In this document: positions 1 through 64,000 of the stretch, piece by piece
Position numbering within the stretch: position 1 is the first letter of the stretch
Layout of the letters: each line of letters starts with the position of its first letter
Origin: Marinifilaceae bacterium
Lineage (GTDB): Bacteria > Bacteroidota > Bacteroidia > Bacteroidales > Marinifilaceae
Length of the DNA: 64,000 nucleotides
Direction of reading: 5' to 3'
Assembly (NCBI GenBank): GCA_017936285.1
Contig: JAGBFU010000082.1
Coordinates: forward strand, 1-64,000
Notes under the pieces: generated by a model
The model's database searches: none
What the model was told of the DNA's origin: nothing
Seen by the model: the letters and a program-made list of their open reading frames with translations, nothing else
Translations under genes and position numbers: made by a program

Positions 1-1
1 C

Positions 2-418
2 GAGGCCGGTTACACACCTCTTCTTCCAATGTTCTCATTGGGTCACAAGTTTGCCCCTGCAAACATTCACGCAGGAGGACTGCGCTACCATGGAGCCGGT
101 GTCATTGTTTCCCAACTATTAAAGGATAATTTAATGGAGGCGGTTGATATCAAACAACTCGATACCTTTAAGGCCGGTTGCTTGTTTGCACAATCCGAGA
201 GAATTATCCCTGCTCCGGAGTCATGTCACGCAATTGCGGCAACAATCAACGAAGCTCTTAAATGCAAAGAGAGTGGCGAAGAGAAGGTTATCCTATTCAA
301 CCTTTCAGGCCACGGTCTGATTGATATGGCTTCGTACGATCAATACTTTGCAGGCAACTTAGTTAACTACGAACTAAGCGACGACGATATCGAAAAGAGC
401 ATTAATAAGGCTGAATAA
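2..418 (+). CDS. TrpB-like PLP-dependent enzyme (tryptophan synthase beta type 2), C-terminal part
   Basis: The reading frame is open from base 2, so the 5' part lies outside the window. The visible residues contain the stretch LGHKFAPANIHAGGLRYHG and, later, LFNLSGHGLIDM, both typical of the C-terminal third of TrpB2-type enzymes. These PLP enzymes make tryptophan from indole and serine, or act as serine deaminases. The PLP-binding lysine region is upstream and cannot be checked. A strong terminator follows directly, so this is the last gene of its transcript. The TrpB2 subtype is inferred from the motif wording; TrpB1 is less likely because of the IHAGGLRYHG segment. Confidence 0.85.
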   Translation, partial: EAGYTPLLPMFSLGHKFAPANIHAGGLRYHGAGVIVSQLLKDNLMEAVDIKQLDTFKAGCLFAQSERIIPAPESCHAIAATINEALKCKESGEEKVILFNLSGHGLIDMASYDQYFAGNLVNYELSDDDIEKSINKAE

Positions 419-432
419 GATTCAAATAACAT

Positions 433-470
433 GGGGTTGTCTGACAAATTTGTTGACAACCCCTTATTTT
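433..470 (+). terminator. Rho-independent terminator of the TrpB-like gene
   Basis: GGGGTTGTC (433-441) pairs perfectly with GACAACCCC (455-463), and a T-rich tail follows (464-470). It lies 15 bases after the stop codon. Confidence 0.85.
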
Positions 471-563
471 CAGAAATTATATAACAAGTGCCAATTTTGG
501 CCGAGTACAACTACAAAACAGCCCTCTCAGACAATTTCATTTTACCACATGAAATATAGAATT

Positions 564-2687
564 CTAATTCTTGACAATTTTCCAAATTTTTTGAATCGGG
601 TTACCACTATTGTCCACTCCATTGACGATTACCGCATACCCCTTGGATTGTACACCTGAAGGCAGGGTTATTTTGTACGGATTATCCTTATCTATCTTTG
701 CCATCCAGCTCCAGTTATAGGTCTTTTCAGCATCATAACCGACATGGCGACGTCGCTGAGGAGCAAAGTGAGTCAAGCGTCGCATACTGGGCTTTATCTC
801 AACCTTTATATATGACCTTATTGCCGGCTCAAATTGCTCAGGCAAATTCATAGTCCCGCCTGCAAGCGAAGGAGGGAGAGATGACCAGACAAATGGATAA
901 CCTCCGGTCAGCGCGCCACTGCTTCCGCCAATTGGGGGCATCATAACCCTGCCTATCGGTTTGGTTATTTTGTACCTTGCCTTATTATCGGTCCACTCAA
1001 CACTCTTCTTACCCACCGTCGGCTTCAGGTTTTGAGCATCCAGATACGAATAATCAAACTCATTAAGATATTCAGGCAAAAGCAACATAAGATGTATCGT
1101 CTTTAAGCCCATATGATAACCATACTCCGAGAAGAAGCGCATCTCATTGTCCCAAAATATCTCACCACGCTTAAAATATCCGGTTCTATCAGGATAGAGG
1201 AAGTAAATCATCTCATCCTCACCCTCAAGATAGACTCTTCCACTCTGAATCCACTCCCCTTTACGCTTAATTACACTGCTTGTAACCGGTTTACCTTTAC
1301 GATTAACTACATACCCCTCAAGTATCATATCATACTCCTTGGAAAAGATTGTTGATTGATACTTTTCAAGCAGACTCTCCATCTCAACCAAATCACCAAA
1401 CTTGCATCTTTTCAGAATAAGCAGATCATTCAATCTTTCTTGATCACTCAAATAGTAGCCGGGATTCTCAATCGGATAGTCAAAGTGAGATGTAAAATTC
1501 ATGTACGAATATATTCCATTATTGAGCGAGGCTTCGTTAAGATTCTCTAATGGAACTACACTAACAGCAACATCAACTCCCTCTATTTCGTCAGAAGGAT
1601 CAAGTGTCAGAGTCAGATCACTCTTATTATCAACACTCTCGGTTAAAGTCAAATCAGCAACCGCACATTTATTATTGATATAATACCACGATCTGTCTGC
1701 ATAAATCTTACCCTGTTCATCCAATAAAGCAAAATTAACTATACCATCGGAAACTGTTGAATCCAACTCTATTATCCCCTCCTCTTTAGCCTGTATAAAT
1801 CCTAAAAAGTCAAAATTGGTATAGGCCAGGATAAATTTTCCATCAATAGTTACATCAGGAGTATGGAGAACCTTATATCGCATTCCGCCATTCTCGCCCT
1901 CTGTCATATTGAAAGAGAAAGCACCCTCGCTCACAACCTTAGGAAGAGGGAAACGCATTTCTCCGTAACTAAGTTTGATTACTGCAAAATAGCTACTACC
2001 CGCCTCTGGGGTAAATGAGAATGAACCATATCCGTATTCATCAGGTTTCAAATCTACCACTCTCTTCTCAGCATCTTTAACAACCCAACCGCTCCACTCA
2101 ATTGCACTATTATTTGCAGCAAAGGCTACTTTCTGAACGTGATCAGCAATCAAAGAGCCGCCCTCAGGGGTAAAAACAACTCCGAATTCAGAGGTCATAT
2201 TATCAACACTACCCGATACTAATTCAGAATTCTCCGGGCCGGAAATATATATTCTCTTTTTGAAGAATGCATCTACTCCCTTATTCTGCATCCAATAGGT
2301 ATAGGCTTGCAATTCATACTCTCCCGGCTCAACATTATCATACATTCTGACATATCCGATAAAGGAGTTTGAAATTGTATCATGAAGAATCTTCTCTCTA
2401 TTTACGACAACCCCTGCACTATTAATAAGATCTACATACACGAACCTACTCTCGATATATCGTTTCTCTACTGTGGGTTCAGGGAAAAGAAAAGCACGAA
2501 CCAATATTGTATCACCAAGAGCATATTTATCTCGGTCGGTTTGTAGAAAGACACGTTCATCCCCTTGCTCAATAAATCTCTCATACATTGAACTAAGTCT
2601 TACACCTAATTCCGCCTGCGCCATACAGACACCCGGCAATAGCAGCATTACCAACACTCCCACTGCAAATTTAAGATTCGTTTTCAT
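564..2687 (-). CDS. MG2-domain envelope protein (macroglobulin-like), unknown function
   Basis: A protein of about 707 residues with a clear signal peptide (MKTNLKFAVGVLVMLLLPG, then MAQ). Just after it comes the stretch VFLQTDRDKYALGDT, the usual opening of the MG2/alpha-2-macroglobulin-like domain in large Bacteroidales envelope proteins of unknown role. The rest looks all-beta, with no visible thioester motif. The frame can be extended to base 2765, but that start would lie inside the predicted promoter (2763-2793), so 2687 is preferred. It probably acts in the periplasm or at the outer membrane. The substrate is unknown. No full-length TonB receptor barrel is evident. Confidence 0.75.
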   Translation of the reverse strand: MKTNLKFAVGVLVMLLLPGVCMAQAELGVRLSSMYERFIEQGDERVFLQTDRDKYALGDTILVRAFLFPEPTVEKRYIESRFVYVDLINSAGVVVNREKILHDTISNSFIGYVRMYDNVEPGEYELQAYTYWMQNKGVDAFFKKRIYISGPENSELVSGSVDNMTSEFGVVFTPEGGSLIADHVQKVAFAANNSAIEWSGWVVKDAEKRVVDLKPDEYGYGSFSFTPEAGSSYFAVIKLSYGEMRFPLPKVVSEGAFSFNMTEGENGGMRYKVLHTPDVTIDGKFILAYTNFDFLGFIQAKEEGIIELDSTVSDGIVNFALLDEQGKIYADRSWYYINNKCAVADLTLTESVDNKSDLTLTLDPSDEIEGVDVAVSVVPLENLNEASLNNGIYSYMNFTSHFDYPIENPGYYLSDQERLNDLLILKRCKFGDLVEMESLLEKYQSTIFSKEYDMILEGYVVNRKGKPVTSSVIKRKGEWIQSGRVYLEGEDEMIYFLYPDRTGYFKRGEIFWDNEMRFFSEYGYHMGLKTIHLMLLLPEYLNEFDYSYLDAQNLKPTVGKKSVEWTDNKARYKITKPIGRVMMPPIGGSSGALTGGYPFVWSSLPPSLAGGTMNLPEQFEPAIRSYIKVEIKPSMRRLTHFAPQRRRHVGYDAEKTYNWSWMAKIDKDNPYKITLPSGVQSKGYAVIVNGVDNSGNPIQKIWKIVKN

Positions 2688-2762
2688 AATGCAATTCATT
2701 AGTATCCCACAAAACAGGGACGGGTCAATATCTTTACAACCATAAATATGGTTGGTTTTGCG

Positions 2763-2793
2763 CAAATATACAAAAAGAAGTATTGATTAACAA
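2763..2793 (-). promoter_or_regulatory. Bacteroidetes-type promoter for the MG2 protein gene
   Basis: On the minus strand TTG (2791-2793) is followed after 20 bp by TATATTTG (2763-2770), matching the TTG-N19/20-TAnnTTTG consensus. It implies a 5' leader of about 70 nt and decides the start codon at 2687. Confidence 0.7.
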
Positions 2794-2860
2794 GAACTCT
2801 TTTACAAAATTGTCATTTTTTTTAATTTTATTATTACAGCTATACTAAAGTACAAATATG

Positions 2861-2891
2861 GAGAGGGGAGCAAAAAAGATCCCCCCCTCTC
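2861..2891 (-). terminator. Stem-loop after the fimbrillin-like lipoprotein gene
   Basis: GAGAGGGG (2861-2868) pairs with CCCCTCTC (2884-2891), ten bases past the minus-strand stop at 2901. The T-tract is weak, so termination is likely but not certain. Confidence 0.55.
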
Positions 2892-2900
2892 AGATACGCC

Positions 2901-4265
2901 TTACTTCTCTACAATTTCATAAACCTTGAAGTCATCAAGCAAAACGCCCTCGCCCGAATCAAGTTCTGAGTAGCCTCGGAACTCAATACGCAAATATTTT
3001 GCGCCAACTGGTGCACGGAAATATTGAGAATCAAATATATCAACCCAACCATCGGTTGCTCCCTGGTAATTTTCTGTCTGTATTCCGACATTATAACTTG
3101 CACCAAGCATAGTGGAAGCTGTTTTGTACCAGGCACATGTACATTTCCACTTATAATCGGGATTCAAACAATTTGCGTTAAGTTGAATCATATATCCCTT
3201 CCGCTCCTCAACTGCTATATCCTGACTTAAATAGGTTTTGCCGTCAACTCTTAATGCGTAGTACTCCGACAAAACTCCCTGCTCAACACGTACAACCGTA
3301 CTATCCTGACAATCCTGGAATTTCCAGTTATCGGCCATTCCATCAGTCCAATTCTCAAAACTGCCATTGCTTACCAAATTCACTCCGCTCGGAGTTCCGA
3401 CTACGGGACGATTATCCTGAACTATTACCTCACTTCCTATCAATGTAAAATCATCAGGCAGTTGCGTTGTTTCTCCCCACACAGGAGTTGTAAACGAGAG
3501 TTTAAACTCCTCTGTCAAGCCGAACGTTGCTCCAACAGATACAATACTATTTGCACTCAACATAGTATCAATACTCATTGTTCCCATTCTAACCACACCT
3601 TCAATCTCATAATAAATATTCAAGGTTGCACTTTCAACAGGAAAAAGTAAAACCTCGGCCGTTGCAACACCTTTATCAATATCATAATCCAACTCACACC
3701 CTACCTCAGATTTTGTTCCCTGTTTAGAACCATCAAGAGTTACATTTGTCGGAGTCCCCGAAACCCTGATATAGATATCATCAATCTCCTCAGGGATATT
3801 TGTTACAGTGGTCTTTAACTTTGCAACTCTTCGCTCAAGAGAGACTACCGAACTGTTTACACCATCGGTTGTAACTGTAAGTTTCGTTGAACCGCTCCAG
3901 AAATCACAATCCCCGGAATAGTAATCTCCGTTTTTTATAAATTTCAACTTAACCTCAGAGAGGGAAGATCCTAACGAGGCATCGAGATTGGCCTCTGCGG
4001 CATTGGCTACTGCCCACAACTGATACTCTCCGGGCATCAATGAGAAAGTTATTGACCCTAACTCTCGCTCAGCAGTACCAACGTCGATTATTTGCCCCAA
4101 TTTTCCTGAGTCAAAAATCAATAATTTCAGCGAACTCATCTCACCATTTGCAACTCCCCGAGAATCAACGGCTAAAGTTACCTGCTTGTTTGCTCCCTCA
4201 TCATTCCAATTACACGATACGGCAATCAGCCCAATTGCCATAATCGTCAATAAAAATCTTTTCAT
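2901..4265 (-). CDS. FimB/Mfa2-like lipoprotein with a C-terminal carbohydrate-binding-like domain
   Basis: 454 residues. The N-terminus ends in a lipobox, AVSC, with the lipidated cysteine at residue 18, so the protein is probably anchored in the outer membrane. The next 250 residues (LKLLIFDSGKLGQIIDV, then PGEYQLWAVANAAEANL) resemble the fimbrillin/FimB-Mfa2 superfamily of Bacteroidales, whose members build or anchor fimbriae. The C-terminal 150 residues begin NLVSNGSFENWTDGMADNW, the usual opening of carbohydrate-binding-like beta-sandwich domains. A TAGCTTTG box on the minus strand (4295-4302) is the likely -7 element. No fimbrial operon partner is adjacent, so a lone surface adhesin or glycan-binding role is only an inference. 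Confidence 0.65.
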   Translation of the reverse strand: MKRFLLTIMAIGLIAVSCNWNDEGANKQVTLAVDSRGVANGEMSSLKLLIFDSGKLGQIIDVGTAERELGSITFSLMPGEYQLWAVANAAEANLDASLGSSLSEVKLKFIKNGDYYSGDCDFWSGSTKLTVTTDGVNSSVVSLERRVAKLKTTVTNIPEEIDDIYIRVSGTPTNVTLDGSKQGTKSEVGCELDYDIDKGVATAEVLLFPVESATLNIYYEIEGVVRMGTMSIDTMLSANSIVSVGATFGLTEEFKLSFTTPVWGETTQLPDDFTLIGSEVIVQDNRPVVGTPSGVNLVSNGSFENWTDGMADNWKFQDCQDSTVVRVEQGVLSEYYALRVDGKTYLSQDIAVEERKGYMIQLNANCLNPDYKWKCTCAWYKTASTMLGASYNVGIQTENYQGATDGWVDIFDSQYFRAPVGAKYLRIEFRGYSELDSGEGVLLDDFKVYEIVEK

Positions 4266-4339
4266 ATACTTTTTGTTTATTATGTTTATCGAAACAAAGC
4301 TATGAAAAGTTTTTGAAAGAAATATTATGTTAATGAATT

Positions 4340-4903
4340 TTATTTGTAAAGATTTTTTATCTGCTCCTCAACAGATAATGGGACCATATCGGAGATTGAC
4401 CTGCCTTCAATTACTCTTGCACGAATTTCAGTCGATGATATCTCCATTAACGGAGCCTCGATAAGTATTGTATTTTGGGGCATAAAATCGGGAATTTCCG
4501 CCCCCGGACGAGGATAGGCTATTAACTGAAAGCGCGCTGCCAACTCTTTATATGCCTTCCATTTATCAAATTTTGCCATATTATCGCCCCCCATAATTAT
4601 GGCGAACTCAACATTTGGATACATACGCTCCAATTCGTTAAGGGTATCTATTGTGTATGAGGGTTTAGGCATATCCAACTCTACATCGCAAGCCTTAATT
4701 TGCGGTTCAGTAAGAAGGGCCTGCTCGACCAATGAAAAGCGCTCTCTTTCCGACAGCATATCAACCCCTGCCTTAAATGGATTTTGGGGCGACACAACAA
4801 GCCACACCTCATCGCAAATTGCTCGCTCAAGAACTGAACGAGCAATTCGGATATGACCATTGTGTATAGGGTTAAACGAACCGAAAAAGAGACCTACCCG
4901 CAT
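4340..4903 (-). CDS. nadD: Nicotinate-nucleotide adenylyltransferase
   Basis: 187 residues, a normal length for NadD. The enzyme joins nicotinate mononucleotide and ATP to give deamido-NAD in NAD synthesis. The nucleotidyltransferase motif GSFNPIHNGH is at residues 8-17, and the C-terminal ISSTEIR motif, typical of the family, is present. It is the last gene of a tight minus-strand cluster yicC-gmk-nadD with only 6 bases after gmk, so the three genes are probably co-transcribed. Confidence 0.95.
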   Translation of the reverse strand: MRVGLFFGSFNPIHNGHIRIARSVLERAICDEVWLVVSPQNPFKAGVDMLSERERFSLVEQALLTEPQIKACDVELDMPKPSYTIDTLNELERMYPNVEFAIIMGGDNMAKFDKWKAYKELAARFQLIAYPRPGAEIPDFMPQNTILIEAPLMEISSTEIRARVIEGRSISDMVPLSVEEQIKNLYK

Positions 4904-4909
4904 AGATAA

Positions 4910-5473
4910 TCACTTTGAGATAAAATCACGAATAACTCGCTCAGCATCAGAGTAAGCATCCTCAACCTTGTCGTTAATCACAATTGTGTCGAACTGAGGT
5001 GCAAATGTCATTTCATATTCAGCCTTGGCAATACGTTGCTCAATCTTATCCATTGAGTCTGTTCCACGTCCGATTAATCTTTTACGGAGAATATCGATAG
5101 AAGGAGCCTCGATAAATATTGACAATGCCTGCTCTCCGAATATCTTTTTAATATTCACGCCACCGACAACATCCACATCGAAAACCACAATATTCCCCTT
5201 GGCCCAAATTCTTTCAACCTCACTCTTCAATGTTCCGTAACAACAGCCGGGATATACCTCCTCCCACTCAAGGAATTCATTATTCTCGACCTTTGCCTTA
5301 AACTCTTCAGGAGTAAAAAAGAAGTACTCTCTACCATTTTGCTCCTCACCACGAGGCGCACGACAAGTTGCAGATATAGAGAACTCTAACCCTAAACCCT
5401 TAGATAAAAGATAGTTTACTATTGTACTTTTACCGGAACCACTTGGTGCTGAAAATATAACAACCTTACCCAT
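4910..5473 (-). CDS. gmk: Guanylate kinase
   Basis: 187 residues with the P-loop SAPSGSGKST at residues 8-17 and the GMP-binding region with YFF and EFLEWEEVYPGCCYGT. It phosphorylates GMP to GDP in the cytoplasm. It sits between yicC (4 bases apart) and nadD (6 bases apart), and the yicC-gmk pairing is common in bacteria. The start follows the yicC stop directly. Nothing is unusual. Confidence 0.96.
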   Translation of the reverse strand: MGKVVIFSAPSGSGKSTIVNYLLSKGLGLEFSISATCRAPRGEEQNGREYFFFTPEEFKAKVENNEFLEWEEVYPGCCYGTLKSEVERIWAKGNIVVFDVDVVGGVNIKKIFGEQALSIFIEAPSIDILRKRLIGRGTDSMDKIEQRIAKAEYEMTFAPQFDTIVINDKVEDAYSDAERVIRDFISK

Positions 5474-5477
5474 AGCA

Positions 5478-6356
5478 CTATAAAATATTTAAACTTTGCT
5501 CCTTAATCTTCTCCAGCTCATCCTTCATACGAACCACAATCTTCTGAATATTTGCCTCGTTCGCCTTTGATCCGGTGGTGTTTATTTCACGACCCATCTC
5601 CTGAGCAATAAATCCCAACTTTCTACCCGGAGCCTCTTCATTATCAACTGTTTCACGGAAGTAGTTACAGTGATTTGCCAAACGCACCTTCTCTTCATTG
5701 ATATCCAGCTTCTCCAGATAGTAGATTAACTCCTGCTCCAATCTGTTCTGATCCACCATTTTAGGATCAAGCCACTCATTCAGGCGCTCACTCAACTTCT
5801 GTTTGATTTGTGGAACTCGTTCTGCTTCAAATTGAGGAATTTGTGCCGATAGAGCCTCGATATTACCTACATGAGTCAAAATATCACTCTTCAACACCTG
5901 ACCCTCATTAATTCTATAGGTATCAAGCGCCAAAAGAGCATCGTTCACCGCCTTCATAAGCGCATCATACTCAGCCTCATCAAACTCCTCAATCTTCTGA
6001 CTCAATGAATCCGGGAAACGGATTACTGTCTGAATGAGCGAGGCGTCATCAATTTCAAGTCCAAGTTGCTTATTCATGGCACGCATCTGCTCAATATAGT
6101 TTGCCACAACCGGAACATTAATAGTTGTACCGCTATCCACTACTGTTGTCTCGACCGAGATGTACATATCAACCTTACCTCTGTCAAGGATACTCTTTGC
6201 CAAATTGCGAATCTCCAACTCCTTCTCTTTGTAGAGCGATGGCATTCTGACACTCATATCCATCTGCTTCGAGTTCAAACTCTTAACCTCGACTGTTATC
6301 TTTTTTGCTCCGAATTCGGCAACTCCTTTGCCAAATCCTGTCATCGACTTTATCAT
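5478..6356 (-). CDS. yicC: YicC/YloC-family endoribonuclease
   Basis: 292 residues beginning MIKSMTGFGKG, the signature start of the YicC family, and ending with the conserved region GRKLGFIAQEMGREINTTGSKA. Members are reported as endoribonucleases or RNA-decay adapters. It is the first gene of the yicC-gmk-nadD cluster. A TACTTTTG box on the minus strand (6376-6383) lies 20 bases upstream and is the likely promoter -7 element, divergent from lepA. Confidence 0.92.
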   Translation of the reverse strand: MIKSMTGFGKGVAEFGAKKITVEVKSLNSKQMDMSVRMPSLYKEKELEIRNLAKSILDRGKVDMYISVETTVVDSGTTINVPVVANYIEQMRAMNKQLGLEIDDASLIQTVIRFPDSLSQKIEEFDEAEYDALMKAVNDALLALDTYRINEGQVLKSDILTHVGNIEALSAQIPQFEAERVPQIKQKLSERLNEWLDPKMVDQNRLEQELIYYLEKLDINEEKVRLANHCNYFRETVDNEEAPGRKLGFIAQEMGREINTTGSKANEANIQKIVVRMKDELEKIKEQSLNIL

Positions 6357-6375
6357 ACGCTTATTTTTAGTTAGG

Positions 6376-6413
6376 CAAAAGTAACGAATTTGTCTTGAAT
6401 TTCACTATCTTCG
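6376..6413. promoter_or_regulatory. Divergent promoter region between yicC and lepA
   Basis: The minus strand carries TACTTTTG (6376-6383) for yicC and the plus strand TATCTTCG (6406-6413) for lepA, each close to TAnnTTTG. Neither has a clear TTG at the expected distance. Confidence 0.45.
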
Positions 6414-6431
6414 CACGGTAATTTATAGACA

Positions 6432-8219
6432 ATGAAAAACATAAGGAATTTTTGTATTATTGCACATATTGACCATGGTAAAAGTACCCTGGCAGACAGA
6501 TTGTTAGAATATACAGGAACAGTTACGGGCAAGGCTATGCAGAGTCAGGTTCTTGATAACATGGATCTTGAGCGAGAGCGCGGAATTACCATCAAGAGCC
6601 ACGCAATCCAGATGGATTACACCTACAAAGGGGAGAAATATACCCTTAATCTTCTTGACACTCCGGGACACGTTGACTTCTCGTACGAGGTTTCTCGTTC
6701 TATTGCTGCGTGCGAGGGCGCTCTGTTGATTGTCGATGCAACACAAGGAATTCAAGCTCAAACCATATCGAACCTATATCAGGCTGTTGACAACGGCTTG
6801 GAGATTATCCCAATCATGAACAAGATGGATATGCCCAATGCCATGCCCGAAGAGGTTCGCGACGAGATTGTTGAGCTTATCGGCTGCGATCCCGATGATG
6901 TAATTGAGGCGAGCGGCCGTACCGGATTGGGTGTTGAGCAGATTCTGGAGGCCATCATTGAGAAGATCCCTGCTCCACAGGGAGACCCTAATGCCCCACT
7001 GCAAGCATTGATCTTTGACTCTCAGTTCAACTCATTCCGTGGAATCATTACATATTGCAGAATTTTGAACGGAACACTACGTTCAGGTGATTTGGTAAAA
7101 TTTGTAAACACCGGCAAAGAGTATGGAGCCGACGAGATTGGAGTTTTGCGCTTAGATCAGATTCCAAAGAAAGAGCTATCGGCCGGAAATGTAGGATATA
7201 TCATTTCAGGTATCAAAACCGCCCAAGAGGTAAAGGTAGGAGATACCATTACCCATGTAAACCGTCCATGCACCGAGGCCATCGAGGGTTTCAAAGAGGT
7301 TAAACCTATGCTTTTTGCCGGAATATACCCTATCGAAACCGAAGATTACGAGGATTTGAGAGCATCTATTGAGAAGTTACAATTGAACGATGCCTCGCTC
7401 ACATTCACTCCAGAGTCATCAATGGCTCTTGGTTTCGGCTTCCGTTGCGGATTCCTGGGATTGCTCCACATGGAGATTATTCAGGAGCGCCTGGACCGCG
7501 AGTTCAATATGAACGTTATTACAACTGTTCCAAACGTTATGTACATTGCCCACACCAACAAGGGCGAGGTCATAGAGATGCACAATCCAAGCGACATGCC
7601 CGATGCGAGCCTGCTCGACTTTGTTGAGGAACCATACATTCGCGCACAGGTAATCACTCCGGCATCATTTATCGGACCGATTATGACTTTGTGTCTTGAC
7701 CGCAGGGGAGTTTTGATTAACCAGCAGTATATTGCCGGAAACCGTATGGAGATGGTTTTCGAAATGCCACTTGGAGAGATTGTATTCGACTTCTACGACA
7801 AACTGAAGAGTATCTCAAAAGGGTATGCCTCATTTGACTACTATCAGATTGGCTACAAACCCGGTAAATTGATTAAGTTGGATATTCTTCTTAACGGCGA
7901 GAGCGTTGATGCCCTCTCCGCCCTTATCCACTTCGATAATGCTTACGACTTTGGTCGCCGTATATGCGAAAAGTTGAAAGAGCTGATTCCTCGCCAACAA
8001 TTCGATATTGCAATCCAGGCAGCCATTGGCGCAAAGGTCATTGCCCGCGAAACCATCAAACAGGTTCGTAAGGATGTAACCGCCAAGTGTTACGGAGGAG
8101 ATATTTCCCGTAAACGTAAGTTGCTTGAGAAGCAGAAGAAGGGTAAGAAGAGAATGAAACAGATTGGAAACGTTGAGGTGCCACAAAAGGCATTCTTGGC
8201 AGTATTGAAGATTGACTAA
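6432..8219 (+). CDS. lepA: Elongation factor 4 (back-translocating ribosomal GTPase)
   Basis: 595 residues, full length for LepA. The GTPase motifs are visible: AHIDHGKST at residues 11-19, DTPGHVDF, and NKMDMP. The C-terminal region specific to LepA ends with [20 protein letters not shown] and [10 protein letters not shown]. The protein binds stalled ribosomes and promotes back-translocation. It is followed after 13 bases by aguA, apparently in the same transcript. Confidence 0.97.
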
Positions 8220-8232
8220 AGCTAAACTGAGT

Positions 8233-9264
8233 ATGAATAAGATTAACTTTCCTGCAGAGTGGTATCCACAGAGTGGAGTACAACTTACATGGCCCGATTG
8301 CGAAACCGAGTGGGAGCCATTTTTGCCCGAGGTTATTGAGTGCTATAGAAACATTGCCCACGAAATTGCAAAACGTGAGACATTGGTAATTGTATGTCGC
8401 GATAAAGAGCAGTGTTTAACCGACTTGGAGGGTATTCCAACAGAGAATATCATCTTTAAAGAGATTGAGCTGAACGACACATGGGCACGTGACCATGGTG
8501 GAATATCGGTTTTCGGAGCCAATGGAGAAAAGATTGTGCTTGACTTCATCTTCAACGGATGGGGCTTGAAGTTCCACGCAGATCTGGACAACCAGATAAC
8601 AAAACAGATGTTTGAGCAGGAGACATTCCAAGCCGACGTTATCCGCAAACCCATGAACCCGTTCGTTCTTGAGGGCGGAAGTATCGATTCTGACGGCGAG
8701 GGCACAATGCTTACAACCCGCGAGTGCCTATGCTCACTGAACCGCAACGAACACATGACTCAGGAGCAGATAGATGCGTTCTTGAAGGAGCAACTCGGAT
8801 TGGATAGAATATTATGGGTAAACCATGGTGCCATAGTAGGCGATGATACCGATAGCCACGTAGATACTCTGGTTCGTTTCTGTAATAAAAATACAATTGC
8901 ATACGTTCAATGCGAGAACCCCGAGGATGAACACTACGAGGAGCTAAAGGCAATGGAGGAGCAGCTAAAAACATTCCGAACAAAGGATGGGGAGCCATAC
9001 AATCTGATCCCACTACCACTTCCCGAGGCTCTATACCTTGAGGATTACCGCCTGCCTGCTACATACGTAAACTTCTTGATTATGAATGGAGCTGTACTTA
9101 TGCCAGGCTGTGGAGCTGAGAGTGACAAAGTTGCAGCAGAGCGCCTGCAGGCTGTATTCCCCGATCGTGAAGTTGTAACCATCAACTGCACTGCTCTGCT
9201 ATCAGGACACGGCTCACTACACTGCGTAACAATGCAGTTCCCTGAAGGATTCATCAACGCTTAA
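8233..9264 (+). CDS. aguA: Agmatine deiminase
   Basis: About 343 residues, starting MNKINFPAEW. It hydrolyses agmatine to N-carbamoylputrescine and ammonia. The guanidine-modifying fold motifs are present: NDTWARDHG, FVLEGGSID, and near the C-terminus GHGSLHCVTMQFP with the catalytic cysteine. An upstream TTG (8212) would add seven residues but overlaps the end of lepA; the ATG at 8233 gives the normal N-terminus. It is followed 10 bases later by aguB, which uses its product, and speA at 20371 supplies agmatine, so the arginine-to-putrescine route is complete in this window. Confidence 0.93.
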   Translation: MNKINFPAEWYPQSGVQLTWPDCETEWEPFLPEVIECYRNIAHEIAKRETLVIVCRDKEQCLTDLEGIPTENIIFKEIELNDTWARDHGGISVFGANGEKIVLDFIFNGWGLKFHADLDNQITKQMFEQETFQADVIRKPMNPFVLEGGSIDSDGEGTMLTTRECLCSLNRNEHMTQEQIDAFLKEQLGLDRILWVNHGAIVGDDTDSHVDTLVRFCNKNTIAYVQCENPEDEHYEELKAMEEQLKTFRTKDGEPYNLIPLPLPEALYLEDYRLPATYVNFLIMNGAVLMPGCGAESDKVAAERLQAVFPDREVVTINCTALLSGHGSLHCVTMQFPEGFINA

Positions 9265-9274
9265 AAACTGTACC

Positions 9275-10159
9275 ATGAGAACATTGAAAGTTGGATTAAT
9301 ACAGCAATCTTGCACATCAGATATTCAGGCAAACATTGCCAAATTGGACTCTAACATTCGAAAAGCTGCTGCAGAGGGAGCTGAGTTGGTTGTATTGCAA
9401 GAGCTTCACAACTCGCTATACTTTTGTCAAGTTGAAGATGCCTCTTTGTGTGATTTGGCAGAGCCTATCCCCGGACCATCAACCGAACACTACGGTGCAT
9501 TGGCAAAAGAGCTGGGAATAGTTTTGGTACTATCCTTGTTTGAGCGCAGGGCTGCAGGAGTATATCATAACACCGCTGTAGTTATGGAGAAAGATGGCTC
9601 TATTGCAGGTAAATACCGCAAAATGCACATTCCCGATGATCCATGCTACTACGAGAAGTTCTACTTTACCCCGGGCGATTTGGGCTTTGAGCCAATCGAG
9701 ACATCGGTAGGATGTTTGGGAGTATTGGTTTGTTGGGATCAATGGTATCCCGAGGCAGCCAGAATAATGGCAATGCGCGGAGCAGAGTTGCTTATCTACC
9801 CAACAGCAATCGGAGGAGTAGGAACCGATCCCGTCAGCGAGCAGGAGCTACAACGTGGGGCATGGCAGACTGTTCAGCGAGGTCACGCTGTTGCAAACGG
9901 CCTACACGTAATTACCGCAAACCGCACCGGACACGAGGATGATCCATCGGGCAACACCATTGGATTGGATTTCTGGGGACACAGCTTCATTGCAGGCCCA
10001 TCGGGAGAGTTCCTTACCGAGTTCGGCAAAGAAGAGGAGGGCGTTAAGGTTCTTGAACTAAACATGGAGAGAACCGAAGTTGTACGTCGCGGATGGCCAT
10101 TCTTCCGAGATAGAAGAATTGATGCCTACGACCCTATTCTTAAACGATTTTTAAAGTAG
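9275..10159 (+). CDS. aguB: N-carbamoylputrescine amidase
   Basis: 294 residues of the nitrilase (carbon-nitrogen hydrolase) superfamily. The Glu-Lys-Cys triad lies in the segments LQELHNSLYF, YRKMHIPDD and GVLVCWDQWYPE. It converts N-carbamoylputrescine to putrescine, CO2 and ammonia. It directly follows aguA, and the pair is a standard Bacteroidetes arrangement. Eight bases separate it from the MATE-family frame downstream. Confidence 0.93.
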   Translation: MRTLKVGLIQQSCTSDIQANIAKLDSNIRKAAAEGAELVVLQELHNSLYFCQVEDASLCDLAEPIPGPSTEHYGALAKELGIVLVLSLFERRAAGVYHNTAVVMEKDGSIAGKYRKMHIPDDPCYYEKFYFTPGDLGFEPIETSVGCLGVLVCWDQWYPEAARIMAMRGAELLIYPTAIGGVGTDPVSEQELQRGAWQTVQRGHAVANGLHVITANRTGHEDDPSGNTIGLDFWGHSFIAGPSGEFLTEFGKEEEGVKVLELNMERTEVVRRGWPFFRDRRIDAYDPILKRFLK

Positions 10160-10167
10160 AGAAAAAA

Positions 10168-11508
10168 TTGAATAGTTCACGTATTACATACAAGGCTCAC
10201 TATAAGGCTCTCCTACGCTTGGGAGGGCCTATTATTATTGGGCAATTGGGAGTTATACTGCAAGGAATTGCCGACTCTGTAATGGTTGGACACTACAGTT
10301 CAGCATCATTGTCTGCTGCCGGATTTGTAAACCATATCTTCAACCTGGCATTGGTCTTTGGAATGGGATTCAGCTACGGCCTAACCCCTGTCATAAGCCG
10401 ACTATTCAGCCAAAACAAGATAGATAATGTAGCACAGGGATTAAAAAACAGCATACTTGCAAACTTAGGGATATCGGCAATCATTGTGCTCTGCCTTACT
10501 ATCCTATACTTGAACATAGACAAAGTGGGACAACCGGAAGAGTTGTTGCCACTAATGCGCCCATACTTTATAACCCTGCTTGTATCAATACCGTTTATGC
10601 AACTCTTTTATGGGTATAAGCAGTTCTCCGAGGGCGTAACCGATACCTCAACTCCAATGTGGATAATGCTATCGGGCAATTTGCTTAACTTCGTTGGTAA
10701 CTATATGCTTATCTTCGGAAAGTGGGGAGCCCCCGAAATGGGACTTACCGGCGCCGGACTGGCAACAATGGGTTCACGAATCTTTATGTGGCTCGCAATG
10801 GTTATTCTATTCAACTACAAAAAGAGTTTCGCCCAATTTAAAGAGCAGTACCGAAGGGTTACCTTCACCTTAAAAGGGTTCAAACAACTCAATAAACTTG
10901 GTTGGCCGATAGCACTGCAAATGGGTATGGAGACCGCCTCATTCTCACTTAGCGCAGTAATGATGGGATGGATTGGGGCAACAGCGTTAGCATCGCACCA
11001 AATCCTATGTACCGTTGGAACATTGTGCTTTATGATATACTATGGAATTGGAGCTGCCGTAACCATTCGCGAGAGCCGCTTCTACGGCCAAAACGAAATG
11101 CCCGAAGTTCGCCGCACCTCGTACGCCGGCTTCCACCTGATACTAATATTCGGAACCATTGCCACAACAGCAATATTCCTGCTTCGCCACCAGATTGGAT
11201 ATATGTTTACGGACGAGGCCGCAGTCAATACCATGACTGCTGCACTTGTAATACCATTTATCTTCTATCAGCTGGGCGATGGATTACAATGCTGTTATGC
11301 CAATGCACTACGAGGCATTGAGGATGTAAAAATAATGATGCTCTATGCCTTTATAGCTTATATGGTTATTTCGCTTCCTGCAAGCTAAATCTTTGCATTC
11401 CCATTGGGATTGGGAGCTGTTGGTATATGGATGGGATTCCCATTTGGCCTAACCAGTGCCGGCCTTATGTTCCTCTTCCGCTTCCTGAAACAGACCAAAA
11501 CCGCATAG
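10168..11508 (+). pseudogene. MATE-family multidrug efflux transporter interrupted by one in-frame TAA
   Basis: The first 406 codons, starting at TTG 10168, encode a MATE transporter with about eleven visible membrane segments, beginning LLRLGGPIIIGQLGVILQG. At 11386-11388 a TAA follows LPAS. The same frame then continues without change for 40 codons (IFAFPLGLGAVGIWMGFPFG, ending FLKQTKTA) to TAG at 11506-11508. That tail is what the last MATE helix should look like, so a single base change from TAT or TAC (Tyr) is the simplest explanation. The protein would lose its final membrane segment. A truncated but partly active transporter, or a sequencing error, is possible. Confidence 0.8.
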
Positions 11509-11520
11509 GCAATCTAAGTT

Positions 11521-12687
11521 TTACTTTGTATAAACAACCTGCAGGATTGGATTGTCGTCCTCGCTCCTTTCAGACAAGAGCTTGCCTAATGCAAAGTTTT
11601 TGTCTATACCACCTATGTAGTCACCAAGCAACGGAGTTTCATACGAGGCGACAAACACCATAGCATTACTCATATTTGTCAATACCGGCATTGAATTGGG
11701 GATTACTTGAATCTTATTACCGACAGAATTGCTCCAGGAACATGTGAAGCGATTCTGTCGTGTTTCAATATTATAGAGCGTTACAAAGCTATTATCAATC
11801 TGATCATCCCAATATGTAAAGATCCACTTACCGCCCACTATTGATTTATGGGCAAGAGGAATATACCAACCCTTTTCAACATCTCCATTATAAAGACGCT
11901 CCCCGGCATAACTTTTATACTCAGACTCATTAAAGGTATAACAGAGAAGAGTATCTATCTTACCATTTTGAATTGCATAAATATTACTGAATATTGCGTC
12001 TCTGATATAGACTATCTCATTCTCATCGCCCACAGTTGTTATGTAGGGCGATGTGAGGTTCATTAAAACCGGATAGGTTGGATTCTGAACACAATAGCTC
12101 CTTATAAAATTTCCATCTGCATCCAGCTCCCAAACACCGGACCCTTCAACTCCTGCCGATTCATCGCTATAATCATAAGTATAGCAGATAAAGTGCCCAT
12201 CATCAATTAACCCTATATTTCTAATAGGATATTCCGACACTCTATTTAGGGTAACACTCTTTTTAAAATTACCATCATTTGTGTAATAGAGCACCCTGCC
12301 GGAAGAATAGACCACAATATCTCCTGTCGTGTTATCCACCATAATATTTGATGCACGAAGATACTCCTCTGCACCTCGCCCTCTATTCCCCACTTTTCTT
12401 ATAAACGAGCCATCCTGATTAAAAAGATAGATAGCCTGGCTCATATAATCAAATATAACCCATCTTCCTTTGACATAGCACGCTTGTGTTATATCTTCAA
12501 TCAGACATGAGTCATTTGTTTCCAAAGGGACATATTTGACCGAATCAACCCACTCCTCCAAAAAGATATTCTCCTCAATCTCTATATCACTTATCTTCGA
12601 GGGGATATAGAGAGAATCGCGCCTGCCATTACCTGTACAAGCCACAACCGTTACAATCACAACTACAGTAAAAAATAAATTTCTCAT
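11521..12687 (-). CDS. Six-bladed beta-propeller lipoprotein
   Basis: 388 residues with lipobox VVAC, lipidated cysteine at residue 17. After it comes the family pattern KYVPLETNDSCLIEDI, then IYLFNQDGSFIRKVGNRGRG and AEEY, as in the six-bladed beta-propeller (BF2992-like) proteins of gut Bacteroidales. Their role is not known. It is transcribed away from a related protein (12768-13841) across an 80-base gap with overlapping promoters. Its 3' end is convergent with the MATE remnant, 12 bases away. Confidence 0.75.
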   Translation of the reverse strand: MRNLFFTVVVIVTVVACTGNGRRDSLYIPSKISDIEIEENIFLEEWVDSVKYVPLETNDSCLIEDITQACYVKGRWVIFDYMSQAIYLFNQDGSFIRKVGNRGRGAEEYLRASNIMVDNTTGDIVVYSSGRVLYYTNDGNFKKSVTLNRVSEYPIRNIGLIDDGHFICYTYDYSDESAGVEGSGVWELDADGNFIRSYCVQNPTYPVLMNLTSPYITTVGDENEIVYIRDAIFSNIYAIQNGKIDTLLCYTFNESEYKSYAGERLYNGDVEKGWYIPLAHKSIVGGKWIFTYWDDQIDNSFVTLYNIETRQNRFTCSWSNSVGNKIQVIPNSMPVLTNMSNAMVFVASYETPLLGDYIGGIDKNFALGKLLSERSEDDNPILQVVYTK

Positions 12688-12709
12688 AAATAAATCTACA
12701 TGTTTATAC

Positions 12710-12739
12710 TTGATACAAAGTTAGCATTTTTTACCTTTG
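12710..12739. promoter_or_regulatory. Overlapping divergent promoters of two beta-propeller genes
   Basis: Plus strand: TTG (12710-12712), 19 bp, TACCTTTG (12732-12739), a perfect Bacteroidetes promoter. Minus strand: TAACTTTG (12716-12723) inside the same spacer. RNA polymerase could occupy only one at a time. Confidence 0.7.
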
Positions 12740-12767
12740 TACCATCTAACCATAGTTCATAACGAAA

Positions 12768-13841
12768 ATGCGAATCATATATCTCGTTTTAATTGCTATT
12801 ATACTCTATTCATGCACAGAGCAGACAAGCGATTCACTCCCAACAGTTCACATAAAAATGGAAAGTAATGCACAACTGGAAGAATTTGTTGCAAACGAGA
12901 AGATCATTCCCTTAGAAACTAATGATGAGTGTTTAATTGGAACTATAAGAAAGATAGGTGCTGATTCATCACATATATGCATATCAGACGATAGCTATAA
13001 AGAGATTTTCATTTTCAATTCTGAAGGAAAATTTCTCTCTAAAATAAATTCATGCGGGCGAGGCCCCGAAGAGTACCATGCAATAACCGACTTTTGCATT
13101 CATAACAACTTGATTTACCTATTAGCAAGAGCAAATAGAGCTATTAAAGTATATAAAATTGATGGATCATACTCACATGAAATAACGCTTAATGATTGGT
13201 ATGAGCGATTGGCCGTATCAGAAGATTATATCCTATTGTACTCGGGCAAATCTAACGACCAACTTTTTGACATTATAAAAATCGACCATAATGGCAGGGT
13301 TATTGATAAATTTATACCATTTAACCAAAACAACTCATATTGTGTCACATTTAACCCATTCAACCACATTGGAAAAAACAAATATCTTATAGCATTCCCA
13401 TATGACAGAAGGGTTGCAATATTAGATAAAGATAGATGCGGATATAAATATAAGTTTGATTTCCAAACCGCTGTTACATTCAGCGATTATGAAATGGATA
13501 ATTTGTCACTTGAAGATATTAGTAATCGCTCCCAGTACCAAGAATCTTTAACATACGGAATAGAACAGATCACCCAAACTAACGATGACAGCTTTTATAT
13601 AGTTGTATCGGCATTTTACAAAGAGAAGGGAATAAGAGATGCCCTATGCAAAGTTAACCTAAAAAACAAAGAGGCCAAATTCTATCTTATTGGCGAAGAG
13701 ATTAACTCAGCATATCCCTATTTCCACAATCCAATAATGATTGATAATGGAAAGCTATACACTACAATTCACCCATTCTTCATAGACCAGAGTAATACTG
13801 ATTGCAACCCATATATCGGAATATATGATATTGTAAAATAA
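12768..13841 (+). CDS. Six-bladed beta-propeller lipoprotein, paralogue of the divergent gene
   Basis: 357 residues with lipobox LYSC, lipidated cysteine at residue 16. It shares the order of motifs with the divergent gene: IIPLETNDECLIGTI, IFIFNSEGKFLSKINSCGRG and PEEY. It is more AT-rich than its neighbours. The protein is probably attached to the outer membrane or faces the periplasm, with no known substrate. A terminator follows closely, so it is a single-gene unit. Confidence 0.7.
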   Translation: MRIIYLVLIAIILYSCTEQTSDSLPTVHIKMESNAQLEEFVANEKIIPLETNDECLIGTIRKIGADSSHICISDDSYKEIFIFNSEGKFLSKINSCGRGPEEYHAITDFCIHNNLIYLLARANRAIKVYKIDGSYSHEITLNDWYERLAVSEDYILLYSGKSNDQLFDIIKIDHNGRVIDKFIPFNQNNSYCVTFNPFNHIGKNKYLIAFPYDRRVAILDKDRCGYKYKFDFQTAVTFSDYEMDNLSLEDISNRSQYQESLTYGIEQITQTNDDSFYIVVSAFYKEKGIRDALCKVNLKNKEAKFYLIGEEINSAYPYFHNPIMIDNGKLYTTIHPFFIDQSNTDCNPYIGIYDIVK

Positions 13842-13851
13842 TTACATACAA

Positions 13852-13884
13852 AAGGCGGTGCTCTCGTTATGATTGCACCGCCTT
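13852..13884. terminator. Bidirectional terminator between convergent genes
   Basis: AAGGCGGTGC (13852-13861) pairs with GCACCGCCTT (13875-13884). T-runs lie on both sides, serving the plus-strand propeller gene and the minus-strand gene ending at 13909. Confidence 0.8.
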
Positions 13885-13908
13885 GATTTTATGGATTAAT
13901 TTCGAAGA

Positions 13909-14943
13909 TTACTTTACATCCTTTCCGAAAATCTCCTTATTCCAGTTCTTATACTCGCGCTCCTTCCAAGGTCCGTTGTGGTAAACGTAACTTGCAATTG
14001 CAGGAATTACAGTTGTACCCTCGGCATAAACCATCTGCTCGAAAGAGTTATCTACTTTACCCCATGAACCAGCCTCTTTCAATGTTGAAGAAGAACAAGC
14101 TCCGTCACGAACATCAGCTACTGTAATCTGAACAGCATACTTGTGCATTGGAACCTCGAATCCAAGAATCTCAGCACAAACAACTGTATCCTGAGCAAAG
14201 TTCTTTGGAGAACCTCCACCTACCATAAACAAACCTGTTGTTCCGGCAGCCATCTTGATCTTTGTCAACTCAATGAAGTCGGCAACTGAGTCGATAGACA
14301 TGTGCTTCTCAGGATTCTCCCACTGGTGCTTACCAATACCGAAACCTGCGCTACAATCAGAAAAAGCAGGAACGAAGATAGGCACACCACACTCATAACA
14401 TGTCTGAATCAAGCTATCTTTCTTAACAGCATTACCCTCGCTCAACCATTTTCCAATCTCCCAGATAAACTCACGTGATGAGTATGGGCGAGGCTCCAAT
14501 TGGTTAGCAATCTTATATGTTGTGTGGTCGCAAGCCTGCAACTCCTCCTCATCAATATATGTGTCGTAGATTCGGTCAATATACAAATCTCTCAACTGCA
14601 TATCAGGAATATCCTGACTTCCCTTATAGTGCTTGAAGCCCAAAGCCTCGAAAAGATCCATATCAATAATTGATGCACCGGTTGCAACAACTACATCAAC
14701 CATCTTGTTACGTACCATATCAACATATACCTGCATACAACCTGCAGCACTGGTACTTCCAGCAATGGTAAGGATGTTTGTACAGTTCTTGTCACCGCAC
14801 ATCATCATCAAAATGTCAGTAGCACGAGCTGTGTCGCGTGAAGTGAACGACATTTCGCGCATCGCATCGATCAATGTTGTAGAGTCATAACTCTTAATGT
14901 CAATGTGTTTAATGACATCTTTCAATAAATCTTTCTTTTCCAT
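13909..14943 (-). CDS. Deoxyhypusine-synthase-family protein, probably a polyamine enzyme
   Basis: 344 residues of the deoxyhypusine synthase fold. The segment EAGSWGKVDNSFEQMVYAEG holds the lysine that forms the imine with the aminobutyl group in the eukaryotic enzyme. NAD-binding features such as MVDVVVATGASIIDMD are present. Bacteria lack the eIF5A substrate, and a bacterial homologue (SpeY of cyanobacteria) makes homospermidine, so a role in polyamine synthesis or modification is inferred. It is the last gene after rlmN and a nucleotidyltransferase. The same window encodes speA, aguA and aguB for putrescine. Confidence 0.8.
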   Translation of the reverse strand: MEKKDLLKDVIKHIDIKSYDSTTLIDAMREMSFTSRDTARATDILMMMCGDKNCTNILTIAGSTSAAGCMQVYVDMVRNKMVDVVVATGASIIDMDLFEALGFKHYKGSQDIPDMQLRDLYIDRIYDTYIDEEELQACDHTTYKIANQLEPRPYSSREFIWEIGKWLSEGNAVKKDSLIQTCYECGVPIFVPAFSDCSAGFGIGKHQWENPEKHMSIDSVADFIELTKIKMAAGTTGLFMVGGGSPKNFAQDTVVCAEILGFEVPMHKYAVQITVADVRDGACSSSTLKEAGSWGKVDNSFEQMVYAEGTTVIPAIASYVYHNGPWKEREYKNWNKEIFGKDVK

Positions 14944-14965
14944 TTTCTTCTTTTAATTCAATTAT

Positions 14966-15856
14966 TTATAGATCCAAATATTTTCCCTCATTCGAGAATG
15001 CCTCAAGCTGAGCATTTACAGTCGGTGTATCCTCTTTGTATGTTACTCCAAACCAAACTGCATTTGTCTTGATAACCTTAACCTTGGCAACACCAGCCTT
15101 GATTGCAGCATCGACAACTTTTGGAATGAAGATTTCAGACTTCAGGTTATCCTTGTTTGCAGGATAGAACTCGGCAAACTGGCGCTCAATTTCATCGAAG
15201 ATGAATGGAGTAAATCCCCAGAAGTTCATTGATACCAAATCCTCATCGTTCAACAACAATCCCTGCTCCTCATCTTTGATTGTTCCATCAGCCTGACGAG
15301 CAATCTTTGTACACTCGTTAACATCGGTCAAATAGCCGTTTGCATCCATCTGGCAAATTCCACGAGAAACAGTACCATTCTCAGAGAGGGTACTTGCCAA
15401 TCTGTAACCAATTAGAGCAAACTCATTATTGCAATCAAGATTAGCCAAGAAGTCATGCGCCTTAACAAAGGCATCACTTCCGTAAAAATCGTCTGCATTC
15501 AACGCAGCAAAAGGCTCATTGATTGCATCCTTTGCACTCCAAATGGCATGAGCAGTTCCCCATGGCTTCTCACGCCCCTCAATAGGAGCTGCACCACCCG
15601 GCAAACGGTTCATATCCTGATAGCAATAGACGGTCTCGACCATGCTCTCGGCATATTTACCAACAAACTCCTTAAACTCCTTAGCAAAGCTCTCGCGAAT
15701 CACGAACACAATCTTATCGAAACCTGCATGCACTGCATCGTAAACTGTGTAGTGCAACAAGGCCTTCTGATGAGGTCCGAGCGGAGTCATCTGCTTCAAA
15801 CTTCCGAAACGAGAACCCATTCCGGCAGCCATTACCAAAAGTGTTGTTTTATTCAT
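14966..15856 (-). CDS. Sugar-phosphate nucleotidyltransferase family protein
   Basis: 296 residues beginning with LVMAAGMGSRFGSLKQ, the nucleotide-binding signature of the NTP-transferase family. The later segment FAALNADDFYGSDAF carries the metal-binding aspartates. Such enzymes activate a sugar-1-phosphate with NTP. The exact sugar cannot be told. It lies between rlmN and the deoxyhypusine-synthase-like gene with gaps of 15 and 22 bases, so co-transcription is likely. Confidence 0.8.
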   Translation of the reverse strand: MNKTTLLVMAAGMGSRFGSLKQMTPLGPHQKALLHYTVYDAVHAGFDKIVFVIRESFAKEFKEFVGKYAESMVETVYCYQDMNRLPGGAAPIEGREKPWGTAHAIWSAKDAINEPFAALNADDFYGSDAFVKAHDFLANLDCNNEFALIGYRLASTLSENGTVSRGICQMDANGYLTDVNECTKIARQADGTIKDEEQGLLLNDEDLVSMNFWGFTPFIFDEIERQFAEFYPANKDNLKSEIFIPKVVDAAIKAGVAKVKVIKTNAVWFGVTYKEDTPTVNAQLEAFSNEGKYLDL

Positions 15857-15871
15857 CTCTGAAATTTATAT

Positions 15872-16918
15872 TTAATTTTTGTTTGTACTCTTTCCTGCCA
15901 ACTGCCCGCATGCTGCATCAATATCCTTACCTTTACTTCTGCGAACATTTACAACCATATTGCACCCCTCTAAATACTTTACGAATTGGTCGCGATTCTT
16001 ATCAGAAGAGTGTTTGAATTGGCTTCCCTCAACACTATTATACTCAATGATATTTATCTTTATCGGGAAGCGCTTACAATACTTTGCCAACTCCTTGGCA
16101 TCGTTAAGAGAGTCATTCACTCCTCCGAGTAACAGATACTCAAAGGTTGGGCGGGTGCCGGTCTTATCAACAAAGTAACGAACCGCATCAGCCACCTGCT
16201 CCAAAGAGTTCGCTTTGTTTATTGGCATTATCGATGTTCTGATCGAGGGGACAGCCGAGTGGAGCGATACCGCTAAATTAAAGCGAACTCCATCATCAGC
16301 CAAACGACGTATTCCTTCAGTGATTCCCGCAGTCGATACGGTAATTCTGTATGGCGACATTGCAAGCGACTCCTCGCCTGTAATCTTATCAATGGCTGCC
16401 ATTACATTTTCATAATTCAGAAGTGGCTCACCCATTCCCATAAAGACTATATTTGAGAGGGTCTCTCCCTGCTCCTCGGCAGCCCTCTTTGCCAATATCA
16501 CCTGATCAAAAATCTCTCCTGCAGTCAAATTGCGCTTAAAACCCAAGGTTCCGGTTGCACAAAAGGCACATCCCAAAGCACAACCTACCTGACTTGATAC
16601 ACACACTGTAAACTTCTGCTTTCCAGGGATAAGTACACTCTCGACAATGTTACCGTCATAAAGTTCCCAAGCTGTTTTAACTGTTCCATCGGTTGCTGTT
16701 TTCACTACAGCAGGTGTCAATGACCTGAAACAAAACTCCTGACTAAGCTTTTCACGCACAACCTTTGAGATATTCGTCATATCATCAAAACAGATAACAC
16801 CTCTCTGCCAGATCCATTGATAAATCTGTTTGGCACGAAAAGCCTTCTCACCGATACTCTTCATAAAATCGGCAAGTTGTTCAACGTTCAATTCTCGTAT
16901 ATCTCTTCTCTCATCCAT
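15872..16918 (-). CDS. rlmN: 23S rRNA (adenine-2503-C2)-methyltransferase
   Basis: 348 residues, normal for RlmN. The radical-SAM cluster cysteines are C113, C117 and C120 in VGCALGCAFCATG. The pattern GMGEPLLNYENV, characteristic of the RlmN/Cfr family, is present. The enzyme methylates A2503 of 23S rRNA and some tRNAs. It is the first gene of a three-gene minus-strand cluster. Confidence 0.95.
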   Translation of the reverse strand: MDERRDIRELNVEQLADFMKSIGEKAFRAKQIYQWIWQRGVICFDDMTNISKVVREKLSQEFCFRSLTPAVVKTATDGTVKTAWELYDGNIVESVLIPGKQKFTVCVSSQVGCALGCAFCATGTLGFKRNLTAGEIFDQVILAKRAAEEQGETLSNIVFMGMGEPLLNYENVMAAIDKITGEESLAMSPYRITVSTAGITEGIRRLADDGVRFNLAVSLHSAVPSIRTSIMPINKANSLEQVADAVRYFVDKTGTRPTFEYLLLGGVNDSLNDAKELAKYCKRFPIKINIIEYNSVEGSQFKHSSDKNRDQFVKYLEGCNMVVNVRRSKGKDIDAACGQLAGKSTNKN

Positions 16919-17053
16919 CTCTACTCAGAAACAAACATTCCGTAATTTACCTATGTGGGAGTATGATTCTCATATAGATAGCCCATAAGGACAAAAATCA
17001 GAACATCATCTCAGTTTCAAGTGCAAAAATACTTTTTTTATCTCAATAAGTTG

Positions 17054-17061
17054 TATATTTG
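17054..17061 (+). promoter_or_regulatory. -7 element upstream of the S46 peptidase gene
   Basis: TATATTTG, a perfect TAnnTTTG, lies 55 bases before the ATG. No TTG sits at the expected distance. The 197-base gap 16919-17115 shows nothing else. Confidence 0.5.
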
Positions 17062-17115
17062 CGTGCACAAATATTAAAACTTATTTAGAAATCATTAATT
17101 AAAAGTTTCAACGAT

Positions 17116-19287
17116 ATGAAAAAACTTGTCAGTTTGCTGCTTATGGCATGTATCTGCTTCAGTGCCAGCGCAGAAGAGGGAATGTGGTTGTTGTCAAGAC
17201 TTAAAGGGGCAACAATTAAACAGATGAAGAGTCAGGGATGTAAATTGTCAGATAAGGACATTTATGACATTAATAACTCATCAATTAAGGATGCAATTGC
17301 CGGATTGGGCAACGCAACAAATCCAGGAAGACACTTCTGTACTTCAGAGATTATATCAGAGCAGGGATTGTTATTAACTAATCACCATTGCGGATATAGC
17401 GCTATCCAGGCTCACTCATCTGTAGAGCATAACTACCTGAAAGATGGTTTTTGGGCAAAAGATTTCAGTCAGGAGTTGGCAAATCCGGGAACAACTGCAT
17501 CTATTCTTGACTATATGACCGACGTTACCGACCGCGTAAACGCTTGTCTGTCCGACGACATGAGCGAGGGTCGCCGCGCAGCCGTTATAGATAGTATCGG
17601 AAATATCATCAAGAACGAGGCAAACATCAAAGAGGGACAGTTTGCACAGGTAATAGACATGTACGAGGGTAATCAGTTCTTTCTGTTTGTCTACACAATT
17701 TATAAAGATGTACGTTTGGTTGCAGCCCCACCCGAGGGTATGGGTAAGTTTGGTGGAGACACAGACAACTGGATGTGGCCAAGACACACTGCAGATTTCT
17801 GTCTGTTGCGTATCTATACAGCTCCCGATGGTTCTCCGGCAGAGTATAGCGCAGAGAATGTTCCATTGAAGCCAAAACACTCATTGCCAATCTCGGCCAA
17901 AGGAGTTAAGGATGGTGACTTCGCAATGATTCTTGGTTTCCCGGGAAGCACAGACCGCTTTGCTACAAGCCACTCATTACAGCGCACAATCGAGCATACC
18001 AATGCTGCACGCTACGATATCCGTACCGTTAAATTGAATGTACTTTGGGCTGCAATGGAGAACAGCACCGCTACCCGTATCAAATATGCCGCAAAAGCCT
18101 CACAAAGCTCTAACTACTGGAAGAATGCACACGAGCAGAACAAGGCTTTGGCCAAATTGAATACAATGGGCAACAAGCAAGCTATCGAGGAGGAGTTCAT
18201 CAAATGGTACGAGGCCGACAGTGAGAGAGCTAAAAAATATCGTTCAGCACTTTCACAAATCAAGACCGGATATGAGAACATCGATGATGCAAACTATGCA
18301 TTCAACTACATTCTTGAGTCGCTATACAGCGGAGCTGAAGCTCCTGTATTTGCTTACAAAAACGGAGGCGGATTGCTTCTGCTTTGTAACCCGGATGTTA
18401 GCGCAGAGCGTAAGGCTGCAGTCAAAGAACAACTACAGAAAGCTGCAGATGCCTTCTACAAGGATTATGACATGCAGGTTGACAAAGATATGTTCATTGC
18501 ATTGTATCAGGAGTGCAAGAAGAGAGTTGATGCAGAGTATCTTCCAAATACATACTCATTCATCAACAAAGAGTGCGGAGGAAGCATCAAGACATTTGCA
18601 GACGTAGCATACGAGAATTCTATCTTCTCAACCAAGGAGCATTTTGAAGATTTCCTTGCTCATCCATCTGAGGATCAGATTACCGGAGATTGGTTGTTCT
18701 ATGCAGGAAACGAGATGGGTAAGGCCCTTTTGGCACTAAGCAAAACCACAGCTGAGGGAGATTTGTTGATTCAGGCTGCTAACCGCAAATTTGTTGCCGG
18801 TTTGTTGGAGATGAACGAGGGCAAAGCTATCGCTCCAAATGCAAACTCAACTCTACGTTTGACCTATGGTAATGTACTGAGTTATGAGCCAAAAGATGGT
18901 GTTACCTATAACTACTACACAACCATTGATGGTATTATGGAGAAAGAGGATCCTACAAGTTACGAGTTCACCATTCCTGAGCGTTTGAGAGAGCTATATA
19001 AGGCTAAGGATTTCGGACCATACACCGATGATGAGGGTAATTTGCCAATCAACTTTATCTCAAACAACGATATTACCGGAGGTAACTCAGGTTCACCAGT
19101 TATCAATGCCAAGGGAGAGCTTATCGGTGTTGCATTTGACGGAAACTCTGAGGCTATGAGTGGAGATATCGATTTTGAGGAGAATCTGCAGAGATGTATT
19201 AATCTTGATATCAGATACTTCTTGTGGATTGTTGACAAATTTGCAGACGCGCAGAATTTGATTGACGAGATGAATATTGTATTCTAA
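17116..19287 (+). CDS. S46-family dipeptidyl-peptidase (DPP7/DPP11 type)
   Basis: 723 residues with a signal peptide ending ASA. Chymotrypsin-like S46 residues are visible: the histidine region TNHHCGY near residue 90, the aspartate region GGDTDNWMWPRH near 216, and the serine in TGGNSGSP near 658. These periplasmic enzymes cut dipeptides from peptide N-termini and feed asaccharolytic Bacteroidales. Near the specificity position the sequence reads AMSGDIDF, with glycine as I recall for DPP7 rather than the arginine of DPP11, but this is not secure. It precedes ilvE by 31 bases, consistent with an amino-acid theme. Confidence 0.93.
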   Translation: MKKLVSLLLMACICFSASAEEGMWLLSRLKGATIKQMKSQGCKLSDKDIYDINNSSIKDAIAGLGNATNPGRHFCTSEIISEQGLLLTNHHCGYSAIQAHSSVEHNYLKDGFWAKDFSQELANPGTTASILDYMTDVTDRVNACLSDDMSEGRRAAVIDSIGNIIKNEANIKEGQFAQVIDMYEGNQFFLFVYTIYKDVRLVAAPPEGMGKFGGDTDNWMWPRHTADFCLLRIYTAPDGSPAEYSAENVPLKPKHSLPISAKGVKDGDFAMILGFPGSTDRFATSHSLQRTIEHTNAARYDIRTVKLNVLWAAMENSTATRIKYAAKASQSSNYWKNAHEQNKALAKLNTMGNKQAIEEEFIKWYEADSERAKKYRSALSQIKTGYENIDDANYAFNYILESLYSGAEAPVFAYKNGGGLLLLCNPDVSAERKAAVKEQLQKAADAFYKDYDMQVDKDMFIALYQECKKRVDAEYLPNTYSFINKECGGSIKTFADVAYENSIFSTKEHFEDFLAHPSEDQITGDWLFYAGNEMGKALLALSKTTAEGDLLIQAANRKFVAGLLEMNEGKAIAPNANSTLRLTYGNVLSYEPKDGVTYNYYTTIDGIMEKEDPTSYEFTIPERLRELYKAKDFGPYTDDEGNLPINFISNNDITGGNSGSPVINAKGELIGVAFDGNSEAMSGDIDFEENLQRCINLDIRYFLWIVDKFADAQNLIDEMNIVF

Positions 19288-19318
19288 CATTGCTTTATAA
19301 TTTACATAACTACTGACT

Positions 19319-20341
19319 ATGGGAAACGAGATAAAGTGGAACGAACTTCCTTTCGGTTATCACAAAACCGACTATAACGTACGTTGTCACTACAAAGATG
19401 GGAAATGGGGAGAGATTGAGGTTAGTAACTCAGAAACTCTCACCATGCACATGGCATCAACCTGTCTGCATTACGGACAGGAGTGCTTTGAGGGGTTAAA
19501 GGCATACCGCGGACAAGATGGTAAAATCAGAGTATTCCGTATTGAGGAGAACGCCAAAAGATTACAAAGTTCTGCCGACTACGTTATGATGCAGGCTCCT
19601 CCTGTAGAGTTATTTATTGAGGCTGTTAAAAAAGTAATCAAATTAAACGAGAAGTTCGTTCCTCCATACGAGTCCGGAGCGACACTATACATAAGACCTG
19701 TACTTTTGGGAGTAGGACCAATTCTTGGAGTACACCCTGCTCCCGAGTACATCTTCTGCGTATTCTGCAGTCCTGTTGGCGCATACTTCAAAACCGGATT
19801 CAAACCAACAAAGGTTATGATTGAGCGACACTACGACAGAGCTGCGCCTCTTGGCACAGGACATATCAAAGTAGGTGGAAACTATGCAGCCGGAATGCGC
19901 TCAGGTATAGAGGCAGCTCAGAAGGGCTACTCTACAGCTATCTTCCTTGATTCAAAAGAGAAGAAATATATTGATGAGTGTGGTCCGGCAAACTTCTTTG
20001 GAATTAAGAACGACACCTATATCACTCCTCAATCAAACTCTATCCTTCCATCAATTACCAACAAGAGTGTAACAGCTTTGGCCGAGGATATGGGATTGAA
20101 GGTTGAGCGTCGCCATATTCCTGTAGAGGAGTTGGCAACATTTGAGGAGGTTGGTGAGTGCGGAACAGCTGCAGTTATCTCTCCGGTTGGACAGATTGAT
20201 GATCCGGATAACGGAGTATCATACACTTATGGCGATCCAAACGTCGCAGGACCATGGTCAACCAAACTATACAACCGCCTTCGCGCTATTCAATATGGCG
20301 ACTACGAAGATAAATTCGGTTGGGTAACTATTGTTGATTAA
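19319..20341 (+). CDS. ilvE: Branched-chain amino acid aminotransferase
   Basis: 340 residues of the class IV PLP aminotransferase fold. Motifs include CLHYGQECFEGLKAYRG near the N-terminus and TGHIKVGGNYAAGM, which carries the PLP lysine. It interconverts leucine, isoleucine and valine with their keto acids. It follows the S46 peptidase and is 29 bases from speA. Length and motifs are normal. Confidence 0.94.
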   Translation: MGNEIKWNELPFGYHKTDYNVRCHYKDGKWGEIEVSNSETLTMHMASTCLHYGQECFEGLKAYRGQDGKIRVFRIEENAKRLQSSADYVMMQAPPVELFIEAVKKVIKLNEKFVPPYESGATLYIRPVLLGVGPILGVHPAPEYIFCVFCSPVGAYFKTGFKPTKVMIERHYDRAAPLGTGHIKVGGNYAAGMRSGIEAAQKGYSTAIFLDSKEKKYIDECGPANFFGIKNDTYITPQSNSILPSITNKSVTALAEDMGLKVERRHIPVEELATFEEVGECGTAAVISPVGQIDDPDNGVSYTYGDPNVAGPWSTKLYNRLRAIQYGDYEDKFGWVTIVD

Positions 20342-20370
20342 TAATTGTTATTTAGAAGATATAAGATAGA

Positions 20371-22269
20371 ATGAAGAGATGGAGCGTTGAGGACTCGGCT
20401 GCCCTATATAATATTAAGGGCTGGGGTCTGAATTATTTCTCTGTTAATGACAAGGGTAATGTTACTGTTACCCCTTGCACTAACGGCACTCCTATTGATT
20501 TGATGGATTTGATGGAGGACTTACAGGCAAGGGAGGTTGAGACTCCTGTATTGCTGCGTTTTCCAGATATTCTTGACAACCGTATAGACAAAATTACCGG
20601 TTGCTTTAAGGTTGCAGCAACTGAGTATGGTTTTCAGGGCAAAAATACTGTGGTTTACCCTATTAAAGTAAACCAGATGGAGCCCGTTGTGAATGAGCTT
20701 ATTCGTCACGGCAACAAACATCATGTAGGTCTTGAGGCCGGCTCAAAACCGGAACTTCATGCAGTATTGTCTATTGTTGTATCCAATGAAGACGACACCT
20801 TGATTGTCTGTAATGGCTACAAAGATGAGAGTTATATTGAGTTGGCCATGCTTGCACAAAAGATGGGACGTTCAATATACATTGTAGTTGAGAAGTTGCA
20901 TGAGCTTGAGATTATCGCAAACTTCGCCAAGAAGATGAAAATTCGCCCAAACATCGGAATGCGAATCAAATTGGCAAGTAGTGGCAGTGGAAAATGGGAA
21001 GAGAGCGGTGGTGACATCAGTAAATTTGGTCTGAATTCAAGTGAGCTGCTTGAAGCTCTTGATTTTCTCTCAGCCCACGACATGCAGGATTGTCTGAAAC
21101 TCATCCATTTCCACATTGGAAGTCAGGTAACCAATATTCAACGCATTAAAGTTGCCTTGCGCGAGGCATCGCAATTCTATGTACAGCTCTCAAAAATGGG
21201 CTACAATATTGACTATATTGATACCGGAGGAGGCTTAGGAGTTGATTATGATGGCTCGCGGTCATCAACAAGCGCCAGCAGCATGAACTACTCTATTCAG
21301 GAGTATGTGAATGATGCTGTTTACTCGGTAGTAGAGGCATGCGAAAAGAATGGACTGAAGCATCCAAATATCATTACCGAGTGTGGACGTTCGCTTACTG
21401 CACACCACTCTATTCTTATCTTTGAAGCACTTGCAAGTGCTGGACTTCCTAAGTTTGACGAAAACGAAGAAGTTGCTCCGGATGCCCATAACTTAGTGAA
21501 AGATCTTTATGAGATGTGGGACAAAGTAACTCCTACAAATGCACTGGAGACATGGCACGATGCCGTTCAGATTCGCGAAGAGGCCCTTAACCTGTTCAAC
21601 TTAGGCTTGATTGACCTAAGAACTCGTGCACAAGTTGAGCGTCTCTATTGGTCTATTGCCCGAGATGTACACAAAGAGGCTGAAAAGATGGAACACGCTC
21701 CCGACGAGTTGAAGAAAATTGCAAAACTGCTTCCTAAAAAGTACTATTGCAACTTCTCATTATTCCAGTCTCTACCGGACTCATGGGCTATCGACCAGGT
21801 CTTCCCTGTTATGCCAATATCACGTCTGAACGAGAAACCTACAGTCAGAGCAACCATACAGGATATCACGTGCGACTCTGATGGCAAGATTGCCCATTTT
21901 GTAGGTTCACACTGCATATCTGATTACCTGTTAGTTCATCCATTGAAGAAGAATGAAAGCTACTTCTTCGGAGCATTCCTTGTTGGCGCATATCAGGAGA
22001 TTCTTGGAGATATGCACAACCTTTTCGGCGATACCAACGTAGTTCATATCAGACAAAGCAAAGATGGTTACGAGATTGAGAACATTATTGAGGGCGAGAC
22101 TGTTGCCGATGTTCTTGACTATGTAGAGTTTAATCCCAAAAAGATGGCCCGTTCTGTTGAGGTATGGGTTAAAAACTCTGTTAAGCGAGGAGCCATTTCA
22201 CAAGAGGAGGGACAAGAGTTCTTGTCAAACTACCGCTCTGGTCTGTATGGTTACACCTACTTGGAATAG
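20371..22269 (+). CDS. speA: Biosynthetic arginine decarboxylase
   Basis: 632 residues, full length for the alanine-racemase-fold arginine decarboxylase. PLP-lysine region VVYPIKVNQ, then GLEAGSKPEL, HFHIGSQ, and the active-site CDSDGKI near the C-terminus. It converts arginine to agmatine, which aguA and aguB (8233-10159) turn into putrescine. It is followed by a small DUF454 gene 6 bases later. Confidence 0.96.
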   Translation: MKRWSVEDSAALYNIKGWGLNYFSVNDKGNVTVTPCTNGTPIDLMDLMEDLQAREVETPVLLRFPDILDNRIDKITGCFKVAATEYGFQGKNTVVYPIKVNQMEPVVNELIRHGNKHHVGLEAGSKPELHAVLSIVVSNEDDTLIVCNGYKDESYIELAMLAQKMGRSIYIVVEKLHELEIIANFAKKMKIRPNIGMRIKLASSGSGKWEESGGDISKFGLNSSELLEALDFLSAHDMQDCLKLIHFHIGSQVTNIQRIKVALREASQFYVQLSKMGYNIDYIDTGGGLGVDYDGSRSSTSASSMNYSIQEYVNDAVYSVVEACEKNGLKHPNIITECGRSLTAHHSILIFEALASAGLPKFDENEEVAPDAHNLVKDLYEMWDKVTPTNALETWHDAVQIREEALNLFNLGLIDLRTRAQVERLYWSIARDVHKEAEKMEHAPDELKKIAKLLPKKYYCNFSLFQSLPDSWAIDQVFPVMPISRLNEKPTVRATIQDITCDSDGKIAHFVGSHCISDYLLVHPLKKNESYFFGAFLVGAYQEILGDMHNLFGDTNVVHIRQSKDGYEIENIIEGETVADVLDYVEFNPKKMARSVEVWVKNSVKRGAISQEEGQEFLSNYRSGLYGYTYLE

Positions 22270-22275
22270 CAGATT

Positions 22276-22659
22276 ATGAGAATCGCATATGCCACTATTG
22301 GCACTATATCTCTTATACTTGGAGTGATGGGCATATTTTTACCGGTATTGCCCACCACTCCATTTCTATTGCTAACAGCAGCTCTCTACTTTAAGGCCTC
22401 GCCCAAACTATATGAATGGTTACTGAATCAAAAACATTTAGGCCCATATATCCGCAATTTCCGGGAACACAAAGCCATTCCCCTCAGAGCAAAGGTCCTA
22501 TCAATAACAATGCTATGGGGAACCTTGCTTTATTGTGCAATCTTTGTTGCACCATACCTCTGGCTTAGCATCTTATTTATCACTATAGCTATTGCCGTCA
22601 CCATCCACATCCTCTCATACAAAACATTAAAAAAGGGGAGTATTAACGAAAAAAAATAG
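22276..22659 (+). CDS. YbaN/DUF454-family inner-membrane protein
   Basis: 127 residues with three or four membrane segments and the family signature GVMGIFLPVLPTTPFLLLTA. Function is unknown. It is the last gene before the prophage, 6 bases after speA. Its stop codon lies inside the hairpin at 22656-22679, which serves the opposite strand. Confidence 0.85.
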   Translation: MRIAYATIGTISLILGVMGIFLPVLPTTPFLLLTAALYFKASPKLYEWLLNQKHLGPYIRNFREHKAIPLRAKVLSITMLWGTLLYCAIFVAPYLWLSILFITIAIAVTIHILSYKTLKKGSINEKK

Positions 22660-22679
22660 TCTTCGTTTCCGAAGACTAT
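22649..22679 (-). terminator. Original tRNA-Pro terminator, separated from its tRNA by the prophage
   Basis: ATAGTCTTCG (22656-22665) pairs perfectly with CGAAGACTAT (22670-22679) around a 4-base loop. The T-tract appears only on the minus strand, from the A-run at 22649-22656. Before insertion this hairpin lay just past the 3' end of the minus-strand tRNA-Pro now at 58646-58718. Confidence 0.75.
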
Positions 22680-22685
22680 CCCAAA

Positions 22686-22701
22686 GTCGAGATGACTGGA
22701 C
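22686..22701. repeat. attL core (copy of the tRNA-Pro 3' end)
   Basis: GTCGAGATGACTGGAC, identical to 58645-58660. It holds the last 15 bases of tRNA-Pro on the minus strand. The two copies bound the prophage. Confidence 0.92.
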
Positions 22702-22751
22702 CAAAATTGTTTCCTTGGTTCTCACTCCGTTCTATCGGTATCAAATTGGTA

Positions 22752-23141
22752 TCAGTTCTCCTTTCGGCTCATTAATTCGGCTCTCAGAGCTTCATTAATT
22801 CTTATCTGATCCTCCAACATTCTAATTACACTCTCAAGTTGTTTCTCCTTCTTCTGGTATGCACTCCAAAGCTCTTCAACCGGAATAAGCAAATTATTCT
22901 CAGTCTGTCCTGCTGCAGCTGCGCTATCATCAAATGCTCCCACTCCTAAGCGTAGCCATTTTTCAGATATTCTCAAGTAATTCGCAATATTTACGGCCGT
23001 CTTTTTATGGATTTTTTCCTGCTCACCGTTCATGATTCTGCATAAAGTTGACTCGCAAACACCAGCCTCATTGGCCAATTCATAGCGAGTTACACCCCTC
23101 CTCTCTAAAATAAAACTCAGCCTCTCCGATAATTTTTTCAT
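22752..23141 (-). CDS. XRE-family phage repressor (CI-like)
   Basis: 129 residues with an N-terminal helix-turn-helix (YELANEAGVCESTLCRIMNG) and a C-terminal coiled-coil-like helix (KEKQLESVIRMLEDQIRINE) probably used for dimerisation. It is divergent from a small Cro-like gene, the usual lysogeny switch. No peptidase domain is present, so SOS cleavage of the LexA type is not expected. Induction would need an antirepressor or another signal. Confidence 0.8.
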   Translation of the reverse strand: MKKLSERLSFILERRGVTRYELANEAGVCESTLCRIMNGEQEKIHKKTAVNIANYLRISEKWLRLGVGAFDDSAAAAGQTENNLLIPVEELWSAYQKKEKQLESVIRMLEDQIRINEALRAELMSRKEN

Positions 23142-23160
23142 AATTTTACTTGCTTTTTAC

Positions 23161-23190
23161 TTGTTTTTAGAAACAAAGCTTTTACCTTTG
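23161..23190 (+). promoter_or_regulatory. Early promoter with overlapping operator in the repressor/Cro gap
   Basis: TTG (23161-23163), exactly 19 bp, then TACCTTTG (23183-23190). The inverted repeat TTGTTT/AAACAA (23161-23166, 23171-23176) covers the -33 box, a good operator position. TTTGTTTCT (minus strand, 23169-23177) recurs at 29729 and 57260. Upstream, TTTACTTG is repeated 11 bp apart. Confidence 0.7.
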
Positions 23191-23221
23191 CTTCAAATTC
23201 ATTTAAAAACATTCAAAAGTA

Positions 23222-23467
23222 ATGAAAAACAAGTTACAAAACAACACCAAATTTGGTGAAATCATGAATGAGGCAAAGCGGTACTTTGTTCAGGGGGACA
23301 GGCTTTTACTTGCACAAAGAGCTGGAGTTTCAAGAGCAACTATCAGCAATTATCTACATGGAAGAATATCTCTGCCTCGTCAAGAAGTAATAGATGTTAT
23401 CGTCGCTTTAGCCAACGAAAGGCGCAATTCCTTTAGTTCTGCGAAAGCAAAATTGTTTAACCAATAA
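23222..23467 (+). CDS. Small HTH protein, Cro-like
   Basis: 81 residues with a helix-turn-helix (LLLAQRAGVSRATISNYLHG) and little else. It is divergent from the repressor and probably represses it during lytic growth. The start is set by the perfect promoter 30 bases upstream. A regulator-plasmid-type function is excluded only by context. Confidence 0.75.
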   Translation: MKNKLQNNTKFGEIMNEAKRYFVQGDRLLLAQRAGVSRATISNYLHGRISLPRQEVIDVIVALANERRNSFSSAKAKLFNQ

Positions 23468-23511
23468 AAAAGAGCCGGCTGGACTACCCAATACCGACTC
23501 GCACATTACCT

Positions 23512-24096
23512 ATGACAAAATTAACTAAAAATCAGACATCTTCAAACATTCCCGCAGGAATATTTGATGGAATCGAACTTTTCGCCCAAAACGGAAAAAT
23601 GTTCGCTATTGACAATGGAACCGTCATGCCATTCGACGATTTGCCGGAATCAATCAAGAAAGAATTTTGGTGGATCTTCTCGTTAGATACTACCGCCCGG
23701 TCATTCTTAAAAAAAGAACTATTTATAACTGACGAGGATGCACAATTTACCCAATGGCTGTTCTGCAAATTCGGCTCATGCGATGGAACACCTGATTTTA
23801 TTGACGGAGCAATAAACACAGATGCATTCAACTCGGCATGTAAACGGAGAAAATGCCCAGGTCGAGGCAAAATATGTGGCTGCATATCTTCTCTAAAGGA
23901 TTATGAAGTCGAAACATTGGCTCTATTGATAAGCGGACACACTCTATCAACCATGAGTAGCGAATTATTACGTTCCGTTGATGCAATCAAAAGCAGAATC
24001 GAAAAACTTAAATCTAAGCTAAAGTGCAGAAATGTTGCTCAACTTGCCAGCATTATCACCAGCTTAGGAATTGACATAGATTTTTTCAACCGATAG
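23512..24096 (+). CDS. LuxR/GerE-type HTH regulator with a cysteine cluster
   Basis: 194 residues. The middle has FCKFGSCDGTPDF and then CKRRKCPGRGKICGC, a cysteine-rich segment that may bind zinc. The C-terminal 65 residues (LKDYEVETLALLISGHTLST, then SVDAIKSRIEKLKSKL) look like a LuxR/GerE helix-turn-helix. The same layout occurs in regulators of Bacteroides mobile elements. It lies in the early region after the Cro-like gene. It is one of two candidates for the activator of the late promoters (see findings); that role is inference only. Confidence 0.6.
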   Translation: MTKLTKNQTSSNIPAGIFDGIELFAQNGKMFAIDNGTVMPFDDLPESIKKEFWWIFSLDTTARSFLKKELFITDEDAQFTQWLFCKFGSCDGTPDFIDGAINTDAFNSACKRRKCPGRGKICGCISSLKDYEVETLALLISGHTLSTMSSELLRSVDAIKSRIEKLKSKLKCRNVAQLASIITSLGIDIDFFNR

Positions 24097-24161
24097 GATA
24101 CAGTTTCACCACCCGGGGCGCACAGGCCATAGCATAAACTCCTCGGGACATTTTTCAAACT

Positions 24162-24512
24162 ATGAACAGAACAATAAAAATAGAACACCGGGTTCCTGAA
24201 TGGAAGGAGTATTTCATTATCATCTATCCTGCCCAACAAGGCCACTATTCTGACCGCATCAGGCTACATGGAGACCCTGATAAATTCGACATCTACGAAT
24301 TACAGGACTCTATTAGCGGTGACCCTATACAATGTGAACTTTTAGACTACTACAGCTGTCCTTACACCGCAATATCGAATATGGTTACCTTTGCCGTGTA
24401 TGGATATGAATCGAAAAGATTTGCTCGAGTACTGCTAAAAAGATATGGAAGCATTCTTATCAACAATCCTGAGGTCGACGTACTACTGTTACACAAAATA
24501 AAAGGGGAATAA
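24162..24512 (+). CDS. Hypothetical early phage protein
   Basis: 116 residues, ATG start, no recognised family. The composition is that of a soluble alpha/beta protein, rich in aromatic residues (EWKEYFIIIYPAQQGHYSD). It is one base from the primase gene and so is very probably co-transcribed with it. The 65-base gap before it contains a possible stem (CCCGGGG/CCTCGGG) of unknown role. Confidence 0.55.
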   Translation: MNRTIKIEHRVPEWKEYFIIIYPAQQGHYSDRIRLHGDPDKFDIYELQDSISGDPIQCELLDYYSCPYTAISNMVTFAVYGYESKRFARVLLKRYGSILINNPEVDVLLLHKIKGE

Positions 24513-24513
24513 T

Positions 24514-27500
24514 ATGGATGTAAAGGAATTGATTCAACGCGCCAACGAAGAGATCGTTGAACTTATATCTCACTATATAGATATAAAACGTAAGGGTAGA
24601 AGTTATGAGGCTTGCTGTCCATTCCATCAAGAGAAAACACCGAGTTTTATTGTTACTCCAGGATTAGGAATATACAAGTGTTTCGGCTGTGGAAAAAGTG
24701 GCGATGCCATTGATTTCGTCCAAAACTTCGAAGGAGTTGATTTCAAAGAAGCATGCAAAATTGCTGCTGACAAATTAAATATAGACTTCTCCTTTAAGGA
24801 AGACAACCAATTCGACGAAGCCAAATACAAACATCAGGAATCACTGCGGTACGTGTGTGAGATTGCTCGAGACTTCTACATGAAAGAGTTCCAGAAGTCA
24901 GCAACAGCTCAAAATTTCATAAAGAAGAGGAACTTTTATAACGAAGAAACATGCTCCATCCCTAATGAGTTCTGTATAGGCTACGCCCCAAAAAACAACG
25001 CATTCCTTAAATATGCAAAAGACAAAGGAATTAAAAACGAAATTCTGCTTGAAGCAGGATTAATTGTCGAAAATGAGAACAAAGAGCTCTACGATTACTT
25101 CAGGGAGCGAATAATGTTCCCTATATCCGACAGTTCCGGACGCTGTATAGGCTTCACCGGTCGATACTTCGGCAAAGAGAACAAGCCCAAATACTTCAAC
25201 ACAAAAGACACATCTATCTTCACCAAAGGCAACAACCTGTATGGACTATCGATCGCGCGTGAAACCATCAAAAAAGAGAGCTGTGCCTACATAGTTGAGG
25301 GAAATTTCGACACTATCCGACTACACACCATCGGAATCACGAATGCCATAGCCCCATGTGGAACTGCACTCACAGACTCACAAATCGAACTACTAAGCAA
25401 ATACACCAAAAATGTCACTCTGATATACGATGGAGACAATGCCGGACTCAATGCAACGGAAAAGAATGCCAGGCTGTTCATCAAACATAAAATGAATGTC
25501 AATGTTGTTATTCTTCCGGAGAAGGAAGATCCCGACACATTTTTTGACAGCAAAGAGACATTCGATACATACATCACCGAGAACCAATCAGACTTCATCT
25601 ATTGGCTTGTAAACAAAAATGTTACCACTTGTAGTAAAAACCCAGCTTTCAAATCTCGTTTTATCCGTGACATAGCATCGCTTATTTGTTCTTACGATGA
25701 CGACATCTTACATGGAGTATATGTCGAGGGCTGTGGAAACATATTGGGACCTGTTAAAAGCTGGAAAGATGCCGTAACAGCCACCAAAAAAGCACCGAAC
25801 ACAGACAAACACTACATTAACAAAGATATTACTCTTGCAGACTTAGAAAAACATGGGTTCTTCGAAAGCAATAACTGCTACTACTTTCCCGGCAATAAAC
25901 ACTCCCCGGAACGTAGATGTGTAAGCAATTTCGTACTAATCCCCATATTTCATATCGAAAGTTCTATTAATGCTAAACGCATCTATGAACTTAGAAATGA
26001 CTGCAATCAAACCAGGATCCTCGAAATATCTCAAAAGGAGTTCAACATGTCTTCAACTTTCCGAATGAAGGTAGAATCATTCGGAAACTTCTGGTGGAAC
26101 GGCACCGATGGAGACCTGGCCACAATCAAACGCTTCCTTTATGCCAATGTTGAAAGCTGCACTGAAATCACCCAGTTAGGATGGCAGAAAGATGCAGGAA
26201 TATGGGCATGGGGAAACGGACTTTCGGTCAATGGAGAGTTTCTCCCTATCGATGACACCGGCATTGTCCGTCACAGCGACAGGAACTATTATCTTCCTGC
26301 ACGTTCCAAGCTATATGCCAACGAACCCAACCTGTTCACCTTTGAACGTAATTTTTCGCACATAGAGAGCCATGTATCGCTCCGCGACTACGTGCGACAC
26401 TTTATTCAAGTGCACGGAGAAAACGGCAGAATAGCCTTCTGTTACTATCTGTCGTGTCTTTTTAGAGATGTTATCGTGAATAGATGGGGAGTATTCCCGC
26501 TCCTCAATCTGTTCGGTCCGAAAGGCTCAGGAAAATCCGCCTGTGCCGAAAGCCTGGTACAACTCTTTGGCCGAGCGGCTGAAGCTCCCAACCTATTCTC
26601 CATAACAAAGGCAGCCATGGGAGAACACATTGCTGCAGCATGCAATGCCCTATGCGTCTTGGATGAGTATCGCAATGATCTTGATGTAGAGAAACGTGAA
26701 ATTCTTAAATCGATATGGGGAGGAACCGGACGCTCCAAAATGAACATGGAGAAAGACAAAAAACGTGAAACCACCTCTGTCGAGCAGGGAGTTGTTGTCT
26801 GCGGCCAACAGATGGCCGATGCAGATCCTGCGCTTCCATCACGCTTCCTCTTCTTGTCATTCAACAACGACACTCACACCTACGAGGAGAGAAAAAACTT
26901 CATCAAACTCAAAGATATTGAACGGCGAGGAATCACTCACATAACCAATAGACTTCTGCGTCTCCGCACCAAATTCATTGAGCGTTATGACAGTGCTGTC
27001 GAGGAGACAAAAAATGCCATGATGAAGATTCCCGGTACAACCGACGTTATGGATCGAATCCTGAACAACTGGCTTATGATCATCAGCACCTACACCGCCC
27101 TCGAGGAGTATCTGGAGCTACCATGGGACAGAACAGAACTCATTAACCTGGCCACCGAAAAGATGATTACACAAAGTTCTGAAGGGCAAAAGAACGACGA
27201 CCTTGGCCAGTTCTGGAATGCCATTCAAACCCTTGCATACTCATCCTACCTATATGAAGATGGCGATTACAAAATCGACACCGGCTCATCCTTTGTACGT
27301 TTCTATACTAAAGATGGAGCCATGCAACGAGAAACCATCCCCTTTGCCGGACAAAAGCAGCTATTCATCCTGCGTCCTGACCGTGCACTGAGCCTCTACA
27401 AATCGCAAATGCTTAAGGAGGGCAACCGCCCACTGCCAAGTTCAACCCTACTCAGCTACTTGGTACACTCAAAAGCATTCATCTGCAACACAACACGCTG

Positions 27501-27756
27501 CACCTTCAAACAGATAGATCCTAAAACAGGCATTCAAGTATGTAAAGAAGGGAAAAAGATGAGAACCACCGGAGCCGCATTAGTCTTCGACTACGAACAA
27601 TTGCCACTCCACTTAACAACACTGAGCGAGGATGACGCACTTGCTCAAGAGCGTGAAGATAAACGCCAGGCAGAAGAAGCAGCTACACCCACCGTCAAGG
27701 AACAGCAGCTGCCATTCACCCCTCAGGAACCTGACGAAAGTAATTTACCATTCTAA
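24514..27756 (+). CDS. Phage primase-helicase (DnaG-type primase fused to a P-loop ATPase)
   Basis: 1080 residues. The N-terminal CHC2 zinc finger has CPFH (35-38) and CFGC about 20 residues later. The TOPRIM core shows YIVEGNFDTIRL near 259 and IYDGDNAG near 304. A C-terminal ATPase domain carries the P-loop FGPKGSGKS near 667 and LDEYRND further on. It would prime and unwind phage DNA at the origin, perhaps the repeat region at 29.7-30.1 kb. The last residues, EPDESNLPF, resemble the acidic tip of Bacteroidetes SSB proteins. It is the only replication gene recognised. Confidence 0.85.
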   Translation: MDVKELIQRANEEIVELISHYIDIKRKGRSYEACCPFHQEKTPSFIVTPGLGIYKCFGCGKSGDAIDFVQNFEGVDFKEACKIAADKLNIDFSFKEDNQFDEAKYKHQESLRYVCEIARDFYMKEFQKSATAQNFIKKRNFYNEETCSIPNEFCIGYAPKNNAFLKYAKDKGIKNEILLEAGLIVENENKELYDYFRERIMFPISDSSGRCIGFTGRYFGKENKPKYFNTKDTSIFTKGNNLYGLSIARETIKKESCAYIVEGNFDTIRLHTIGITNAIAPCGTALTDSQIELLSKYTKNVTLIYDGDNAGLNATEKNARLFIKHKMNVNVVILPEKEDPDTFFDSKETFDTYITENQSDFIYWLVNKNVTTCSKNPAFKSRFIRDIASLICSYDDDILHGVYVEGCGNILGPVKSWKDAVTATKKAPNTDKHYINKDITLADLEKHGFFESNNCYYFPGNKHSPERRCVSNFVLIPIFHIESSINAKRIYELRNDCNQTRILEISQKEFNMSSTFRMKVESFGNFWWNGTDGDLATIKRFLYANVESCTEITQLGWQKDAGIWAWGNGLSVNGEFLPIDDTGIVRHSDRNYYLPARSKLYANEPNLFTFERNFSHIESHVSLRDYVRHFIQVHGENGRIAFCYYLSCLFRDVIVNRWGVFPLLNLFGPKGSGKSACAESLVQLFGRAAEAPNLFSITKAAMGEHIAAACNALCVLDEYRNDLDVEKREILKSIWGGTGRSKMNMEKDKKRETTSVEQGVVVCGQQMADADPALPSRFLFLSFNNDTHTYEERKNFIKLKDIERRGITHITNRLLRLRTKFIERYDSAVEETKNAMMKIPGTTDVMDRILNNWLMIISTYTALEEYLELPWDRTELINLATEKMITQSSEGQKNDDLGQFWNAIQTLAYSSYLYEDGDYKIDTGSSFVRFYTKDGAMQRETIPFAGQKQLFILRPDRALSLYKSQMLKEGNRPLPSSTLLSYLVHSKAFICNTTRCTFKQIDPKTGIQVCKEGKKMRTTGAALVFDYEQLPLHLTTLSEDDALAQEREDKRQAEEAATPTVKEQQLPFTPQEPDESNLPF

Positions 27757-27809
27757 ATCAATGCCCGGCCAATCACGGTCGGGCATCTTTGTAAGTTTTC
27801 AACACATTT
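27756..27809. repeat. 54-bp terminator repeat, copy 1
   Basis: It begins with the last base of the primase stop codon and matches 29589-29642 over all 54 bases. It contains a terminator stem ATGCCCGGCC/GGTCGGGCAT with a 6-base loop. Together with copy 2 it brackets the AlbA_2 cargo gene. Confidence 0.9.
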
Positions 27810-27904
27810 TAAATACCCGTATGTAATAAACATTTTTACCATTTTAAATGTTTTTATCAGTCGAATGAGAAAAAATACTTAACTTAGCCAAAAATATTTT
27901 ATAA

Positions 27905-29590
27905 ATGGCATTACCTATCAACATCGAAGATCTACTTAACAAACGTAAGGTAGAATCAAACAGAATCGAATTCAAGAAAGGCTGGAATCCTGACAAAATT
28001 TATCACTCAATATGCGCATTCGCAAATGATATTGACAATATTGGAGGTGGCTACATCATTGTAGGTGTAGAAGAAAAGAATGGAATTGCGAAACGGCCGG
28101 TACTTGGCATACCTGAAGAAGATATCGACGATATAATGAAAGCTATGGTGGGATATGATGCAAAAATATCACCACACTATATGTCTAAAGTTTCTCATGA
28201 AATAGTCGACGGACAATCCATATTGGTAATATGGGTGCCTGCTGGTATTTATCGCCCATATTCAGTGATGGAAAGCGTTGTTGTCAAAAAATCAACACCT
28301 AAATTTTATATCAGAAGTAAATCATCAAGTATTGAAGCAAAAGGAGAAATACTAGATGAGTTAAGAGAACTTGCAAATAGAGTTCCCTTTGATGAAAGAG
28401 GCAATCCTGCAATAACTACTAACGACATTTCTTCCATCAGGTTATACGAGCATCTAAAAAAAGTAAATAGTAAACTTGCTGATGACTTCTCTGAAAGAAA
28501 AATAATAGATATTCTTGATGAGATGGATTTACTTACCGGCCCAACTGAAAATAGACTGATAAAAAATTGCGCTGCTATGATGTTCTGTGAGAATCCAGAA
28601 CGATTTTTCCCAGTAACGCAAGTTGACATTGTTCTATTTCCTGAAGGATGTATAAACAATCCAGACACAATCATTGAAATCCCTAAGATTACCGGGCCTG
28701 TCCCAACTATGATTAAAGAAACATTGTCGTACATACGTACCAATATCATAAAGAAAAAAATAACCAAACCGACAGATTCAGAGGAGTCTAACAAAGCTTA
28801 TAATTACCCATATCAAGCTATAGAAGAGGCCGTAGTTAACGCTTTATATCATCGGGACTATCAAGAAAGAGAACCCGTCGAAATAACTATAGAACCCACC
28901 CACATCGACATATTAAGTTATGCCGGTCCTGACCGTTCAATCAGCGCCAAAGCGATCCAAGATGCCCAAAAACTAAAAGCTAGAAGATATAGAAATCGTC
29001 GACTAGGTGACTTTCTGAAAGAGCTTGACCTTACCGAAGGACGAGCTACAGGAATCCCCACAATACAGAAAGCTTTAAAAGAGAATGGATCGGCCCCAGC
29101 TACAATAGAAACTGACGACAATAGGACATACTTCTTAATGACTATTCCGTGCAGAGAAGATATGATTGAACATATAACAACAGAAACTTCTACTGAGTCA
29201 TCTGGGACTGAAAAAGTTCTTTTACAAGTCATTTTACAAGTCTTAAGACTTAATTACCAAGATATTAGCGCACAACTTGAAAATACAGCAACAAAAATTT
29301 TACAAGTTGTTTTACAAGTCTTTTTACAAGTATGGGGAAAGAATAGCACCTTAAATATGGAAGAAATGGTAAGAAATCTTACTATAACCCTATTAAGCAT
29401 TAAAAAATCTACACAATCATCAGGCGCGCTTATTAAAGCAACAGGTATGAATACTCGATATATGTACAAACAGTATATACTGAATGTACTTATTAACGAG
29501 GGATATATCGAAATGACTCTGCCTAATAAACCCCAGAGTTCAAATCAATCATACCGACTGACTTCAAAAGGAGAAGAATTATTTAAGTAA
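27905..29590 (+). CDS. AlbA_2 (Schlafen-like) domain protein, cargo gene
   Basis: 561 residues. The N-terminal AlbA_2 domain covers about 15-135 (ESNRIEFKKGWNPDK, then GGGYIIVGVEEKNG). A GHKL-like ATP-binding segment follows at about 300-390 (YPYQAIEEAVVNALYHRDYQ, then LTEGRATGIPTI), and a winged helix forms the C-terminus. Such proteins are usually annotated as regulators and are common in defence islands and prophages. Between the last two parts are tetrapeptide repeats LQVx (about residues 440-476) encoded by exact 12-bp units. The gene is flanked by 54-bp repeats, suggesting late acquisition. Upstream only a weak TAACTTAG box (27880-27887) is visible. Confidence 0.75.
   Translation: MALPINIEDLLNKRKVESNRIEFKKGWNPDKIYHSICAFANDIDNIGGGYIIVGVEEKNGIAKRPVLGIPEEDIDDIMKAMVGYDAKISPHYMSKVSHEIVDGQSILVIWVPAGIYRPYSVMESVVVKKSTPKFYIRSKSSSIEAKGEILDELRELANRVPFDERGNPAITTNDISSIRLYEHLKKVNSKLADDFSERKIIDILDEMDLLTGPTENRLIKNCAAMMFCENPERFFPVTQVDIVLFPEGCINNPDTIIEIPKITGPVPTMIKETLSYIRTNIIKKKITKPTDSEESNKAYNYPYQAIEEAVVNALYHRDYQEREPVEITIEPTHIDILSYAGPDRSISAKAIQDAQKLKARRYRNRRLGDFLKELDLTEGRATGIPTIQKALKENGSAPATIETDDNRTYFLMTIPCREDMIEHITTETSTESSGTEKVLLQVILQVLRLNYQDISAQLENTATKILQVVLQVFLQVWGKNSTLNMEEMVRNLTITLLSIKKSTQSSGALIKATGMNTRYMYKQYILNVLINEGYIEMTLPNKPQSSNQSYRLTSKGEELFK
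29222..29331 (+). repeat. 12-bp repeats encoding LQVx
   Basis: TTACAAGT occurs at 29222, 29234, 29300, 29312 and 29324, with exact 12-base period inside each cluster and in the codon phase of the AlbA_2 protein, giving Leu-Gln-Val-X units. Confidence 0.85.
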
Positions 29591-29642
29591 TCAATGCCCG
29601 GCCAATCACGGTCGGGCATCTTTGTAAGTTTTCAACACATTT
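29589..29642. repeat. 54-bp terminator repeat, copy 2
   Basis: It is identical to 27756-27809 and begins with the last two bases of the AlbA_2 stop codon, just as copy 1 begins within the primase stop codon. It acts as the terminator of the cargo gene. Confidence 0.9.
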
Positions 29643-29683
29643 CTCTTGTACGTCTTTTACACATTTCCCTTGTACGTTTTTAC
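29637..29683 (+). repeat. Near-perfect 24-bp tandem repeat
   Basis: Two units of the form ACATTTCYCTTGTACGTYTT(T)TAC, starting at 29637 and 29661, begin at the right edge of the 54-bp repeat and open the noncoding region. Confidence 0.7.
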
Positions 29684-29702
29684 AACATTTCTAATGAAGC
29701 AA

Positions 29703-30101
29703 TGTAGTAAACCCCACTATAATAAACATTTGTTTCTTAAATATTGAGAGTAAAGCAAAGTTCCTCCCCCGCACCCCCAGATAAGGAATTACCTTTGGCC
29801 CTGGAAATAGTGCCGCGCCGAGGTGCGAAGAGTAAATTTACGCGCGTGCGATATATAGTTTTCGCTTACTCTCTTTACTCACTTTACTACATTTTACCTA
29901 TATTATTAATTATTAATACTTTAGAAGAATGAAAAGAGAGTAAATCGTGTAGTAAAGTGTAGTAAAGTGTAGTAAAGATTTTTGCCTTTACTCACTTTAC
30001 CACACACATATTCACCTATTACACCCCAAAATGCAATTATATGTATTTGATTTACTGATAGTTAATAAAATTTGTAGTAAAGAGAGTAAAGTGAGTAAAG
30101 A
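29703..30101. other. Iteron-like noncoding region, candidate replication origin
   Basis: The 620-base gap 29591-30210 has no convincing gene. It contains clusters of a GTAAAG/CTTTAC unit: inverted at 29864-29899 and 29985-30003, direct at 29935-29978 (three TAGTAAAG units 10 bases apart) and at 30073-30101 (three units about 9 bases apart). The first and last clusters are inverted versions of each other. A GC-rich patch (29764-29830) sits among AT-rich stretches. A 21-bp sequence at 29718-29738 recurs at 57249-57269. Position next to the primase-helicase suggests an origin; a regulatory or partition site is also possible. Confidence 0.6.
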
Positions 30102-30153
30102 TTTTTCACACATATATCATATTAAATCAATAAATTTTTCTCCCCATTATTAC

Positions 30154-30183
30154 TTGCGTTATCCTTGTTATTTTGTACATTTG
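30154..30183 (+). promoter_or_regulatory. Host-type promoter for the gene at 30211
   Basis: TTG (30154-30156), exactly 19 bp, then TACATTTG (30176-30183), 27 bases before the start codon. Confidence 0.75.
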
Positions 30184-30210
30184 CTTAATATTCTGTAAAT
30201 TACACAACAA

Positions 30211-30705
30211 ATGCAAGACATTACCATTTACCTCGACTTAGAACCACACCTTGAAGACTTCCTGATTCATGAATTCGGAGTTGACAACCAAGGCAGGATA
30301 AAACTCTCACGTCGCACCGACTTCGGCAGAATGATCTATGCCAACATAGAGAGCTGCGACTATCGTCCAACCAGGATTGGCATGAACAATCCTGTAAGAT
30401 TGACTATCCCTAACACCGAGGACAACCACTACATCCTTGAGTATCGATACCTCCACTTCACTAATTTTGCCACCCGAAAAATCAATGACTACCTGGTGGC
30501 GGAATTTCGCCAAAGAATGCGTTTGATTTTTGAGCGAGGCTACCGGCTTAAATTCTCACAGAAGGAGATAATAGAAGCAATTCTGCAAGACTACAACATC
30601 CGCAAATGTGCAATTACATACGAGGCCATCAAGAAATCAGACTACAGATTTCAGAAAAAACTACGCAAAAACATAGCGAACACACTCCATAATGTTAATA
30701 ATTAA
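30211..30705 (+). CDS. Hypothetical phage protein, possible regulator
   Basis: 164 residues, no recognised domain. The C-terminal half is basic and helical (FSQKEIIEAILQDYNIRKCA, then YEAIKKSDYRFQKKLRKN) and could hold a DNA-binding helix-turn-helix. It has its own perfect host-type promoter and sits immediately before the late genes, where many phages keep their late activator. That makes it the second candidate for the factor that reads the TGTCCTTT promoters. The evidence is positional only. Confidence 0.6.
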   Translation: MQDITIYLDLEPHLEDFLIHEFGVDNQGRIKLSRRTDFGRMIYANIESCDYRPTRIGMNNPVRLTIPNTEDNHYILEYRYLHFTNFATRKINDYLVAEFRQRMRLIFERGYRLKFSQKEIIEAILQDYNIRKCAITYEAIKKSDYRFQKKLRKNIANTLHNVNN

Positions 30706-30759
30706 AAGGTTACAAGATTTTTAACCTTATTGTCCCACTTACATAGATATTTAACTTAA

Positions 30760-31173
30760 ATGGTAAAACAGATTCTAAACATAGAGGTTTACCCTCTAAA
30801 AAACAGCGATTACGTGGCCTACGCCGGTTCCATGGTTCACTGGAGCCCTACCCCGATATTCTCGGCCGTTCCGTTTACCGCCGGAACAGCAAGCTACGAA
30901 AATCAAACACAGATCAACAGCGGAATAAGTACATACAACATAACGGTAAGTGCCAACATCCTCGCAACCGATAAAAACAGAGCTTCATTGGAGAAGCTTA
31001 CACACAGAGCTCTTATCGCTAAGGTCACATTTAACGACAAGAGCATTGCAATCTTTGGCTCAAAGCATATTCCTGCTCGATTGACATTCACCGAAAAGGT
31101 GGATAAAAGCGGATATTATCAGGTGAAAATAAACTGTAAAACTCCCATTGTTCCGGCAGGAATAATTGGTTAA
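30760..31173 (+). CDS. Hypothetical phage structural-region protein
   Basis: 137 residues, predicted mostly beta, no recognised family. It starts the block that leads into the protease and capsid genes. The repeating ITVSANIL and GYYQVKINCKT strands resemble a small virion or head-completion protein, but this is a guess. Its stop codon lies against the degenerate late promoter at 31174. No good promoter is seen in the 54-base gap before it. Confidence 0.55.
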   Translation: MVKQILNIEVYPLKNSDYVAYAGSMVHWSPTPIFSAVPFTAGTASYENQTQINSGISTYNITVSANILATDKNRASLEKLTHRALIAKVTFNDKSIAIFGSKHIPARLTFTEKVDKSGYYQVKINCKTPIVPAGIIG

Positions 31174-31209
31174 CGTCCTTGAGTTTAAAGGAGATTCGGA
31201 ATAATTTGG
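31174..31209 (+). promoter_or_regulatory. Degenerate copy of the phage late promoter
   Basis: CGTCCTTG (31174-31181), 20 bp, TAATTTGG (31202-31209). It keeps the spacing of the five better copies but has two mismatches in the upstream box and one in the -7 box. It precedes the protease and capsid genes. Confidence 0.4.
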
Positions 31210-31226
31210 AGGTAAAAATATACCTC

Positions 31227-32126
31227 ATGTTCCCACATACACTATCACAAATCATGCGAGGCGTCTGGGCCATTCGACCTGAAGACGCCTTGGCTCAAAA
31301 AGGGATAATTCTTAATATCCTGACAAGTAAAGTAAAAAACGATTACACAACACCCTCTAAGCTCTCGGATGATTGCCCTATCATTCGTTGTTCCGACAAT
31401 GGAGAGTGTGAAGAGAATCGTTTTGACTCTGCTCCAAAAAACTCTGTTGCCGTAATCAGTTTTTACGGTACCATGGTAAAATATGGAGATCTATGTACTT
31501 ACGGAACGGCCGAGATTGCCGATGTAATTAATGAAGCTTCCGACTGTGATCAAATATGTGCCATTGTTTTGAGAATTGATTCCGGAGGAGGGGCAGTCAA
31601 CTCAATTGCCCCTCTCACCTGTGCAATCAACTATGCACAGTCTAAAAACAAACCTGTAATTGCACTATGCGATGTGGCAGCATCGGCAGCATACTGGGTT
31701 GCGGCAGCTTGTGATCACATCATGGCCGAAAATAATATCTCCTCCGAATTCGGCTCCATCGGAGTCATGTGTTCATTTGTCGATGTTCGCCCGGTTCTTG
31801 AGAAGCAGGGGTACAAATTCCACGAAATTTATTCCGACATGTCTCAAGACAAAAATGCCGCATTCCATGCAGCATTAAGAGGAGAGTATGATAAAATCAA
31901 AGAGGAGGATCTAAATCCATTGGCTCTATCATTTAGAGACCATGTCATTAAGCATCGTCCTAATCTTATCGAATCCACTCCAGGAATTCTCAGCGGTAAG
32001 ATGTTCTGGTGCAATGATGCCCTATCAAACGGACTCATCGACTCTATCGGCAATATCGACGATGCCTGTGCCCTGGCCAAAAAAAGAGCCGGAATAATGG
32101 CCGTAAACAATTTACTTAATCAATAA
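31227..32126 (+). CDS. S49-family (SppA-like) prohead protease
   Basis: About 299 residues from ATG 31227 (a TTG at 31179 would add 16). The S49 core is clear: LRIDSGGGAVNSI, then CDVAASAAYWVAAACDHI with the catalytic serine, then FGSIGVM. Phage members cut the capsid scaffold during head maturation, and the capsid gene follows 5 bases later. A GGAGG at 31208-31212 lies 14 bases before the chosen ATG, and the longer start would lie inside the predicted promoter. Confidence 0.85.
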   Translation: MFPHTLSQIMRGVWAIRPEDALAQKGIILNILTSKVKNDYTTPSKLSDDCPIIRCSDNGECEENRFDSAPKNSVAVISFYGTMVKYGDLCTYGTAEIADVINEASDCDQICAIVLRIDSGGGAVNSIAPLTCAINYAQSKNKPVIALCDVAASAAYWVAAACDHIMAENNISSEFGSIGVMCSFVDVRPVLEKQGYKFHEIYSDMSQDKNAAFHAALRGEYDKIKEEDLNPLALSFRDHVIKHRPNLIESTPGILSGKMFWCNDALSNGLIDSIGNIDDACALAKKRAGIMAVNNLLNQ

Positions 32127-32131
32127 TTTCT

Positions 32132-33589
32132 ATGGACAAAAAGAAGTTTACCCAGCTAATGGCAAGTGTTGCTCTCACATTGGGAGTTGCCACATTCAAG
32201 AAGGAGGATGGAACATTCTCGCTTAGTGATGCTCAGCACGAGCAGATTGTAACTATGTTCGGACAAAGCTTTGCCGACGTGTTTAGAAAAAATCTCAGCA
32301 ACTACCGTGAAGACAATTCAACAGTTGCCGAGGAGAAGAAGTTCCTAACTCTTCAGAAGGAGTTCGATGATTACAAGAAAAAGACTGCTGAGCAGATTTC
32401 AGCAGCTGCCGAGCGCGAAAAGAACCTTCAGAACCTTGTTAAACGTCTTTCTGACGAGCCTGAGCGCGATTTCGAGGCCGCAAAACAGAGCGCAGTTCCT
32501 ACTCGTAAAACATTTAAAGCAGATATGACCCTGCTCCACAACAGAGTTATCGAAAACGCTTTGAATGGCGATGGCCTTATGCAACTTGCCGGAGAGACAA
32601 TCAACGCTTCTGAGTTGCAGACAGAGTTTGGCAAGTACATTTCAGATCAAAAGTATGAGATTATCTCTACACTGTTTGGAAAGGTACAGGCTACCCAGTA
32701 TATGACTACCAAAATGACCGAGAAGAGTGAGTGGAGAGCCGTTCAGAGCATCATTACCGACCTGATGCAGAAGTTCACTCCTTACTGGACACCTTCAGGT
32801 AAGGTAGAGTTCCGCCCATTGACCATCGTCAACCGCAAGCACAAAATCAACCTTGCCATCAAACCTGCCGAGATTATGGAGGATGTGATTGCCTACTTGT
32901 ATGACGAGGGTCTTCAGCCAAAGGATATGCCTATCGTAAAGTATATCATTGAGCACTTGGTTAAGCCTAAGTTGGACGAGGAGCGCGACATCATGCTTGC
33001 CACCGATGTTTACGACGAGGAGAAGAACTCGGAGAAGAAAGACGGTGATTCAGGCGATATTGGAGGCTCAATGGATGGTTATGTAACTATCTTACGCAAG
33101 CTCTACGCAGAGGCTGATAGTGGAATGGTTAAGTTGATGGAGGGCGTAACCCTTACTCGCGAAAACATCTACAACGAGTTCGATAAGATATACTCATCTA
33201 TCCCGGTGAAGTATAGAACCAAAAATTTCAACATCCATATCGATCCGGATTTGTTCCGTTTGTACGAGCTTGCACGCGAGGATAAGTTCCCTAACTCTAA
33301 AAACGAGGACGAGAACAAAAAACGCCTTCAGCATACCAATTTCGTATTCGTTCCTATGGACGGCATGACCGGCACAGGTGCCTTCTTCATCACTCCTAAG
33401 GAGAACTTCATACACTTGTTGAGCAAGAACCGCGGATCCTCTAAGATCTGGATGCAGGGCGAGAACTACGATGTCAAGCTCTTCGGAGAGTGGTGGGAGA
33501 GTACCGGATTCGCCATTGCAGAGTTGATTTTCGGATATGCCCCTGCAGCCAATATTGAGGACGAGGAGAACCAGGAGGAAACTGTATAA
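32132..33589 (+). CDS. Major capsid protein (HK97-fold candidate)
   Basis: 485 residues directly after the S49 protease. The first 130 residues include a long charged coiled coil (KFLTLQKEFDDYKKKTAEQI) like the delta domain that scaffolds HK97 heads and is then removed. The rest is alpha/beta, with a late segment GFAIAELIFGYAPAAN. Position, size and strong expression-like codon use support capsid. No cleavage site can be fixed by eye. Confidence 0.75.
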   Translation: MDKKKFTQLMASVALTLGVATFKKEDGTFSLSDAQHEQIVTMFGQSFADVFRKNLSNYREDNSTVAEEKKFLTLQKEFDDYKKKTAEQISAAAEREKNLQNLVKRLSDEPERDFEAAKQSAVPTRKTFKADMTLLHNRVIENALNGDGLMQLAGETINASELQTEFGKYISDQKYEIISTLFGKVQATQYMTTKMTEKSEWRAVQSIITDLMQKFTPYWTPSGKVEFRPLTIVNRKHKINLAIKPAEIMEDVIAYLYDEGLQPKDMPIVKYIIEHLVKPKLDEERDIMLATDVYDEEKNSEKKDGDSGDIGGSMDGYVTILRKLYAEADSGMVKLMEGVTLTRENIYNEFDKIYSSIPVKYRTKNFNIHIDPDLFRLYELAREDKFPNSKNEDENKKRLQHTNFVFVPMDGMTGTGAFFITPKENFIHLLSKNRGSSKIWMQGENYDVKLFGEWWESTGFAIAELIFGYAPAANIEDEENQEETV

Positions 33590-33607
33590 CCTTAAAAATT
33601 TGAGTAT

Positions 33608-34147
33608 ATGACTTACACACCAGTATCTATCCCGAAAACCAACAACGGAGGTAGAACCAAACCAAAAGATGCCGAGATCATCATCGGCCGTTTCAAAGAT
33701 GTAAAATCTTGGCCGGAGCCTGATGCAAAGGGCGTTGTTATTACCGAGGATATTGAGCTCAACACCGGAGCCAATGTAATTACCATCGAGTGCACGGCAT
33801 CGACCATTGCCGTATCGCAGACCACCGAGGGTGATCCAGACAACAAAGGTGTCAAGCAGAAACTTGAGTTCGAGCGTCCGGGTACCGGAGACGTTGACTT
33901 CGAGGAGTTCTGTGAGAACAACGTAAACGAGGATCTGTTTGCGATTGTTCGCTACATCTCCGGCAATGTCAATAAACTCTTTGGTTACAAGGGTAACCCA
34001 TTGCAGATGGTCTCTGAGACTACCGACAATAACGAGGGAGACAAAACCAAAATCACTCTTGAGTCTGTGTTGAGAGGTCGACGAATTGCTATCTATCAGG
34101 GCCAGCTTCCTGCCATCCAGGGTGCTGATGACGACGGAACAGTCTAA
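33608..34147 (+). CDS. Putative major tail (tube) protein
   Basis: 179 residues, predicted all-beta, acidic, in the highly expressed codon style of the capsid gene 18 bases upstream. The order capsid, then this gene, then a terminator suggests an abundant virion protein. A tail-tube or head-decoration protein fits best. No motif distinguishes these. Confidence 0.5.
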   Translation: MTYTPVSIPKTNNGGRTKPKDAEIIIGRFKDVKSWPEPDAKGVVITEDIELNTGANVITIECTASTIAVSQTTEGDPDNKGVKQKLEFERPGTGDVDFEEFCENNVNEDLFAIVRYISGNVNKLFGYKGNPLQMVSETTDNNEGDKTKITLESVLRGRRIAIYQGQLPAIQGADDDGTV

Positions 34148-34169
34148 ACCGTTCCCATGGATAATTAAG

Positions 34170-34194
34170 AAGGGTGTGCCGAAAGCACACCCTT
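34170..34194. terminator. Terminator after the capsid block, probably bidirectional
   Basis: AAGGGTGTGC (34170-34179) pairs with GCACACCCTT (34185-34194) around CGAAA. It also lies 31 bases past the end of the convergent hicB gene. Confidence 0.85.
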
Positions 34195-34225
34195 TACTTT
34201 AAATCCATAATTATTGTCAAATCAA

Positions 34226-34624
34226 CTATAGAGATAAAGTTATCAATTCTTCACCTAAGCCCTGCAGAGCTTTTGTAATTTTATCTGATGCTGCCTGTCT
34301 TGGTTTACTGAAACCATTCGCATAGTTCCATAATTGACGCTGATTAATACCTGTCAATCTTTGTAACCCTGCTAAAGAAAAATATTGAGTATAGTGCATT
34401 AATATTGTTTGAATATCATACTTCCACTCAATTTCAAACTCTCCCTTTAATATTGCAGGTATATCCTCCTCCTTCCATGAAGCTTTCAATGCTTCAATAG
34501 CATTAAACACATCCTTCTTGCAGGCATCGAGCGAATCTCCTGCAGCAAAAATCACATCGCAATTCTCTGAATATGCTCCAAAGCTATCTTTGCTAGCACA
34601 AACTTTAATAATCAACTTCTCCAT
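34226..34624 (-). CDS. hicB: HicB-family antitoxin
   Basis: 132 residues. The N-terminal half has the partial RNase-H-like HicB fold (YSENCDVIFAAGDSLDACKK). The C-terminal half has a helix-turn-helix (LAGLQRLTGINQRQLWNYAN) that would bind the hicAB operator. It follows hicA (34652-34831) on the minus strand, the usual toxin-first order. It is inverted relative to the late genes around it, a typical cargo-gene arrangement. Confidence 0.85.
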   Translation of the reverse strand: MEKLIIKVCASKDSFGAYSENCDVIFAAGDSLDACKKDVFNAIEALKASWKEEDIPAILKGEFEIEWKYDIQTILMHYTQYFSLAGLQRLTGINQRQLWNYANGFSKPRQAASDKITKALQGLGEELITLSL

Positions 34625-34640
34625 ATCTGTATTTTTTTAT

Positions 34641-34666
34641 GTGATGGGTAATTAAATACCCATCAC
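34641..34666 (-). promoter_or_regulatory. Perfect hairpin between hicA and hicB
   Basis: GTGATGGGTA (34641-34650) pairs with TACCCATCAC (34657-34666) around six bases. It covers the hicA stop codon and lies 17 bases before hicB. No T-run follows on the minus strand, so it may control hicB translation or mRNA decay rather than end transcription. Confidence 0.55.
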
Positions 34667-34831
34667 TTTTGCTAACTTCTTTCTTAACGGTTCTGCCATC
34701 TCTTTAGAACCATGGTACGGAACCGGCGGTGATACCACTCCCTCTTTTACGTAAAAGTAGTGGCTACCTGTTGCATGACTAAACAGCCACCCTGCCTTCT
34801 TAATCTTGTTGTGAAACTCTTTATACTTCAT
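34652..34831 (-). CDS. hicA: HicA-family mRNA interferase toxin
   Basis: A 59-residue protein starting MKYKEFHNKIKKAGW. It has the HicA pattern: GSHYFY with the catalytic histidine, then VPYHGSKEMAEPLRKK. HicA cleaves mRNAs on ribosomes or free in the cytoplasm until HicB neutralises it. The length is normal for the family (about 60). Its own promoter (34854-34884) makes the module independent of the phage late promoters. Confidence 0.88.
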   Translation of the reverse strand: MKYKEFHNKIKKAGWLFSHATGSHYFYVKEGVVSPPVPYHGSKEMAEPLRKKLAKVMGI

Positions 34832-34853
34832 ACTCTTTGTTGATTTGACACCA

Positions 34854-34884
34854 CAAAGATAGGTAAAATTACCACTCTTTCCAA
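34854..34884 (-). promoter_or_regulatory. hicAB promoter and likely operator
   Basis: Minus strand TTG (34882-34884), 20 bp, TATCTTTG (34854-34861). The imperfect palindrome GGTAAAATTACC (34862-34873) lies in the spacer, a natural place for HicB to bind. Confidence 0.65.
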
Positions 34885-34939
34885 ATTATAATGGTAAAAA
34901 TCACACTATTTTCTCTTATATCTTTTCTTGTATGCGTTA

Positions 34940-34975
34940 TGTCCTTTAAGGTTGCAAGGCACTTCCATACTTTTA
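34940..34975 (+). promoter_or_regulatory. Phage late promoter 1 (terminase unit)
   Basis: TGTCCTTT (34940-34947), 20 bp, TACTTTTA (34968-34975; one mismatch to TAnnTTTG). It lies 27 bases before the ATG at 35003. Confidence 0.65.
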
Positions 34976-35002
34976 AGTATTAAATCATTAAACCTTATCA
35001 GT

Positions 35003-35794
35003 ATGGCAAAACAAAAGACAAAACGCACGGCTCCGACCACCGAGGAGGCTCCACAGGAGCAAACCGCAAACTTCACTAACATAGAAGAGCGTCCACTTGA
35101 AGAATCATCGGAAAATGGTGAAGATTCAACACAGCATGATGAACAACCACCAATTTCCGGATTTCCTGTAATAATACCTTATCTACCCGGCACTCCTCTT
35201 GAAGCATTGCAAATGGCTGTGCTTGCATGGCACAAATTTTTCCTTGAGCCCCATGACATAATTGTTATCGGTGATATTCCCGAGGGCACCGAACTCGAAG
35301 CAAGGGTTATTCCTTTCTCTGATTATGCAGAGAGCTCACGTCTCTCTACATTGAAGATGATTCTTACATTCGTCTCGGAGTTCCCGGAACTTTCACACTT
35401 CATCCTCTCACCCGCAACAACCTTCTGCTTGCATCCATCGGGAATTGAAGATATTCAACTTCCTAAATGTGCTCTGCAAGACAAAAAGAACATTGTCTTC
35501 GAGACCGGACTGCCCATCTATTTCAGAACGGAGGCTCTTTTGTCATTATTCCACGACCTTTCACAGTCAGAGGATCCTGACTTTATTGGAGGTTACTATA
35601 TGCATTTCTACGCCGGTAGAAAACTATACTTGCTTAACATTGATGGCGATGACTTCCGTGTTCCGATTGGACGCCCAAACCCTAACATTGAGCGCCTACG
35701 TGAACTCGCAGAAAGAAAACTTTGGGCAACTGTCGCACCCGGAGTATGGTCTGTCACCATTCAACAAGAACTCAAGAGTCTTATTGAGAAATGA
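35003..35794 (+). CDS. Hypothetical phage protein with a GT-A-like opening
   Basis: About 263 residues. The frame is open from 34928, but the late promoter at 34940-34975 makes ATG 35003 (MAKQKTKRTAP) the start. After a low-complexity acidic linker, FPVIIPYLPGTPLEALQ and HDIIVIGD resemble the first strands of nucleotide-sugar transferases (GT-A fold). No clear DxD motif is seen, so the match is weak. It is the first gene of the terminase unit and overlaps the next gene by 4 bases. Confidence 0.5.
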   Translation: MAKQKTKRTAPTTEEAPQEQTANFTNIEERPLEESSENGEDSTQHDEQPPISGFPVIIPYLPGTPLEALQMAVLAWHKFFLEPHDIIVIGDIPEGTELEARVIPFSDYAESSRLSTLKMILTFVSEFPELSHFILSPATTFCLHPSGIEDIQLPKCALQDKKNIVFETGLPIYFRTEALLSLFHDLSQSEDPDFIGGYYMHFYAGRKLYLLNIDGDDFRVPIGRPNPNIERLRELAERKLWATVAPGVWSVTIQQELKSLIEK

Positions 35795-36450
35795 GAGAGG
35801 CTATCGAAGATTGGATAAACACTCAGTGCCCTTTAGACAAGGGCATTGAGTTGTATTCTCGCTATGGGAACTCACCTCTCTTCCTTGCTCAAGTTAAAAC
35901 AAATCCGGAAAGATTCAAACATCGCCTCTGGGCATCGCTCTACAATATCTATTTGAAATTATCTGCCGACACTCCAAGTCTGCATCGCGATAAATTCAGA
36001 GCCATATATCCATTCCTAAGCAGGACAAATTGCCCTCACGAACTTAAGATTCTGGCCAACGAGAAGATCTCTACCTACTGGAGAGTATATGATCTTCACA
36101 AGGAACTCTTCTCATGTAATAAGAATAGCGACTGTCTGCGAGTTGCCAAGGAACTTGTGGAGACATGGCTTGAAGATCGACAAATCAAAGAGGAGCTGGA
36201 CTATTATAAAGAGCACAATTCTCCCCTTGAGAAACACAGAATTTGGAATGACTATAAGAAGCTCAAAGGACTAAAGACATTATCCATCCGACAATTATGC
36301 TCTATGGAAAAGTGCCTTCAAAATGCCATTTGGAGGCTGAAGAAACAACTTACAGAAAACAAACAACCACATCTATACCACTCTCGCAAACAGAACCTCT
36401 ATGCCAAAGAAAAAGAACTCGCGCAAATCAGACGAATCCTTGACAGCTAA
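35791..36450 (+). CDS. Hypothetical phage protein, helical
   Basis: 219 residues, mostly helical and basic, with no recognised family. It starts in an ATGA overlap with the previous gene, and its last 50 bases overlap the next gene, which is long even for phage genes. Located between a possible glycosyltransferase and the small-terminase candidate, it may be a packaging accessory protein. Confidence 0.6.
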   Translation: MREAIEDWINTQCPLDKGIELYSRYGNSPLFLAQVKTNPERFKHRLWASLYNIYLKLSADTPSLHRDKFRAIYPFLSRTNCPHELKILANEKISTYWRVYDLHKELFSCNKNSDCLRVAKELVETWLEDRQIKEELDYYKEHNSPLEKHRIWNDYKKLKGLKTLSIRQLCSMEKCLQNAIWRLKKQLTENKQPHLYHSRKQNLYAKEKELAQIRRILDS

Positions 36451-37375
36451 GACTATCGAACTGTCCGAGGAGCAGCTTGCCGCCATTGAGAACCTATCGG
36501 CCTTAGGTAAAAGCAATGAAGAGATTGCCATGTATCTGAATGTCGATGCAGCTCTATTCAATGGTTATGCCCTCGATGAGAATAGCGACATTCACTACCA
36601 TTTGAAACGAGGCATCTTAGTTACCGCTCTGAATGAAGAGATGGCATTTCTTAAGGCTGCACAAGATGGTGACGACAAGGCCGAGAAAACATTATCCGAA
36701 ATTCGTTATCGACGCGATTTCAGGGCTGCCAGCCGACAATTCCTTTACACCGCCGAGTTTGGAGATTATAATATTAATCTGCTTCAGGATTACATTGAAA
36801 CCGGTAACGATGCCATGCTTAAGCCGGGGGAGCGCCTATATTTGGAGATGATGGTAATAATGATGTCCATGCAACGAAAGTACGGTCGTCAGAAAACAAT
36901 GGCAGTTTTTCAGAAACCACCTTTCAATATGCCTTATGCCAAAGTGAGAGATATGTATGAACAGGCAATAAACCTATTCTATATCGATTCTAAGGTGGAA
37001 AAGAAGGCTATGCGCAACCTTAAAGCACAACAGTTAGAGGATGCCGCCGAGATGGTTCGCAGAACCGCCACAACTCCCAAGGATTTCGAGACCTATGCAA
37101 AACTGATAAAGCTATCTGCCGAGATCCGCCAACTCAATCAACCCGAAAAGGATGATATCCCTAAAGGAACATTTGATAAACCAATACGTGTTTACACTCT
37201 GGATCCTGAACGTGTAGGCATTGCCCCTGTCAATAGACAAATATTGGCAGCACAAATCGACAGTATTAAGGGAGCTACCGAAGCAGAAAAACAACGTGTA
37301 CGTGCAGAAGCGGGAGTTGAAGATATTATACCTCTTGAAGATTTAATTAATGACACGACGCAAAATCAACAGTGA
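36401..37375 (+). CDS. Putative small terminase subunit
   Basis: 324 residues. A basic N-terminus (MPKKKNSRKS) is followed by a helix-turn-helix-like segment, LSALGKSNEEIAMYLNVD, as in small terminases that recognise the packaging site. The rest is helical. It overlaps the large terminase gene by 26 bases, which supports a shared function. It is longer than most small terminases, so a fused accessory domain is possible. Confidence 0.6.
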   Translation: MPKKKNSRKSDESLTAKTIELSEEQLAAIENLSALGKSNEEIAMYLNVDAALFNGYALDENSDIHYHLKRGILVTALNEEMAFLKAAQDGDDKAEKTLSEIRYRRDFRAASRQFLYTAEFGDYNINLLQDYIETGNDAMLKPGERLYLEMMVIMMSMQRKYGRQKTMAVFQKPPFNMPYAKVRDMYEQAINLFYIDSKVEKKAMRNLKAQQLEDAAEMVRRTATTPKDFETYAKLIKLSAEIRQLNQPEKDDIPKGTFDKPIRVYTLDPERVGIAPVNRQILAAQIDSIKGATEAEKQRVRAEAGVEDIIPLEDLINDTTQNQQ

Positions 37376-39080
37376 AGATCCTGCTGTTCATGCAGTATAT
37401 ATGAACTGGCTTGCACAGCTGGTCGGAATGATATGCCCCAGAAATCTGTTTCTTATCCTCGGACGAGGTTCCGGAAAGACCAACGACATTCTGACAGACC
37501 GTCTCATGGATATATGCTACGATATGCCCGGAGCTCCAATAGCATTGGTTGGAGACACTTACGATAACCTTAGCAAAAATATTCTCCCATCGCTACTTGA
37601 CGGACTTAATAGAAAGGGGTGGGTGGAGAATGTTCATTATGTAGTAGATAGAGAACCTCCCGAGGTTACAGAAGATATGCGCCAAGCAGCTCCGCCCGAG
37701 CTCAGGAGCCAGTTATGGACTCCATACAACAGGATCCTCTCTTATAAGCGTAAGATTATCTTCTTCACAGGCACCAACATCACCCTGGTATCACTGGACC
37801 GACCCAGTTCTGCTGCAGGTAACTCTTACGTTCATCTTATAGGCGATGAAGCAAAGTTTTTCCCTCCCCATAAACTTGCAAAGATGACAAAAGCTTTACG
37901 CGGTTACTTTGTTAAGTATGGAAAGAGTGTCTATTATAGAGGTCAGACATTCCTGACAGATATGCCTAACCCCAACCATGTCGGAGAATATGATTGGATT
38001 CTCAAACAATTCTCACGTATGAATGTTAAGGATATCATGATGGTTATAAAAACAGCTTTTGTTCTTAACGATGTGCGCCAGGAGGTGGCCGTTGCAAAAT
38101 GCGATTACAACACCAAAGAGCTTGCCAACAAAGAGAAACTGTTGAAACGATGGGAGGAGCGTTTTAACCTAGTACGTCGGAACTCAACATTCTGCTATGT
38201 GGCCAGTAGCTACATTAATTCGGATATTCTTCGTCCGGAATACTTTGCCGATGAGTTTGAAGGTGATTTAGACGATGTTAAAATCTCCATTCTATCGACA
38301 AAACCTCGCTTGGCAGCCGGCAATATGTTCTATGCCGGCATAGGCTCGAAACACTTCTATAACGACGGAACCTCGCCCAAATATGCAGACTATTTTGGAA
38401 CCCGAGAGAATGAGGATTGCAGAGTGCTGCGCTACTTGATTCCGGACAAGCCATTGGATGTGAGTATCGATTTTGGAAACATGATGTCTATGGTCGTCGG
38501 TCAGGAACAAGGAGAATATTTCCGCTGTCTCAAGAACCTCTACACACTCCCTCCTGCATGGATAAGGGAACTTGCCGATAAGTTCTTAGCCTTCTTTAAA
38601 GCTCATGAGCATAAAGTAATTAATCTATATTATGACCGTGCCGGTAATCAGTACCAGAAGGTAAAACAAGACTCGGCAGGAAAACTTAAAGCTGCCCTTG
38701 AAAAGGATGCAATGGGCAATTCCACCGGATGGAGAGTCAATCTTGAATCACGTAATCAACCCACTATATACACCTACGACGAATACGATTTTATGCTTGA
38801 GGTGATGGCTGAACGCTCTCCGAAACTTCCCAAGGTTCGTATCGATATGTACCACTGCAGAGAGTTAAAGGCATCGCTCGAGATGGCCGAAACTAAAATT
38901 ATTGAGGTTCGTGGTCGTAAAAAGGTCTCCAAGAAGAAAACCTCGGAAAAATTACCCTTCCACAGACTGCCCATGGAGTCAACCAACTTCTCAGATTCAT
39001 TCAAATATATGCTTATGAGAAAAAAATGGCTTCAACAGGTTAAGGCCCACGCTTCGGGAGTATCTCTCCCCATTGGATAA
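37350..39080 (+). CDS. Terminase large subunit (DNA-packaging ATPase/nuclease)
   Basis: 576 residues. Walker A GRGSGKT is at residues 38-44, and Walker B with the catalytic glutamate is in VHLIGDEAKFF near 160-170. The C-terminal nuclease domain shows DVSIDFGNMMS with the first metal-binding aspartate. The protein pumps DNA into the prohead and cuts concatemers. A 207-base gap follows, with an inverted repeat and the next late promoter. Confidence 0.88.
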   Translation: MTRRKINSEDPAVHAVYMNWLAQLVGMICPRNLFLILGRGSGKTNDILTDRLMDICYDMPGAPIALVGDTYDNLSKNILPSLLDGLNRKGWVENVHYVVDREPPEVTEDMRQAAPPELRSQLWTPYNRILSYKRKIIFFTGTNITLVSLDRPSSAAGNSYVHLIGDEAKFFPPHKLAKMTKALRGYFVKYGKSVYYRGQTFLTDMPNPNHVGEYDWILKQFSRMNVKDIMMVIKTAFVLNDVRQEVAVAKCDYNTKELANKEKLLKRWEERFNLVRRNSTFCYVASSYINSDILRPEYFADEFEGDLDDVKISILSTKPRLAAGNMFYAGIGSKHFYNDGTSPKYADYFGTRENEDCRVLRYLIPDKPLDVSIDFGNMMSMVVGQEQGEYFRCLKNLYTLPPAWIRELADKFLAFFKAHEHKVINLYYDRAGNQYQKVKQDSAGKLKAALEKDAMGNSTGWRVNLESRNQPTIYTYDEYDFMLEVMAERSPKLPKVRIDMYHCRELKASLEMAETKIIEVRGRKKVSKKKTSEKLPFHRLPMESTNFSDSFKYMLMRKKWLQQVKAHASGVSLPIG

Positions 39081-39147
39081 GGTTTTTATCCCTGTTTTTG
39101 ATTCGGGTTTAGTCAATAAACTCATATTTAACCCTATAACCATTTTT

Positions 39148-39168
39148 CCAAAAAATCACCTTTTTTGG
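39148..39168. repeat. Inverted repeat in the terminase-portal gap
   Basis: CCAAAAAA (39148-39155) pairs with TTTTTTGG (39161-39168). It may end the terminase transcript, though the T-run lies inside the stem. The GC-rich GCCCGGGC patch follows at about 39181. Confidence 0.4.
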
Positions 39169-39248
39169 TGTTGAAATTCTGCCCGGGCCGCGCAGAGGGT
39201 TATTTGAAATTTCACCCCATAGCAAAAGGTGATATATGACAGCAATTC

Positions 39249-39284
39249 TGTCCTTTTCAAGGAGTTGAATCAAAAGTATCTTTG
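39249..39284 (+). promoter_or_regulatory. Phage late promoter 2 (portal unit)
   Basis: TGTCCTTT (39249-39256), exactly 20 bp, TATCTTTG (39277-39284), a perfect -7 box. The ATG at 39288 is four bases past the box. Confidence 0.75.
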
Positions 39285-39287
39285 AGT

Positions 39288-39572
39288 ATGTTACTTTGGA
39301 AAGCAATAGAAGAAATGCGTGCTTTAACGGCAACCGGTAGGTACTTCTCATTCTCGTTCATGAGCTATAATGCTTCGAAGCTCAAGAGCGAAGGAGTGGT
39401 TGAAGTTGCCAAAGCACAGCTCAGAAAGAAGAGAGCCGGTAGCGGAGGCACATTGGCCGATGCTCTATTAGTCTATTACGACTACGATAAGCACGAATGC
39501 AGACAGTGCTACATCCCATTAATCATGACTTTTAACGGACATAAAATATCCATTCATAATGACAAAGAGTAA
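39288..39572 (+). CDS. Small hypothetical phage protein before the portal
   Basis: 94 residues. The segment YFSFSFMSYNASK and the end CYIPLIMTFNGHKISIHN are like short proteins found in Bacteroides prophages, with unknown role. ATG 39288 fits the family-like N-terminus but would make the mRNA leaderless given the promoter ending at 39284. ATG 39315 is the next choice. It overlaps the portal gene by 14 bases. Confidence 0.6.
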   Translation: MLLWKAIEEMRALTATGRYFSFSFMSYNASKLKSEGVVEVAKAQLRKKRAGSGGTLADALLVYYDYDKHECRQCYIPLIMTFNGHKISIHNDKE

Positions 39573-40926
39573 AGCAACCATTGAGAAGCTCGGAAGAGCA
39601 CGAATCATTCATATTCCTGACGTTGGAGGATTTCTCTATACCGGATTCTCTGAGAGTGTCTCATCGTCTTGGATGACACAGACAAGTAGCAACTGGGAAA
39701 CCTCGCCCACATCCGAATTGGGAGTTAATATCTTCCCCTTCGGACACGATAATATGCTACCCACTCACATCCGCAATATCATGGATGAGAATAATCTTGC
39801 TCCAGGAATTTTGGAAAGAGAGAAGGGATTACTATATGGCCAAGGCTTAGAGCTATATCGGAAGGTGTATAAAGATGGCGCCATTCAGCGCGAATGGTGT
39901 TACGACGATGATGTCTGGGGGTGGCTTAAGAGTTGGGACTATATGAGATATGTTGAGATGGCCATCACAGAATACAAGTATCTGCATGGGTTCTTCGATA
40001 AGGTGTATGCTTCCAAAGGAAAGAGAATTGGTATTAAGCGTATTGCCAAGCTGGAGGTTGTGCCAGGTATAAATGTCAGAATGGGATGGGTAGATAGTCG
40101 CCGCTTGGAAGATGTTTCCAAAATCTATGTGGCCGACTGGGAGAACGCAACAGGGGAAGTTTCCGAATACAATGTGTTCAATAGGGAGCGCTTCCTTGAC
40201 GAGAAGAATTACCCCAACGTCACTATGAGCTATCACAACTCATACTCCTATGCTCGCAGTATATACTCTATCCCCTCATTCTATGGAGCTTTGAACTGGA
40301 TTAAGAGATCTTCCGATGTTCCAGTAATTCTTAAATACATCACAGAGAATAGTATTAATGTTGCCTATCATATTCAATCGCCGGCTCTTTTCTGGCAACA
40401 GAAGAGAGAAGAGCTGGAGACAGAGTGTGCAGCTAAAGGCAAAACATTCAACGACAGTATGCTGGAAGAGCTGAAAAATACCATTATGTCAAAGTTGGCC
40501 GAAACCCTTTCAGGAAAGAAGAATGCCGGTAAGTTCTTCCACACTATAAGTCTGGAGGATGACAATGGAAAACCATGGGAGTGGAAAATTGAGCCCATTG
40601 ATCAAAAGATAACCGACTTTATTGAGGCACAGATAAAGGTCTCTGAGAAAGCCGACAGTGCCACAACCTCGGGCATTGGCTTACACCCTGCCCTCTCGAA
40701 TATCATGGTGGCAGGTAAGCTATCATCCGGCAGCGAAATGCTCTATGCGCTGAAACTTTACTTGGGTTCTGATACTGCAATCCCGGAGGCTATCATCTTA
40801 CAGAGCTTAAACAGAGCCATTGCCATTAATTTCCCTGACAAGGATCTGCAGCTTGGATTCTATCACCAGGTAATAATGAAAGAAGATGAAGTATCACCAT
40901 CTAATCGATTAAAGAATAATATATGA
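39559..40926 (+). CDS. Phage portal protein
   Basis: 455 residues, without a named motif, but with the size, helical C-terminus and position of a portal. The segment TSPTSELGVNIFPFGHDNML near the N-terminus and SGIGLHPALSNIM near the C-terminus are as I recall from Bacteroidetes phage portals. The portal forms the dodecameric vertex for DNA entry. It overlaps the next gene by 4 bases (ATGA). Confidence 0.7.
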   Translation: MTKSKATIEKLGRARIIHIPDVGGFLYTGFSESVSSSWMTQTSSNWETSPTSELGVNIFPFGHDNMLPTHIRNIMDENNLAPGILEREKGLLYGQGLELYRKVYKDGAIQREWCYDDDVWGWLKSWDYMRYVEMAITEYKYLHGFFDKVYASKGKRIGIKRIAKLEVVPGINVRMGWVDSRRLEDVSKIYVADWENATGEVSEYNVFNRERFLDEKNYPNVTMSYHNSYSYARSIYSIPSFYGALNWIKRSSDVPVILKYITENSINVAYHIQSPALFWQQKREELETECAAKGKTFNDSMLEELKNTIMSKLAETLSGKKNAGKFFHTISLEDDNGKPWEWKIEPIDQKITDFIEAQIKVSEKADSATTSGIGLHPALSNIMVAGKLSSGSEMLYALKLYLGSDTAIPEAIILQSLNRAIAINFPDKDLQLGFYHQVIMKEDEVSPSNRLKNNI

Positions 40927-41891
40927 GCCTACCAGAAACAAAGCTTCTCTTCTCAAACATTGAAGAGATAAGACAATACGCCCCTTTCATTTATGCTAAC
41001 ACTCCGTTCGAGGAGTTAAAGCATGATATTATTTTAGGTGCAGAATCTCTGTGTAATGTAGTCGGAACCGAGATTTACGACAGAGCTATCGCCAACATTG
41101 ATAATCCCAAGGCTGAAGATATAGATAAATGGCTAATATCGTACATGCGATATCCGTTAGCTTTATTAACATATATATCATATGCAGCCAATGCAGATAT
41201 CAGCCATGAGGGCGATGGTCGCCGGGTAAAACTCGACAAAGAGAGGGAGTCTATGCCCTGGCAATGGCAAATAGAGCGTGATGATGCAGCTCTTCGTTTA
41301 AAGGCAGAAAAGGGGATTGAACGCCTGATTAAATTCTTAGATGCCAATCTGAAATTCTTTCCTGAATGGAAAGAGTGTGAACAGAGAAAAGATATCAACT
41401 CTTTATTTGTGTCGTCGGCGCTTATCATGAATACCTATGTGCCCATCGATGCATCACGAGCTTTCTATATCCGATGTCTGCCATTCATCAGAGCTGAAGA
41501 GAGCGAATTGGGAGGTATTATTGGCTCTACCGAGAAAGAGAACTTACTACAGCACATCTCTGATAAATCATTGAGTGATTCAGAAGCTTCACTTGTTAAT
41601 GCTATACGCAGATATATTTCATGCATGGTTATGGCCAAGGCCATACGTCACTTCTCGGTATCGATATTACCGGAATCGGTAACATGCAGATTTGAATCGC
41701 CGAGTCAGACACAGAAGGCAAGCACAGTTCCCACGGTTGAGTTGCTCTCAAGAATAGAGAATAGCTATCTAAGCGAAGCAAAGGGAGCCTTTGGCACCAT
41801 ACAGACCCTTGTCGCCCTACCTCCTGCAGAGAGTGACAATGATTTTGGTGGAAGCATAGGTAATCATCGCGATAAATTCTTCAGCGTATGA
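40923..41891 (+). CDS. DUF6712-like head-tail connector candidate
   Basis: 322 residues beginning LPETKLLFSNIEEIRQYAPF, the style of DUF6712 proteins that follow the portal in Bacteroidetes phages. No enzymatic motif. A head-completion or adaptor role is inferred from position. Four-base overlaps with both neighbours show tight translational coupling. Confidence 0.6.
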   Translation: MSLPETKLLFSNIEEIRQYAPFIYANTPFEELKHDIILGAESLCNVVGTEIYDRAIANIDNPKAEDIDKWLISYMRYPLALLTYISYAANADISHEGDGRRVKLDKERESMPWQWQIERDDAALRLKAEKGIERLIKFLDANLKFFPEWKECEQRKDINSLFVSSALIMNTYVPIDASRAFYIRCLPFIRAEESELGGIIGSTEKENLLQHISDKSLSDSEASLVNAIRRYISCMVMAKAIRHFSVSILPESVTCRFESPSQTQKASTVPTVELLSRIENSYLSEAKGAFGTIQTLVALPPAESDNDFGGSIGNHRDKFFSV

Positions 41892-42769
41892 TAAGCATCG
41901 AGGCTTTTGAGAATGGCCACATGGCCGATATCCCCGAGAACTGGGATGAGTGCACACCGGAACAGCTGAGATTTATCTTTACTCAAGTCGCAGATCTTCT
42001 CTCCGGAAATATTACCATGGATGAATTTAAAGTAGGGGTGTTCATCCATCTTGCAGGTATCAAGATAAGAAAAATATACGGACTGCATGATAAGATGCTT
42101 TCCCGAGAACAATACGAACAAAAATACTCTACTATTGCCCGGTTGGCAAATTTAGCCACGGAGTGGATGTTTGTCAAAGAGGGTAAAACTATACGGTTCG
42201 ATTATGCTGCCATCAGGAACCCGATGCCCGATATCAGGTGCGGATTGTTTAAGTATCATGGTCCGGAACACCTGTTTGCAGATGTAACCTTCGGGGAGTA
42301 TAGAGTGGCCTACGACTACTACACTCGATATTTATCAAGTCAGGATCCTCAGGATTTATCGTGTCTGATCTCGGCTCTGTACAGAAGGAACCGACGCCGT
42401 CCATTCTCGGCAACTAAAAGCATTGAACATGCGAATCGGTTCTCCCGCCTATCTCCTATCGATAGGCAGATTATCTGCTCCTGGTTCGGGGCAGCTGACC
42501 ACTTTATAAAAACCTCAGATCTGTGCGTTGATGGACGTATTATCAACTTTACCCCTCTGTTTAAACAGGATAAACAAGCAAGCGCCCTCGATGACGACTA
42601 CGGAGCTCCTGCGCCTTTGGGAATTACCGGCATCCTGATTGCTGTGGCCGATAGCGGAACATTCGGTACCGCCGCACAGGTAGAAGCAACTCCTTTAATC
42701 GATATCTTACTCAAATTGTATCACTGGCACTGTGAAAGCCGCCGACTAAAACAGAAATATAATGATTAA
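41888..42769 (+). CDS. Hypothetical phage head/tail-region protein
   Basis: 293 residues, no recognised domain. The N-terminus (PENWDECTPEQLRFIFTQVA) and the C-terminal helix rich in basic residues suggest a structural or assembly protein. It overlaps the following gene by 8 bases. Function unknown. Confidence 0.6.
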   Translation: MISIEAFENGHMADIPENWDECTPEQLRFIFTQVADLLSGNITMDEFKVGVFIHLAGIKIRKIYGLHDKMLSREQYEQKYSTIARLANLATEWMFVKEGKTIRFDYAAIRNPMPDIRCGLFKYHGPEHLFADVTFGEYRVAYDYYTRYLSSQDPQDLSCLISALYRRNRRRPFSATKSIEHANRFSRLSPIDRQIICSWFGAADHFIKTSDLCVDGRIINFTPLFKQDKQASALDDDYGAPAPLGITGILIAVADSGTFGTAAQVEATPLIDILLKLYHWHCESRRLKQKYND

Positions 42770-43190
42770 CCTTGGCCATTATGCTGCATATTTTAAAGAG
42801 CTTGCCCAGAAAATAGGCATTAAGAATCTGATCTTCGTTGTTAAGGAGGAGCATTTGTGCAGCTCCATTAAGAACCTTACAGGAAAAACATTAGCCGTTG
42901 TTTATCCGTCATTCCGTAAAATCGGCTCTGAAGATAACCATTTGTGGATAAACGAAGGTATGTTTCTACTGCTTGATAATGGCAACGAGAAAGCCATGAC
43001 CCAACAAAAGGAGGAACAACTCTTCACGGAAATAGGAGATTTGTGTTCCATTGTCATCAACAATCTTATCAATGATCACTCCACCCATGTCGGCGTAATG
43101 GCCGAACTTGACATATCATCGATCCAGGCTGAACCCGAATGGATGATATGTAATACCTGGTGTGGTTATTCGGTAACATATACCTTCTGA
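42762..43190 (+). CDS. Hypothetical phage connector-region protein
   Basis: 142 residues, alpha/beta, no known family. It ends in a beta-rich segment (EPEWMICNTWCGYSVTYTF). The size and position, two genes after the portal neighbour, are those of a head-tail joining or tail-terminator protein. Its TGA overlaps the next ATG (TGATG). Confidence 0.55.
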   Translation: MINLGHYAAYFKELAQKIGIKNLIFVVKEEHLCSSIKNLTGKTLAVVYPSFRKIGSEDNHLWINEGMFLLLDNGNEKAMTQQKEEQLFTEIGDLCSIVINNLINDHSTHVGVMAELDISSIQAEPEWMICNTWCGYSVTYTF

Positions 43191-43570
43191 TGGAGAATAT
43201 TATTAAACAACGATTTCTGGAGCAGATTCTAACAGAAGAGGGGCACAAGTTCCTGTCCGGACAAACGGCTGCTATCAATAAAAGGTTGAAATTTCGCTCC
43301 GGGACTCTTCTCAACGAGCGTTCATTCTCGGTTCAATCAGGTACCGATTTGAATGGCAAACTGTCTTTCCGTTTTCCCTACTATACTCGATACCTGGATA
43401 TGCGACGCAAGGTATTAACCCATGATAATCGTTATCAGAAAGAGAAAAAGGGCTATAAAATATATAACCGTTTCGCTATGGGAACGTATTACACAATAGC
43501 CCGCAGACTATCCACCGAACTAACCGACGATGTCCGCCAGGCTATAAAAGAATCTCTGATCGAGAAGTGA
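43190..43570 (+). CDS. Hypothetical phage protein, last of the portal unit
   Basis: 126 residues starting MENIIKQRFLEQIL at the TGATG overlap with the previous stop. An upstream in-frame GTG/ATG at 43160 lies inside the previous gene and is not needed. Basic and helical, with FRFPYYTRYLDMRR in the middle. No function can be named. An AT-rich gap follows, holding the next gene's promoter. Confidence 0.6.
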   Translation: MENIIKQRFLEQILTEEGHKFLSGQTAAINKRLKFRSGTLLNERSFSVQSGTDLNGKLSFRFPYYTRYLDMRRKVLTHDNRYQKEKKGYKIYNRFAMGTYYTIARRLSTELTDDVRQAIKESLIEK

Positions 43571-43639
43571 TTTAGCACGATTTAAATTATTTTTTAAATA
43601 TTTTAAAGTTGTTTTTATGAATTTTTTTTCGATTTTTTT

Positions 43640-43647
43640 TAATTTTG
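43640..43647 (+). promoter_or_regulatory. Host-type -7 element of a cargo operon
   Basis: TAATTTTG matches TAnnTTTG, 42 bases before ATG 43689. TGA replaces TTG at the 19-bp position. The AT-rich block AATATTTTAAAG (43597-43608) recurs upstream of the cargo gene at 45338. Confidence 0.5.
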
Positions 43648-43688
43648 CCACGTATAGACAAAAGAAGAAAAGGAATAAGGCAAACAAC

Positions 43689-43883
43689 ATGTGTAAGTTC
43701 ATATCAAAACGAAGTGTAAATATTGCGAATGCTAAGTCTTCTAAACAAAGCAGCCACAGGATTTCTATAAATGGCGGTAGCGCATCTATTGTATGCAGAA
43801 CCTCCTTTGGAAGAAAAGAAATTGTTATTGATAGAAATAAACTTAATTCTGCCAGCCAAGAAGCATTAAGCCAACTAAGATAA
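43689..43883 (+). CDS. Small hypothetical cargo protein
   Basis: 64 residues (MCKFISKRSVNIANAKSSKQ), very basic, no family recognised. The frame is open from 43617, but that part contains the -7 box, so ATG 43689 is preferred. It forms a two-gene unit with 43892-44392, ended by a strong terminator and standing between structural units. Confidence 0.5.
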   Translation: MCKFISKRSVNIANAKSSKQSSHRISINGGSASIVCRTSFGRKEIVIDRNKLNSASQEALSQLR

Positions 43884-43891
43884 TTTCCACA

Positions 43892-44392
43892 ATGAGGTAT
43901 AATTTTATTTATGACAAATTAGTCCAAAACAGGAATGATTTGATTGGCATAATTGCGTATGGCATATACAAACAACATAAAATAGAGTTTATAACCGGTA
44001 TAAAAGAGAGCAAGAATAGAGAGCCTAACGAGGAAGAGTGTAATGCTTTCTTTGTGACCTCAACCACAGATAGTCAGCTCGGCAAATATAGAAATGATGC
44101 CGAAATTTTATTAACGGAAGTTGTTCTCCGAACCGCCGAAGAAGAGATTAATGCAAGGGAAAGAGAAATCTTGCTTGATTACAAAAAGAATATCAAGGAA
44201 GCATTACCATCTAACTTTAAAACTATTGCATTAAGCGTCATTTCATCATTCATCTTCTCTGCAATATTGGCCATATTTTTCATTTTAGGTATGACTTCAG
44301 AAAAAGAGATTAAAGATGTTGCCGAAAAAGCTGTAACAACTATCATTCAACAACAAGGAATTATTGCCGACTCTCTTCAAGTACAAAAATAA
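43892..44392 (+). CDS. Membrane-anchored cargo protein, unknown function
   Basis: 166 residues. A soluble N-terminal 105 residues is followed by one membrane segment (LSVISSFIFSAILAIFFILG) and a short tail (SEKEIKDVAEKAVTTIIQQQ). No family is recognised. With its own promoter and terminator inside the late region, it behaves like a lysogenic-conversion or superinfection-exclusion gene, but this is inferred from layout alone. Confidence 0.6.
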   Translation: MRYNFIYDKLVQNRNDLIGIIAYGIYKQHKIEFITGIKESKNREPNEEECNAFFVTSTTDSQLGKYRNDAEILLTEVVLRTAEEEINAREREILLDYKKNIKEALPSNFKTIALSVISSFIFSAILAIFFILGMTSEKEIKDVAEKAVTTIIQQQGIIADSLQVQK

Positions 44393-44415
44393 CCTCTACT
44401 TAGACGATATAAGGA

Positions 44416-44448
44416 CTTGGTCACCGGGAAGGTGACTAAGTTTTTTTT
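44416..44448 (+). terminator. Terminator of the cargo operon
   Basis: CTTGGTCACC (44416-44425) pairs with GGTGACTAAG (44431-44440) with one G-T pair, followed by eight Ts. Confidence 0.9.
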
Positions 44449-44477
44449 GCTTTCTCTTCAAAAAAACTAAAATTCTT

Positions 44478-44507
44478 TTGAAAAATAAAAAATAATCTCC
44501 ATCTTTG
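44478..44507 (+). promoter_or_regulatory. Host-type promoter of the structured RNA
   Basis: TTG (44478-44480), exactly 19 bp, CATCTTTG (44500-44507; one mismatch to TAnnTTTG). The expected start site is 44510-44513, where the first helix of the RNA begins. Confidence 0.65.
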
Positions 44508-44510
44508 CAG

Positions 44511-44676
44511 TGCTATAACAAATCTAATGGAGACGGAGATAGGACCGCCTCGATATACTCAAGGGCGGATTTTTTGTATCCGGACTTTATCCTATCGGTA
44601 TAAACATATTACACGGTGTGTACCCCCGTTTAATGGTTGTAATGGCCATTATTAACTCCATTGGAAAGTTATAGCA
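44511..44676 (+). ncRNA. Candidate structured RNA, undescribed
   Basis: A 308-base gap without a gene holds nested helices. TGCTATAAC (44511-44519) pairs with GTTATAGCA (44668-44676). TCTAATGGAG (44523-44532) pairs with CTCCATTGGA (44656-44665), with one G-U. Inside, GATAGGA (44538-44544) pairs with TCCTATC (44590-44596) and encloses CCGCC/GGCGG (44545-44568) followed by six Ts. A further hairpin lies at 44640-44651. The closing helix starts at the predicted transcript start. It could be a free ncRNA or a leader that controls the tail genes from 44725. Confidence 0.55.
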
Positions 44677-44724
44677 GCGGGAAAGGCACGCCGTTTTTCT
44701 GTGCCTATGCTAAAATTTTCCAAT

Positions 44725-44949
44725 ATGTTTAACATTGAAATCATTGAGCCTACCATTAAGGAGACTCAGGAGCGATTGGCACACTTGAAGGGCGAAGTAT
44801 TCAAGTATCAACAACAGTTCGCAGAGCTTATCTTCAGCGGAAACTACACAAAGGAGCTTTACAACATTACCCTTAACCGCTTGAACAGTGCACGTGCAGC
44901 ACTCACATCGGTACAGGACTACTTAGCACAGGAAGGAGGTGCGTCATGA
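44725..44949 (+). CDS. Small tail-assembly candidate
   Basis: 74 residues from ATG 44725 (MFNIEIIEPTIKETQERLAH); an upstream GTG or ATG (44701, 44707) would overlap a small hairpin. Helical, probably coiled-coil. It lies two genes before the tape measure, where tail-assembly chaperones sit, and overlaps the next gene by ATGA. No slippery site is seen at the junction, unlike lambda G/GT. Confidence 0.5.
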   Translation: MFNIEIIEPTIKETQERLAHLKGEVFKYQQQFAELIFSGNYTKELYNITLNRLNSARAALTSVQDYLAQEGGAS

Positions 44950-45227
44950 TGTTCGATGATCGCCCTTTAAGAATCTCGGCCGAGACCGAGAATCTGATTC
45001 GCTTGGCAGTAACCGCAGTAACAGTACGCCGCCAGTTCACCGAGAAATCAAAGCAGCTCTTCAACGACTCTACGGAGAGTGGCAAGGAGTTCCAGAACTT
45101 CCGTACCGACAAACTACTGCCCCACCAGCTGACTGTCGAGAGCGAGATTATAACCCTCATTCATGAGCGCATCATCGAGAACATCCAGGACAACCTGACC
45201 GACGATGCACTAGAAATTGTAATCTAA
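44946..45227 (+). CDS. Small tail-assembly candidate, partner of the previous gene
   Basis: 93 residues, helical, starting in the ATGA overlap (MMFDDRPLRISAETENLIRL). No family is recognised. Paired with the preceding small gene it matches the position of tail-assembly chaperones, although a cargo membrane gene separates it from the tape measure. Its stop is followed by a strong hairpin. Confidence 0.5.
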   Translation: MMFDDRPLRISAETENLIRLAVTAVTVRRQFTEKSKQLFNDSTESGKEFQNFRTDKLLPHQLTVESEIITLIHERIIENIQDNLTDDALEIVI

Positions 45228-45234
45228 CCGGGCA

Positions 45235-45256
45235 CAGTGGCGCTCCCGCGCCACTG
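45235..45256 (+). terminator. Strong hairpin after the tail-assembly pair
   Basis: CAGTGGCGC (45235-45243) pairs with GCGCCACTG (45248-45256) around TCCC, and flanking G and C runs can extend it. No T-run follows, so it may stabilise the mRNA end rather than terminate. Confidence 0.5.
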
Positions 45257-45305
45257 CCCCTCACTAAAAAATATTTTAAAGCGTTTTAAAGTAAAATTAA
45301 ATCGC

Positions 45306-45313
45306 TATATTTG
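45306..45313 (+). promoter_or_regulatory. Host-type -7 element of a cargo membrane gene
   Basis: TATATTTG, perfect TAnnTTTG; TTT stands at the -33 position. The expected start site near 45318-45320 argues for ATG 45338. AATATTTTAAAG (45270-45281) lies upstream, as at 43597. Confidence 0.5.
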
Positions 45314-45337
45314 TGGATGAAGAAAAATGTGAATGGT

Positions 45338-45697
45338 ATGGAATTAAATTTTATACAAGCATTGATGTTTTTAGTACCGGGCACATTGCTGGGCGGTGCG
45401 TTTATTGCCCTTTTTGTAAATTCCTATTCTGTAGGTTGCGCTATTGCAGCTTTCATTGTTGGACTTTTTTTTATTTTTACAGGAGAATTCCTTTGGGGTA
45501 TTGCGATTCTTTCAATCTACATAATAGGCTTTATTATGGCATATTGTAGCATAAGTATTCCTGAAAGCGAGATTCTTCCACTCCCCACTAAAAAGAGAAA
45601 AAGATCCCTCCCCATAATTTTATGGATATGCGCAGTTTTGGCTGTTATCGGATTTGTTGTTATCATGTTATCATACAAATCTGATCCTATATCATAA
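45338..45697 (+). CDS. Multi-pass membrane cargo protein
   Basis: 119 residues with about four membrane segments (FLVPGTLLGGAFIALFV, AIAAFIVGLFFIFTG, AILSIYIIGFIMAYC, LWICAVLAVIGFVVIML) and a basic loop KKRKR. No family is known. ATG 45338 is favoured over 45317 because of the -7 box ending at 45313. Its own promoter and its place directly before the tape-measure late promoter mark it as cargo, perhaps for superinfection exclusion or lysis timing. Confidence 0.55.
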   Translation: MELNFIQALMFLVPGTLLGGAFIALFVNSYSVGCAIAAFIVGLFFIFTGEFLWGIAILSIYIIGFIMAYCSISIPESEILPLPTKKRKRSLPIILWICAVLAVIGFVVIMLSYKSDPIS

Positions 45698-45700
45698 TTC

Positions 45701-45736
45701 TGTCCTTTAAATTTTTCTGTCCTTAGAATAGCTTTG
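45701..45736 (+). promoter_or_regulatory. Phage late promoter 3 (tape measure unit)
   Basis: TGTCCTTT (45701-45708), exactly 20 bp, TAGCTTTG (45729-45736). A second TGTCCTT lies at 45718. GAATAGCTTTG and CAAAGTTATTC (45726-45755) form an inverted repeat over the -7 box and the start site. Confidence 0.75.
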
Positions 45737-45759
45737 TTGTAAAACAAAGTTATTCTTCC

Positions 45760-48700
45760 ATGGCAAAAAGCAATCTTACTGCAGAGGATCTTGTCCTCAA
45801 TATTATTATCAACGGAGACCCCGGAAAAAAGGAACTGAAATCCCTAGAAAAGAGCATTAAAGATACCCGAAATTCAACGGACAAACTTCTTAAAGAACAA
45901 AAGAGGTTAGAGCAATCTATTGCTAAACTTACAAAGTCATCACAAACAGAAACCTCAGAGTATAAAAAGAAGATTGAAAAGCTTGACGAAGTTAAGAAGA
46001 GTATTGAGGAAAATAATCGGGCCATTGAATTAGCAGAAAAGAGACAACAAAAAATAATCTCAGGATTAAAACTCGAGAATAAGTCAATTTCGGATCTTAA
46101 CAAGGAGAGAAAAAAACTAATAAATCTAAGGAATGCTTCAACACCTGATAGTAAGGAATTTAAGAAGTATTCTGCAGAAATTGATATCCTTACCAGTCGC
46201 TTACGTGATTTAAGAGCCGAATCAACCAAAACATCTGATGCTTGGGCTAATTGGCAGAAGATATTTATTACTACAAATAGTATTTTCGAATTAGCTGAAA
46301 ACCTATTTTCAAGAGTCGAATCCTTTATAACAAAATACACCGATGTTGCCGTTGCTTACGAAGATACTCTTGCCGATGTGCGCAAAACCACAGGCTTAAC
46401 TGACACGGAAGTTCGTGCCCTTAGTGAAGATCTTGAAAACATTGACACAAGAACATCACAACAGGAGCTTATGGAACTTGCACGTGTTGCCGGCAAGTTA
46501 GGTATTGAAGGACACGACAATATAAAAGGTTTCGTTAATGCTGCCAACCAAATCAACGTGGCCCTAAGCGAAGATCTTGGGGGAAACGCAGAAGAGGCAA
46601 TCAACCAGGTTGGAAAATTGGTTGATATTTTTAAAGTTAGCGATACCTACCCTACCGAAGAATCAATGCTCAAGGTGGGAAGTGCTATCAATCGACTCGG
46701 AGCATCATCGACTGCTAACGAGGGGTATATTGTGGACTTTACAAAAAGAGTTGCAGGTTCTGCTGCCCCATTAGGTGTTTCCATTGCAAACACAATGGGA
46801 TATGCCGCCACATTGGACCAATTGGGCCAAGCAAGTGAAGCGTCGTCATCGGTATTCTCGAAGGTTGTTACCGGAATGTTTAAAAATACTGCAGAGTATG
46901 CCAATGTTGCCAATATGGAGGTCGGAGCATTTAAAGATCTTCTGCAGAACGACGCAAACGAAGCCTTCTTAAGAGTTCTTGAGGGATTACAAGGTAACAA
47001 TGAAGGCATGGAGCGCTTGGTTGCCAACATGGGCGAGGTAGGCGAAAATGGTGTTCGTGCCATTGCAGTTCTTGGAACCTTGTCTTCTAATACAAAGATA
47101 CTACGTGAGCAACAATTAATAGCGAATAGTGCTTTTGCTGAGGGAATAGACCTTACCAACGAGTACAACATTAAGAATAACAACGAAGCTGCCACGATTG
47201 AGAAAAAGCGTAAAGCCAATGAGGCATATCGCCGAGAGATTGGAGAAAAACTTTTGCCTTTACTTAATGTTTCCATGACGTTTAATAACTGGCTTACACG
47301 TCAAGGTTACAACATAATAAAATTTTTAACTGACAATAATAAAGCTACCCTGACTATTATAGGGACAACTGGGGTTTATATTGGAATTTTAAAGATTAAA
47401 AATTTGTTGCAAACATCAAGTATCCTTCTTCATCTCAAAGAATCCGCTGCCAAAATCAAAAACATATACGCAACACAAGGATTAAATGCCGCGTCAAAAG
47501 CTTTATTCTCTACCCTTGTAAAACATCCATATCTTCTATTAGCCACAGCTATAGCAGGATTTATCACTTGGCTTAAATTATCCATGAAACAAACCTCTTT
47601 AGCGGAAGCGGCTATTAAACGTGCCACTGTAGCCAAAAAGAAATTAATAGACATTGAAAAATCTTCAATCTCTCAATACGAGGAACAAGCATCAAAAGCA
47701 GCCGTTCTATTCAGACAAATGCGACAAACTAATGCCGAGACAGAGGAGAGAAGAAGACTTGTTGAGGAGTTAGATGGACTAATGCCCGGATTAATCAATA
47801 AAGAGGAGTTGATGAGTGCTAAGATTGCCGATTTGGCAACTAAAGAACGTGAGTACCGAGCTGAATTAGCACAAACTATCCGTTTACAAAAGAACCGAGA
47901 GAAATTTACGGCACTTGAAGAGCAGAAGATAGCTCTTGAAGAGGCTCTTGAAGCGAGAAAGACAGAGTTGGAAACAGTTGAAAGATTATACAACTTACCT
48001 ACCAGCCAAATGAAAGCTACCGGGTACTCTGCCACCGGCACATATTTTTCGCATGCTAATGAAGGGGGGAACCTATACGAGGCGCACCTTGCTACTGCTC
48101 GCAAGAATCTTCAAGAGGTAATTGATGCTATTGCTAAAATCAACGAACAACAAAGTCAATTAGTCTTAACACCCACTGTTACAGACCCCGGCAAAAAGAG
48201 CAAAACAACTACGGATCCAGAGACTGTGACAAATTCAGACTCCACCACTCTCAAAGCTTCAGACTCCACCACTCTCAAAGCTTCAGAAGCTGCTCTTAAG
48301 GCGGAGAGGGACAAACTCCAGAACCTTGTCAATGAGCTTGAATCTATCGAGACTCAACGTTATGCAGATGGCCTTACGGCAAAAGAGGAGTATGATGCAA
48401 AGATGCAACTTCTGAATTTGGCAAACCTGAATGCACAACTTAACCAGGCTAAGTTGTTGGGAGAGGATACTACAACACTGGAAACCCAGATTGCCAAAGA
48501 GCGTATTAAGATTGCCGAGGAGCTTGGTGCGGCTCTGAATGAGCTCTATTCAGCCGATATTGCCGGTGTGAGTCTTGATAACTTTATTGGTGATAGCGAT
48601 ATCGATTCTTTAATCGGCCAAATTTTAGATAGTAAAGCCTCCCTATCGAACAAGGCGTCAAGCGATAACCAGGCTAAGCAGAAAAGAGAAGAGGCCCTTA

Positions 48701-49626
48701 AGCGTTATGGATTGGACAAAGATCCGAAAAGTCAGGGTTCACTACGTGAGCAACAGAATAGCGAGTTAAACCAGTTGGCAGCCGATGAGCTTGCCGGAGT
48801 AATCACTCATGAAGAGGCTGAAGCTGCAAAATTGGCCATAGATAAAAAGTATCGAGACCAAAGAGTCAAGGTTGCTCAGCAGGGGTTCTCAATCATCAAT
48901 CGAGGTCTAAGCGCAGCCACGGACCTTTTCTCTGCCCTCAAGGAGAAAGAGCTTGCTGCAGCAGGTGATAACGAGGAGAAGAAGGAGCAAATCCGAAAGA
49001 AGTATGCCAAAAAGGAGAAAGCCCTGGCCATTGCCCGAGCTATCACCGATGGAGCGTTGGCCATTATGTCTATCTGGAGTGGTACGATTACAAAGAACCC
49101 ATTGGTCGATAGCATTATCAAGGGTGTGCTAACTGCTGCACAGGTGGCCATGAACGCTGTTCAGATTGCAACTATCCGTTCTCAGCAGTTTGCTACAGGT
49201 CGATATCCAGTTATAGGTGCTGATGACGGCCATACCTACTCTGCCGAGTTTGCCGGTACTCCGAGCACCGGGATATACTCTCAGCCCTCGCTCGGACTGT
49301 TCAGTGAGAAGGAACCGGAGATGGTGGTGGACGGTCGTACAACTCGACGTTTGGTGTTTGATTATCCCCATATCTACAACTCCATTATGACTATCGCAAG
49401 GGGCGGTACTCCACAATTTGCTCAGGGGCGCTATCCGGTTTCTGACGGAGCAGCACTGCCCATGGCGGGGTTGGGAGCGGATCCGGAGATTAAAGCTCTG
49501 CTCCGTGCTAACATGGCCATGATGGATACTTTGAATAAGAAACAGCTTAAGATTAATTGGTACGGTAAGGGTGGAATTTCCGACTTTGCCAAGAAAGCTG
49601 CCGTCTTTGAACAAACCGTTAAATAA
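45760..49626 (+). CDS. Tail tape measure protein (TP901-like)
   Basis: 1288 residues, the longest gene of the prophage. The N-terminal 170 residues are coiled coil. The TP901 core follows (VAYEDTLADVRKTTGLTDTE, then LMELARVAGKLGIEG and AINRLGASSTANEGYIVDFT). There are hydrophobic segments in the middle and at about 1085-1140 (ITDGALAIMSIWSGTI). Tail length is set by this protein; 1288 residues would suggest a tail near 0.19 micrometre by the usual 0.15 nm per residue. A 24-bp tandem duplication lies at 48234-48281. It uses late promoter 3. Confidence 0.88.
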   Translation: MAKSNLTAEDLVLNIIINGDPGKKELKSLEKSIKDTRNSTDKLLKEQKRLEQSIAKLTKSSQTETSEYKKKIEKLDEVKKSIEENNRAIELAEKRQQKIISGLKLENKSISDLNKERKKLINLRNASTPDSKEFKKYSAEIDILTSRLRDLRAESTKTSDAWANWQKIFITTNSIFELAENLFSRVESFITKYTDVAVAYEDTLADVRKTTGLTDTEVRALSEDLENIDTRTSQQELMELARVAGKLGIEGHDNIKGFVNAANQINVALSEDLGGNAEEAINQVGKLVDIFKVSDTYPTEESMLKVGSAINRLGASSTANEGYIVDFTKRVAGSAAPLGVSIANTMGYAATLDQLGQASEASSSVFSKVVTGMFKNTAEYANVANMEVGAFKDLLQNDANEAFLRVLEGLQGNNEGMERLVANMGEVGENGVRAIAVLGTLSSNTKILREQQLIANSAFAEGIDLTNEYNIKNNNEAATIEKKRKANEAYRREIGEKLLPLLNVSMTFNNWLTRQGYNIIKFLTDNNKATLTIIGTTGVYIGILKIKNLLQTSSILLHLKESAAKIKNIYATQGLNAASKALFSTLVKHPYLLLATAIAGFITWLKLSMKQTSLAEAAIKRATVAKKKLIDIEKSSISQYEEQASKAAVLFRQMRQTNAETEERRRLVEELDGLMPGLINKEELMSAKIADLATKEREYRAELAQTIRLQKNREKFTALEEQKIALEEALEARKTELETVERLYNLPTSQMKATGYSATGTYFSHANEGGNLYEAHLATARKNLQEVIDAIAKINEQQSQLVLTPTVTDPGKKSKTTTDPETVTNSDSTTLKASDSTTLKASEAALKAERDKLQNLVNELESIETQRYADGLTAKEEYDAKMQLLNLANLNAQLNQAKLLGEDTTTLETQIAKERIKIAEELGAALNELYSADIAGVSLDNFIGDSDIDSLIGQILDSKASLSNKASSDNQAKQKREEALKRYGLDKDPKSQGSLREQQNSELNQLAADELAGVITHEEAEAAKLAIDKKYRDQRVKVAQQGFSIINRGLSAATDLFSALKEKELAAAGDNEEKKEQIRKKYAKKEKALAIARAITDGALAIMSIWSGTITKNPLVDSIIKGVLTAAQVAMNAVQIATIRSQQFATGRYPVIGADDGHTYSAEFAGTPSTGIYSQPSLGLFSEKEPEMVVDGRTTRRLVFDYPHIYNSIMTIARGGTPQFAQGRYPVSDGAALPMAGLGADPEIKALLRANMAMMDTLNKKQLKINWYGKGGISDFAKKAAVFEQTVK
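48234..48281 (+). repeat. 24-bp in-frame tandem duplication in the tape measure gene
   Basis: Two identical 24-base units give the 8-residue repeat SDSTTLKA in a linker region. Confidence 0.9.
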
Positions 49627-49634
49627 TCAATTCT

Positions 49635-51248
49635 ATGCTTCATCTATATCTTGCCAATAAAGAGGCTCGCTTGTCGGCCGACACAGAAATCACACTGAAA
49701 TTAACTAATGAGTGGTTTAAGGATCGCGAAACAGAACATTCATTCCCCTTTACATTAAAATTGGAGGCTAATCGACACATTTTCGGTTTCCCTGAACGCC
49801 CGGGTAACCATGCATTGTCCCGATATATGGCTCTCCATGGTAAAACGTATTCGATTGTCATGCCGGCATTCATCACCTATGGGGGTGTAACATTACTGTA
49901 CGGAAATGCCAGAATTACCTCGGTGAGTAATACCGAAGTGGAACTGTTCTGCTATTCCGGCGAATACGATTTTTGGAAGGCTATGGAGACATATCGATTA
50001 GGTGAATTACCCGAGGGCATTAGAGAGATGTTTGATGTGGAGATATCCAATAGTGGACATTATATGGATAAAACTACATTATTATCGAAACTCGATAATT
50101 ATTCACTTGCCGTGAGTGCCAATGAAGCCATCATGTGCTTCCCTCAACTATATGATCCAACAATGACATCAATTCCAGGAGAAACATCTAAAATTCATCC
50201 ATATTGGTTGAATTACCGAAATGGTCTGAATTTGGTTTCTGAAGTAAACAGCAAAGCTTGTATCTTTCTTCCCTGTCCCAATATGTCTAAGATTATGGAA
50301 ATAATTCTTGCATGCTTAGGCTACTCGGTAAAATTCTCATCGCTTGAAAATGGTATTTTCCCACAAGTCTATATCGTTTCGCGACGTAAATACATTTCCT
50401 TGGCTCACTACACATCCGAACTAACGTACTCCATTTGTCTTACCGACTTTCTTCCTAAGATTACTTTCCGCGAGTTTTTAGAGGAGATTGAAAGAAAATT
50501 CTGTGTTCTCATTCAACCTCTTTATCCCTTATATTCCTTAGAAGGAGATAAAAAGGTAAATATGATTTCTTTCGATACTTACATCAATAACACCCCTCCT
50601 ATTGAATTGGAGGTTTTGGATGATTGCGAAAAAGAGGTTCTGGAGAACGATGATATTGTAGCAGACTATCGGTTCAAAGATGAAGATCCTTCCGACGATG
50701 CCATTAATGGCGAGGTTATGGACGTTAAACCTATAAGCCTCGAAGCCACCAGCACTCTCGATGGAATGGGCGAGAATTCGGATGGAGTTAAAAGTATTGA
50801 GTGTATTTCTGCACCAATAGCTAAGTTCATGGATGACGTTGACTCTGACTATAAAGGGGTAGCTGTCATATCTTCAGGTGATACTGGAAATATCGACATT
50901 AATAATGAAGAAGAGTGGTTTGCAGGGGAAATTGCCAATCGCAACAAGGAATTCCGAATTGCTCTCTCAAAAAGTGGTTTTAATCTTACCCCCGAGTATA
51001 GCGAAACCGAGAGTTTGGTATGGGAACATCTGAGGAAACTTTACGATACGCGATATGATTTTATTCATGGGCAATTTATGTGCGTGGAGTTTATTCTGAA
51101 ACACCCGGTTCAAGCCTTAAACCAAATTAAGTATCTATTCTCTCGTCCTGTTATTATCAGAAACCTTAAATATCTGGTTGCAGAGCAGAATATAAGTTTC
51201 AAAGGAACTACTATTGAGTATCGAATCAAGTGCTATCCGGTATCTTAA
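49635..51248 (+). CDS. Distal tail or baseplate protein
   Basis: 537 residues, beta-rich, starting 8 bases after the tape measure. The N-terminus (LHLYLANKEARLSADTEITL, then FPFTLKLEANRHIFGFPER) resembles Bacteroides phage proteins that follow the tape measure and probably form the distal tail ring or tip. No enzymatic motif is evident. It ends the tape measure unit; late promoter 4 begins two bases after its stop. Confidence 0.6.
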   Translation: MLHLYLANKEARLSADTEITLKLTNEWFKDRETEHSFPFTLKLEANRHIFGFPERPGNHALSRYMALHGKTYSIVMPAFITYGGVTLLYGNARITSVSNTEVELFCYSGEYDFWKAMETYRLGELPEGIREMFDVEISNSGHYMDKTTLLSKLDNYSLAVSANEAIMCFPQLYDPTMTSIPGETSKIHPYWLNYRNGLNLVSEVNSKACIFLPCPNMSKIMEIILACLGYSVKFSSLENGIFPQVYIVSRRKYISLAHYTSELTYSICLTDFLPKITFREFLEEIERKFCVLIQPLYPLYSLEGDKKVNMISFDTYINNTPPIELEVLDDCEKEVLENDDIVADYRFKDEDPSDDAINGEVMDVKPISLEATSTLDGMGENSDGVKSIECISAPIAKFMDDVDSDYKGVAVISSGDTGNIDINNEEEWFAGEIANRNKEFRIALSKSGFNLTPEYSETESLVWEHLRKLYDTRYDFIHGQFMCVEFILKHPVQALNQIKYLFSRPVIIRNLKYLVAEQNISFKGTTIEYRIKCYPVS

Positions 51249-51249
51249 T

Positions 51250-51285
51250 TGTCCTTTAATCTGAGAGTTCAAATTGATAATATTG
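51250..51285 (+). promoter_or_regulatory. Phage late promoter 4 (baseplate/fibre unit)
   Basis: TGTCCTTT (51250-51257), exactly 20 bp, TAATATTG (51278-51285; one mismatch). The ATG at 51290 is five bases past the box. Confidence 0.65.
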
Positions 51286-51289
51286 TTAT

Positions 51290-52411
51290 ATGGAATTTAT
51301 ACAGAAACCCGACCAATTGACATTTGCCGCCACGATGCCCGATTTCATTGTCAGCGGGATAGGACTAAGTGCGCAAGTTACTCTTTATAAAGATACTGAT
51401 AAAGTCCTTCTCAAAGAGACAATGTTCCCATCGGATAAAGGGCTTGTCATTGACGTAAAAAAAATAATTAATGACTCATTAAGAGTAAAGATTCCTACTA
51501 GCTCTATCTTCCATCAAGACGAGGCTTTGGGATTATTTAAACTAGTAGTTATATCAAAAGGAGAGACTATTGAGTATAGTTTCAATGCTCTACGTGGTGG
51601 ATATGAAGATTATAATATCCCTTCTCGCTACAATGCAATGGAACTTATATACTCATTTCAACCATCTATAAAACAAATCACTACAGAAAGTCCTGAGTGG
51701 CTTACATTCTTTATTCCGTTAAGTACTCTAAGAATCAGATTTCGTTATTATTTATCTCACGGTGCATTATGCGCTACAACTTATATTGATTCCCCATACT
51801 CCTCTACTAAAAATAATGCAGGTCTATTCAATATTGATTGTTCATACTCTGCTGCATATAAACTTTCATTAACGGCAGGGGGAATCTATTTTGCTTATTA
51901 TGACGTTGATTTAGTATCTGAAGGTAATGGTTCAATTACTCCCGTTACCCCCACTCAACGATTTCTGATTACTCAAGCTACCAATGCGCACAAATACTAT
52001 CTCTTTGAAAATACATTAGGAGGGATTGATACTCTTATCTGCACTGGCGACCTTACACGTAGACTCTCCATGTCATCAGATATCACCATATCTGATGACA
52101 TTAAAGATGACTCTTCAAATACCCACTCTCTGAGTTTTGAACAAAGTGTCGGTATTTTTACTTCAGAGATAGAATTAATGTGGTTTCGCGACTTTATTCT
52201 TTCATCACAACGATATGAGGTAAAAGAAGAACACTTGTATCAAATAATAATCGAAGAGGCAGATTCCGAAATCAACCTTGCAGATGCAGATGTGGTGAAT
52301 TTCTCCTTCAGAAGAGCAAGTGAGGATAAGTATTTCGGATTTGCACGCAAACGGATGGAGCTCCCGACAGGATTAATTTTCGACGGTCCTGGAGATGTCA
52401 ATTTTTTTTGA
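51290..52411 (+). CDS. Tail/baseplate protein
   Basis: 373 residues, beta-rich (FIQKPDQLTFAATMPDFIVS), no family recognised. It follows the distal tail gene and precedes the fibre genes, so a baseplate or fibre-adaptor role is likely. The gene ends AAT TTT TTT TGA: eight Ts (52402-52409) next to the stop form a T TTT TTT slippery heptamer, and a -1 shift would fuse it to the next small frame. Its ATG lies at the predicted start site of late promoter 4. Confidence 0.6.
   Translation: MEFIQKPDQLTFAATMPDFIVSGIGLSAQVTLYKDTDKVLLKETMFPSDKGLVIDVKKIINDSLRVKIPTSSIFHQDEALGLFKLVVISKGETIEYSFNALRGGYEDYNIPSRYNAMELIYSFQPSIKQITTESPEWLTFFIPLSTLRIRFRYYLSHGALCATTYIDSPYSSTKNNAGLFNIDCSYSAAYKLSLTAGGIYFAYYDVDLVSEGNGSITPVTPTQRFLITQATNAHKYYLFENTLGGIDTLICTGDLTRRLSMSSDITISDDIKDDSSNTHSLSFEQSVGIFTSEIELMWFRDFILSSQRYEVKEEHLYQIIIEEADSEINLADADVVNFSFRRASEDKYFGFARKRMELPTGLIFDGPGDVNFF
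52402..52409 (+). other. Poly-T slippery sequence, possible -1 frameshift
   Basis: Eight Ts immediately before TGA contain T TTT TTT in the zero-frame phase. After a -1 slip the ribosome reads TTG ATG CCT and continues to 52596. Confidence 0.4.
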
Positions 52412-52596
52412 TGCCTCTGTTGAGTGACTATCCGGAAGCTTCAACAGAGCAAGATTTATTGATTCCGGTACAAGTAAAAGGAGAGAAAGAGTGGAGACAT
52501 TTATCACTTAACTCTCTATCAATTGGTAGTGGACAATGCCTATACGAAACAAGCATTGAATATCCAATTATCACAAAACTGACAATAACAACTTAA
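52411..52596 (+). CDS. Small tail-region protein or frameshift extension
   Basis: 61 residues from ATG 52411 (MPLLSDYPEASTEQDLLIPV), overlapping the previous TGA by one base. It is in the -1 frame relative to the upstream gene, just past the T8 run, so it may be made as a fused C-terminal extension of 51290-52411 or by re-initiation. No family is recognised. Confidence 0.5.
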   Translation: MPLLSDYPEASTEQDLLIPVQVKGEKEWRHLSLNSLSIGSGQCLYETSIEYPIITKLTITT

Positions 52597-52608
52597 AAAA
52601 TAATCATT

Positions 52609-53565
52609 ATGGCAACTAAAATTTCTGCAACCAACATTATGCCTGCACATGCTTTTGGCCCATATGAAGCTTACGCAGGATTGACAGAAGCTCAAAAGGG
52701 TCAATTTATACATTTCAATACCGATCCTGAAGATAGCGAATTTTCCGGAACCATTGCATTCAGAGGCTTCCTTTTTGGAAAAGGACGTATCCCTACTGCT
52801 GTAACTAACATGGGCGATGGAACGATTAAAATAACAATGAAAGGAACTGATGACATTGTATCAACATCGTTAAAAGCCTCGAAAACAACATTCGGATTTG
52901 TTAAAACTACAGACTCTATCTCAGAAGCAAATAATGATGTGTCATTAGTACCTACTTATAGTGTCGTTTATGCTTTATATCAAGACAAAGCACCTAAGGC
53001 AAATCCTGTTTTTACAGGAGTTCCTCAGGCTCCTACCCCTACATCTGATACTACTCTTACACAAATCGCCACTATTGAATATGTACGAAATAAAATCGCA
53101 GCTAACGATGCTATGAGATATTGTGGTACATTAGGGACTGGAGGGGATGTTTCAGAATTACCAAGTATATCATTAGATACTGTAAAGAATGGAGACAAAT
53201 ATGTCGTTGCCTCTGCAGGAACCTATAATGGTATTCCATGTAAAGTTGGAGACAGTTTTATTGCAAATAAAATAAATAATAATATCGCAGACAAATGGAA
53301 TTATATTCCTTCTGCAAACGAAAACGAAACTCTTCTGCATTATACAACATCTCCTTCTGCCGTCACTCTAACTACGACATCCAAGTATGGAACAATCATA
53401 CTCGGTTCTGCAGCAACTAAGATTGCCGCAATAAGTGGTAACACGTCTGCATCTAATAGCGATGAATATGTACCAACTGTTAAATATCTTGAGAATTCAG
53501 TTGCTACATTAAGAAACGACGAAATACTTACCAAAGTCGGCTCAATATCTTCAACAACCCTATAA
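52609..53565 (+). CDS. Tail fibre protein, ended early by an in-frame TAA
   Basis: 318 residues. The sequence has typical fibre repeats (APKANPVFTGVPQAPTP, then TLTQIATIEYVRNKIAAND) found in Bacteroides phage fibres. The stop TAA at 53563-53565 is followed in the same frame by 100 more codons (53566-53868) that include the conserved fibre-tail motif NGLMSATDKANLDAI. The gene is therefore either broken by one nonsense change or read through to make two forms. Confidence 0.65.
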   Translation: MATKISATNIMPAHAFGPYEAYAGLTEAQKGQFIHFNTDPEDSEFSGTIAFRGFLFGKGRIPTAVTNMGDGTIKITMKGTDDIVSTSLKASKTTFGFVKTTDSISEANNDVSLVPTYSVVYALYQDKAPKANPVFTGVPQAPTPTSDTTLTQIATIEYVRNKIAANDAMRYCGTLGTGGDVSELPSISLDTVKNGDKYVVASAGTYNGIPCKVGDSFIANKINNNIADKWNYIPSANENETLLHYTTSPSAVTLTTTSKYGTIILGSAATKIAAISGNTSASNSDEYVPTVKYLENSVATLRNDEILTKVGSISSTTL

Positions 53566-53868
53566 GCTTCGGCAGGAACAAAAGGACAAGCCGGTACCCC
53601 ATACTCCATCGAACTCAAAGAGATTAACACTACGCAAGGCTCAGTTGGTCTAACAAGTGCTATATCTCCTGGATTTGGAGAAAAGATTACTATTTTTTCT
53701 GGTACTACCGATAAGTATGGAAGGGTTACTAATAATGGCTCATTTGATATTACTCTGCCCAGCGCTGTAGCAAGCAATACCAAAAATGGCCTTATGTCAG
53801 CTACAGACAAAGCAAATCTTGATGCTATAGTGGCCGGGTGTGTATGGTATGAAACTTCAATCTCTTAA
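53566..53868 (+). pseudogene. C-terminal part of the tail fibre, downstream of the in-frame TAA
   Basis: 100 codons in frame with 52609-53565, without a start of their own, from ASAGTKGQAGTPYSIELK to WYETSIS and TAA at 53866. NGLMSATDKANLDAI is a common C-terminal motif of phage fibres. The next fibre gene starts two bases later. It is expressed only by readthrough, or is a remnant. Confidence 0.7.
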
Positions 53869-53870
53869 CT

Positions 53871-55010
53871 ATGGTCAAAAGAATCGCCAAGGGTATCCCT
53901 GGAGTAGTCCTTTATGAAAAATACTCTGATTATTTAACTGATTCCGAAAAAAAAAGGAGCGAATTCCACCTTGTCAAAGAGGGACATCGAATTATTGTTG
54001 GAGGGGAGACATACTCCTCCAACAAATTCAGTTTATGTGGATCAGATTCAGCCAATTCAAACGGTTGGTATAGATTTGGTACAATTCAATGTAATAATAC
54101 TGATAATGTTAATGTTAATATTATCGCCTCCATAATGGAAACATTCAATAGTCCATACTCCGGCATATTTGTTTTACAAGCAAGACACAATTCAGCAGAA
54201 GCTTGGACTATTACGAAATTACAATGGTTATCTCGCATCGGATTTAGTACAACATCTATCAGATGTATCCCTAATGGAGATACAATTGCGCTATATGCAT
54301 ACAAAACTACTACTCAGTATAGTCGTTTGGCAATTAAGATTCTTACTGAGTATAATTATAATTCAGATGAATCATTTCTAACTTTAAACGATAGTAGTTC
54401 TCCAGAATCTAACACACCTATAGGGATCAATATTAATGCTGAATGTGTGACCAAAGCATCTATTGCTAATGAAGTTGTACACCCGTTACAATTAAACGTC
54501 ACCGACACAAATTCAACAACGATTAACTATAATGGAAGTGCGCCTAAGTCGATATCATTCCCCATACAAAATATTCAAGATGGATTTACAGGAACTTCAG
54601 ACATCGCTTTACGTCAAAGTAATAGAACTTTCTGCGCAATAGCAAATGGAGGAAATAATATTATTGATGGAACTCCATATAGAATTATCAAACTGGAAGA
54701 TTACTCTGTATTTAATCGTCATTCGCCACAGAATGGAGATCTATTATTTTTATGGCTGAAAAATAGTGTTAGCCCTGTCACATCCGGCTACCCTGTGTAT
54801 ATTCCCTCGACAAGTTCAGGAGAAAACTCGTTCGCTCAATGTATACACTTATATCATGGCCAAAGTGCCGGCACCCCTAAAGAATGGGCCAACTCAACAT
54901 CTCTTAATGCGGGATTTTATCTTTTTGTATACTGCACAGCGATTCAAGGGAGCAATGCAACTACCGCTGGCGGATGGGTATTCTTGTATCGAAACGTATC
55001 AACTACATAA
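53871..55010 (+). CDS. Tail fibre or receptor-binding protein
   Basis: 379 residues, beta-rich, rich in Ser, Thr and Asn, with no enzymatic motif. It is the last structural gene, two bases after the fibre extension, where the host-recognition tip is usually encoded. The lower GC content compared with the terminase and capsid genes fits frequent exchange of fibre genes. Confidence 0.6.
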   Translation: MVKRIAKGIPGVVLYEKYSDYLTDSEKKRSEFHLVKEGHRIIVGGETYSSNKFSLCGSDSANSNGWYRFGTIQCNNTDNVNVNIIASIMETFNSPYSGIFVLQARHNSAEAWTITKLQWLSRIGFSTTSIRCIPNGDTIALYAYKTTTQYSRLAIKILTEYNYNSDESFLTLNDSSSPESNTPIGININAECVTKASIANEVVHPLQLNVTDTNSTTINYNGSAPKSISFPIQNIQDGFTGTSDIALRQSNRTFCAIANGGNNIIDGTPYRIIKLEDYSVFNRHSPQNGDLLFLWLKNSVSPVTSGYPVYIPSTSSGENSFAQCIHLYHGQSAGTPKEWANSTSLNAGFYLFVYCTAIQGSNATTAGGWVFLYRNVSTT

Positions 55011-55021
55011 TTTATACTATC

Positions 55022-55447
55022 ATGAGAAAAATATTCTACAACTCCATCGTGGCAAAGATTCTGCTTTGTCTTAGTGCGTGTACTACCATCACCATAGGTT
55101 GTTTTATTTGCACTAAAAAAAGTTCATTACCCCAACGGACCATTAATCATGAATCGACACACGTATGCCAATTCAATGAATTATTTGTGTTAACCTCTGC
55201 TATCGTAATGATTAGTACATGGATCTTTAATGCTCCATTATTCATATTGGTAATTCCATTCATATCTTGGTGGTTATTCTATGGATTAGAGTGGTTGATC
55301 AGATTATTTATATCCATTTTTAAAAGAAAAATAGATCTGTTTGCCATATATAAATCCCTCTCCTTCGAACGCGAAGCTTATGCTCATGAGTACGATGATC
55401 ACTATGTAGAAAACAGACGCTATTTTTCCTGGCTTAGACTAATTTAA
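55022..55447 (+). CDS. Membrane protein with an HExxH motif
   Basis: 141 residues from ATG 55022. It has an N-terminal membrane segment, then TINHESTHVCQFNE, in which HESTH fits the HExxH zinc-protease pattern. A hydrophobic hairpin follows (FILVIPFISWWLFYGLEWL), then a conserved-looking SLSFEREAYAHEYD. This layout resembles small uncharacterised Bacteroidetes membrane proteins (HERIH...SFEREAY). In the phage it stands between fibre and holin genes, so a lysis or envelope-modification role is possible but not shown. Upstream in-frame starts (54974) lie inside the fibre gene. Confidence 0.6.
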   Translation: MRKIFYNSIVAKILLCLSACTTITIGCFICTKKSSLPQRTINHESTHVCQFNELFVLTSAIVMISTWIFNAPLFILVIPFISWWLFYGLEWLIRLFISIFKRKIDLFAIYKSLSFEREAYAHEYDDHYVENRRYFSWLRLI

Positions 55448-55501
55448 TCTCTATTTGCCATATCATTGAGCTCCGGTTATCTGATTGTCCGGAGCTCTCC
55501 C

Positions 55502-55537
55502 TGTCCTTTCAAGCATATTAATAATGAGTCATATTTG
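55502..55537 (+). promoter_or_regulatory. Phage late promoter 5 (lysis unit)
   Basis: TGTCCTTT (55502-55509), exactly 20 bp, CATATTTG (55530-55537; one mismatch at the first base). The holin ATG at 55542 is five bases past the box. Confidence 0.7.
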
Positions 55538-55541
55538 CATT

Positions 55542-56012
55542 ATGGACAACATAACAACATATATAACTCGTTACTTGCTATTCGCAATTGGATTGATTTC
55601 TACCTATATCAATGAATTTATAGGAGTTTCCATACTGTTTCTCCTTGTGTTTGTTGTTGATTTTGTGACCGGGACGTTGGCTTCATTTCGTTCCGGCCAT
55701 AAAATTGAAAGTAACAGGCTTCGATGGAGCTTCGCTAAGACCGTCTGTTATCTCGGAACTTTCGCATTTACGCTGTTATGTGGTGTATGTCTGAACAAAA
55801 CCAATGCATTTATCGAGATTGTTAAGATTGAAGAGTACATCGCGATATGGATCGAAGCCACCTCTATCACAGAAAATTTAATCATTTTATTTCCTAAGCT
55901 TGAATTCTTTAAAGTGCTGAATTTTATGCTCTCTACTGTATGGGTTAAGAAGATATCTGGATTAATGGATTACTTGAAAGAGAAAAACGATAAAAAACAT
56001 GAGAATCATTGA
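55542..56012 (+). CDS. Phage holin
   Basis: 156 residues from ATG 55542 (MDNITTYITRYLLFAIGLI). Two or three membrane segments surround VDFVTGTLASFRSG and NRLRWSFAKT, the pattern of the phage-lysis holin family (Holin_4 type). It would open the inner membrane at lysis. An in-frame ATG at 55485 is upstream of the late promoter and is rejected. It overlaps the endolysin gene by 14 bases. Confidence 0.8.
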   Translation: MDNITTYITRYLLFAIGLISTYINEFIGVSILFLLVFVVDFVTGTLASFRSGHKIESNRLRWSFAKTVCYLGTFAFTLLCGVCLNKTNAFIEIVKIEEYIAIWIEATSITENLIILFPKLEFFKVLNFMLSTVWVKKISGLMDYLKEKNDKKHENH

Positions 56013-56409
56013 AGGGAAATTGACAAGCCCATTTGGGACAAGGATTCACCCGGTAACCAAGGAAAAAAGTTTTCATAACGGTATTGATATCGCCTGTCCG
56101 ATAGGAACACCTGTTTGTGCTCCCGGCAACGGAAGAGTTGAACAGATCTTTTCCAACGAGATTGGTGGTCTGCAGATGATAATTAGTGTGAGTAATGAAC
56201 GTTATGGTATGGCCCATTTATCGGAGTGTGTCCTTAATGAAGGAGATACTTTTCTCCTTGGAGAGAAGATTGCACTATCCGGGAATAGCGGCAGAACCAC
56301 AGGGCCACATTTACATCTTACTCATAAAAGTGGAGGTAAATGGGTTTCTGGTAAGTATGTTGGCGGTAATTTTATAGATCCTGTTGAGTTATGGGAAAAA
56401 GGTTTATAA
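55999..56409 (+). CDS. M23-family peptidase, endolysin
   Basis: 136 residues, a bare M23/LytM domain without signal peptide. Zinc ligands are visible: H26 and D30 in HNGIDI, and the HxH in GPHLHL near residue 104. It would cut peptidoglycan cross-links after the holin opens the membrane. Overlaps with holin (14 bases) and spanin-like gene (19 bases) show a compact lysis cassette. Confidence 0.88.
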   Translation: MRIIEGKLTSPFGTRIHPVTKEKSFHNGIDIACPIGTPVCAPGNGRVEQIFSNEIGGLQMIISVSNERYGMAHLSECVLNEGDTFLLGEKIALSGNSGRTTGPHLHLTHKSGGKWVSGKYVGGNFIDPVELWEKGL

Positions 56410-56936
56410 TTATCATTCTTATAGGACTCTTTATTTCCATTCTATATGGATGTGCAGCACATAAGAGTTCAAGTGTGAATGTCTCATCACACCAAAACGA
56501 GATTGTTCAATTACGAGAGGATGTGATAAGGCAGCTTCACGAATATAATGAACGAATCGATTCTATCAATCGTAGAATTAATGTGACCCTTAAATCAACG
56601 AAGTTGGAGAATCGAAAGATTATAACATTCGAGCCATCGTTACCCATAGTTCCTGGCACAGGGTTACCACCTATTAAGAGTATAGAAGAGAGTTACTCAA
56701 GTGAGATTAATGAGTTAAAAAGTTTAATTGAATCTATTGAAAAAAGATTCAACCTTCAGATTCAATCTATTCGCGACTCTATGTCTTACGTGCAAAAGGA
56801 TTCTACGATAATTGAAGAGAAAATTGTTGAATCATCGAAGAGTAAACGACGACCTCAAGCCATATTAATTATATGTGCAATCGTAGTACTCATATCTGTT
56901 TTTATTTTTGTGTACCGTTACTTAAAGCATAAGTAA
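56391..56936 (+). CDS. Unimolecular-spanin-like lipoprotein
   Basis: 181 residues. The N-terminus is a lipoprotein signal with lipobox LYGC, lipid on C21. The periplasmic part is about 130 residues of charged coiled coil (IVQLREDVIRQLHEYNERID, then INELKSLIESIEKRF) around a proline-rich stretch (PSLPIVPGTGLPP). The C-terminus is a membrane helix near 157-176 with a basic tail (RYLKHK). This is the layout of u-spanins such as T1 gp11, which join outer and inner membranes to finish lysis. It directly follows the endolysin. Confidence 0.7.
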   Translation: MGKRFIIIILIGLFISILYGCAAHKSSSVNVSSHQNEIVQLREDVIRQLHEYNERIDSINRRINVTLKSTKLENRKIITFEPSLPIVPGTGLPPIKSIEESYSSEINELKSLIESIEKRFNLQIQSIRDSMSYVQKDSTIIEEKIVESSKSKRRPQAILIICAIVVLISVFIFVYRYLKHK

Positions 56937-56938
56937 CA

Positions 56939-56971
56939 TAACACCTCGAGCAGTGATGCCGAGGTGTTTTT
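56939..56971 (+). terminator. Terminator of the lysis unit
   Basis: ACACCTCG (56941-56948) pairs with CGAGGTGT (56960-56967), followed by Ts. It separates the late genes from the minus-strand gene ending at 56970. Confidence 0.85.
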
Positions 56972-57224
56972 ATATCTCTCCATTTTCTATATTATCTGCG
57001 GCGGTCATAAATTTATCTGCCATATCTCGCAGAGCTCTTGCCAAGCGGCCATATTCCTCAGGCTTAAATGTTGCCCTTACCCCATTTACAACATTTCCAT
57101 GTAACCGTTGAATAATCCATGCCCTGGAGCGATCAAAATAATTGTTTGCGATTCCTGCATAATTCACCAGGTCATTCAACTCCTCCTGCATCAAAATCAA
57201 TGCTTCCTCTTTTGTCATTGCCAT
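56970..57224 (-). CDS. DUF5053-like protein next to the integrase
   Basis: About 84 residues from ATG 57224 (MAMTKEEALILMQEELND). The segment FDRSRAWIIQRLHGNVVNGV matches the style of DUF5053 proteins, which often sit beside Bacteroides integrases. It may act as an excisionase or regulator, but this is not established. The frame extends to 57260, but the -7 box (57245-57252) excludes that start. Confidence 0.65.
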   Translation of the reverse strand: MAMTKEEALILMQEELNDLVNYAGIANNYFDRSRAWIIQRLHGNVVNGVRATFKPEEYGRLARALRDMADKFMTAADNIENGEI

Positions 57225-57244
57225 AATATTCCTTTTTACGAGCT

Positions 57245-57275
57245 CAAATATAATAAACATTTGTTTCTTTTACAA
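57245..57275 (-). promoter_or_regulatory. Promoter of the DUF5053-like gene with an operator-like repeat
   Basis: Minus strand TTG (57273-57275), 20 bp, TATATTTG (57245-57252). A 21-bp sequence in it (57249-57269) is identical to 29718-29738, and its TTTGTTTCT core also occurs in the repressor operator (23169-23177, minus strand). The -33 box lies in the end of the integrase gene. Confidence 0.65.
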
Positions 57276-58505
57276 CTCATCAAGATTAGGCATCTTCTCC
57301 TTGATAGCTTTATTAGTCATTCCAAGCTTATTCCTGGTATATATCTCTGTTATTGCTACGCTTGAGTGTCCATTTTGGTCACGCAGGTCATATATCGATA
57401 CATCTGCATCGAGGGCCAACGAGTTTCCGGTATGTTTCCATGAGTAAAGTTTATACAATGGAGGCATATTCAACTTCTCACGTATCTTTACCCATCGATT
57501 ATTCATGTTATTCTTCCCCACAGGTATAGGTCCCGGTACCCCTCCTTTCCCAAAAAGATACCAATCCGGATTATATTGCTCTATTCCGTAATCATACCTG
57601 AGCTTCTTTGCAAAATGGTCCGGCAAGGTTGAGTGCCTTTGCTTTCTGTTTTTTGCCCTATCCTTATCTATTTTGACCAAGTTCCTGTACAGATCTACAT
57701 CTCCAACCCTCAACAAACGTAGTTCGTTGCCCGGTCTGATCATACAGTAACACATAAACTCAATAAACATCCATAATTGTGGGTCTGCAGACTCGATATA
57801 CTCTCTGAACACCACAACATCTCGGTTACTTATTGGACGAGGAGCACAATCCTTTTCAAGCCCTATCGGCATATCGTCAAGTTCCCTTACCGGATTAACA
57901 ACAATAACCTTCTCTTTACATACTAAATCGAAACACGCTGCCAATACTTGCTTATAGTCCAGAATCGTATTGTTGGCCAACTTCTCCGACGATACTAACC
58001 AATTAAAGAACTCAAGCAGTATATGGGAGTCTATTTCGGAAACTATGGACGAGGTTTCGGAGTAGTGAAGCCACAGTGAAAACTTCCTAAGTTTGGATTC
58101 ATAGGTCTGTATTGTTTTACTCTTCTTCCCTTTACTGATTGCCCTATCAACAAATTTTTCTGCCCAAAAAAGGAAGTGGTTAGGGTCTTTTGCTTTGGAT
58201 ATACTTCGGAATTTTTTCTCTGTGCAATAAGGCAAGTAGATTCCGGATGTGGTTACTTGCATTTTACTTGTTCCTGATTGTACGCGGATTGACATATCTG
58301 GGCGCCAACCACTCTCCAGAGCTACAAGAGTCTCCATTAATATATCTTTAGCCTCTTTTTCTCTTGCCCGCTTGTTGGAATTGGCTGGCACATAGCGTTT
58401 AAACCTACGCAGATGGCCGGTTATTTTACAACGAATAGAATAATAAACGAACCATCGACCATTTTTTGGCCGACATAGTTTAGGTAATGTATAATTCTCT
58501 CCCAT
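57270..58505 (-). CDS. int: Tyrosine integrase of the prophage
   Basis: 411 residues. The N-terminal arm-binding region and SAM-like core-binding domain are followed by the catalytic domain: R257 in MIRPGNELRLL, probable lysine near 286, H358 in YSWKHTG, H380 in GHSS and nucleophile Y389 in EIYTR. Box II reads Y-S-W-K-H-T where most enzymes have H-x-L-R-H-T, so the second arginine is a lysine. It integrates the phage into tRNA-Pro, 140 bases away, and the att core is on that side. Confidence 0.9.
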   Translation of the reverse strand: MGENYTLPKLCRPKNGRWFVYYSIRCKITGHLRRFKRYVPANSNKRAREKEAKDILMETLVALESGWRPDMSIRVQSGTSKMQVTTSGIYLPYCTEKKFRSISKAKDPNHFLFWAEKFVDRAISKGKKSKTIQTYESKLRKFSLWLHYSETSSIVSEIDSHILLEFFNWLVSSEKLANNTILDYKQVLAACFDLVCKEKVIVVNPVRELDDMPIGLEKDCAPRPISNRDVVVFREYIESADPQLWMFIEFMCYCMIRPGNELRLLRVGDVDLYRNLVKIDKDRAKNRKQRHSTLPDHFAKKLRYDYGIEQYNPDWYLFGKGGVPGPIPVGKNNMNNRWVKIREKLNMPPLYKLYSWKHTGNSLALDADVSIYDLRDQNGHSSVAITEIYTRNKLGMTNKAIKEKMPNLDEL

Positions 58506-58569
58506 GGTTATGATTTAGTCTCCTTAAAACACTTTTCAACCGACAGGAGAGGGACACCAAAACCACCAT

Positions 58570-58600
58570 AAAAACAAAGTGTTCTCACTGAGAACACTTT
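58570..58600 (-). terminator. Phage-supplied terminator downstream of tRNA-Pro
   Basis: AAAGTGTTCTC (58576-58586) pairs perfectly with GAGAACACTTT (58590-58600). On the minus strand it is followed by G and five Ts. It lies 46 bases past the tRNA 3' end and upstream of int, replacing the lost host terminator at 22649-22679 and shielding int. Confidence 0.7.
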
Positions 58601-58618
58601 TTGTGCTTGTGAGCACAA
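58601..58618. repeat. Inverted repeat beside attR
   Basis: TTGTGCT (58601-58607) and AGCACAA (58612-58618). A possible integrase arm site or part of int control. Confidence 0.4.
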
Positions 58619-58644
58619 TGTAAATTATTGTGTGTCAATCAATC

Positions 58645-58660
58645 GTCGAGATGACTGGAC
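58645..58660. repeat. attR core
   Basis: GTCGAGATGACTGGAC, identical to attL (22686-22701), overlapping the last 15 bases of the intact tRNA-Pro. Confidence 0.92.
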
Positions 58661-58718
58661 TCGAACCAGCGGCCTCCACGTCCCGAACGTGGCGCGCTAC
58701 CAACTGCGCTACATCTCG
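58646..58718 (-). tRNA. tRNA-Pro (anticodon CGG)
   Basis: 73 bases on the minus strand. The acceptor stem CGAGATG/CATCTCG closes with discriminator A. The anticodon stem CCACG/CGTGG carries loop TTCGGGA, giving anticodon CGG (reads CCG). The T-arm contains GGTTCGAGTCC. CCA is not encoded. It is the integration site of the prophage, which rebuilt its 3' end. Confidence 0.93.
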
Positions 58719-58729
58719 AAATGCGAGCG

Positions 58730-58768
58730 CAAAGATAGTAAAGTTTTAAATAATAAGTCTTATCTTTG
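58730..58768. promoter_or_regulatory. Divergent promoters of tRNA-Pro and rbfA
   Basis: Minus strand TATCTTTG (58730-58737), 11 bases before the tRNA; plus strand TATCTTTG (58761-58768), 17 bases before rbfA. Both are perfect -7 boxes. Confidence 0.6.
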
Positions 58769-58785
58769 CGGAAAATTTTAAACAC

Positions 58786-59121
58786 ATGGATTCAGTAAGA
58801 CAAAACAAGGTTTCAAGACTTATACAAAAAGAGTTAAGTACACTAATGCAGCAGGAGTGCAAAGAGTACTGCGCCGGAGCTATGCTCTCAATCACATCGG
58901 TCAGAGTATCTCCTGATTTATCGTACGCTAAAATTTATGTTAGTATCTTCCCGTCGGCAGCAACCGAAAATACAATGAATAGCCTGGAGAGTTACAACAA
59001 GAATATTCGCTTCCTGCTTGGAAAGAAGGTGGGAAAACAGCTAAGAATAATTCCGGAACTGCGCTTCTTCGTCGATGATAGTCTGGACTATATCGAAAAG
59101 ATCGACACTCTGCTGAAATAG
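58786..59121 (+). CDS. rbfA: 30S ribosome-binding factor A
   Basis: 111 residues, normal for RbfA, with ISTL-type N-terminus (NKVSRLIQKELSTLMQ) and the KH-like core VRVSPDLSYAKIYVSIF. It helps mature the 16S rRNA 5' end in 30S subunits. It starts a host cluster with the permease gene four bases downstream. Confidence 0.93.
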   Translation: MDSVRQNKVSRLIQKELSTLMQQECKEYCAGAMLSITSVRVSPDLSYAKIYVSIFPSAATENTMNSLESYNKNIRFLLGKKVGKQLRIIPELRFFVDDSLDYIEKIDTLLK

Positions 59122-59125
59122 AGCT

Positions 59126-60337
59126 ATGCACCTGAATCTCTTTATAGCCAAGCGATATCTCCTATCCAAAAAGAGGCAGAACGCAGTCAATATCATTTCG
59201 CTGATAGCGATAATCGGTATAGCAATCGGGTGCGCGGCACTCATTATTGTTATGTCGGTTTTCAATGGTATTGATATGGTTATAAAATTGAGCGAGGCTC
59301 CACACACGCCCGCTGTAGTAATATATCCCGCCGAAGGAAAGTTCATCAAAAGCGACTCTGCTTTTCTTAATGCAATACAGGAGATTGACGGTGTCGAGCA
59401 TGCTCACATCGTTATCCAGGAGAGCACCGTAGCCAAATTTAAAGATCAGATGCGCCCAGTCATCCTCAAAGGAGTAGATGAAGATTATATTCTGCAAACC
59501 GAAATTGAGGGGACAATTGTTGGCGGAGGAGCAAAGCTACAAACCCCGGAAGGAGTACCGGCAATAATTGCAGGTTACGGAGTTGCATCGGAGTTGCAAT
59601 TAGAGTTTCGCAAATCTACTCCTATACTCCTCTACTACCCAAACAGAAATTCAAATTCAATATCTCCATCCGCTCTATCAACCATAGAGGTCCAATTAGC
59701 AGGAGTCTTTGCATTTAATCAGGAGGAGAATAACTCTCAAATCTATATCGATATCGAGAGCGCTCGAAAACTTCTTAAGAGCGAAGGAGAAGAGACAAAA
59801 ATTGAAATCTTTGCAAAGGAAGAGAGAATTGAAGAGATCAAGAAATCACTAGCCGAAATCACTCCGGAAAATCGAGTTATCAGAGATAAATTCGAAGAGA
59901 ACAGTAGCTTTTACTCCATGATTAGAGGAGAAAAAGTGGCAACATTCATGATTATGTTATTCATCATGCTTATAGCCTCGTTCAATATAGTAGCATCAAT
60001 ATCTATGCTGATGTTGGATAAACGTGACGATACTCTTACATACAACGCAATGGGATTGACTGTCAAGGTTTTAAGAGCCATATTCAATCTACAGGGAGTT
60101 GGAATTATTGTTACCGGTATGGGAATTGGTTTTATTTTAGGATGCATGATATCTTATATTCAAGAAAATTTTGGCATTATAAAACTCGGAGGAGGAAACT
60201 ATCTTACAGATGCATACCCAATAGATTTACAAGGTATTGATCTTTTGATTATATTTGCAACAATCAGTATAATAGGAGCTATCGCGGTAACATTACCCGT
60301 CCGATACCTGACAAATAAATGGTTTAAACAACAATGA
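59126..60337 (+). CDS. LolC/LolE-type ABC permease
   Basis: 403 residues with an N-terminal membrane segment (IISLIAIIGIAIGCAALIIV), a large periplasmic domain, and three C-terminal segments (MIMLFIMLIASFNIVASI, VGIIVTGMGIGFILGC, LLIIFATISIIGAIAVTLP). This is the layout of the lipoprotein-releasing permease of the Lol system. The ATPase partner is not in the window. It overlaps the cyclophilin gene by 4 bases. Confidence 0.85.
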   Translation: MHLNLFIAKRYLLSKKRQNAVNIISLIAIIGIAIGCAALIIVMSVFNGIDMVIKLSEAPHTPAVVIYPAEGKFIKSDSAFLNAIQEIDGVEHAHIVIQESTVAKFKDQMRPVILKGVDEDYILQTEIEGTIVGGGAKLQTPEGVPAIIAGYGVASELQLEFRKSTPILLYYPNRNSNSISPSALSTIEVQLAGVFAFNQEENNSQIYIDIESARKLLKSEGEETKIEIFAKEERIEEIKKSLAEITPENRVIRDKFEENSSFYSMIRGEKVATFMIMLFIMLIASFNIVASISMLMLDKRDDTLTYNAMGLTVKVLRAIFNLQGVGIIVTGMGIGFILGCMISYIQENFGIIKLGGGNYLTDAYPIDLQGIDLLIIFATISIIGAIAVTLPVRYLTNKWFKQQ

Positions 60338-61200
60338 AACAGAGAAGAATTATCACAATGCTAACTACCCTTATCTTTTCAATTTTGACAATGGGTAGTA
60401 CAATGGCTCAGGGAGAGACAAAAATTCTTATTGAGACCAATTATGGCAATATCTATGCCAAACTGTATAACGATACTCCAATCCATAAATCCAATTTCAT
60501 CCGTCTTGCCAATGCCGGCAGATATGACGGAACTCTATTTTTCAGAGTTGTCAAGAACTTTGTTATTCAAGGAGCATCTTCGGATAGCAAGAATCCCAAA
60601 CCTGGTATGGCTTTAGGCTATGGCGATGGTATCACTATTGATGCAGAGATAAAACCGCACCACTACCATAAAAGAGGCGCCCTATGCGCTCCCCGACAGC
60701 CCGACAGAGCAAACTTCTTTAAAGAGTCTGACATATCGCAGTTTTATATTGTCGTCGGACGAGTATATGATGAGAAGGAGATTGAAAACATGGAGAAATC
60801 TGTCAACGTCCCACTAAAGAACAGAATTACCGCCAAATATATGGACAAGCAGACAAAAGAGACTCTGGCTCGTCTGAAAAAGGAAAAGGCTGAGGCTGAG
60901 GCAGCAGGTAATACTGCACTGGCCAAAGAGAAGGTTGCTGAATTCAGAGCTATCGCCAACAAGGTGAAAAAAGATATCGCTTTTGAGTATGAGAGCAGCC
61001 CTGAAAGATTGGTTATCTCGCCTGAAAAGCGCAAGGACTACACTACAATCGGAGGATTGATGCACCTTGATGGCGAGTACACCGTATTTGGCGAGGTTAC
61101 ATCCGGTATGGACGTAGTTGAGAAGATTGCCGCACTTCCAACCGATCCTGACGATCGCCCGCTTACAGATGTAAAAATTATAGAGGTCAAGATTTTATAA
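60334..61200 (+). CDS. Cyclophilin-type peptidyl-prolyl isomerase, secreted
   Basis: 288 residues with a signal peptide (MLTTLIFSILTMGSTMAQG). The cyclophilin domain shows NYGNIYAKLYNDTPIHKSNF, YDGTLFFRVVKNFVIQGAS and SQFYIVVG. A charged helical insert of about 90 residues (residues 145-230, AEAEAAGNTALAKEKVAEFR) splits the domain before GGLMHLDGEYTVFGEV. It probably folds envelope proteins. Confidence 0.88.
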   Translation: MKQRRIITMLTTLIFSILTMGSTMAQGETKILIETNYGNIYAKLYNDTPIHKSNFIRLANAGRYDGTLFFRVVKNFVIQGASSDSKNPKPGMALGYGDGITIDAEIKPHHYHKRGALCAPRQPDRANFFKESDISQFYIVVGRVYDEKEIENMEKSVNVPLKNRITAKYMDKQTKETLARLKKEKAEAEAAGNTALAKEKVAEFRAIANKVKKDIAFEYESSPERLVISPEKRKDYTTIGGLMHLDGEYTVFGEVTSGMDVVEKIAALPTDPDDRPLTDVKIIEVKIL

Positions 61201-61233
61201 CAGAATTTCCTATATATTTTGGTAAAAAAGCAG

Positions 61234-61241
61234 TAGCTTTG
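61234..61241 (+). promoter_or_regulatory. -7 element of pheS
   Basis: TAGCTTTG, 42 bases before the ATG; no TTG at the consensus distance. Confidence 0.45.
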
Positions 61242-61283
61242 TAACCTCAAAATTGAGGAAGGGATATAAAGTTTTTTTTAAAG

Positions 61284-62303
61284 ATGATAAATAAAATTAA
61301 CGCACTTATTGCTGAGATAGAGGCTTTTCAGGCAACATCGCTTGAGGCTGTTGAGGCATTTAGAATAAAGCATTTGAGTAAAAAGGGTACCATTGCAGAG
61401 TTGTTTGAGCAATTCAAGGCTCTACCGGGCGAAGAAAAACGCACTGTAGGTCAGGCGATGAATGAGCTTAAAACCAAAGCTATGGACAAGGTAAATCAAC
61501 TGAAAGAGGAGCTTTGTAACACCGAGAGTTCTGAGGGCGAGAGCGATTTGACTCGTCCTGGAGACAATATTCGCCTTGGTAGCAGACACCCGCTCTCATC
61601 AGTAAAGAACGAGATTCTCTCTATCTTTGCAAAATTGGGCTTTACCGTCTCTGAAGGTCCGGAGATTGAGGATGACTGGCACAACTTCTCTGCTTTGAAC
61701 TTCCCAGAGGAGCACCCAGCAAGAGATATGCAGGATACGTTCTTCATTCAGAAGAGTCCGGATATCATCCTTCACACACACACATCATCGGTACAGGTTC
61801 GCGATATGGAGAGCCACCCTCTTCCATTACGTCTTGTAACCCCTGGTAGAGTATTCAGAAACGAGGCCATTTCAGCTAGAGCACACTGTATTTTCCACCA
61901 GATTGAGGCTCTTTATGTTGATGAGGGAGTTTCATTTGCCGATTTAAAGCAGACTCTGACCTACTTTGCCAAGGAGTTGTTCGGCCCGGAGACCCAGATT
62001 CGTCTGCGTCCATCATACTTCCCATTCACCGAGCCATCTGCCGAGATGGATGTATCTTGTTCATTGTGCCATGGAAAGGGATGTAATGTATGTAAAGGAA
62101 CAGGATGGCTTGAGATTCTTGGCTGCGGAATGGTTGATCCAAACGTTTTGGAGCTTAATGGAATTGACAAGGATAAATATACCGGATTTGCATTGGGAAT
62201 GGGTATAGAGCGCATCACTATGCTAAAGTATGGTATTAAAGATCTACGCCTGTTCTTTGAGAACGATATCCGATTCCTGGAGCAGTTCACTGCTACCATT
62301 TAA
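61284..62303 (+). CDS. pheS: Phenylalanyl-tRNA synthetase alpha subunit
   Basis: 339 residues, full length. N-terminal coiled coil for tRNA binding, then class II motifs: HPLSSVKNEIL, motif 2 in GRVFRNEAISARAHCIFHQI, and motif 3 in GFALGMGIERITMLKYGI. It charges tRNA-Phe together with PheT, which is not adjacent here. It is followed 18 bases later by a transporter gene. Confidence 0.96.
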   Translation: MINKINALIAEIEAFQATSLEAVEAFRIKHLSKKGTIAELFEQFKALPGEEKRTVGQAMNELKTKAMDKVNQLKEELCNTESSEGESDLTRPGDNIRLGSRHPLSSVKNEILSIFAKLGFTVSEGPEIEDDWHNFSALNFPEEHPARDMQDTFFIQKSPDIILHTHTSSVQVRDMESHPLPLRLVTPGRVFRNEAISARAHCIFHQIEALYVDEGVSFADLKQTLTYFAKELFGPETQIRLRPSYFPFTEPSAEMDVSCSLCHGKGCNVCKGTGWLEILGCGMVDPNVLELNGIDKDKYTGFALGMGIERITMLKYGIKDLRLFFENDIRFLEQFTATI

Positions 62304-62321
62304 TATCAACAACCAGGAATT

Positions 62322-63761
62322 ATGTCTGCCGGATTAGCCATAACCATTCTTATTGCATACTTCTGTATGTTGATGGTTATTGGAATTATAACATCCCGCA
62401 AGAGTAATTCCACCACATTTTATAACGCCGACCGTTCATCACCCTGGTACCTTGTTGCCTTTGGAATGGTCGGTGTCTCTCTATCCGGAGTAACCTTTAT
62501 CTCAGTACCCGGCGAAGTGGGCAACACTCACTGGAGCTATCTGGCTCTTGTAATTGGAAACTGCATTGGCTACCTGCTTATTGCATGGATTCTGCTGCCT
62601 ATTTTCTACAAACTCAACCTCATCTCCATATATGGCTGGTTAGAGAAACGATTTGGCACAACCACAAAAAAAAGTGGTTCAACCCTCTTCCTTGTATCCC
62701 AACTTATTGGAGCCTCATTTCGACTATTTCTGATTGTCAGCGTATTACAGATAGCATTCTTTGATGCGGCAGGTATTCCTCTGTGGTGTACTGTGCTCAT
62801 CACACTGCTCTTTGTATGGCTATACACATTTAAGGGAGGTATCAAAACCCTTGTATGGACAGACACTCTGCAGACAATATTTATGCTTCTCTCGCTCTTT
62901 ATAACAATAGTCATTATCTGTAAAGAGATGGATTTTTCTGTGGGCGAGGCTGCAAATTCAATTGCTCAGAGCGACTACTCAACTATCTTTAACTGGGATT
63001 GGAAATCCGGACAAAACACAATAAAACAGATTATTGCAGGAATATCCATTACCATTGCAATCAATGGATTGGACCAGAATATGATGCAGAAAAATCTAAC
63101 CTGCTCATCATTAAGGGAGTGCCGAAAGAATATGTTCTCCTTTTCGGGACTTTTTCTGCTCACAAATATTCTTTTCCTTACTATGGGAACCCTGCTCTAC
63201 ATCTATGCAAACCACAACGGCATTGAGATCCCTGAGAAGAGCGACCAACTCTTCCCTACACTGGCATTAAACTATTTCGGAAACTTTGCCGGGGTATGTT
63301 TTCTACTCGGAGTCACTGCAGCTGCTTACTCATCTGTTGATTCATCTCTGACAGCAATGACCACATCATTCTGTAGCGACATTATCGGAATCACCCCTGA
63401 GAATCCTCGCCCAAAATTAAGAATTGCTATACACTTGCTATTTTCACTTCTTATGGGAGCTATCATTGTTATTTTCAGTTCAACAAACAATAGCAGTGTA
63501 GTATCGGCAGTATTTACCGCTGTAGGATATACATACGGGCCGATTTTAGGTCTGTTTCTCTTTGGATTGTGCAGTAAAAGAGCCGTATACGAAAAAGCGA
63601 TACCATACATATGTGTGGCATCGCCTATCATATCGTGGTTTATAAACCGCTATTCCGAAACTATCCTGTTCGGATATAAATTTGGTTTTGAGATTCTTCT
63701 TTTTAATGCCCTGATAACAATTATCGGCCTCTCTATTGCAAGGTTGCCAAAACATTCTTAA
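62322..63761 (+). CDS. Sodium:solute symporter (SSS family)
   Basis: 479 residues with about thirteen membrane segments. Family features include FYNADRSSPWYLVAFGMVGV near the N-terminus and the sodium-site helix AAAYSSVDSSLTAMTTSF. It takes up a solute with sodium; the substrate cannot be told. Its end overlaps the convergent kinase gene by 29 bases. Confidence 0.88.
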   Translation: MSAGLAITILIAYFCMLMVIGIITSRKSNSTTFYNADRSSPWYLVAFGMVGVSLSGVTFISVPGEVGNTHWSYLALVIGNCIGYLLIAWILLPIFYKLNLISIYGWLEKRFGTTTKKSGSTLFLVSQLIGASFRLFLIVSVLQIAFFDAAGIPLWCTVLITLLFVWLYTFKGGIKTLVWTDTLQTIFMLLSLFITIVIICKEMDFSVGEAANSIAQSDYSTIFNWDWKSGQNTIKQIIAGISITIAINGLDQNMMQKNLTCSSLRECRKNMFSFSGLFLLTNILFLTMGTLLYIYANHNGIEIPEKSDQLFPTLALNYFGNFAGVCFLLGVTAAAYSSVDSSLTAMTTSFCSDIIGITPENPRPKLRIAIHLLFSLLMGAIIVIFSSTNNSSVVSAVFTAVGYTYGPILGLFLFGLCSKRAVYEKAIPYICVASPIISWFINRYSETILFGYKFGFEILLFNALITIIGLSIARLPKHS

Positions 63762-64000
63762 GCAACTCCTTCCAACGCTCATAGGCCTCACGATACTCCT
63801 CAATATGTGCCATATCAGGCTCTATTGTGTCAATCTTCTGCAATTTGGCAAAGGCATCGTCAGAATCTGCATATATCCCCGCTCCGATTCCAGCCCCTTT
63901 CGCAGCACCGGCAGCTCCGTTTGTCTCATACAGCTCGATAGGAACACCTGCCAGTGTTGCCATTGTTTTGCCAAAGATATCGCTCATATACATATTGGCA
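63733..64000 (-). CDS. FGGY-family sugar kinase (xylulokinase-like), C-terminal part
   Basis: The visible 89 or so residues are the end of a minus-strand gene that continues beyond the window. MSDIFGKTMATLAGVPIELY then TNGAAGAAKGAGIGAGIY matches the C-terminal helix and loop of xylulokinases. The short tail KELLKNVLATLQ ends at 63733. The assignment to xylulose is probable, not certain. Confidence 0.75.
   Translation of the reverse strand, partial: ANMYMSDIFGKTMATLAGVPIELYETNGAAGAAKGAGIGAGIYADSDDAFAKLQKIDTIEPDMAHIEEYREAYERWKELLKNVLATLQ

Follow-up and report, generated by a model that had tools for sequence, protein, structure and literature searches.

The question raised by this locus is how the late genes of a temperate Bacteroidota phage are controlled and what reads an octamer, TGTCCTTT, which recurs in front of them at a fixed distance from a host-like -7 box. 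The window, by which the whole 64-kb stretch of DNA analysed is meant, contains a complete-looking prophage of about 36 kb in a Marinifilaceae MAG. The prophage is flanked by a 16-bp direct repeat, GTCGAGATGACTGGAC, the left attachment-site copy of which lies at 22686–22701 and the right one at 58645–58660, at the 3' end of tRNA-Pro(CGG). Between these the order is a CI/Cro-type switch (22.7–23.5 kb), a primase, a cargo region, the late region (31–57 kb), and an integrase (57270–58505).

Five copies of TGTCCTTT-N20-[C/T]AnnTTTG or a one-mismatch form of it are present in the window, all on the plus strand, and the coordinates and exact 20-bp spacer given for them by the original prediction were confirmed throughout. 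The -7 box corresponds exactly to YAnnTTTG at three of the five sites and has one mismatch at the other two. The units behind these putative late promoters are likewise all on the plus strand. The site at 34940–34975 (TGTCCTTT-N20-TACTTTTA), to which a homologous site exists in the relative G038, precedes a packaging unit (35003–39080) with the large terminase subunit (37350–39080), and the one at 39249–39284 (TGTCCTTT-N20-TATCTTTG) the portal and head-tail unit (39288–45697, portal at 39559–40926). The third, at 45701–45736 (TGTCCTTT-N20-TAGCTTTG), lies before the tape measure unit (45760–51248) and is accompanied, 17 bp downstream of the box at 45701, by another box that is only partial (TGTCCTTA, at 45718). 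The remaining two, at 51250–51285 (TGTCCTTT-N20-TAATATTG) and 55502–55537 (TGTCCTTT-N20-CATATTTG), precede a tail/tail-fibre-region unit (51290–55447, with a tail-fibre match at 52609–53565) and a lysis-region unit (55542–56936). A sixth, degenerate copy at 31174–31209 on the same strand (CGTCCTTG-N20-TAATTTGG) is found upstream of the head maturation protease, the capsid, and the next gene (31179–34147). Of the gene contexts proposed at the outset, profiles and homologues back protease, capsid, terminase, portal, and tape measure, and an endopeptidase-like gene (55999–56409) backs lysis; the baseplate is unverified, as the gene so named (51290–52411) has no PHROG match.

Only one other TGTCCTTT occurs in the window, inside a gene on the minus strand at 53581. 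Within the prophage, the octamer followed at N20 by a -7 box (up to one mismatch allowed) was found five times on the plus and never on the minus strand. In 300 dinucleotide shuffles of the prophage the same search gave 0.017 matches on average and never more than 1, which bears out the claim that identical spacing is unlikely to have arisen by chance. In the host MAG all three matches to the strict pattern are inside this prophage.

Relatives were gathered via terminase homologues in viral and genome contigs, many of these loci being fragments and related loci not being independent of each other. Related phages lacking the box at the same places would have refuted the original prediction. This was not the case, since some 100 contigs of related phages, their G+C content ranging from 33 to 63%, have this box with identical spacing before the corresponding genes, the hosts of box-bearing relatives belonging to the Bacteroidales, Flavobacteriales, Sphingobacteriales, and Cytophagales. 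Cellulophaga phage Ingeline, Bacteroides phage BT-TP2, Porphyromonas phage018a, and Polaribacter phage Leef all have TGTCCTTT promoters, and the box is also present in Porphyromonas prophages. The comparison with a shuffled control, for which the prediction had called, yielded boxes in excess in the prophage. Box, fixed spacing, and positions are demonstrated, and the observation of five boxes is confirmed as real and not a local oddity.

In about 115 relatives, close copies included, the late-gene strand carries 167 occurrences of TGTCCTTT and the opposite strand 35. Among 138 distinct plus-strand sites, a -7 box (taken as a 5-of-6 match to TAnnTTTG, nothing but the octamer having been fixed beforehand) follows at N20 in 62% and at N19 in 12%, and at N17, N18, N21, or N22 in none; after 13 minus-strand octamers no -7 box was found at N19 to N22. 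A set of 173 clustered sites, in which the strength of the box columns is built in, gave strong columns for the -7 box TAnnTTTG, which is of the Bacteroidota sigma-ABfr type, and an unconstrained spacer between the two strong elements. The host -33 element TTTG/TTG is absent, TTT being followed by G in merely 5% of 142 sites. When IMG/VR was scanned in an unbiased way with the pattern and with a permuted box and the context of the sites rather than their total was compared, an open reading frame began within 45 nt at 72 of 129 box sites versus 19 of 120 control sites among the matches listed (Fisher p ~5e-11). The degraded sixth copy, too, turned out to be real. Most relatives have [ACG]GTCCTTT before the head protease at the same place and with the same spacing, and judged by this recurrence the sixth site is a genuine, consistently variant member of the promoter set.

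Some phages carry a variant box of their own three to five times at the same places (CATGTCTTAAA, CATGTCACAA, TGTTACAA, TGTCCTCTTAA, CGTCCTAA), so that lineage-specific variants are demonstrated as well. Flavobacterium phage 6H has CATGTCTTAAA or TGTCTTAA at four sites, and laban6-1 has CATGTCACAA or TGTCACAA at five, which make up five of its six TGTCACA occurrences. Four sites each are found in the Muricauda prophage L059 (TGTCCTCT) and in L012-type phages (TGTTACA), and three each in L061 (GCGTCACAA or GTCACAA) and L023 (TGTCACA). The evidence is weak for L064 and L021, with GTCACAA at one place each, and for L020, with TGTAACGC at two, and no box was discernible in L018. As the box changes together at all sites of one phage, a phage-encoded factor is indicated. 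The host does not account for the box, because 6H, laban6-1, Ingeline, and Leef are all phages of Flavobacteriaceae and yet have no single box in common. In these comparisons the box appears to track phage lineage rather than host, which fits a phage-encoded factor.

The window repressor, the Cro-like gene, and the candidate activator described below have putative promoters of the type TTG-N19/20-TAnnTTTG without the box. These are TTG-N20-TACTTTTG for the CI-like repressor (22752–23141, minus strand), TTG-N19-TACCTTTG for the Cro-like early gene (23222–23467, plus strand), and TTG-N19-TACATTTG at 30154–30183 on the plus strand for the activator. The original prediction had stated that the box replaces the host TTG at -33, and it holds insofar as these three genes keep TTG at N19–20 where the late promoters have the box; the replacement matters less than was supposed, since at least one species of Bacteroidota has only a weak -33 element (PMC6847099). 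The activator genes of the relatives are mostly without an upstream box. Two of them, in L040 and L082, have a box-like element, and the cascade may differ there.

The best candidate for the reader of the box is a 164-aa protein (30211–30705, plus strand), for which neither binding nor expression data exist. It was first noticed by its tblastn matches among the relatives, which were confined to box-bearing phages. In the relatives its homologue sits two genes upstream of the protease, the gene in between encoding in the window a protein of 137 aa (30760–31173, plus strand) with a conserved position and no assigned function. The neighbouring structural genes are equally conserved; synteny alone does not pick out the 164-aa protein. 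Its family, collected by HMM from terminase-linked loci, is present in all seven full-length phages/prophages profiled and in Leef and laban6-1 (9/9), the BT-TP2 homologue being gp8, and it is the only non-structural protein of the window, of those profiled, to be found in all seven, no primase homologue having been found in two of them. Four box-bearing Cyclobacterium-type phages without a neighbouring copy were predicted to carry the family elsewhere, and homologues scoring 148–160 bits were found elsewhere in their records, whereas a search of the whole records of box-variant phages gave only weak homologues of 17–77 bits. A search of 395 Bacteroidia genomes with the protein alone yielded nine new matches. 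Three of these had flanking sequence too short to judge, and boxes were present in all six others, namely TGTCCTTT in G330, G364, and G235, and NGTCCTA, in three or four copies each at exactly N20, in G494, G439, and G168. The co-conservation of box and protein family is thereby demonstrated. On the activator tree the box class needs two changes, and none of 500 shuffles needed as few. In the presumed recognition stretch, members from phages with TGTCCTTT mostly have [L/I]KKxxYR and those of the main variant clade mostly L[R/S]x[L/M]xxR. This covariation is confounded with phage phylogeny, there being just two box switches on the tree.

The 164-aa protein of the window has no PHROG and no Pfam match, and phrog_21888, to which no function is assigned, matches 5 of 57 family members. 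An AlphaFold model (pLDDT 93) predicted an alpha/beta N-terminal part and three C-terminal helices and had no significant match to solved folds in Foldseek/VIA searches. The best row for the whole model was the small terminase 4xvn (Z 5.7 over 54 residues, rmsd 2.7), with several winged-helix regulators in the rows after it, all below kinship level. The C-terminal part alone gave no clear HTH and mostly histone-fold rows with Z around 4, again below kinship level, and the Mu C complex 9l0x appeared as a nonsignificant Foldseek row (E 8.8). As the model matches no solved fold significantly, DNA binding by the protein is only inferred, from the predicted helix arrangement and the covariation. 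A BFVD match pointed to an uncharacterised protein of Leef, and the HMM then placed a family member in Leef at the expected position. A tblastn search of the window activator against the named phages had given no matches, because the family diverges fast; an alignment of two activator sequences likewise found nothing in viral contigs, and one of ten sequences was too diverged.

Several other readings of the box have to be weighed. A different protein of the phage could be the reader, in which case the 164-aa protein would have some other role, and one such candidate is a LuxR/GerE-like regulator (23512–24096, plus strand) with an HTH-like C-terminus, which has homologues in G038, G060, Ingeline, and 6H and is annotated in Leef and laban6-1 too. 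This gene sits in the early region, however, and phages that share it differ in their box (6H versus Ingeline), while the 164-aa family is present in all of them. It was set aside as the reader of the box since homologues went undetected in BT-TP2 and in Porphyromonas phage018a, both of which have TGTCCTTT promoters, and we regard a different phage reader as unlikely. The same low weight is given to a sigma factor or a polymerase-modifying protein, encoded by the phage, for which TGTCCTTT would serve as the -33 element. The box does lie exactly at the -33 position, with a spacing like that of the host-type TTG-N19/20 promoters of the same prophage, but the -7 box remains the host consensus, none of the 57 family members matches the sigma-factor Pfam models, and no sigma factor was found among the scanned prophage proteins.

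That the box is an operator at which a repressor silences the late promoters in the lysogen would suit temperate phages, and a box overlapping the -33 region could, by inference, block sigma. The late sites, however, lack the TTG at -33, with G after TTT in the above 5% only, to which dependence on an activator is the better fit, and the box stands before virion and lysis units and is absent from the CI/Cro switch; we consider this reading very improbable. Even less credence is given to a host-factor site or a general type of host promoter. Here the -7 half does match the host consensus, but the strict pattern gave about 30 matches in 295 Bacteroidia genomes versus about 71 for a reversed control (summed from the table), so it is not enriched in whole genomes and is a phage element rather than a host promoter type. 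Its restriction to the prophage within its own genome points the same way, as do related Flavobacteriaceae phages that differ in their box and a single box that spans several Bacteroidota orders.

A further feature of the sites concerns the position of the start codon. The ATG lies exactly 4 nt past the -7 box in 46 of the 173 clustered sites, and in the IMG/VR scan an ATG at exactly +4 was seen at 10 of 129 box sites versus 0 of 120 for the permuted control, among the matches listed. In the window it lies 3, 4, and 4 nt past the -7 box at the sites beginning at 39249, 51250, and 55502, being the ATG of 39288–39572 and of the genes starting at 51290 and 55542, respectively. In F. johnsoniae transcripts begin 4–5 nt past the -7 box, and their leaders mostly exceed 10 nt (PMC6847099). 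Transcription of such late genes therefore probably begins at the A of the AUG and yields leaderless mRNAs, the start sites being inferred and not mapped. If transcription starts there, the octamer covers -40 to -33.

We hold it probable that a large group of temperate Bacteroidota phages uses these sites as late promoters under coordinate control and that the sites are read by a phage-encoded activator, for which the 164-aa protein is the most likely candidate. Early genes and the activator would be expressed from host-type promoters, the activator being produced after induction from its own, and it would then open the boxed promoters. At these, host RNA polymerase carrying the primary sigma would retain the -7 box (TAnnTTTG), and the octamer (TGTCCTTT in this prophage, at the inferred -40 to -33) would take over the usual -33 contact, the activator binding it beside sigma region 4 and recruiting or isomerising the polymerase. 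Five to six promoters would thus fire at once and express packaging, head, tail, and lysis units together, about one quarter of the promoters starting at the A of an AUG and giving leaderless mRNAs. Lateness, activation, and contact with sigma are inferred in this scheme, for which all evidence is comparative. The idea that a phage factor reads the upstream box and host sigma keeps the -7 box was already part of the original prediction; it now has comparative support, though no experimental data, and a candidate factor. The sequence does not tell an activator from an RNA polymerase-modifying protein.

Among known systems the nearest likeness is to the middle promoters of phage T4, where with MotA/AsiA a phage box replaces the -35 element, the -10 element of host sigma is kept, and one activator serves many promoters (PMC2988021). 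The MotA box, (a/t)(a/t)(a/t)TGCTTtA, is 12±1 bp from the -10 element and centred at -30 (PMC2988021), whereas in the present case 20 bp separate TGTCCTTT from a -7 box of Bacteroidota type, and the genes behind it are late, not middle, ones. No AsiA-like partner was identified, and kinship of the 164-aa family with MotA was not detectable in Pfam and PDB searches. With the late/middle activators C and Mor of phage Mu, a small phage protein activates several late promoters by means of host polymerase (PMC4461284), as is proposed here. The octamer has no obvious dyad and abuts -33, whereas the site bound by Mu C is a longer dyad. Among the 57 family members there is no match to the Mor family of Pfam. 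P2 Ogr and P4 Delta are similar in that one small activator coordinates the late promoters of several operons, but Ogr, a zinc-finger protein, has its sites near -55, which is unlike the situation here. With the sigma-ABfr promoters of Bacteroidota (TTTG / TAnnTTTG) the late sites share the -7 box, and they differ from them by the phage box in place of -33 and the near-invariant spacing. By the features compared, the system behaves most like T4 middle promoters and late activators such as Mu C; on box, spacing, and profile match it is a member of neither.

No late promoter or late activator of Bacteroidota phages was found described in the literature, in agreement with the original prediction, which knew of no such regulon, although subscription papers were mostly outside the search. 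The timing of late genes thus appears to be undescribed in these phages, though they abound in the gut and the sea. With somewhat less confidence than in the late promoters themselves, we favour the wider reading that an undescribed family of phage activators without a recognisable relative of solved fold supplies its own -33 contact to the primary holoenzyme of Bacteroidota. It would govern one late regulon across phages of Bacteroidales, Flavobacteriales, Sphingobacteriales, and Cytophagales, with box specificity switched in some lineages and many virion proteins made from leaderless mRNAs. The finding yields a consensus, a named candidate protein, and isolated model phages (Ingeline, Leef, 6H, laban6-1, and BT-TP2), and the box variants serve as natural specificity swaps, which makes it directly testable. 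If true, it would allow operons and activity to be annotated in many prophages and would supply the genetics of Bacteroides and Flavobacterium with a small orthogonal promoter-activator pair, and it raises the question of how sigma-ABfr, with its weak -33 contact, is aided by an activator exactly there.

The prophage is bounded by a 16-bp direct repeat, GTCGAGATGACTGGAC, found at 22686-22701 and 58645-58660 of the window. As the right copy (58645-58660) coincides with the 3' end of a tRNA-Pro(CGG) gene, the prophage is located at this tRNA gene, with a length of about 36 kb. Its cargo region contains a gene for a Schlafen/AlbA_2-type protein (27905-29590), which lies between the primase and the candidate activator of the late promoters. 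No homologue of this protein was found among the relatives compared, and the gene is possibly defence or regulatory cargo. A 132-aa gene on the opposite strand (34226-34624, minus strand), between the capsid and packaging units, is mobile cargo to which no function is assigned; its homologue in the G060 prophage is 40% identical and lies at a different location. In Bacteroides phage BT-TP2 (L386) a reverse transcriptase gene (40959-42254) downstream of a large tail gene suggests a diversity-generating retroelement.

The tape measure promoter of the window (45701-45725) carries two boxes, TGTCCTTT and TGTCCTTA, with 17 bp between their positions. In many relatives (loci L043, L069, L072, L083, L100-L102, L113, L129 and others) a GCAATTGC-like palindrome adjoins the box within the spacer of the promoter downstream of the capsid gene. 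The remaining late promoters lack this palindrome, which is possibly a second regulatory input.

In the window genes at 39288, 51290 and 55542, and likewise in relatives, the ATG start follows the -7 box by only 3-4 nt. Judged from sequence, this spacing implies that leaderless mRNAs would be made from about a quarter of the late promoters across the phage group.
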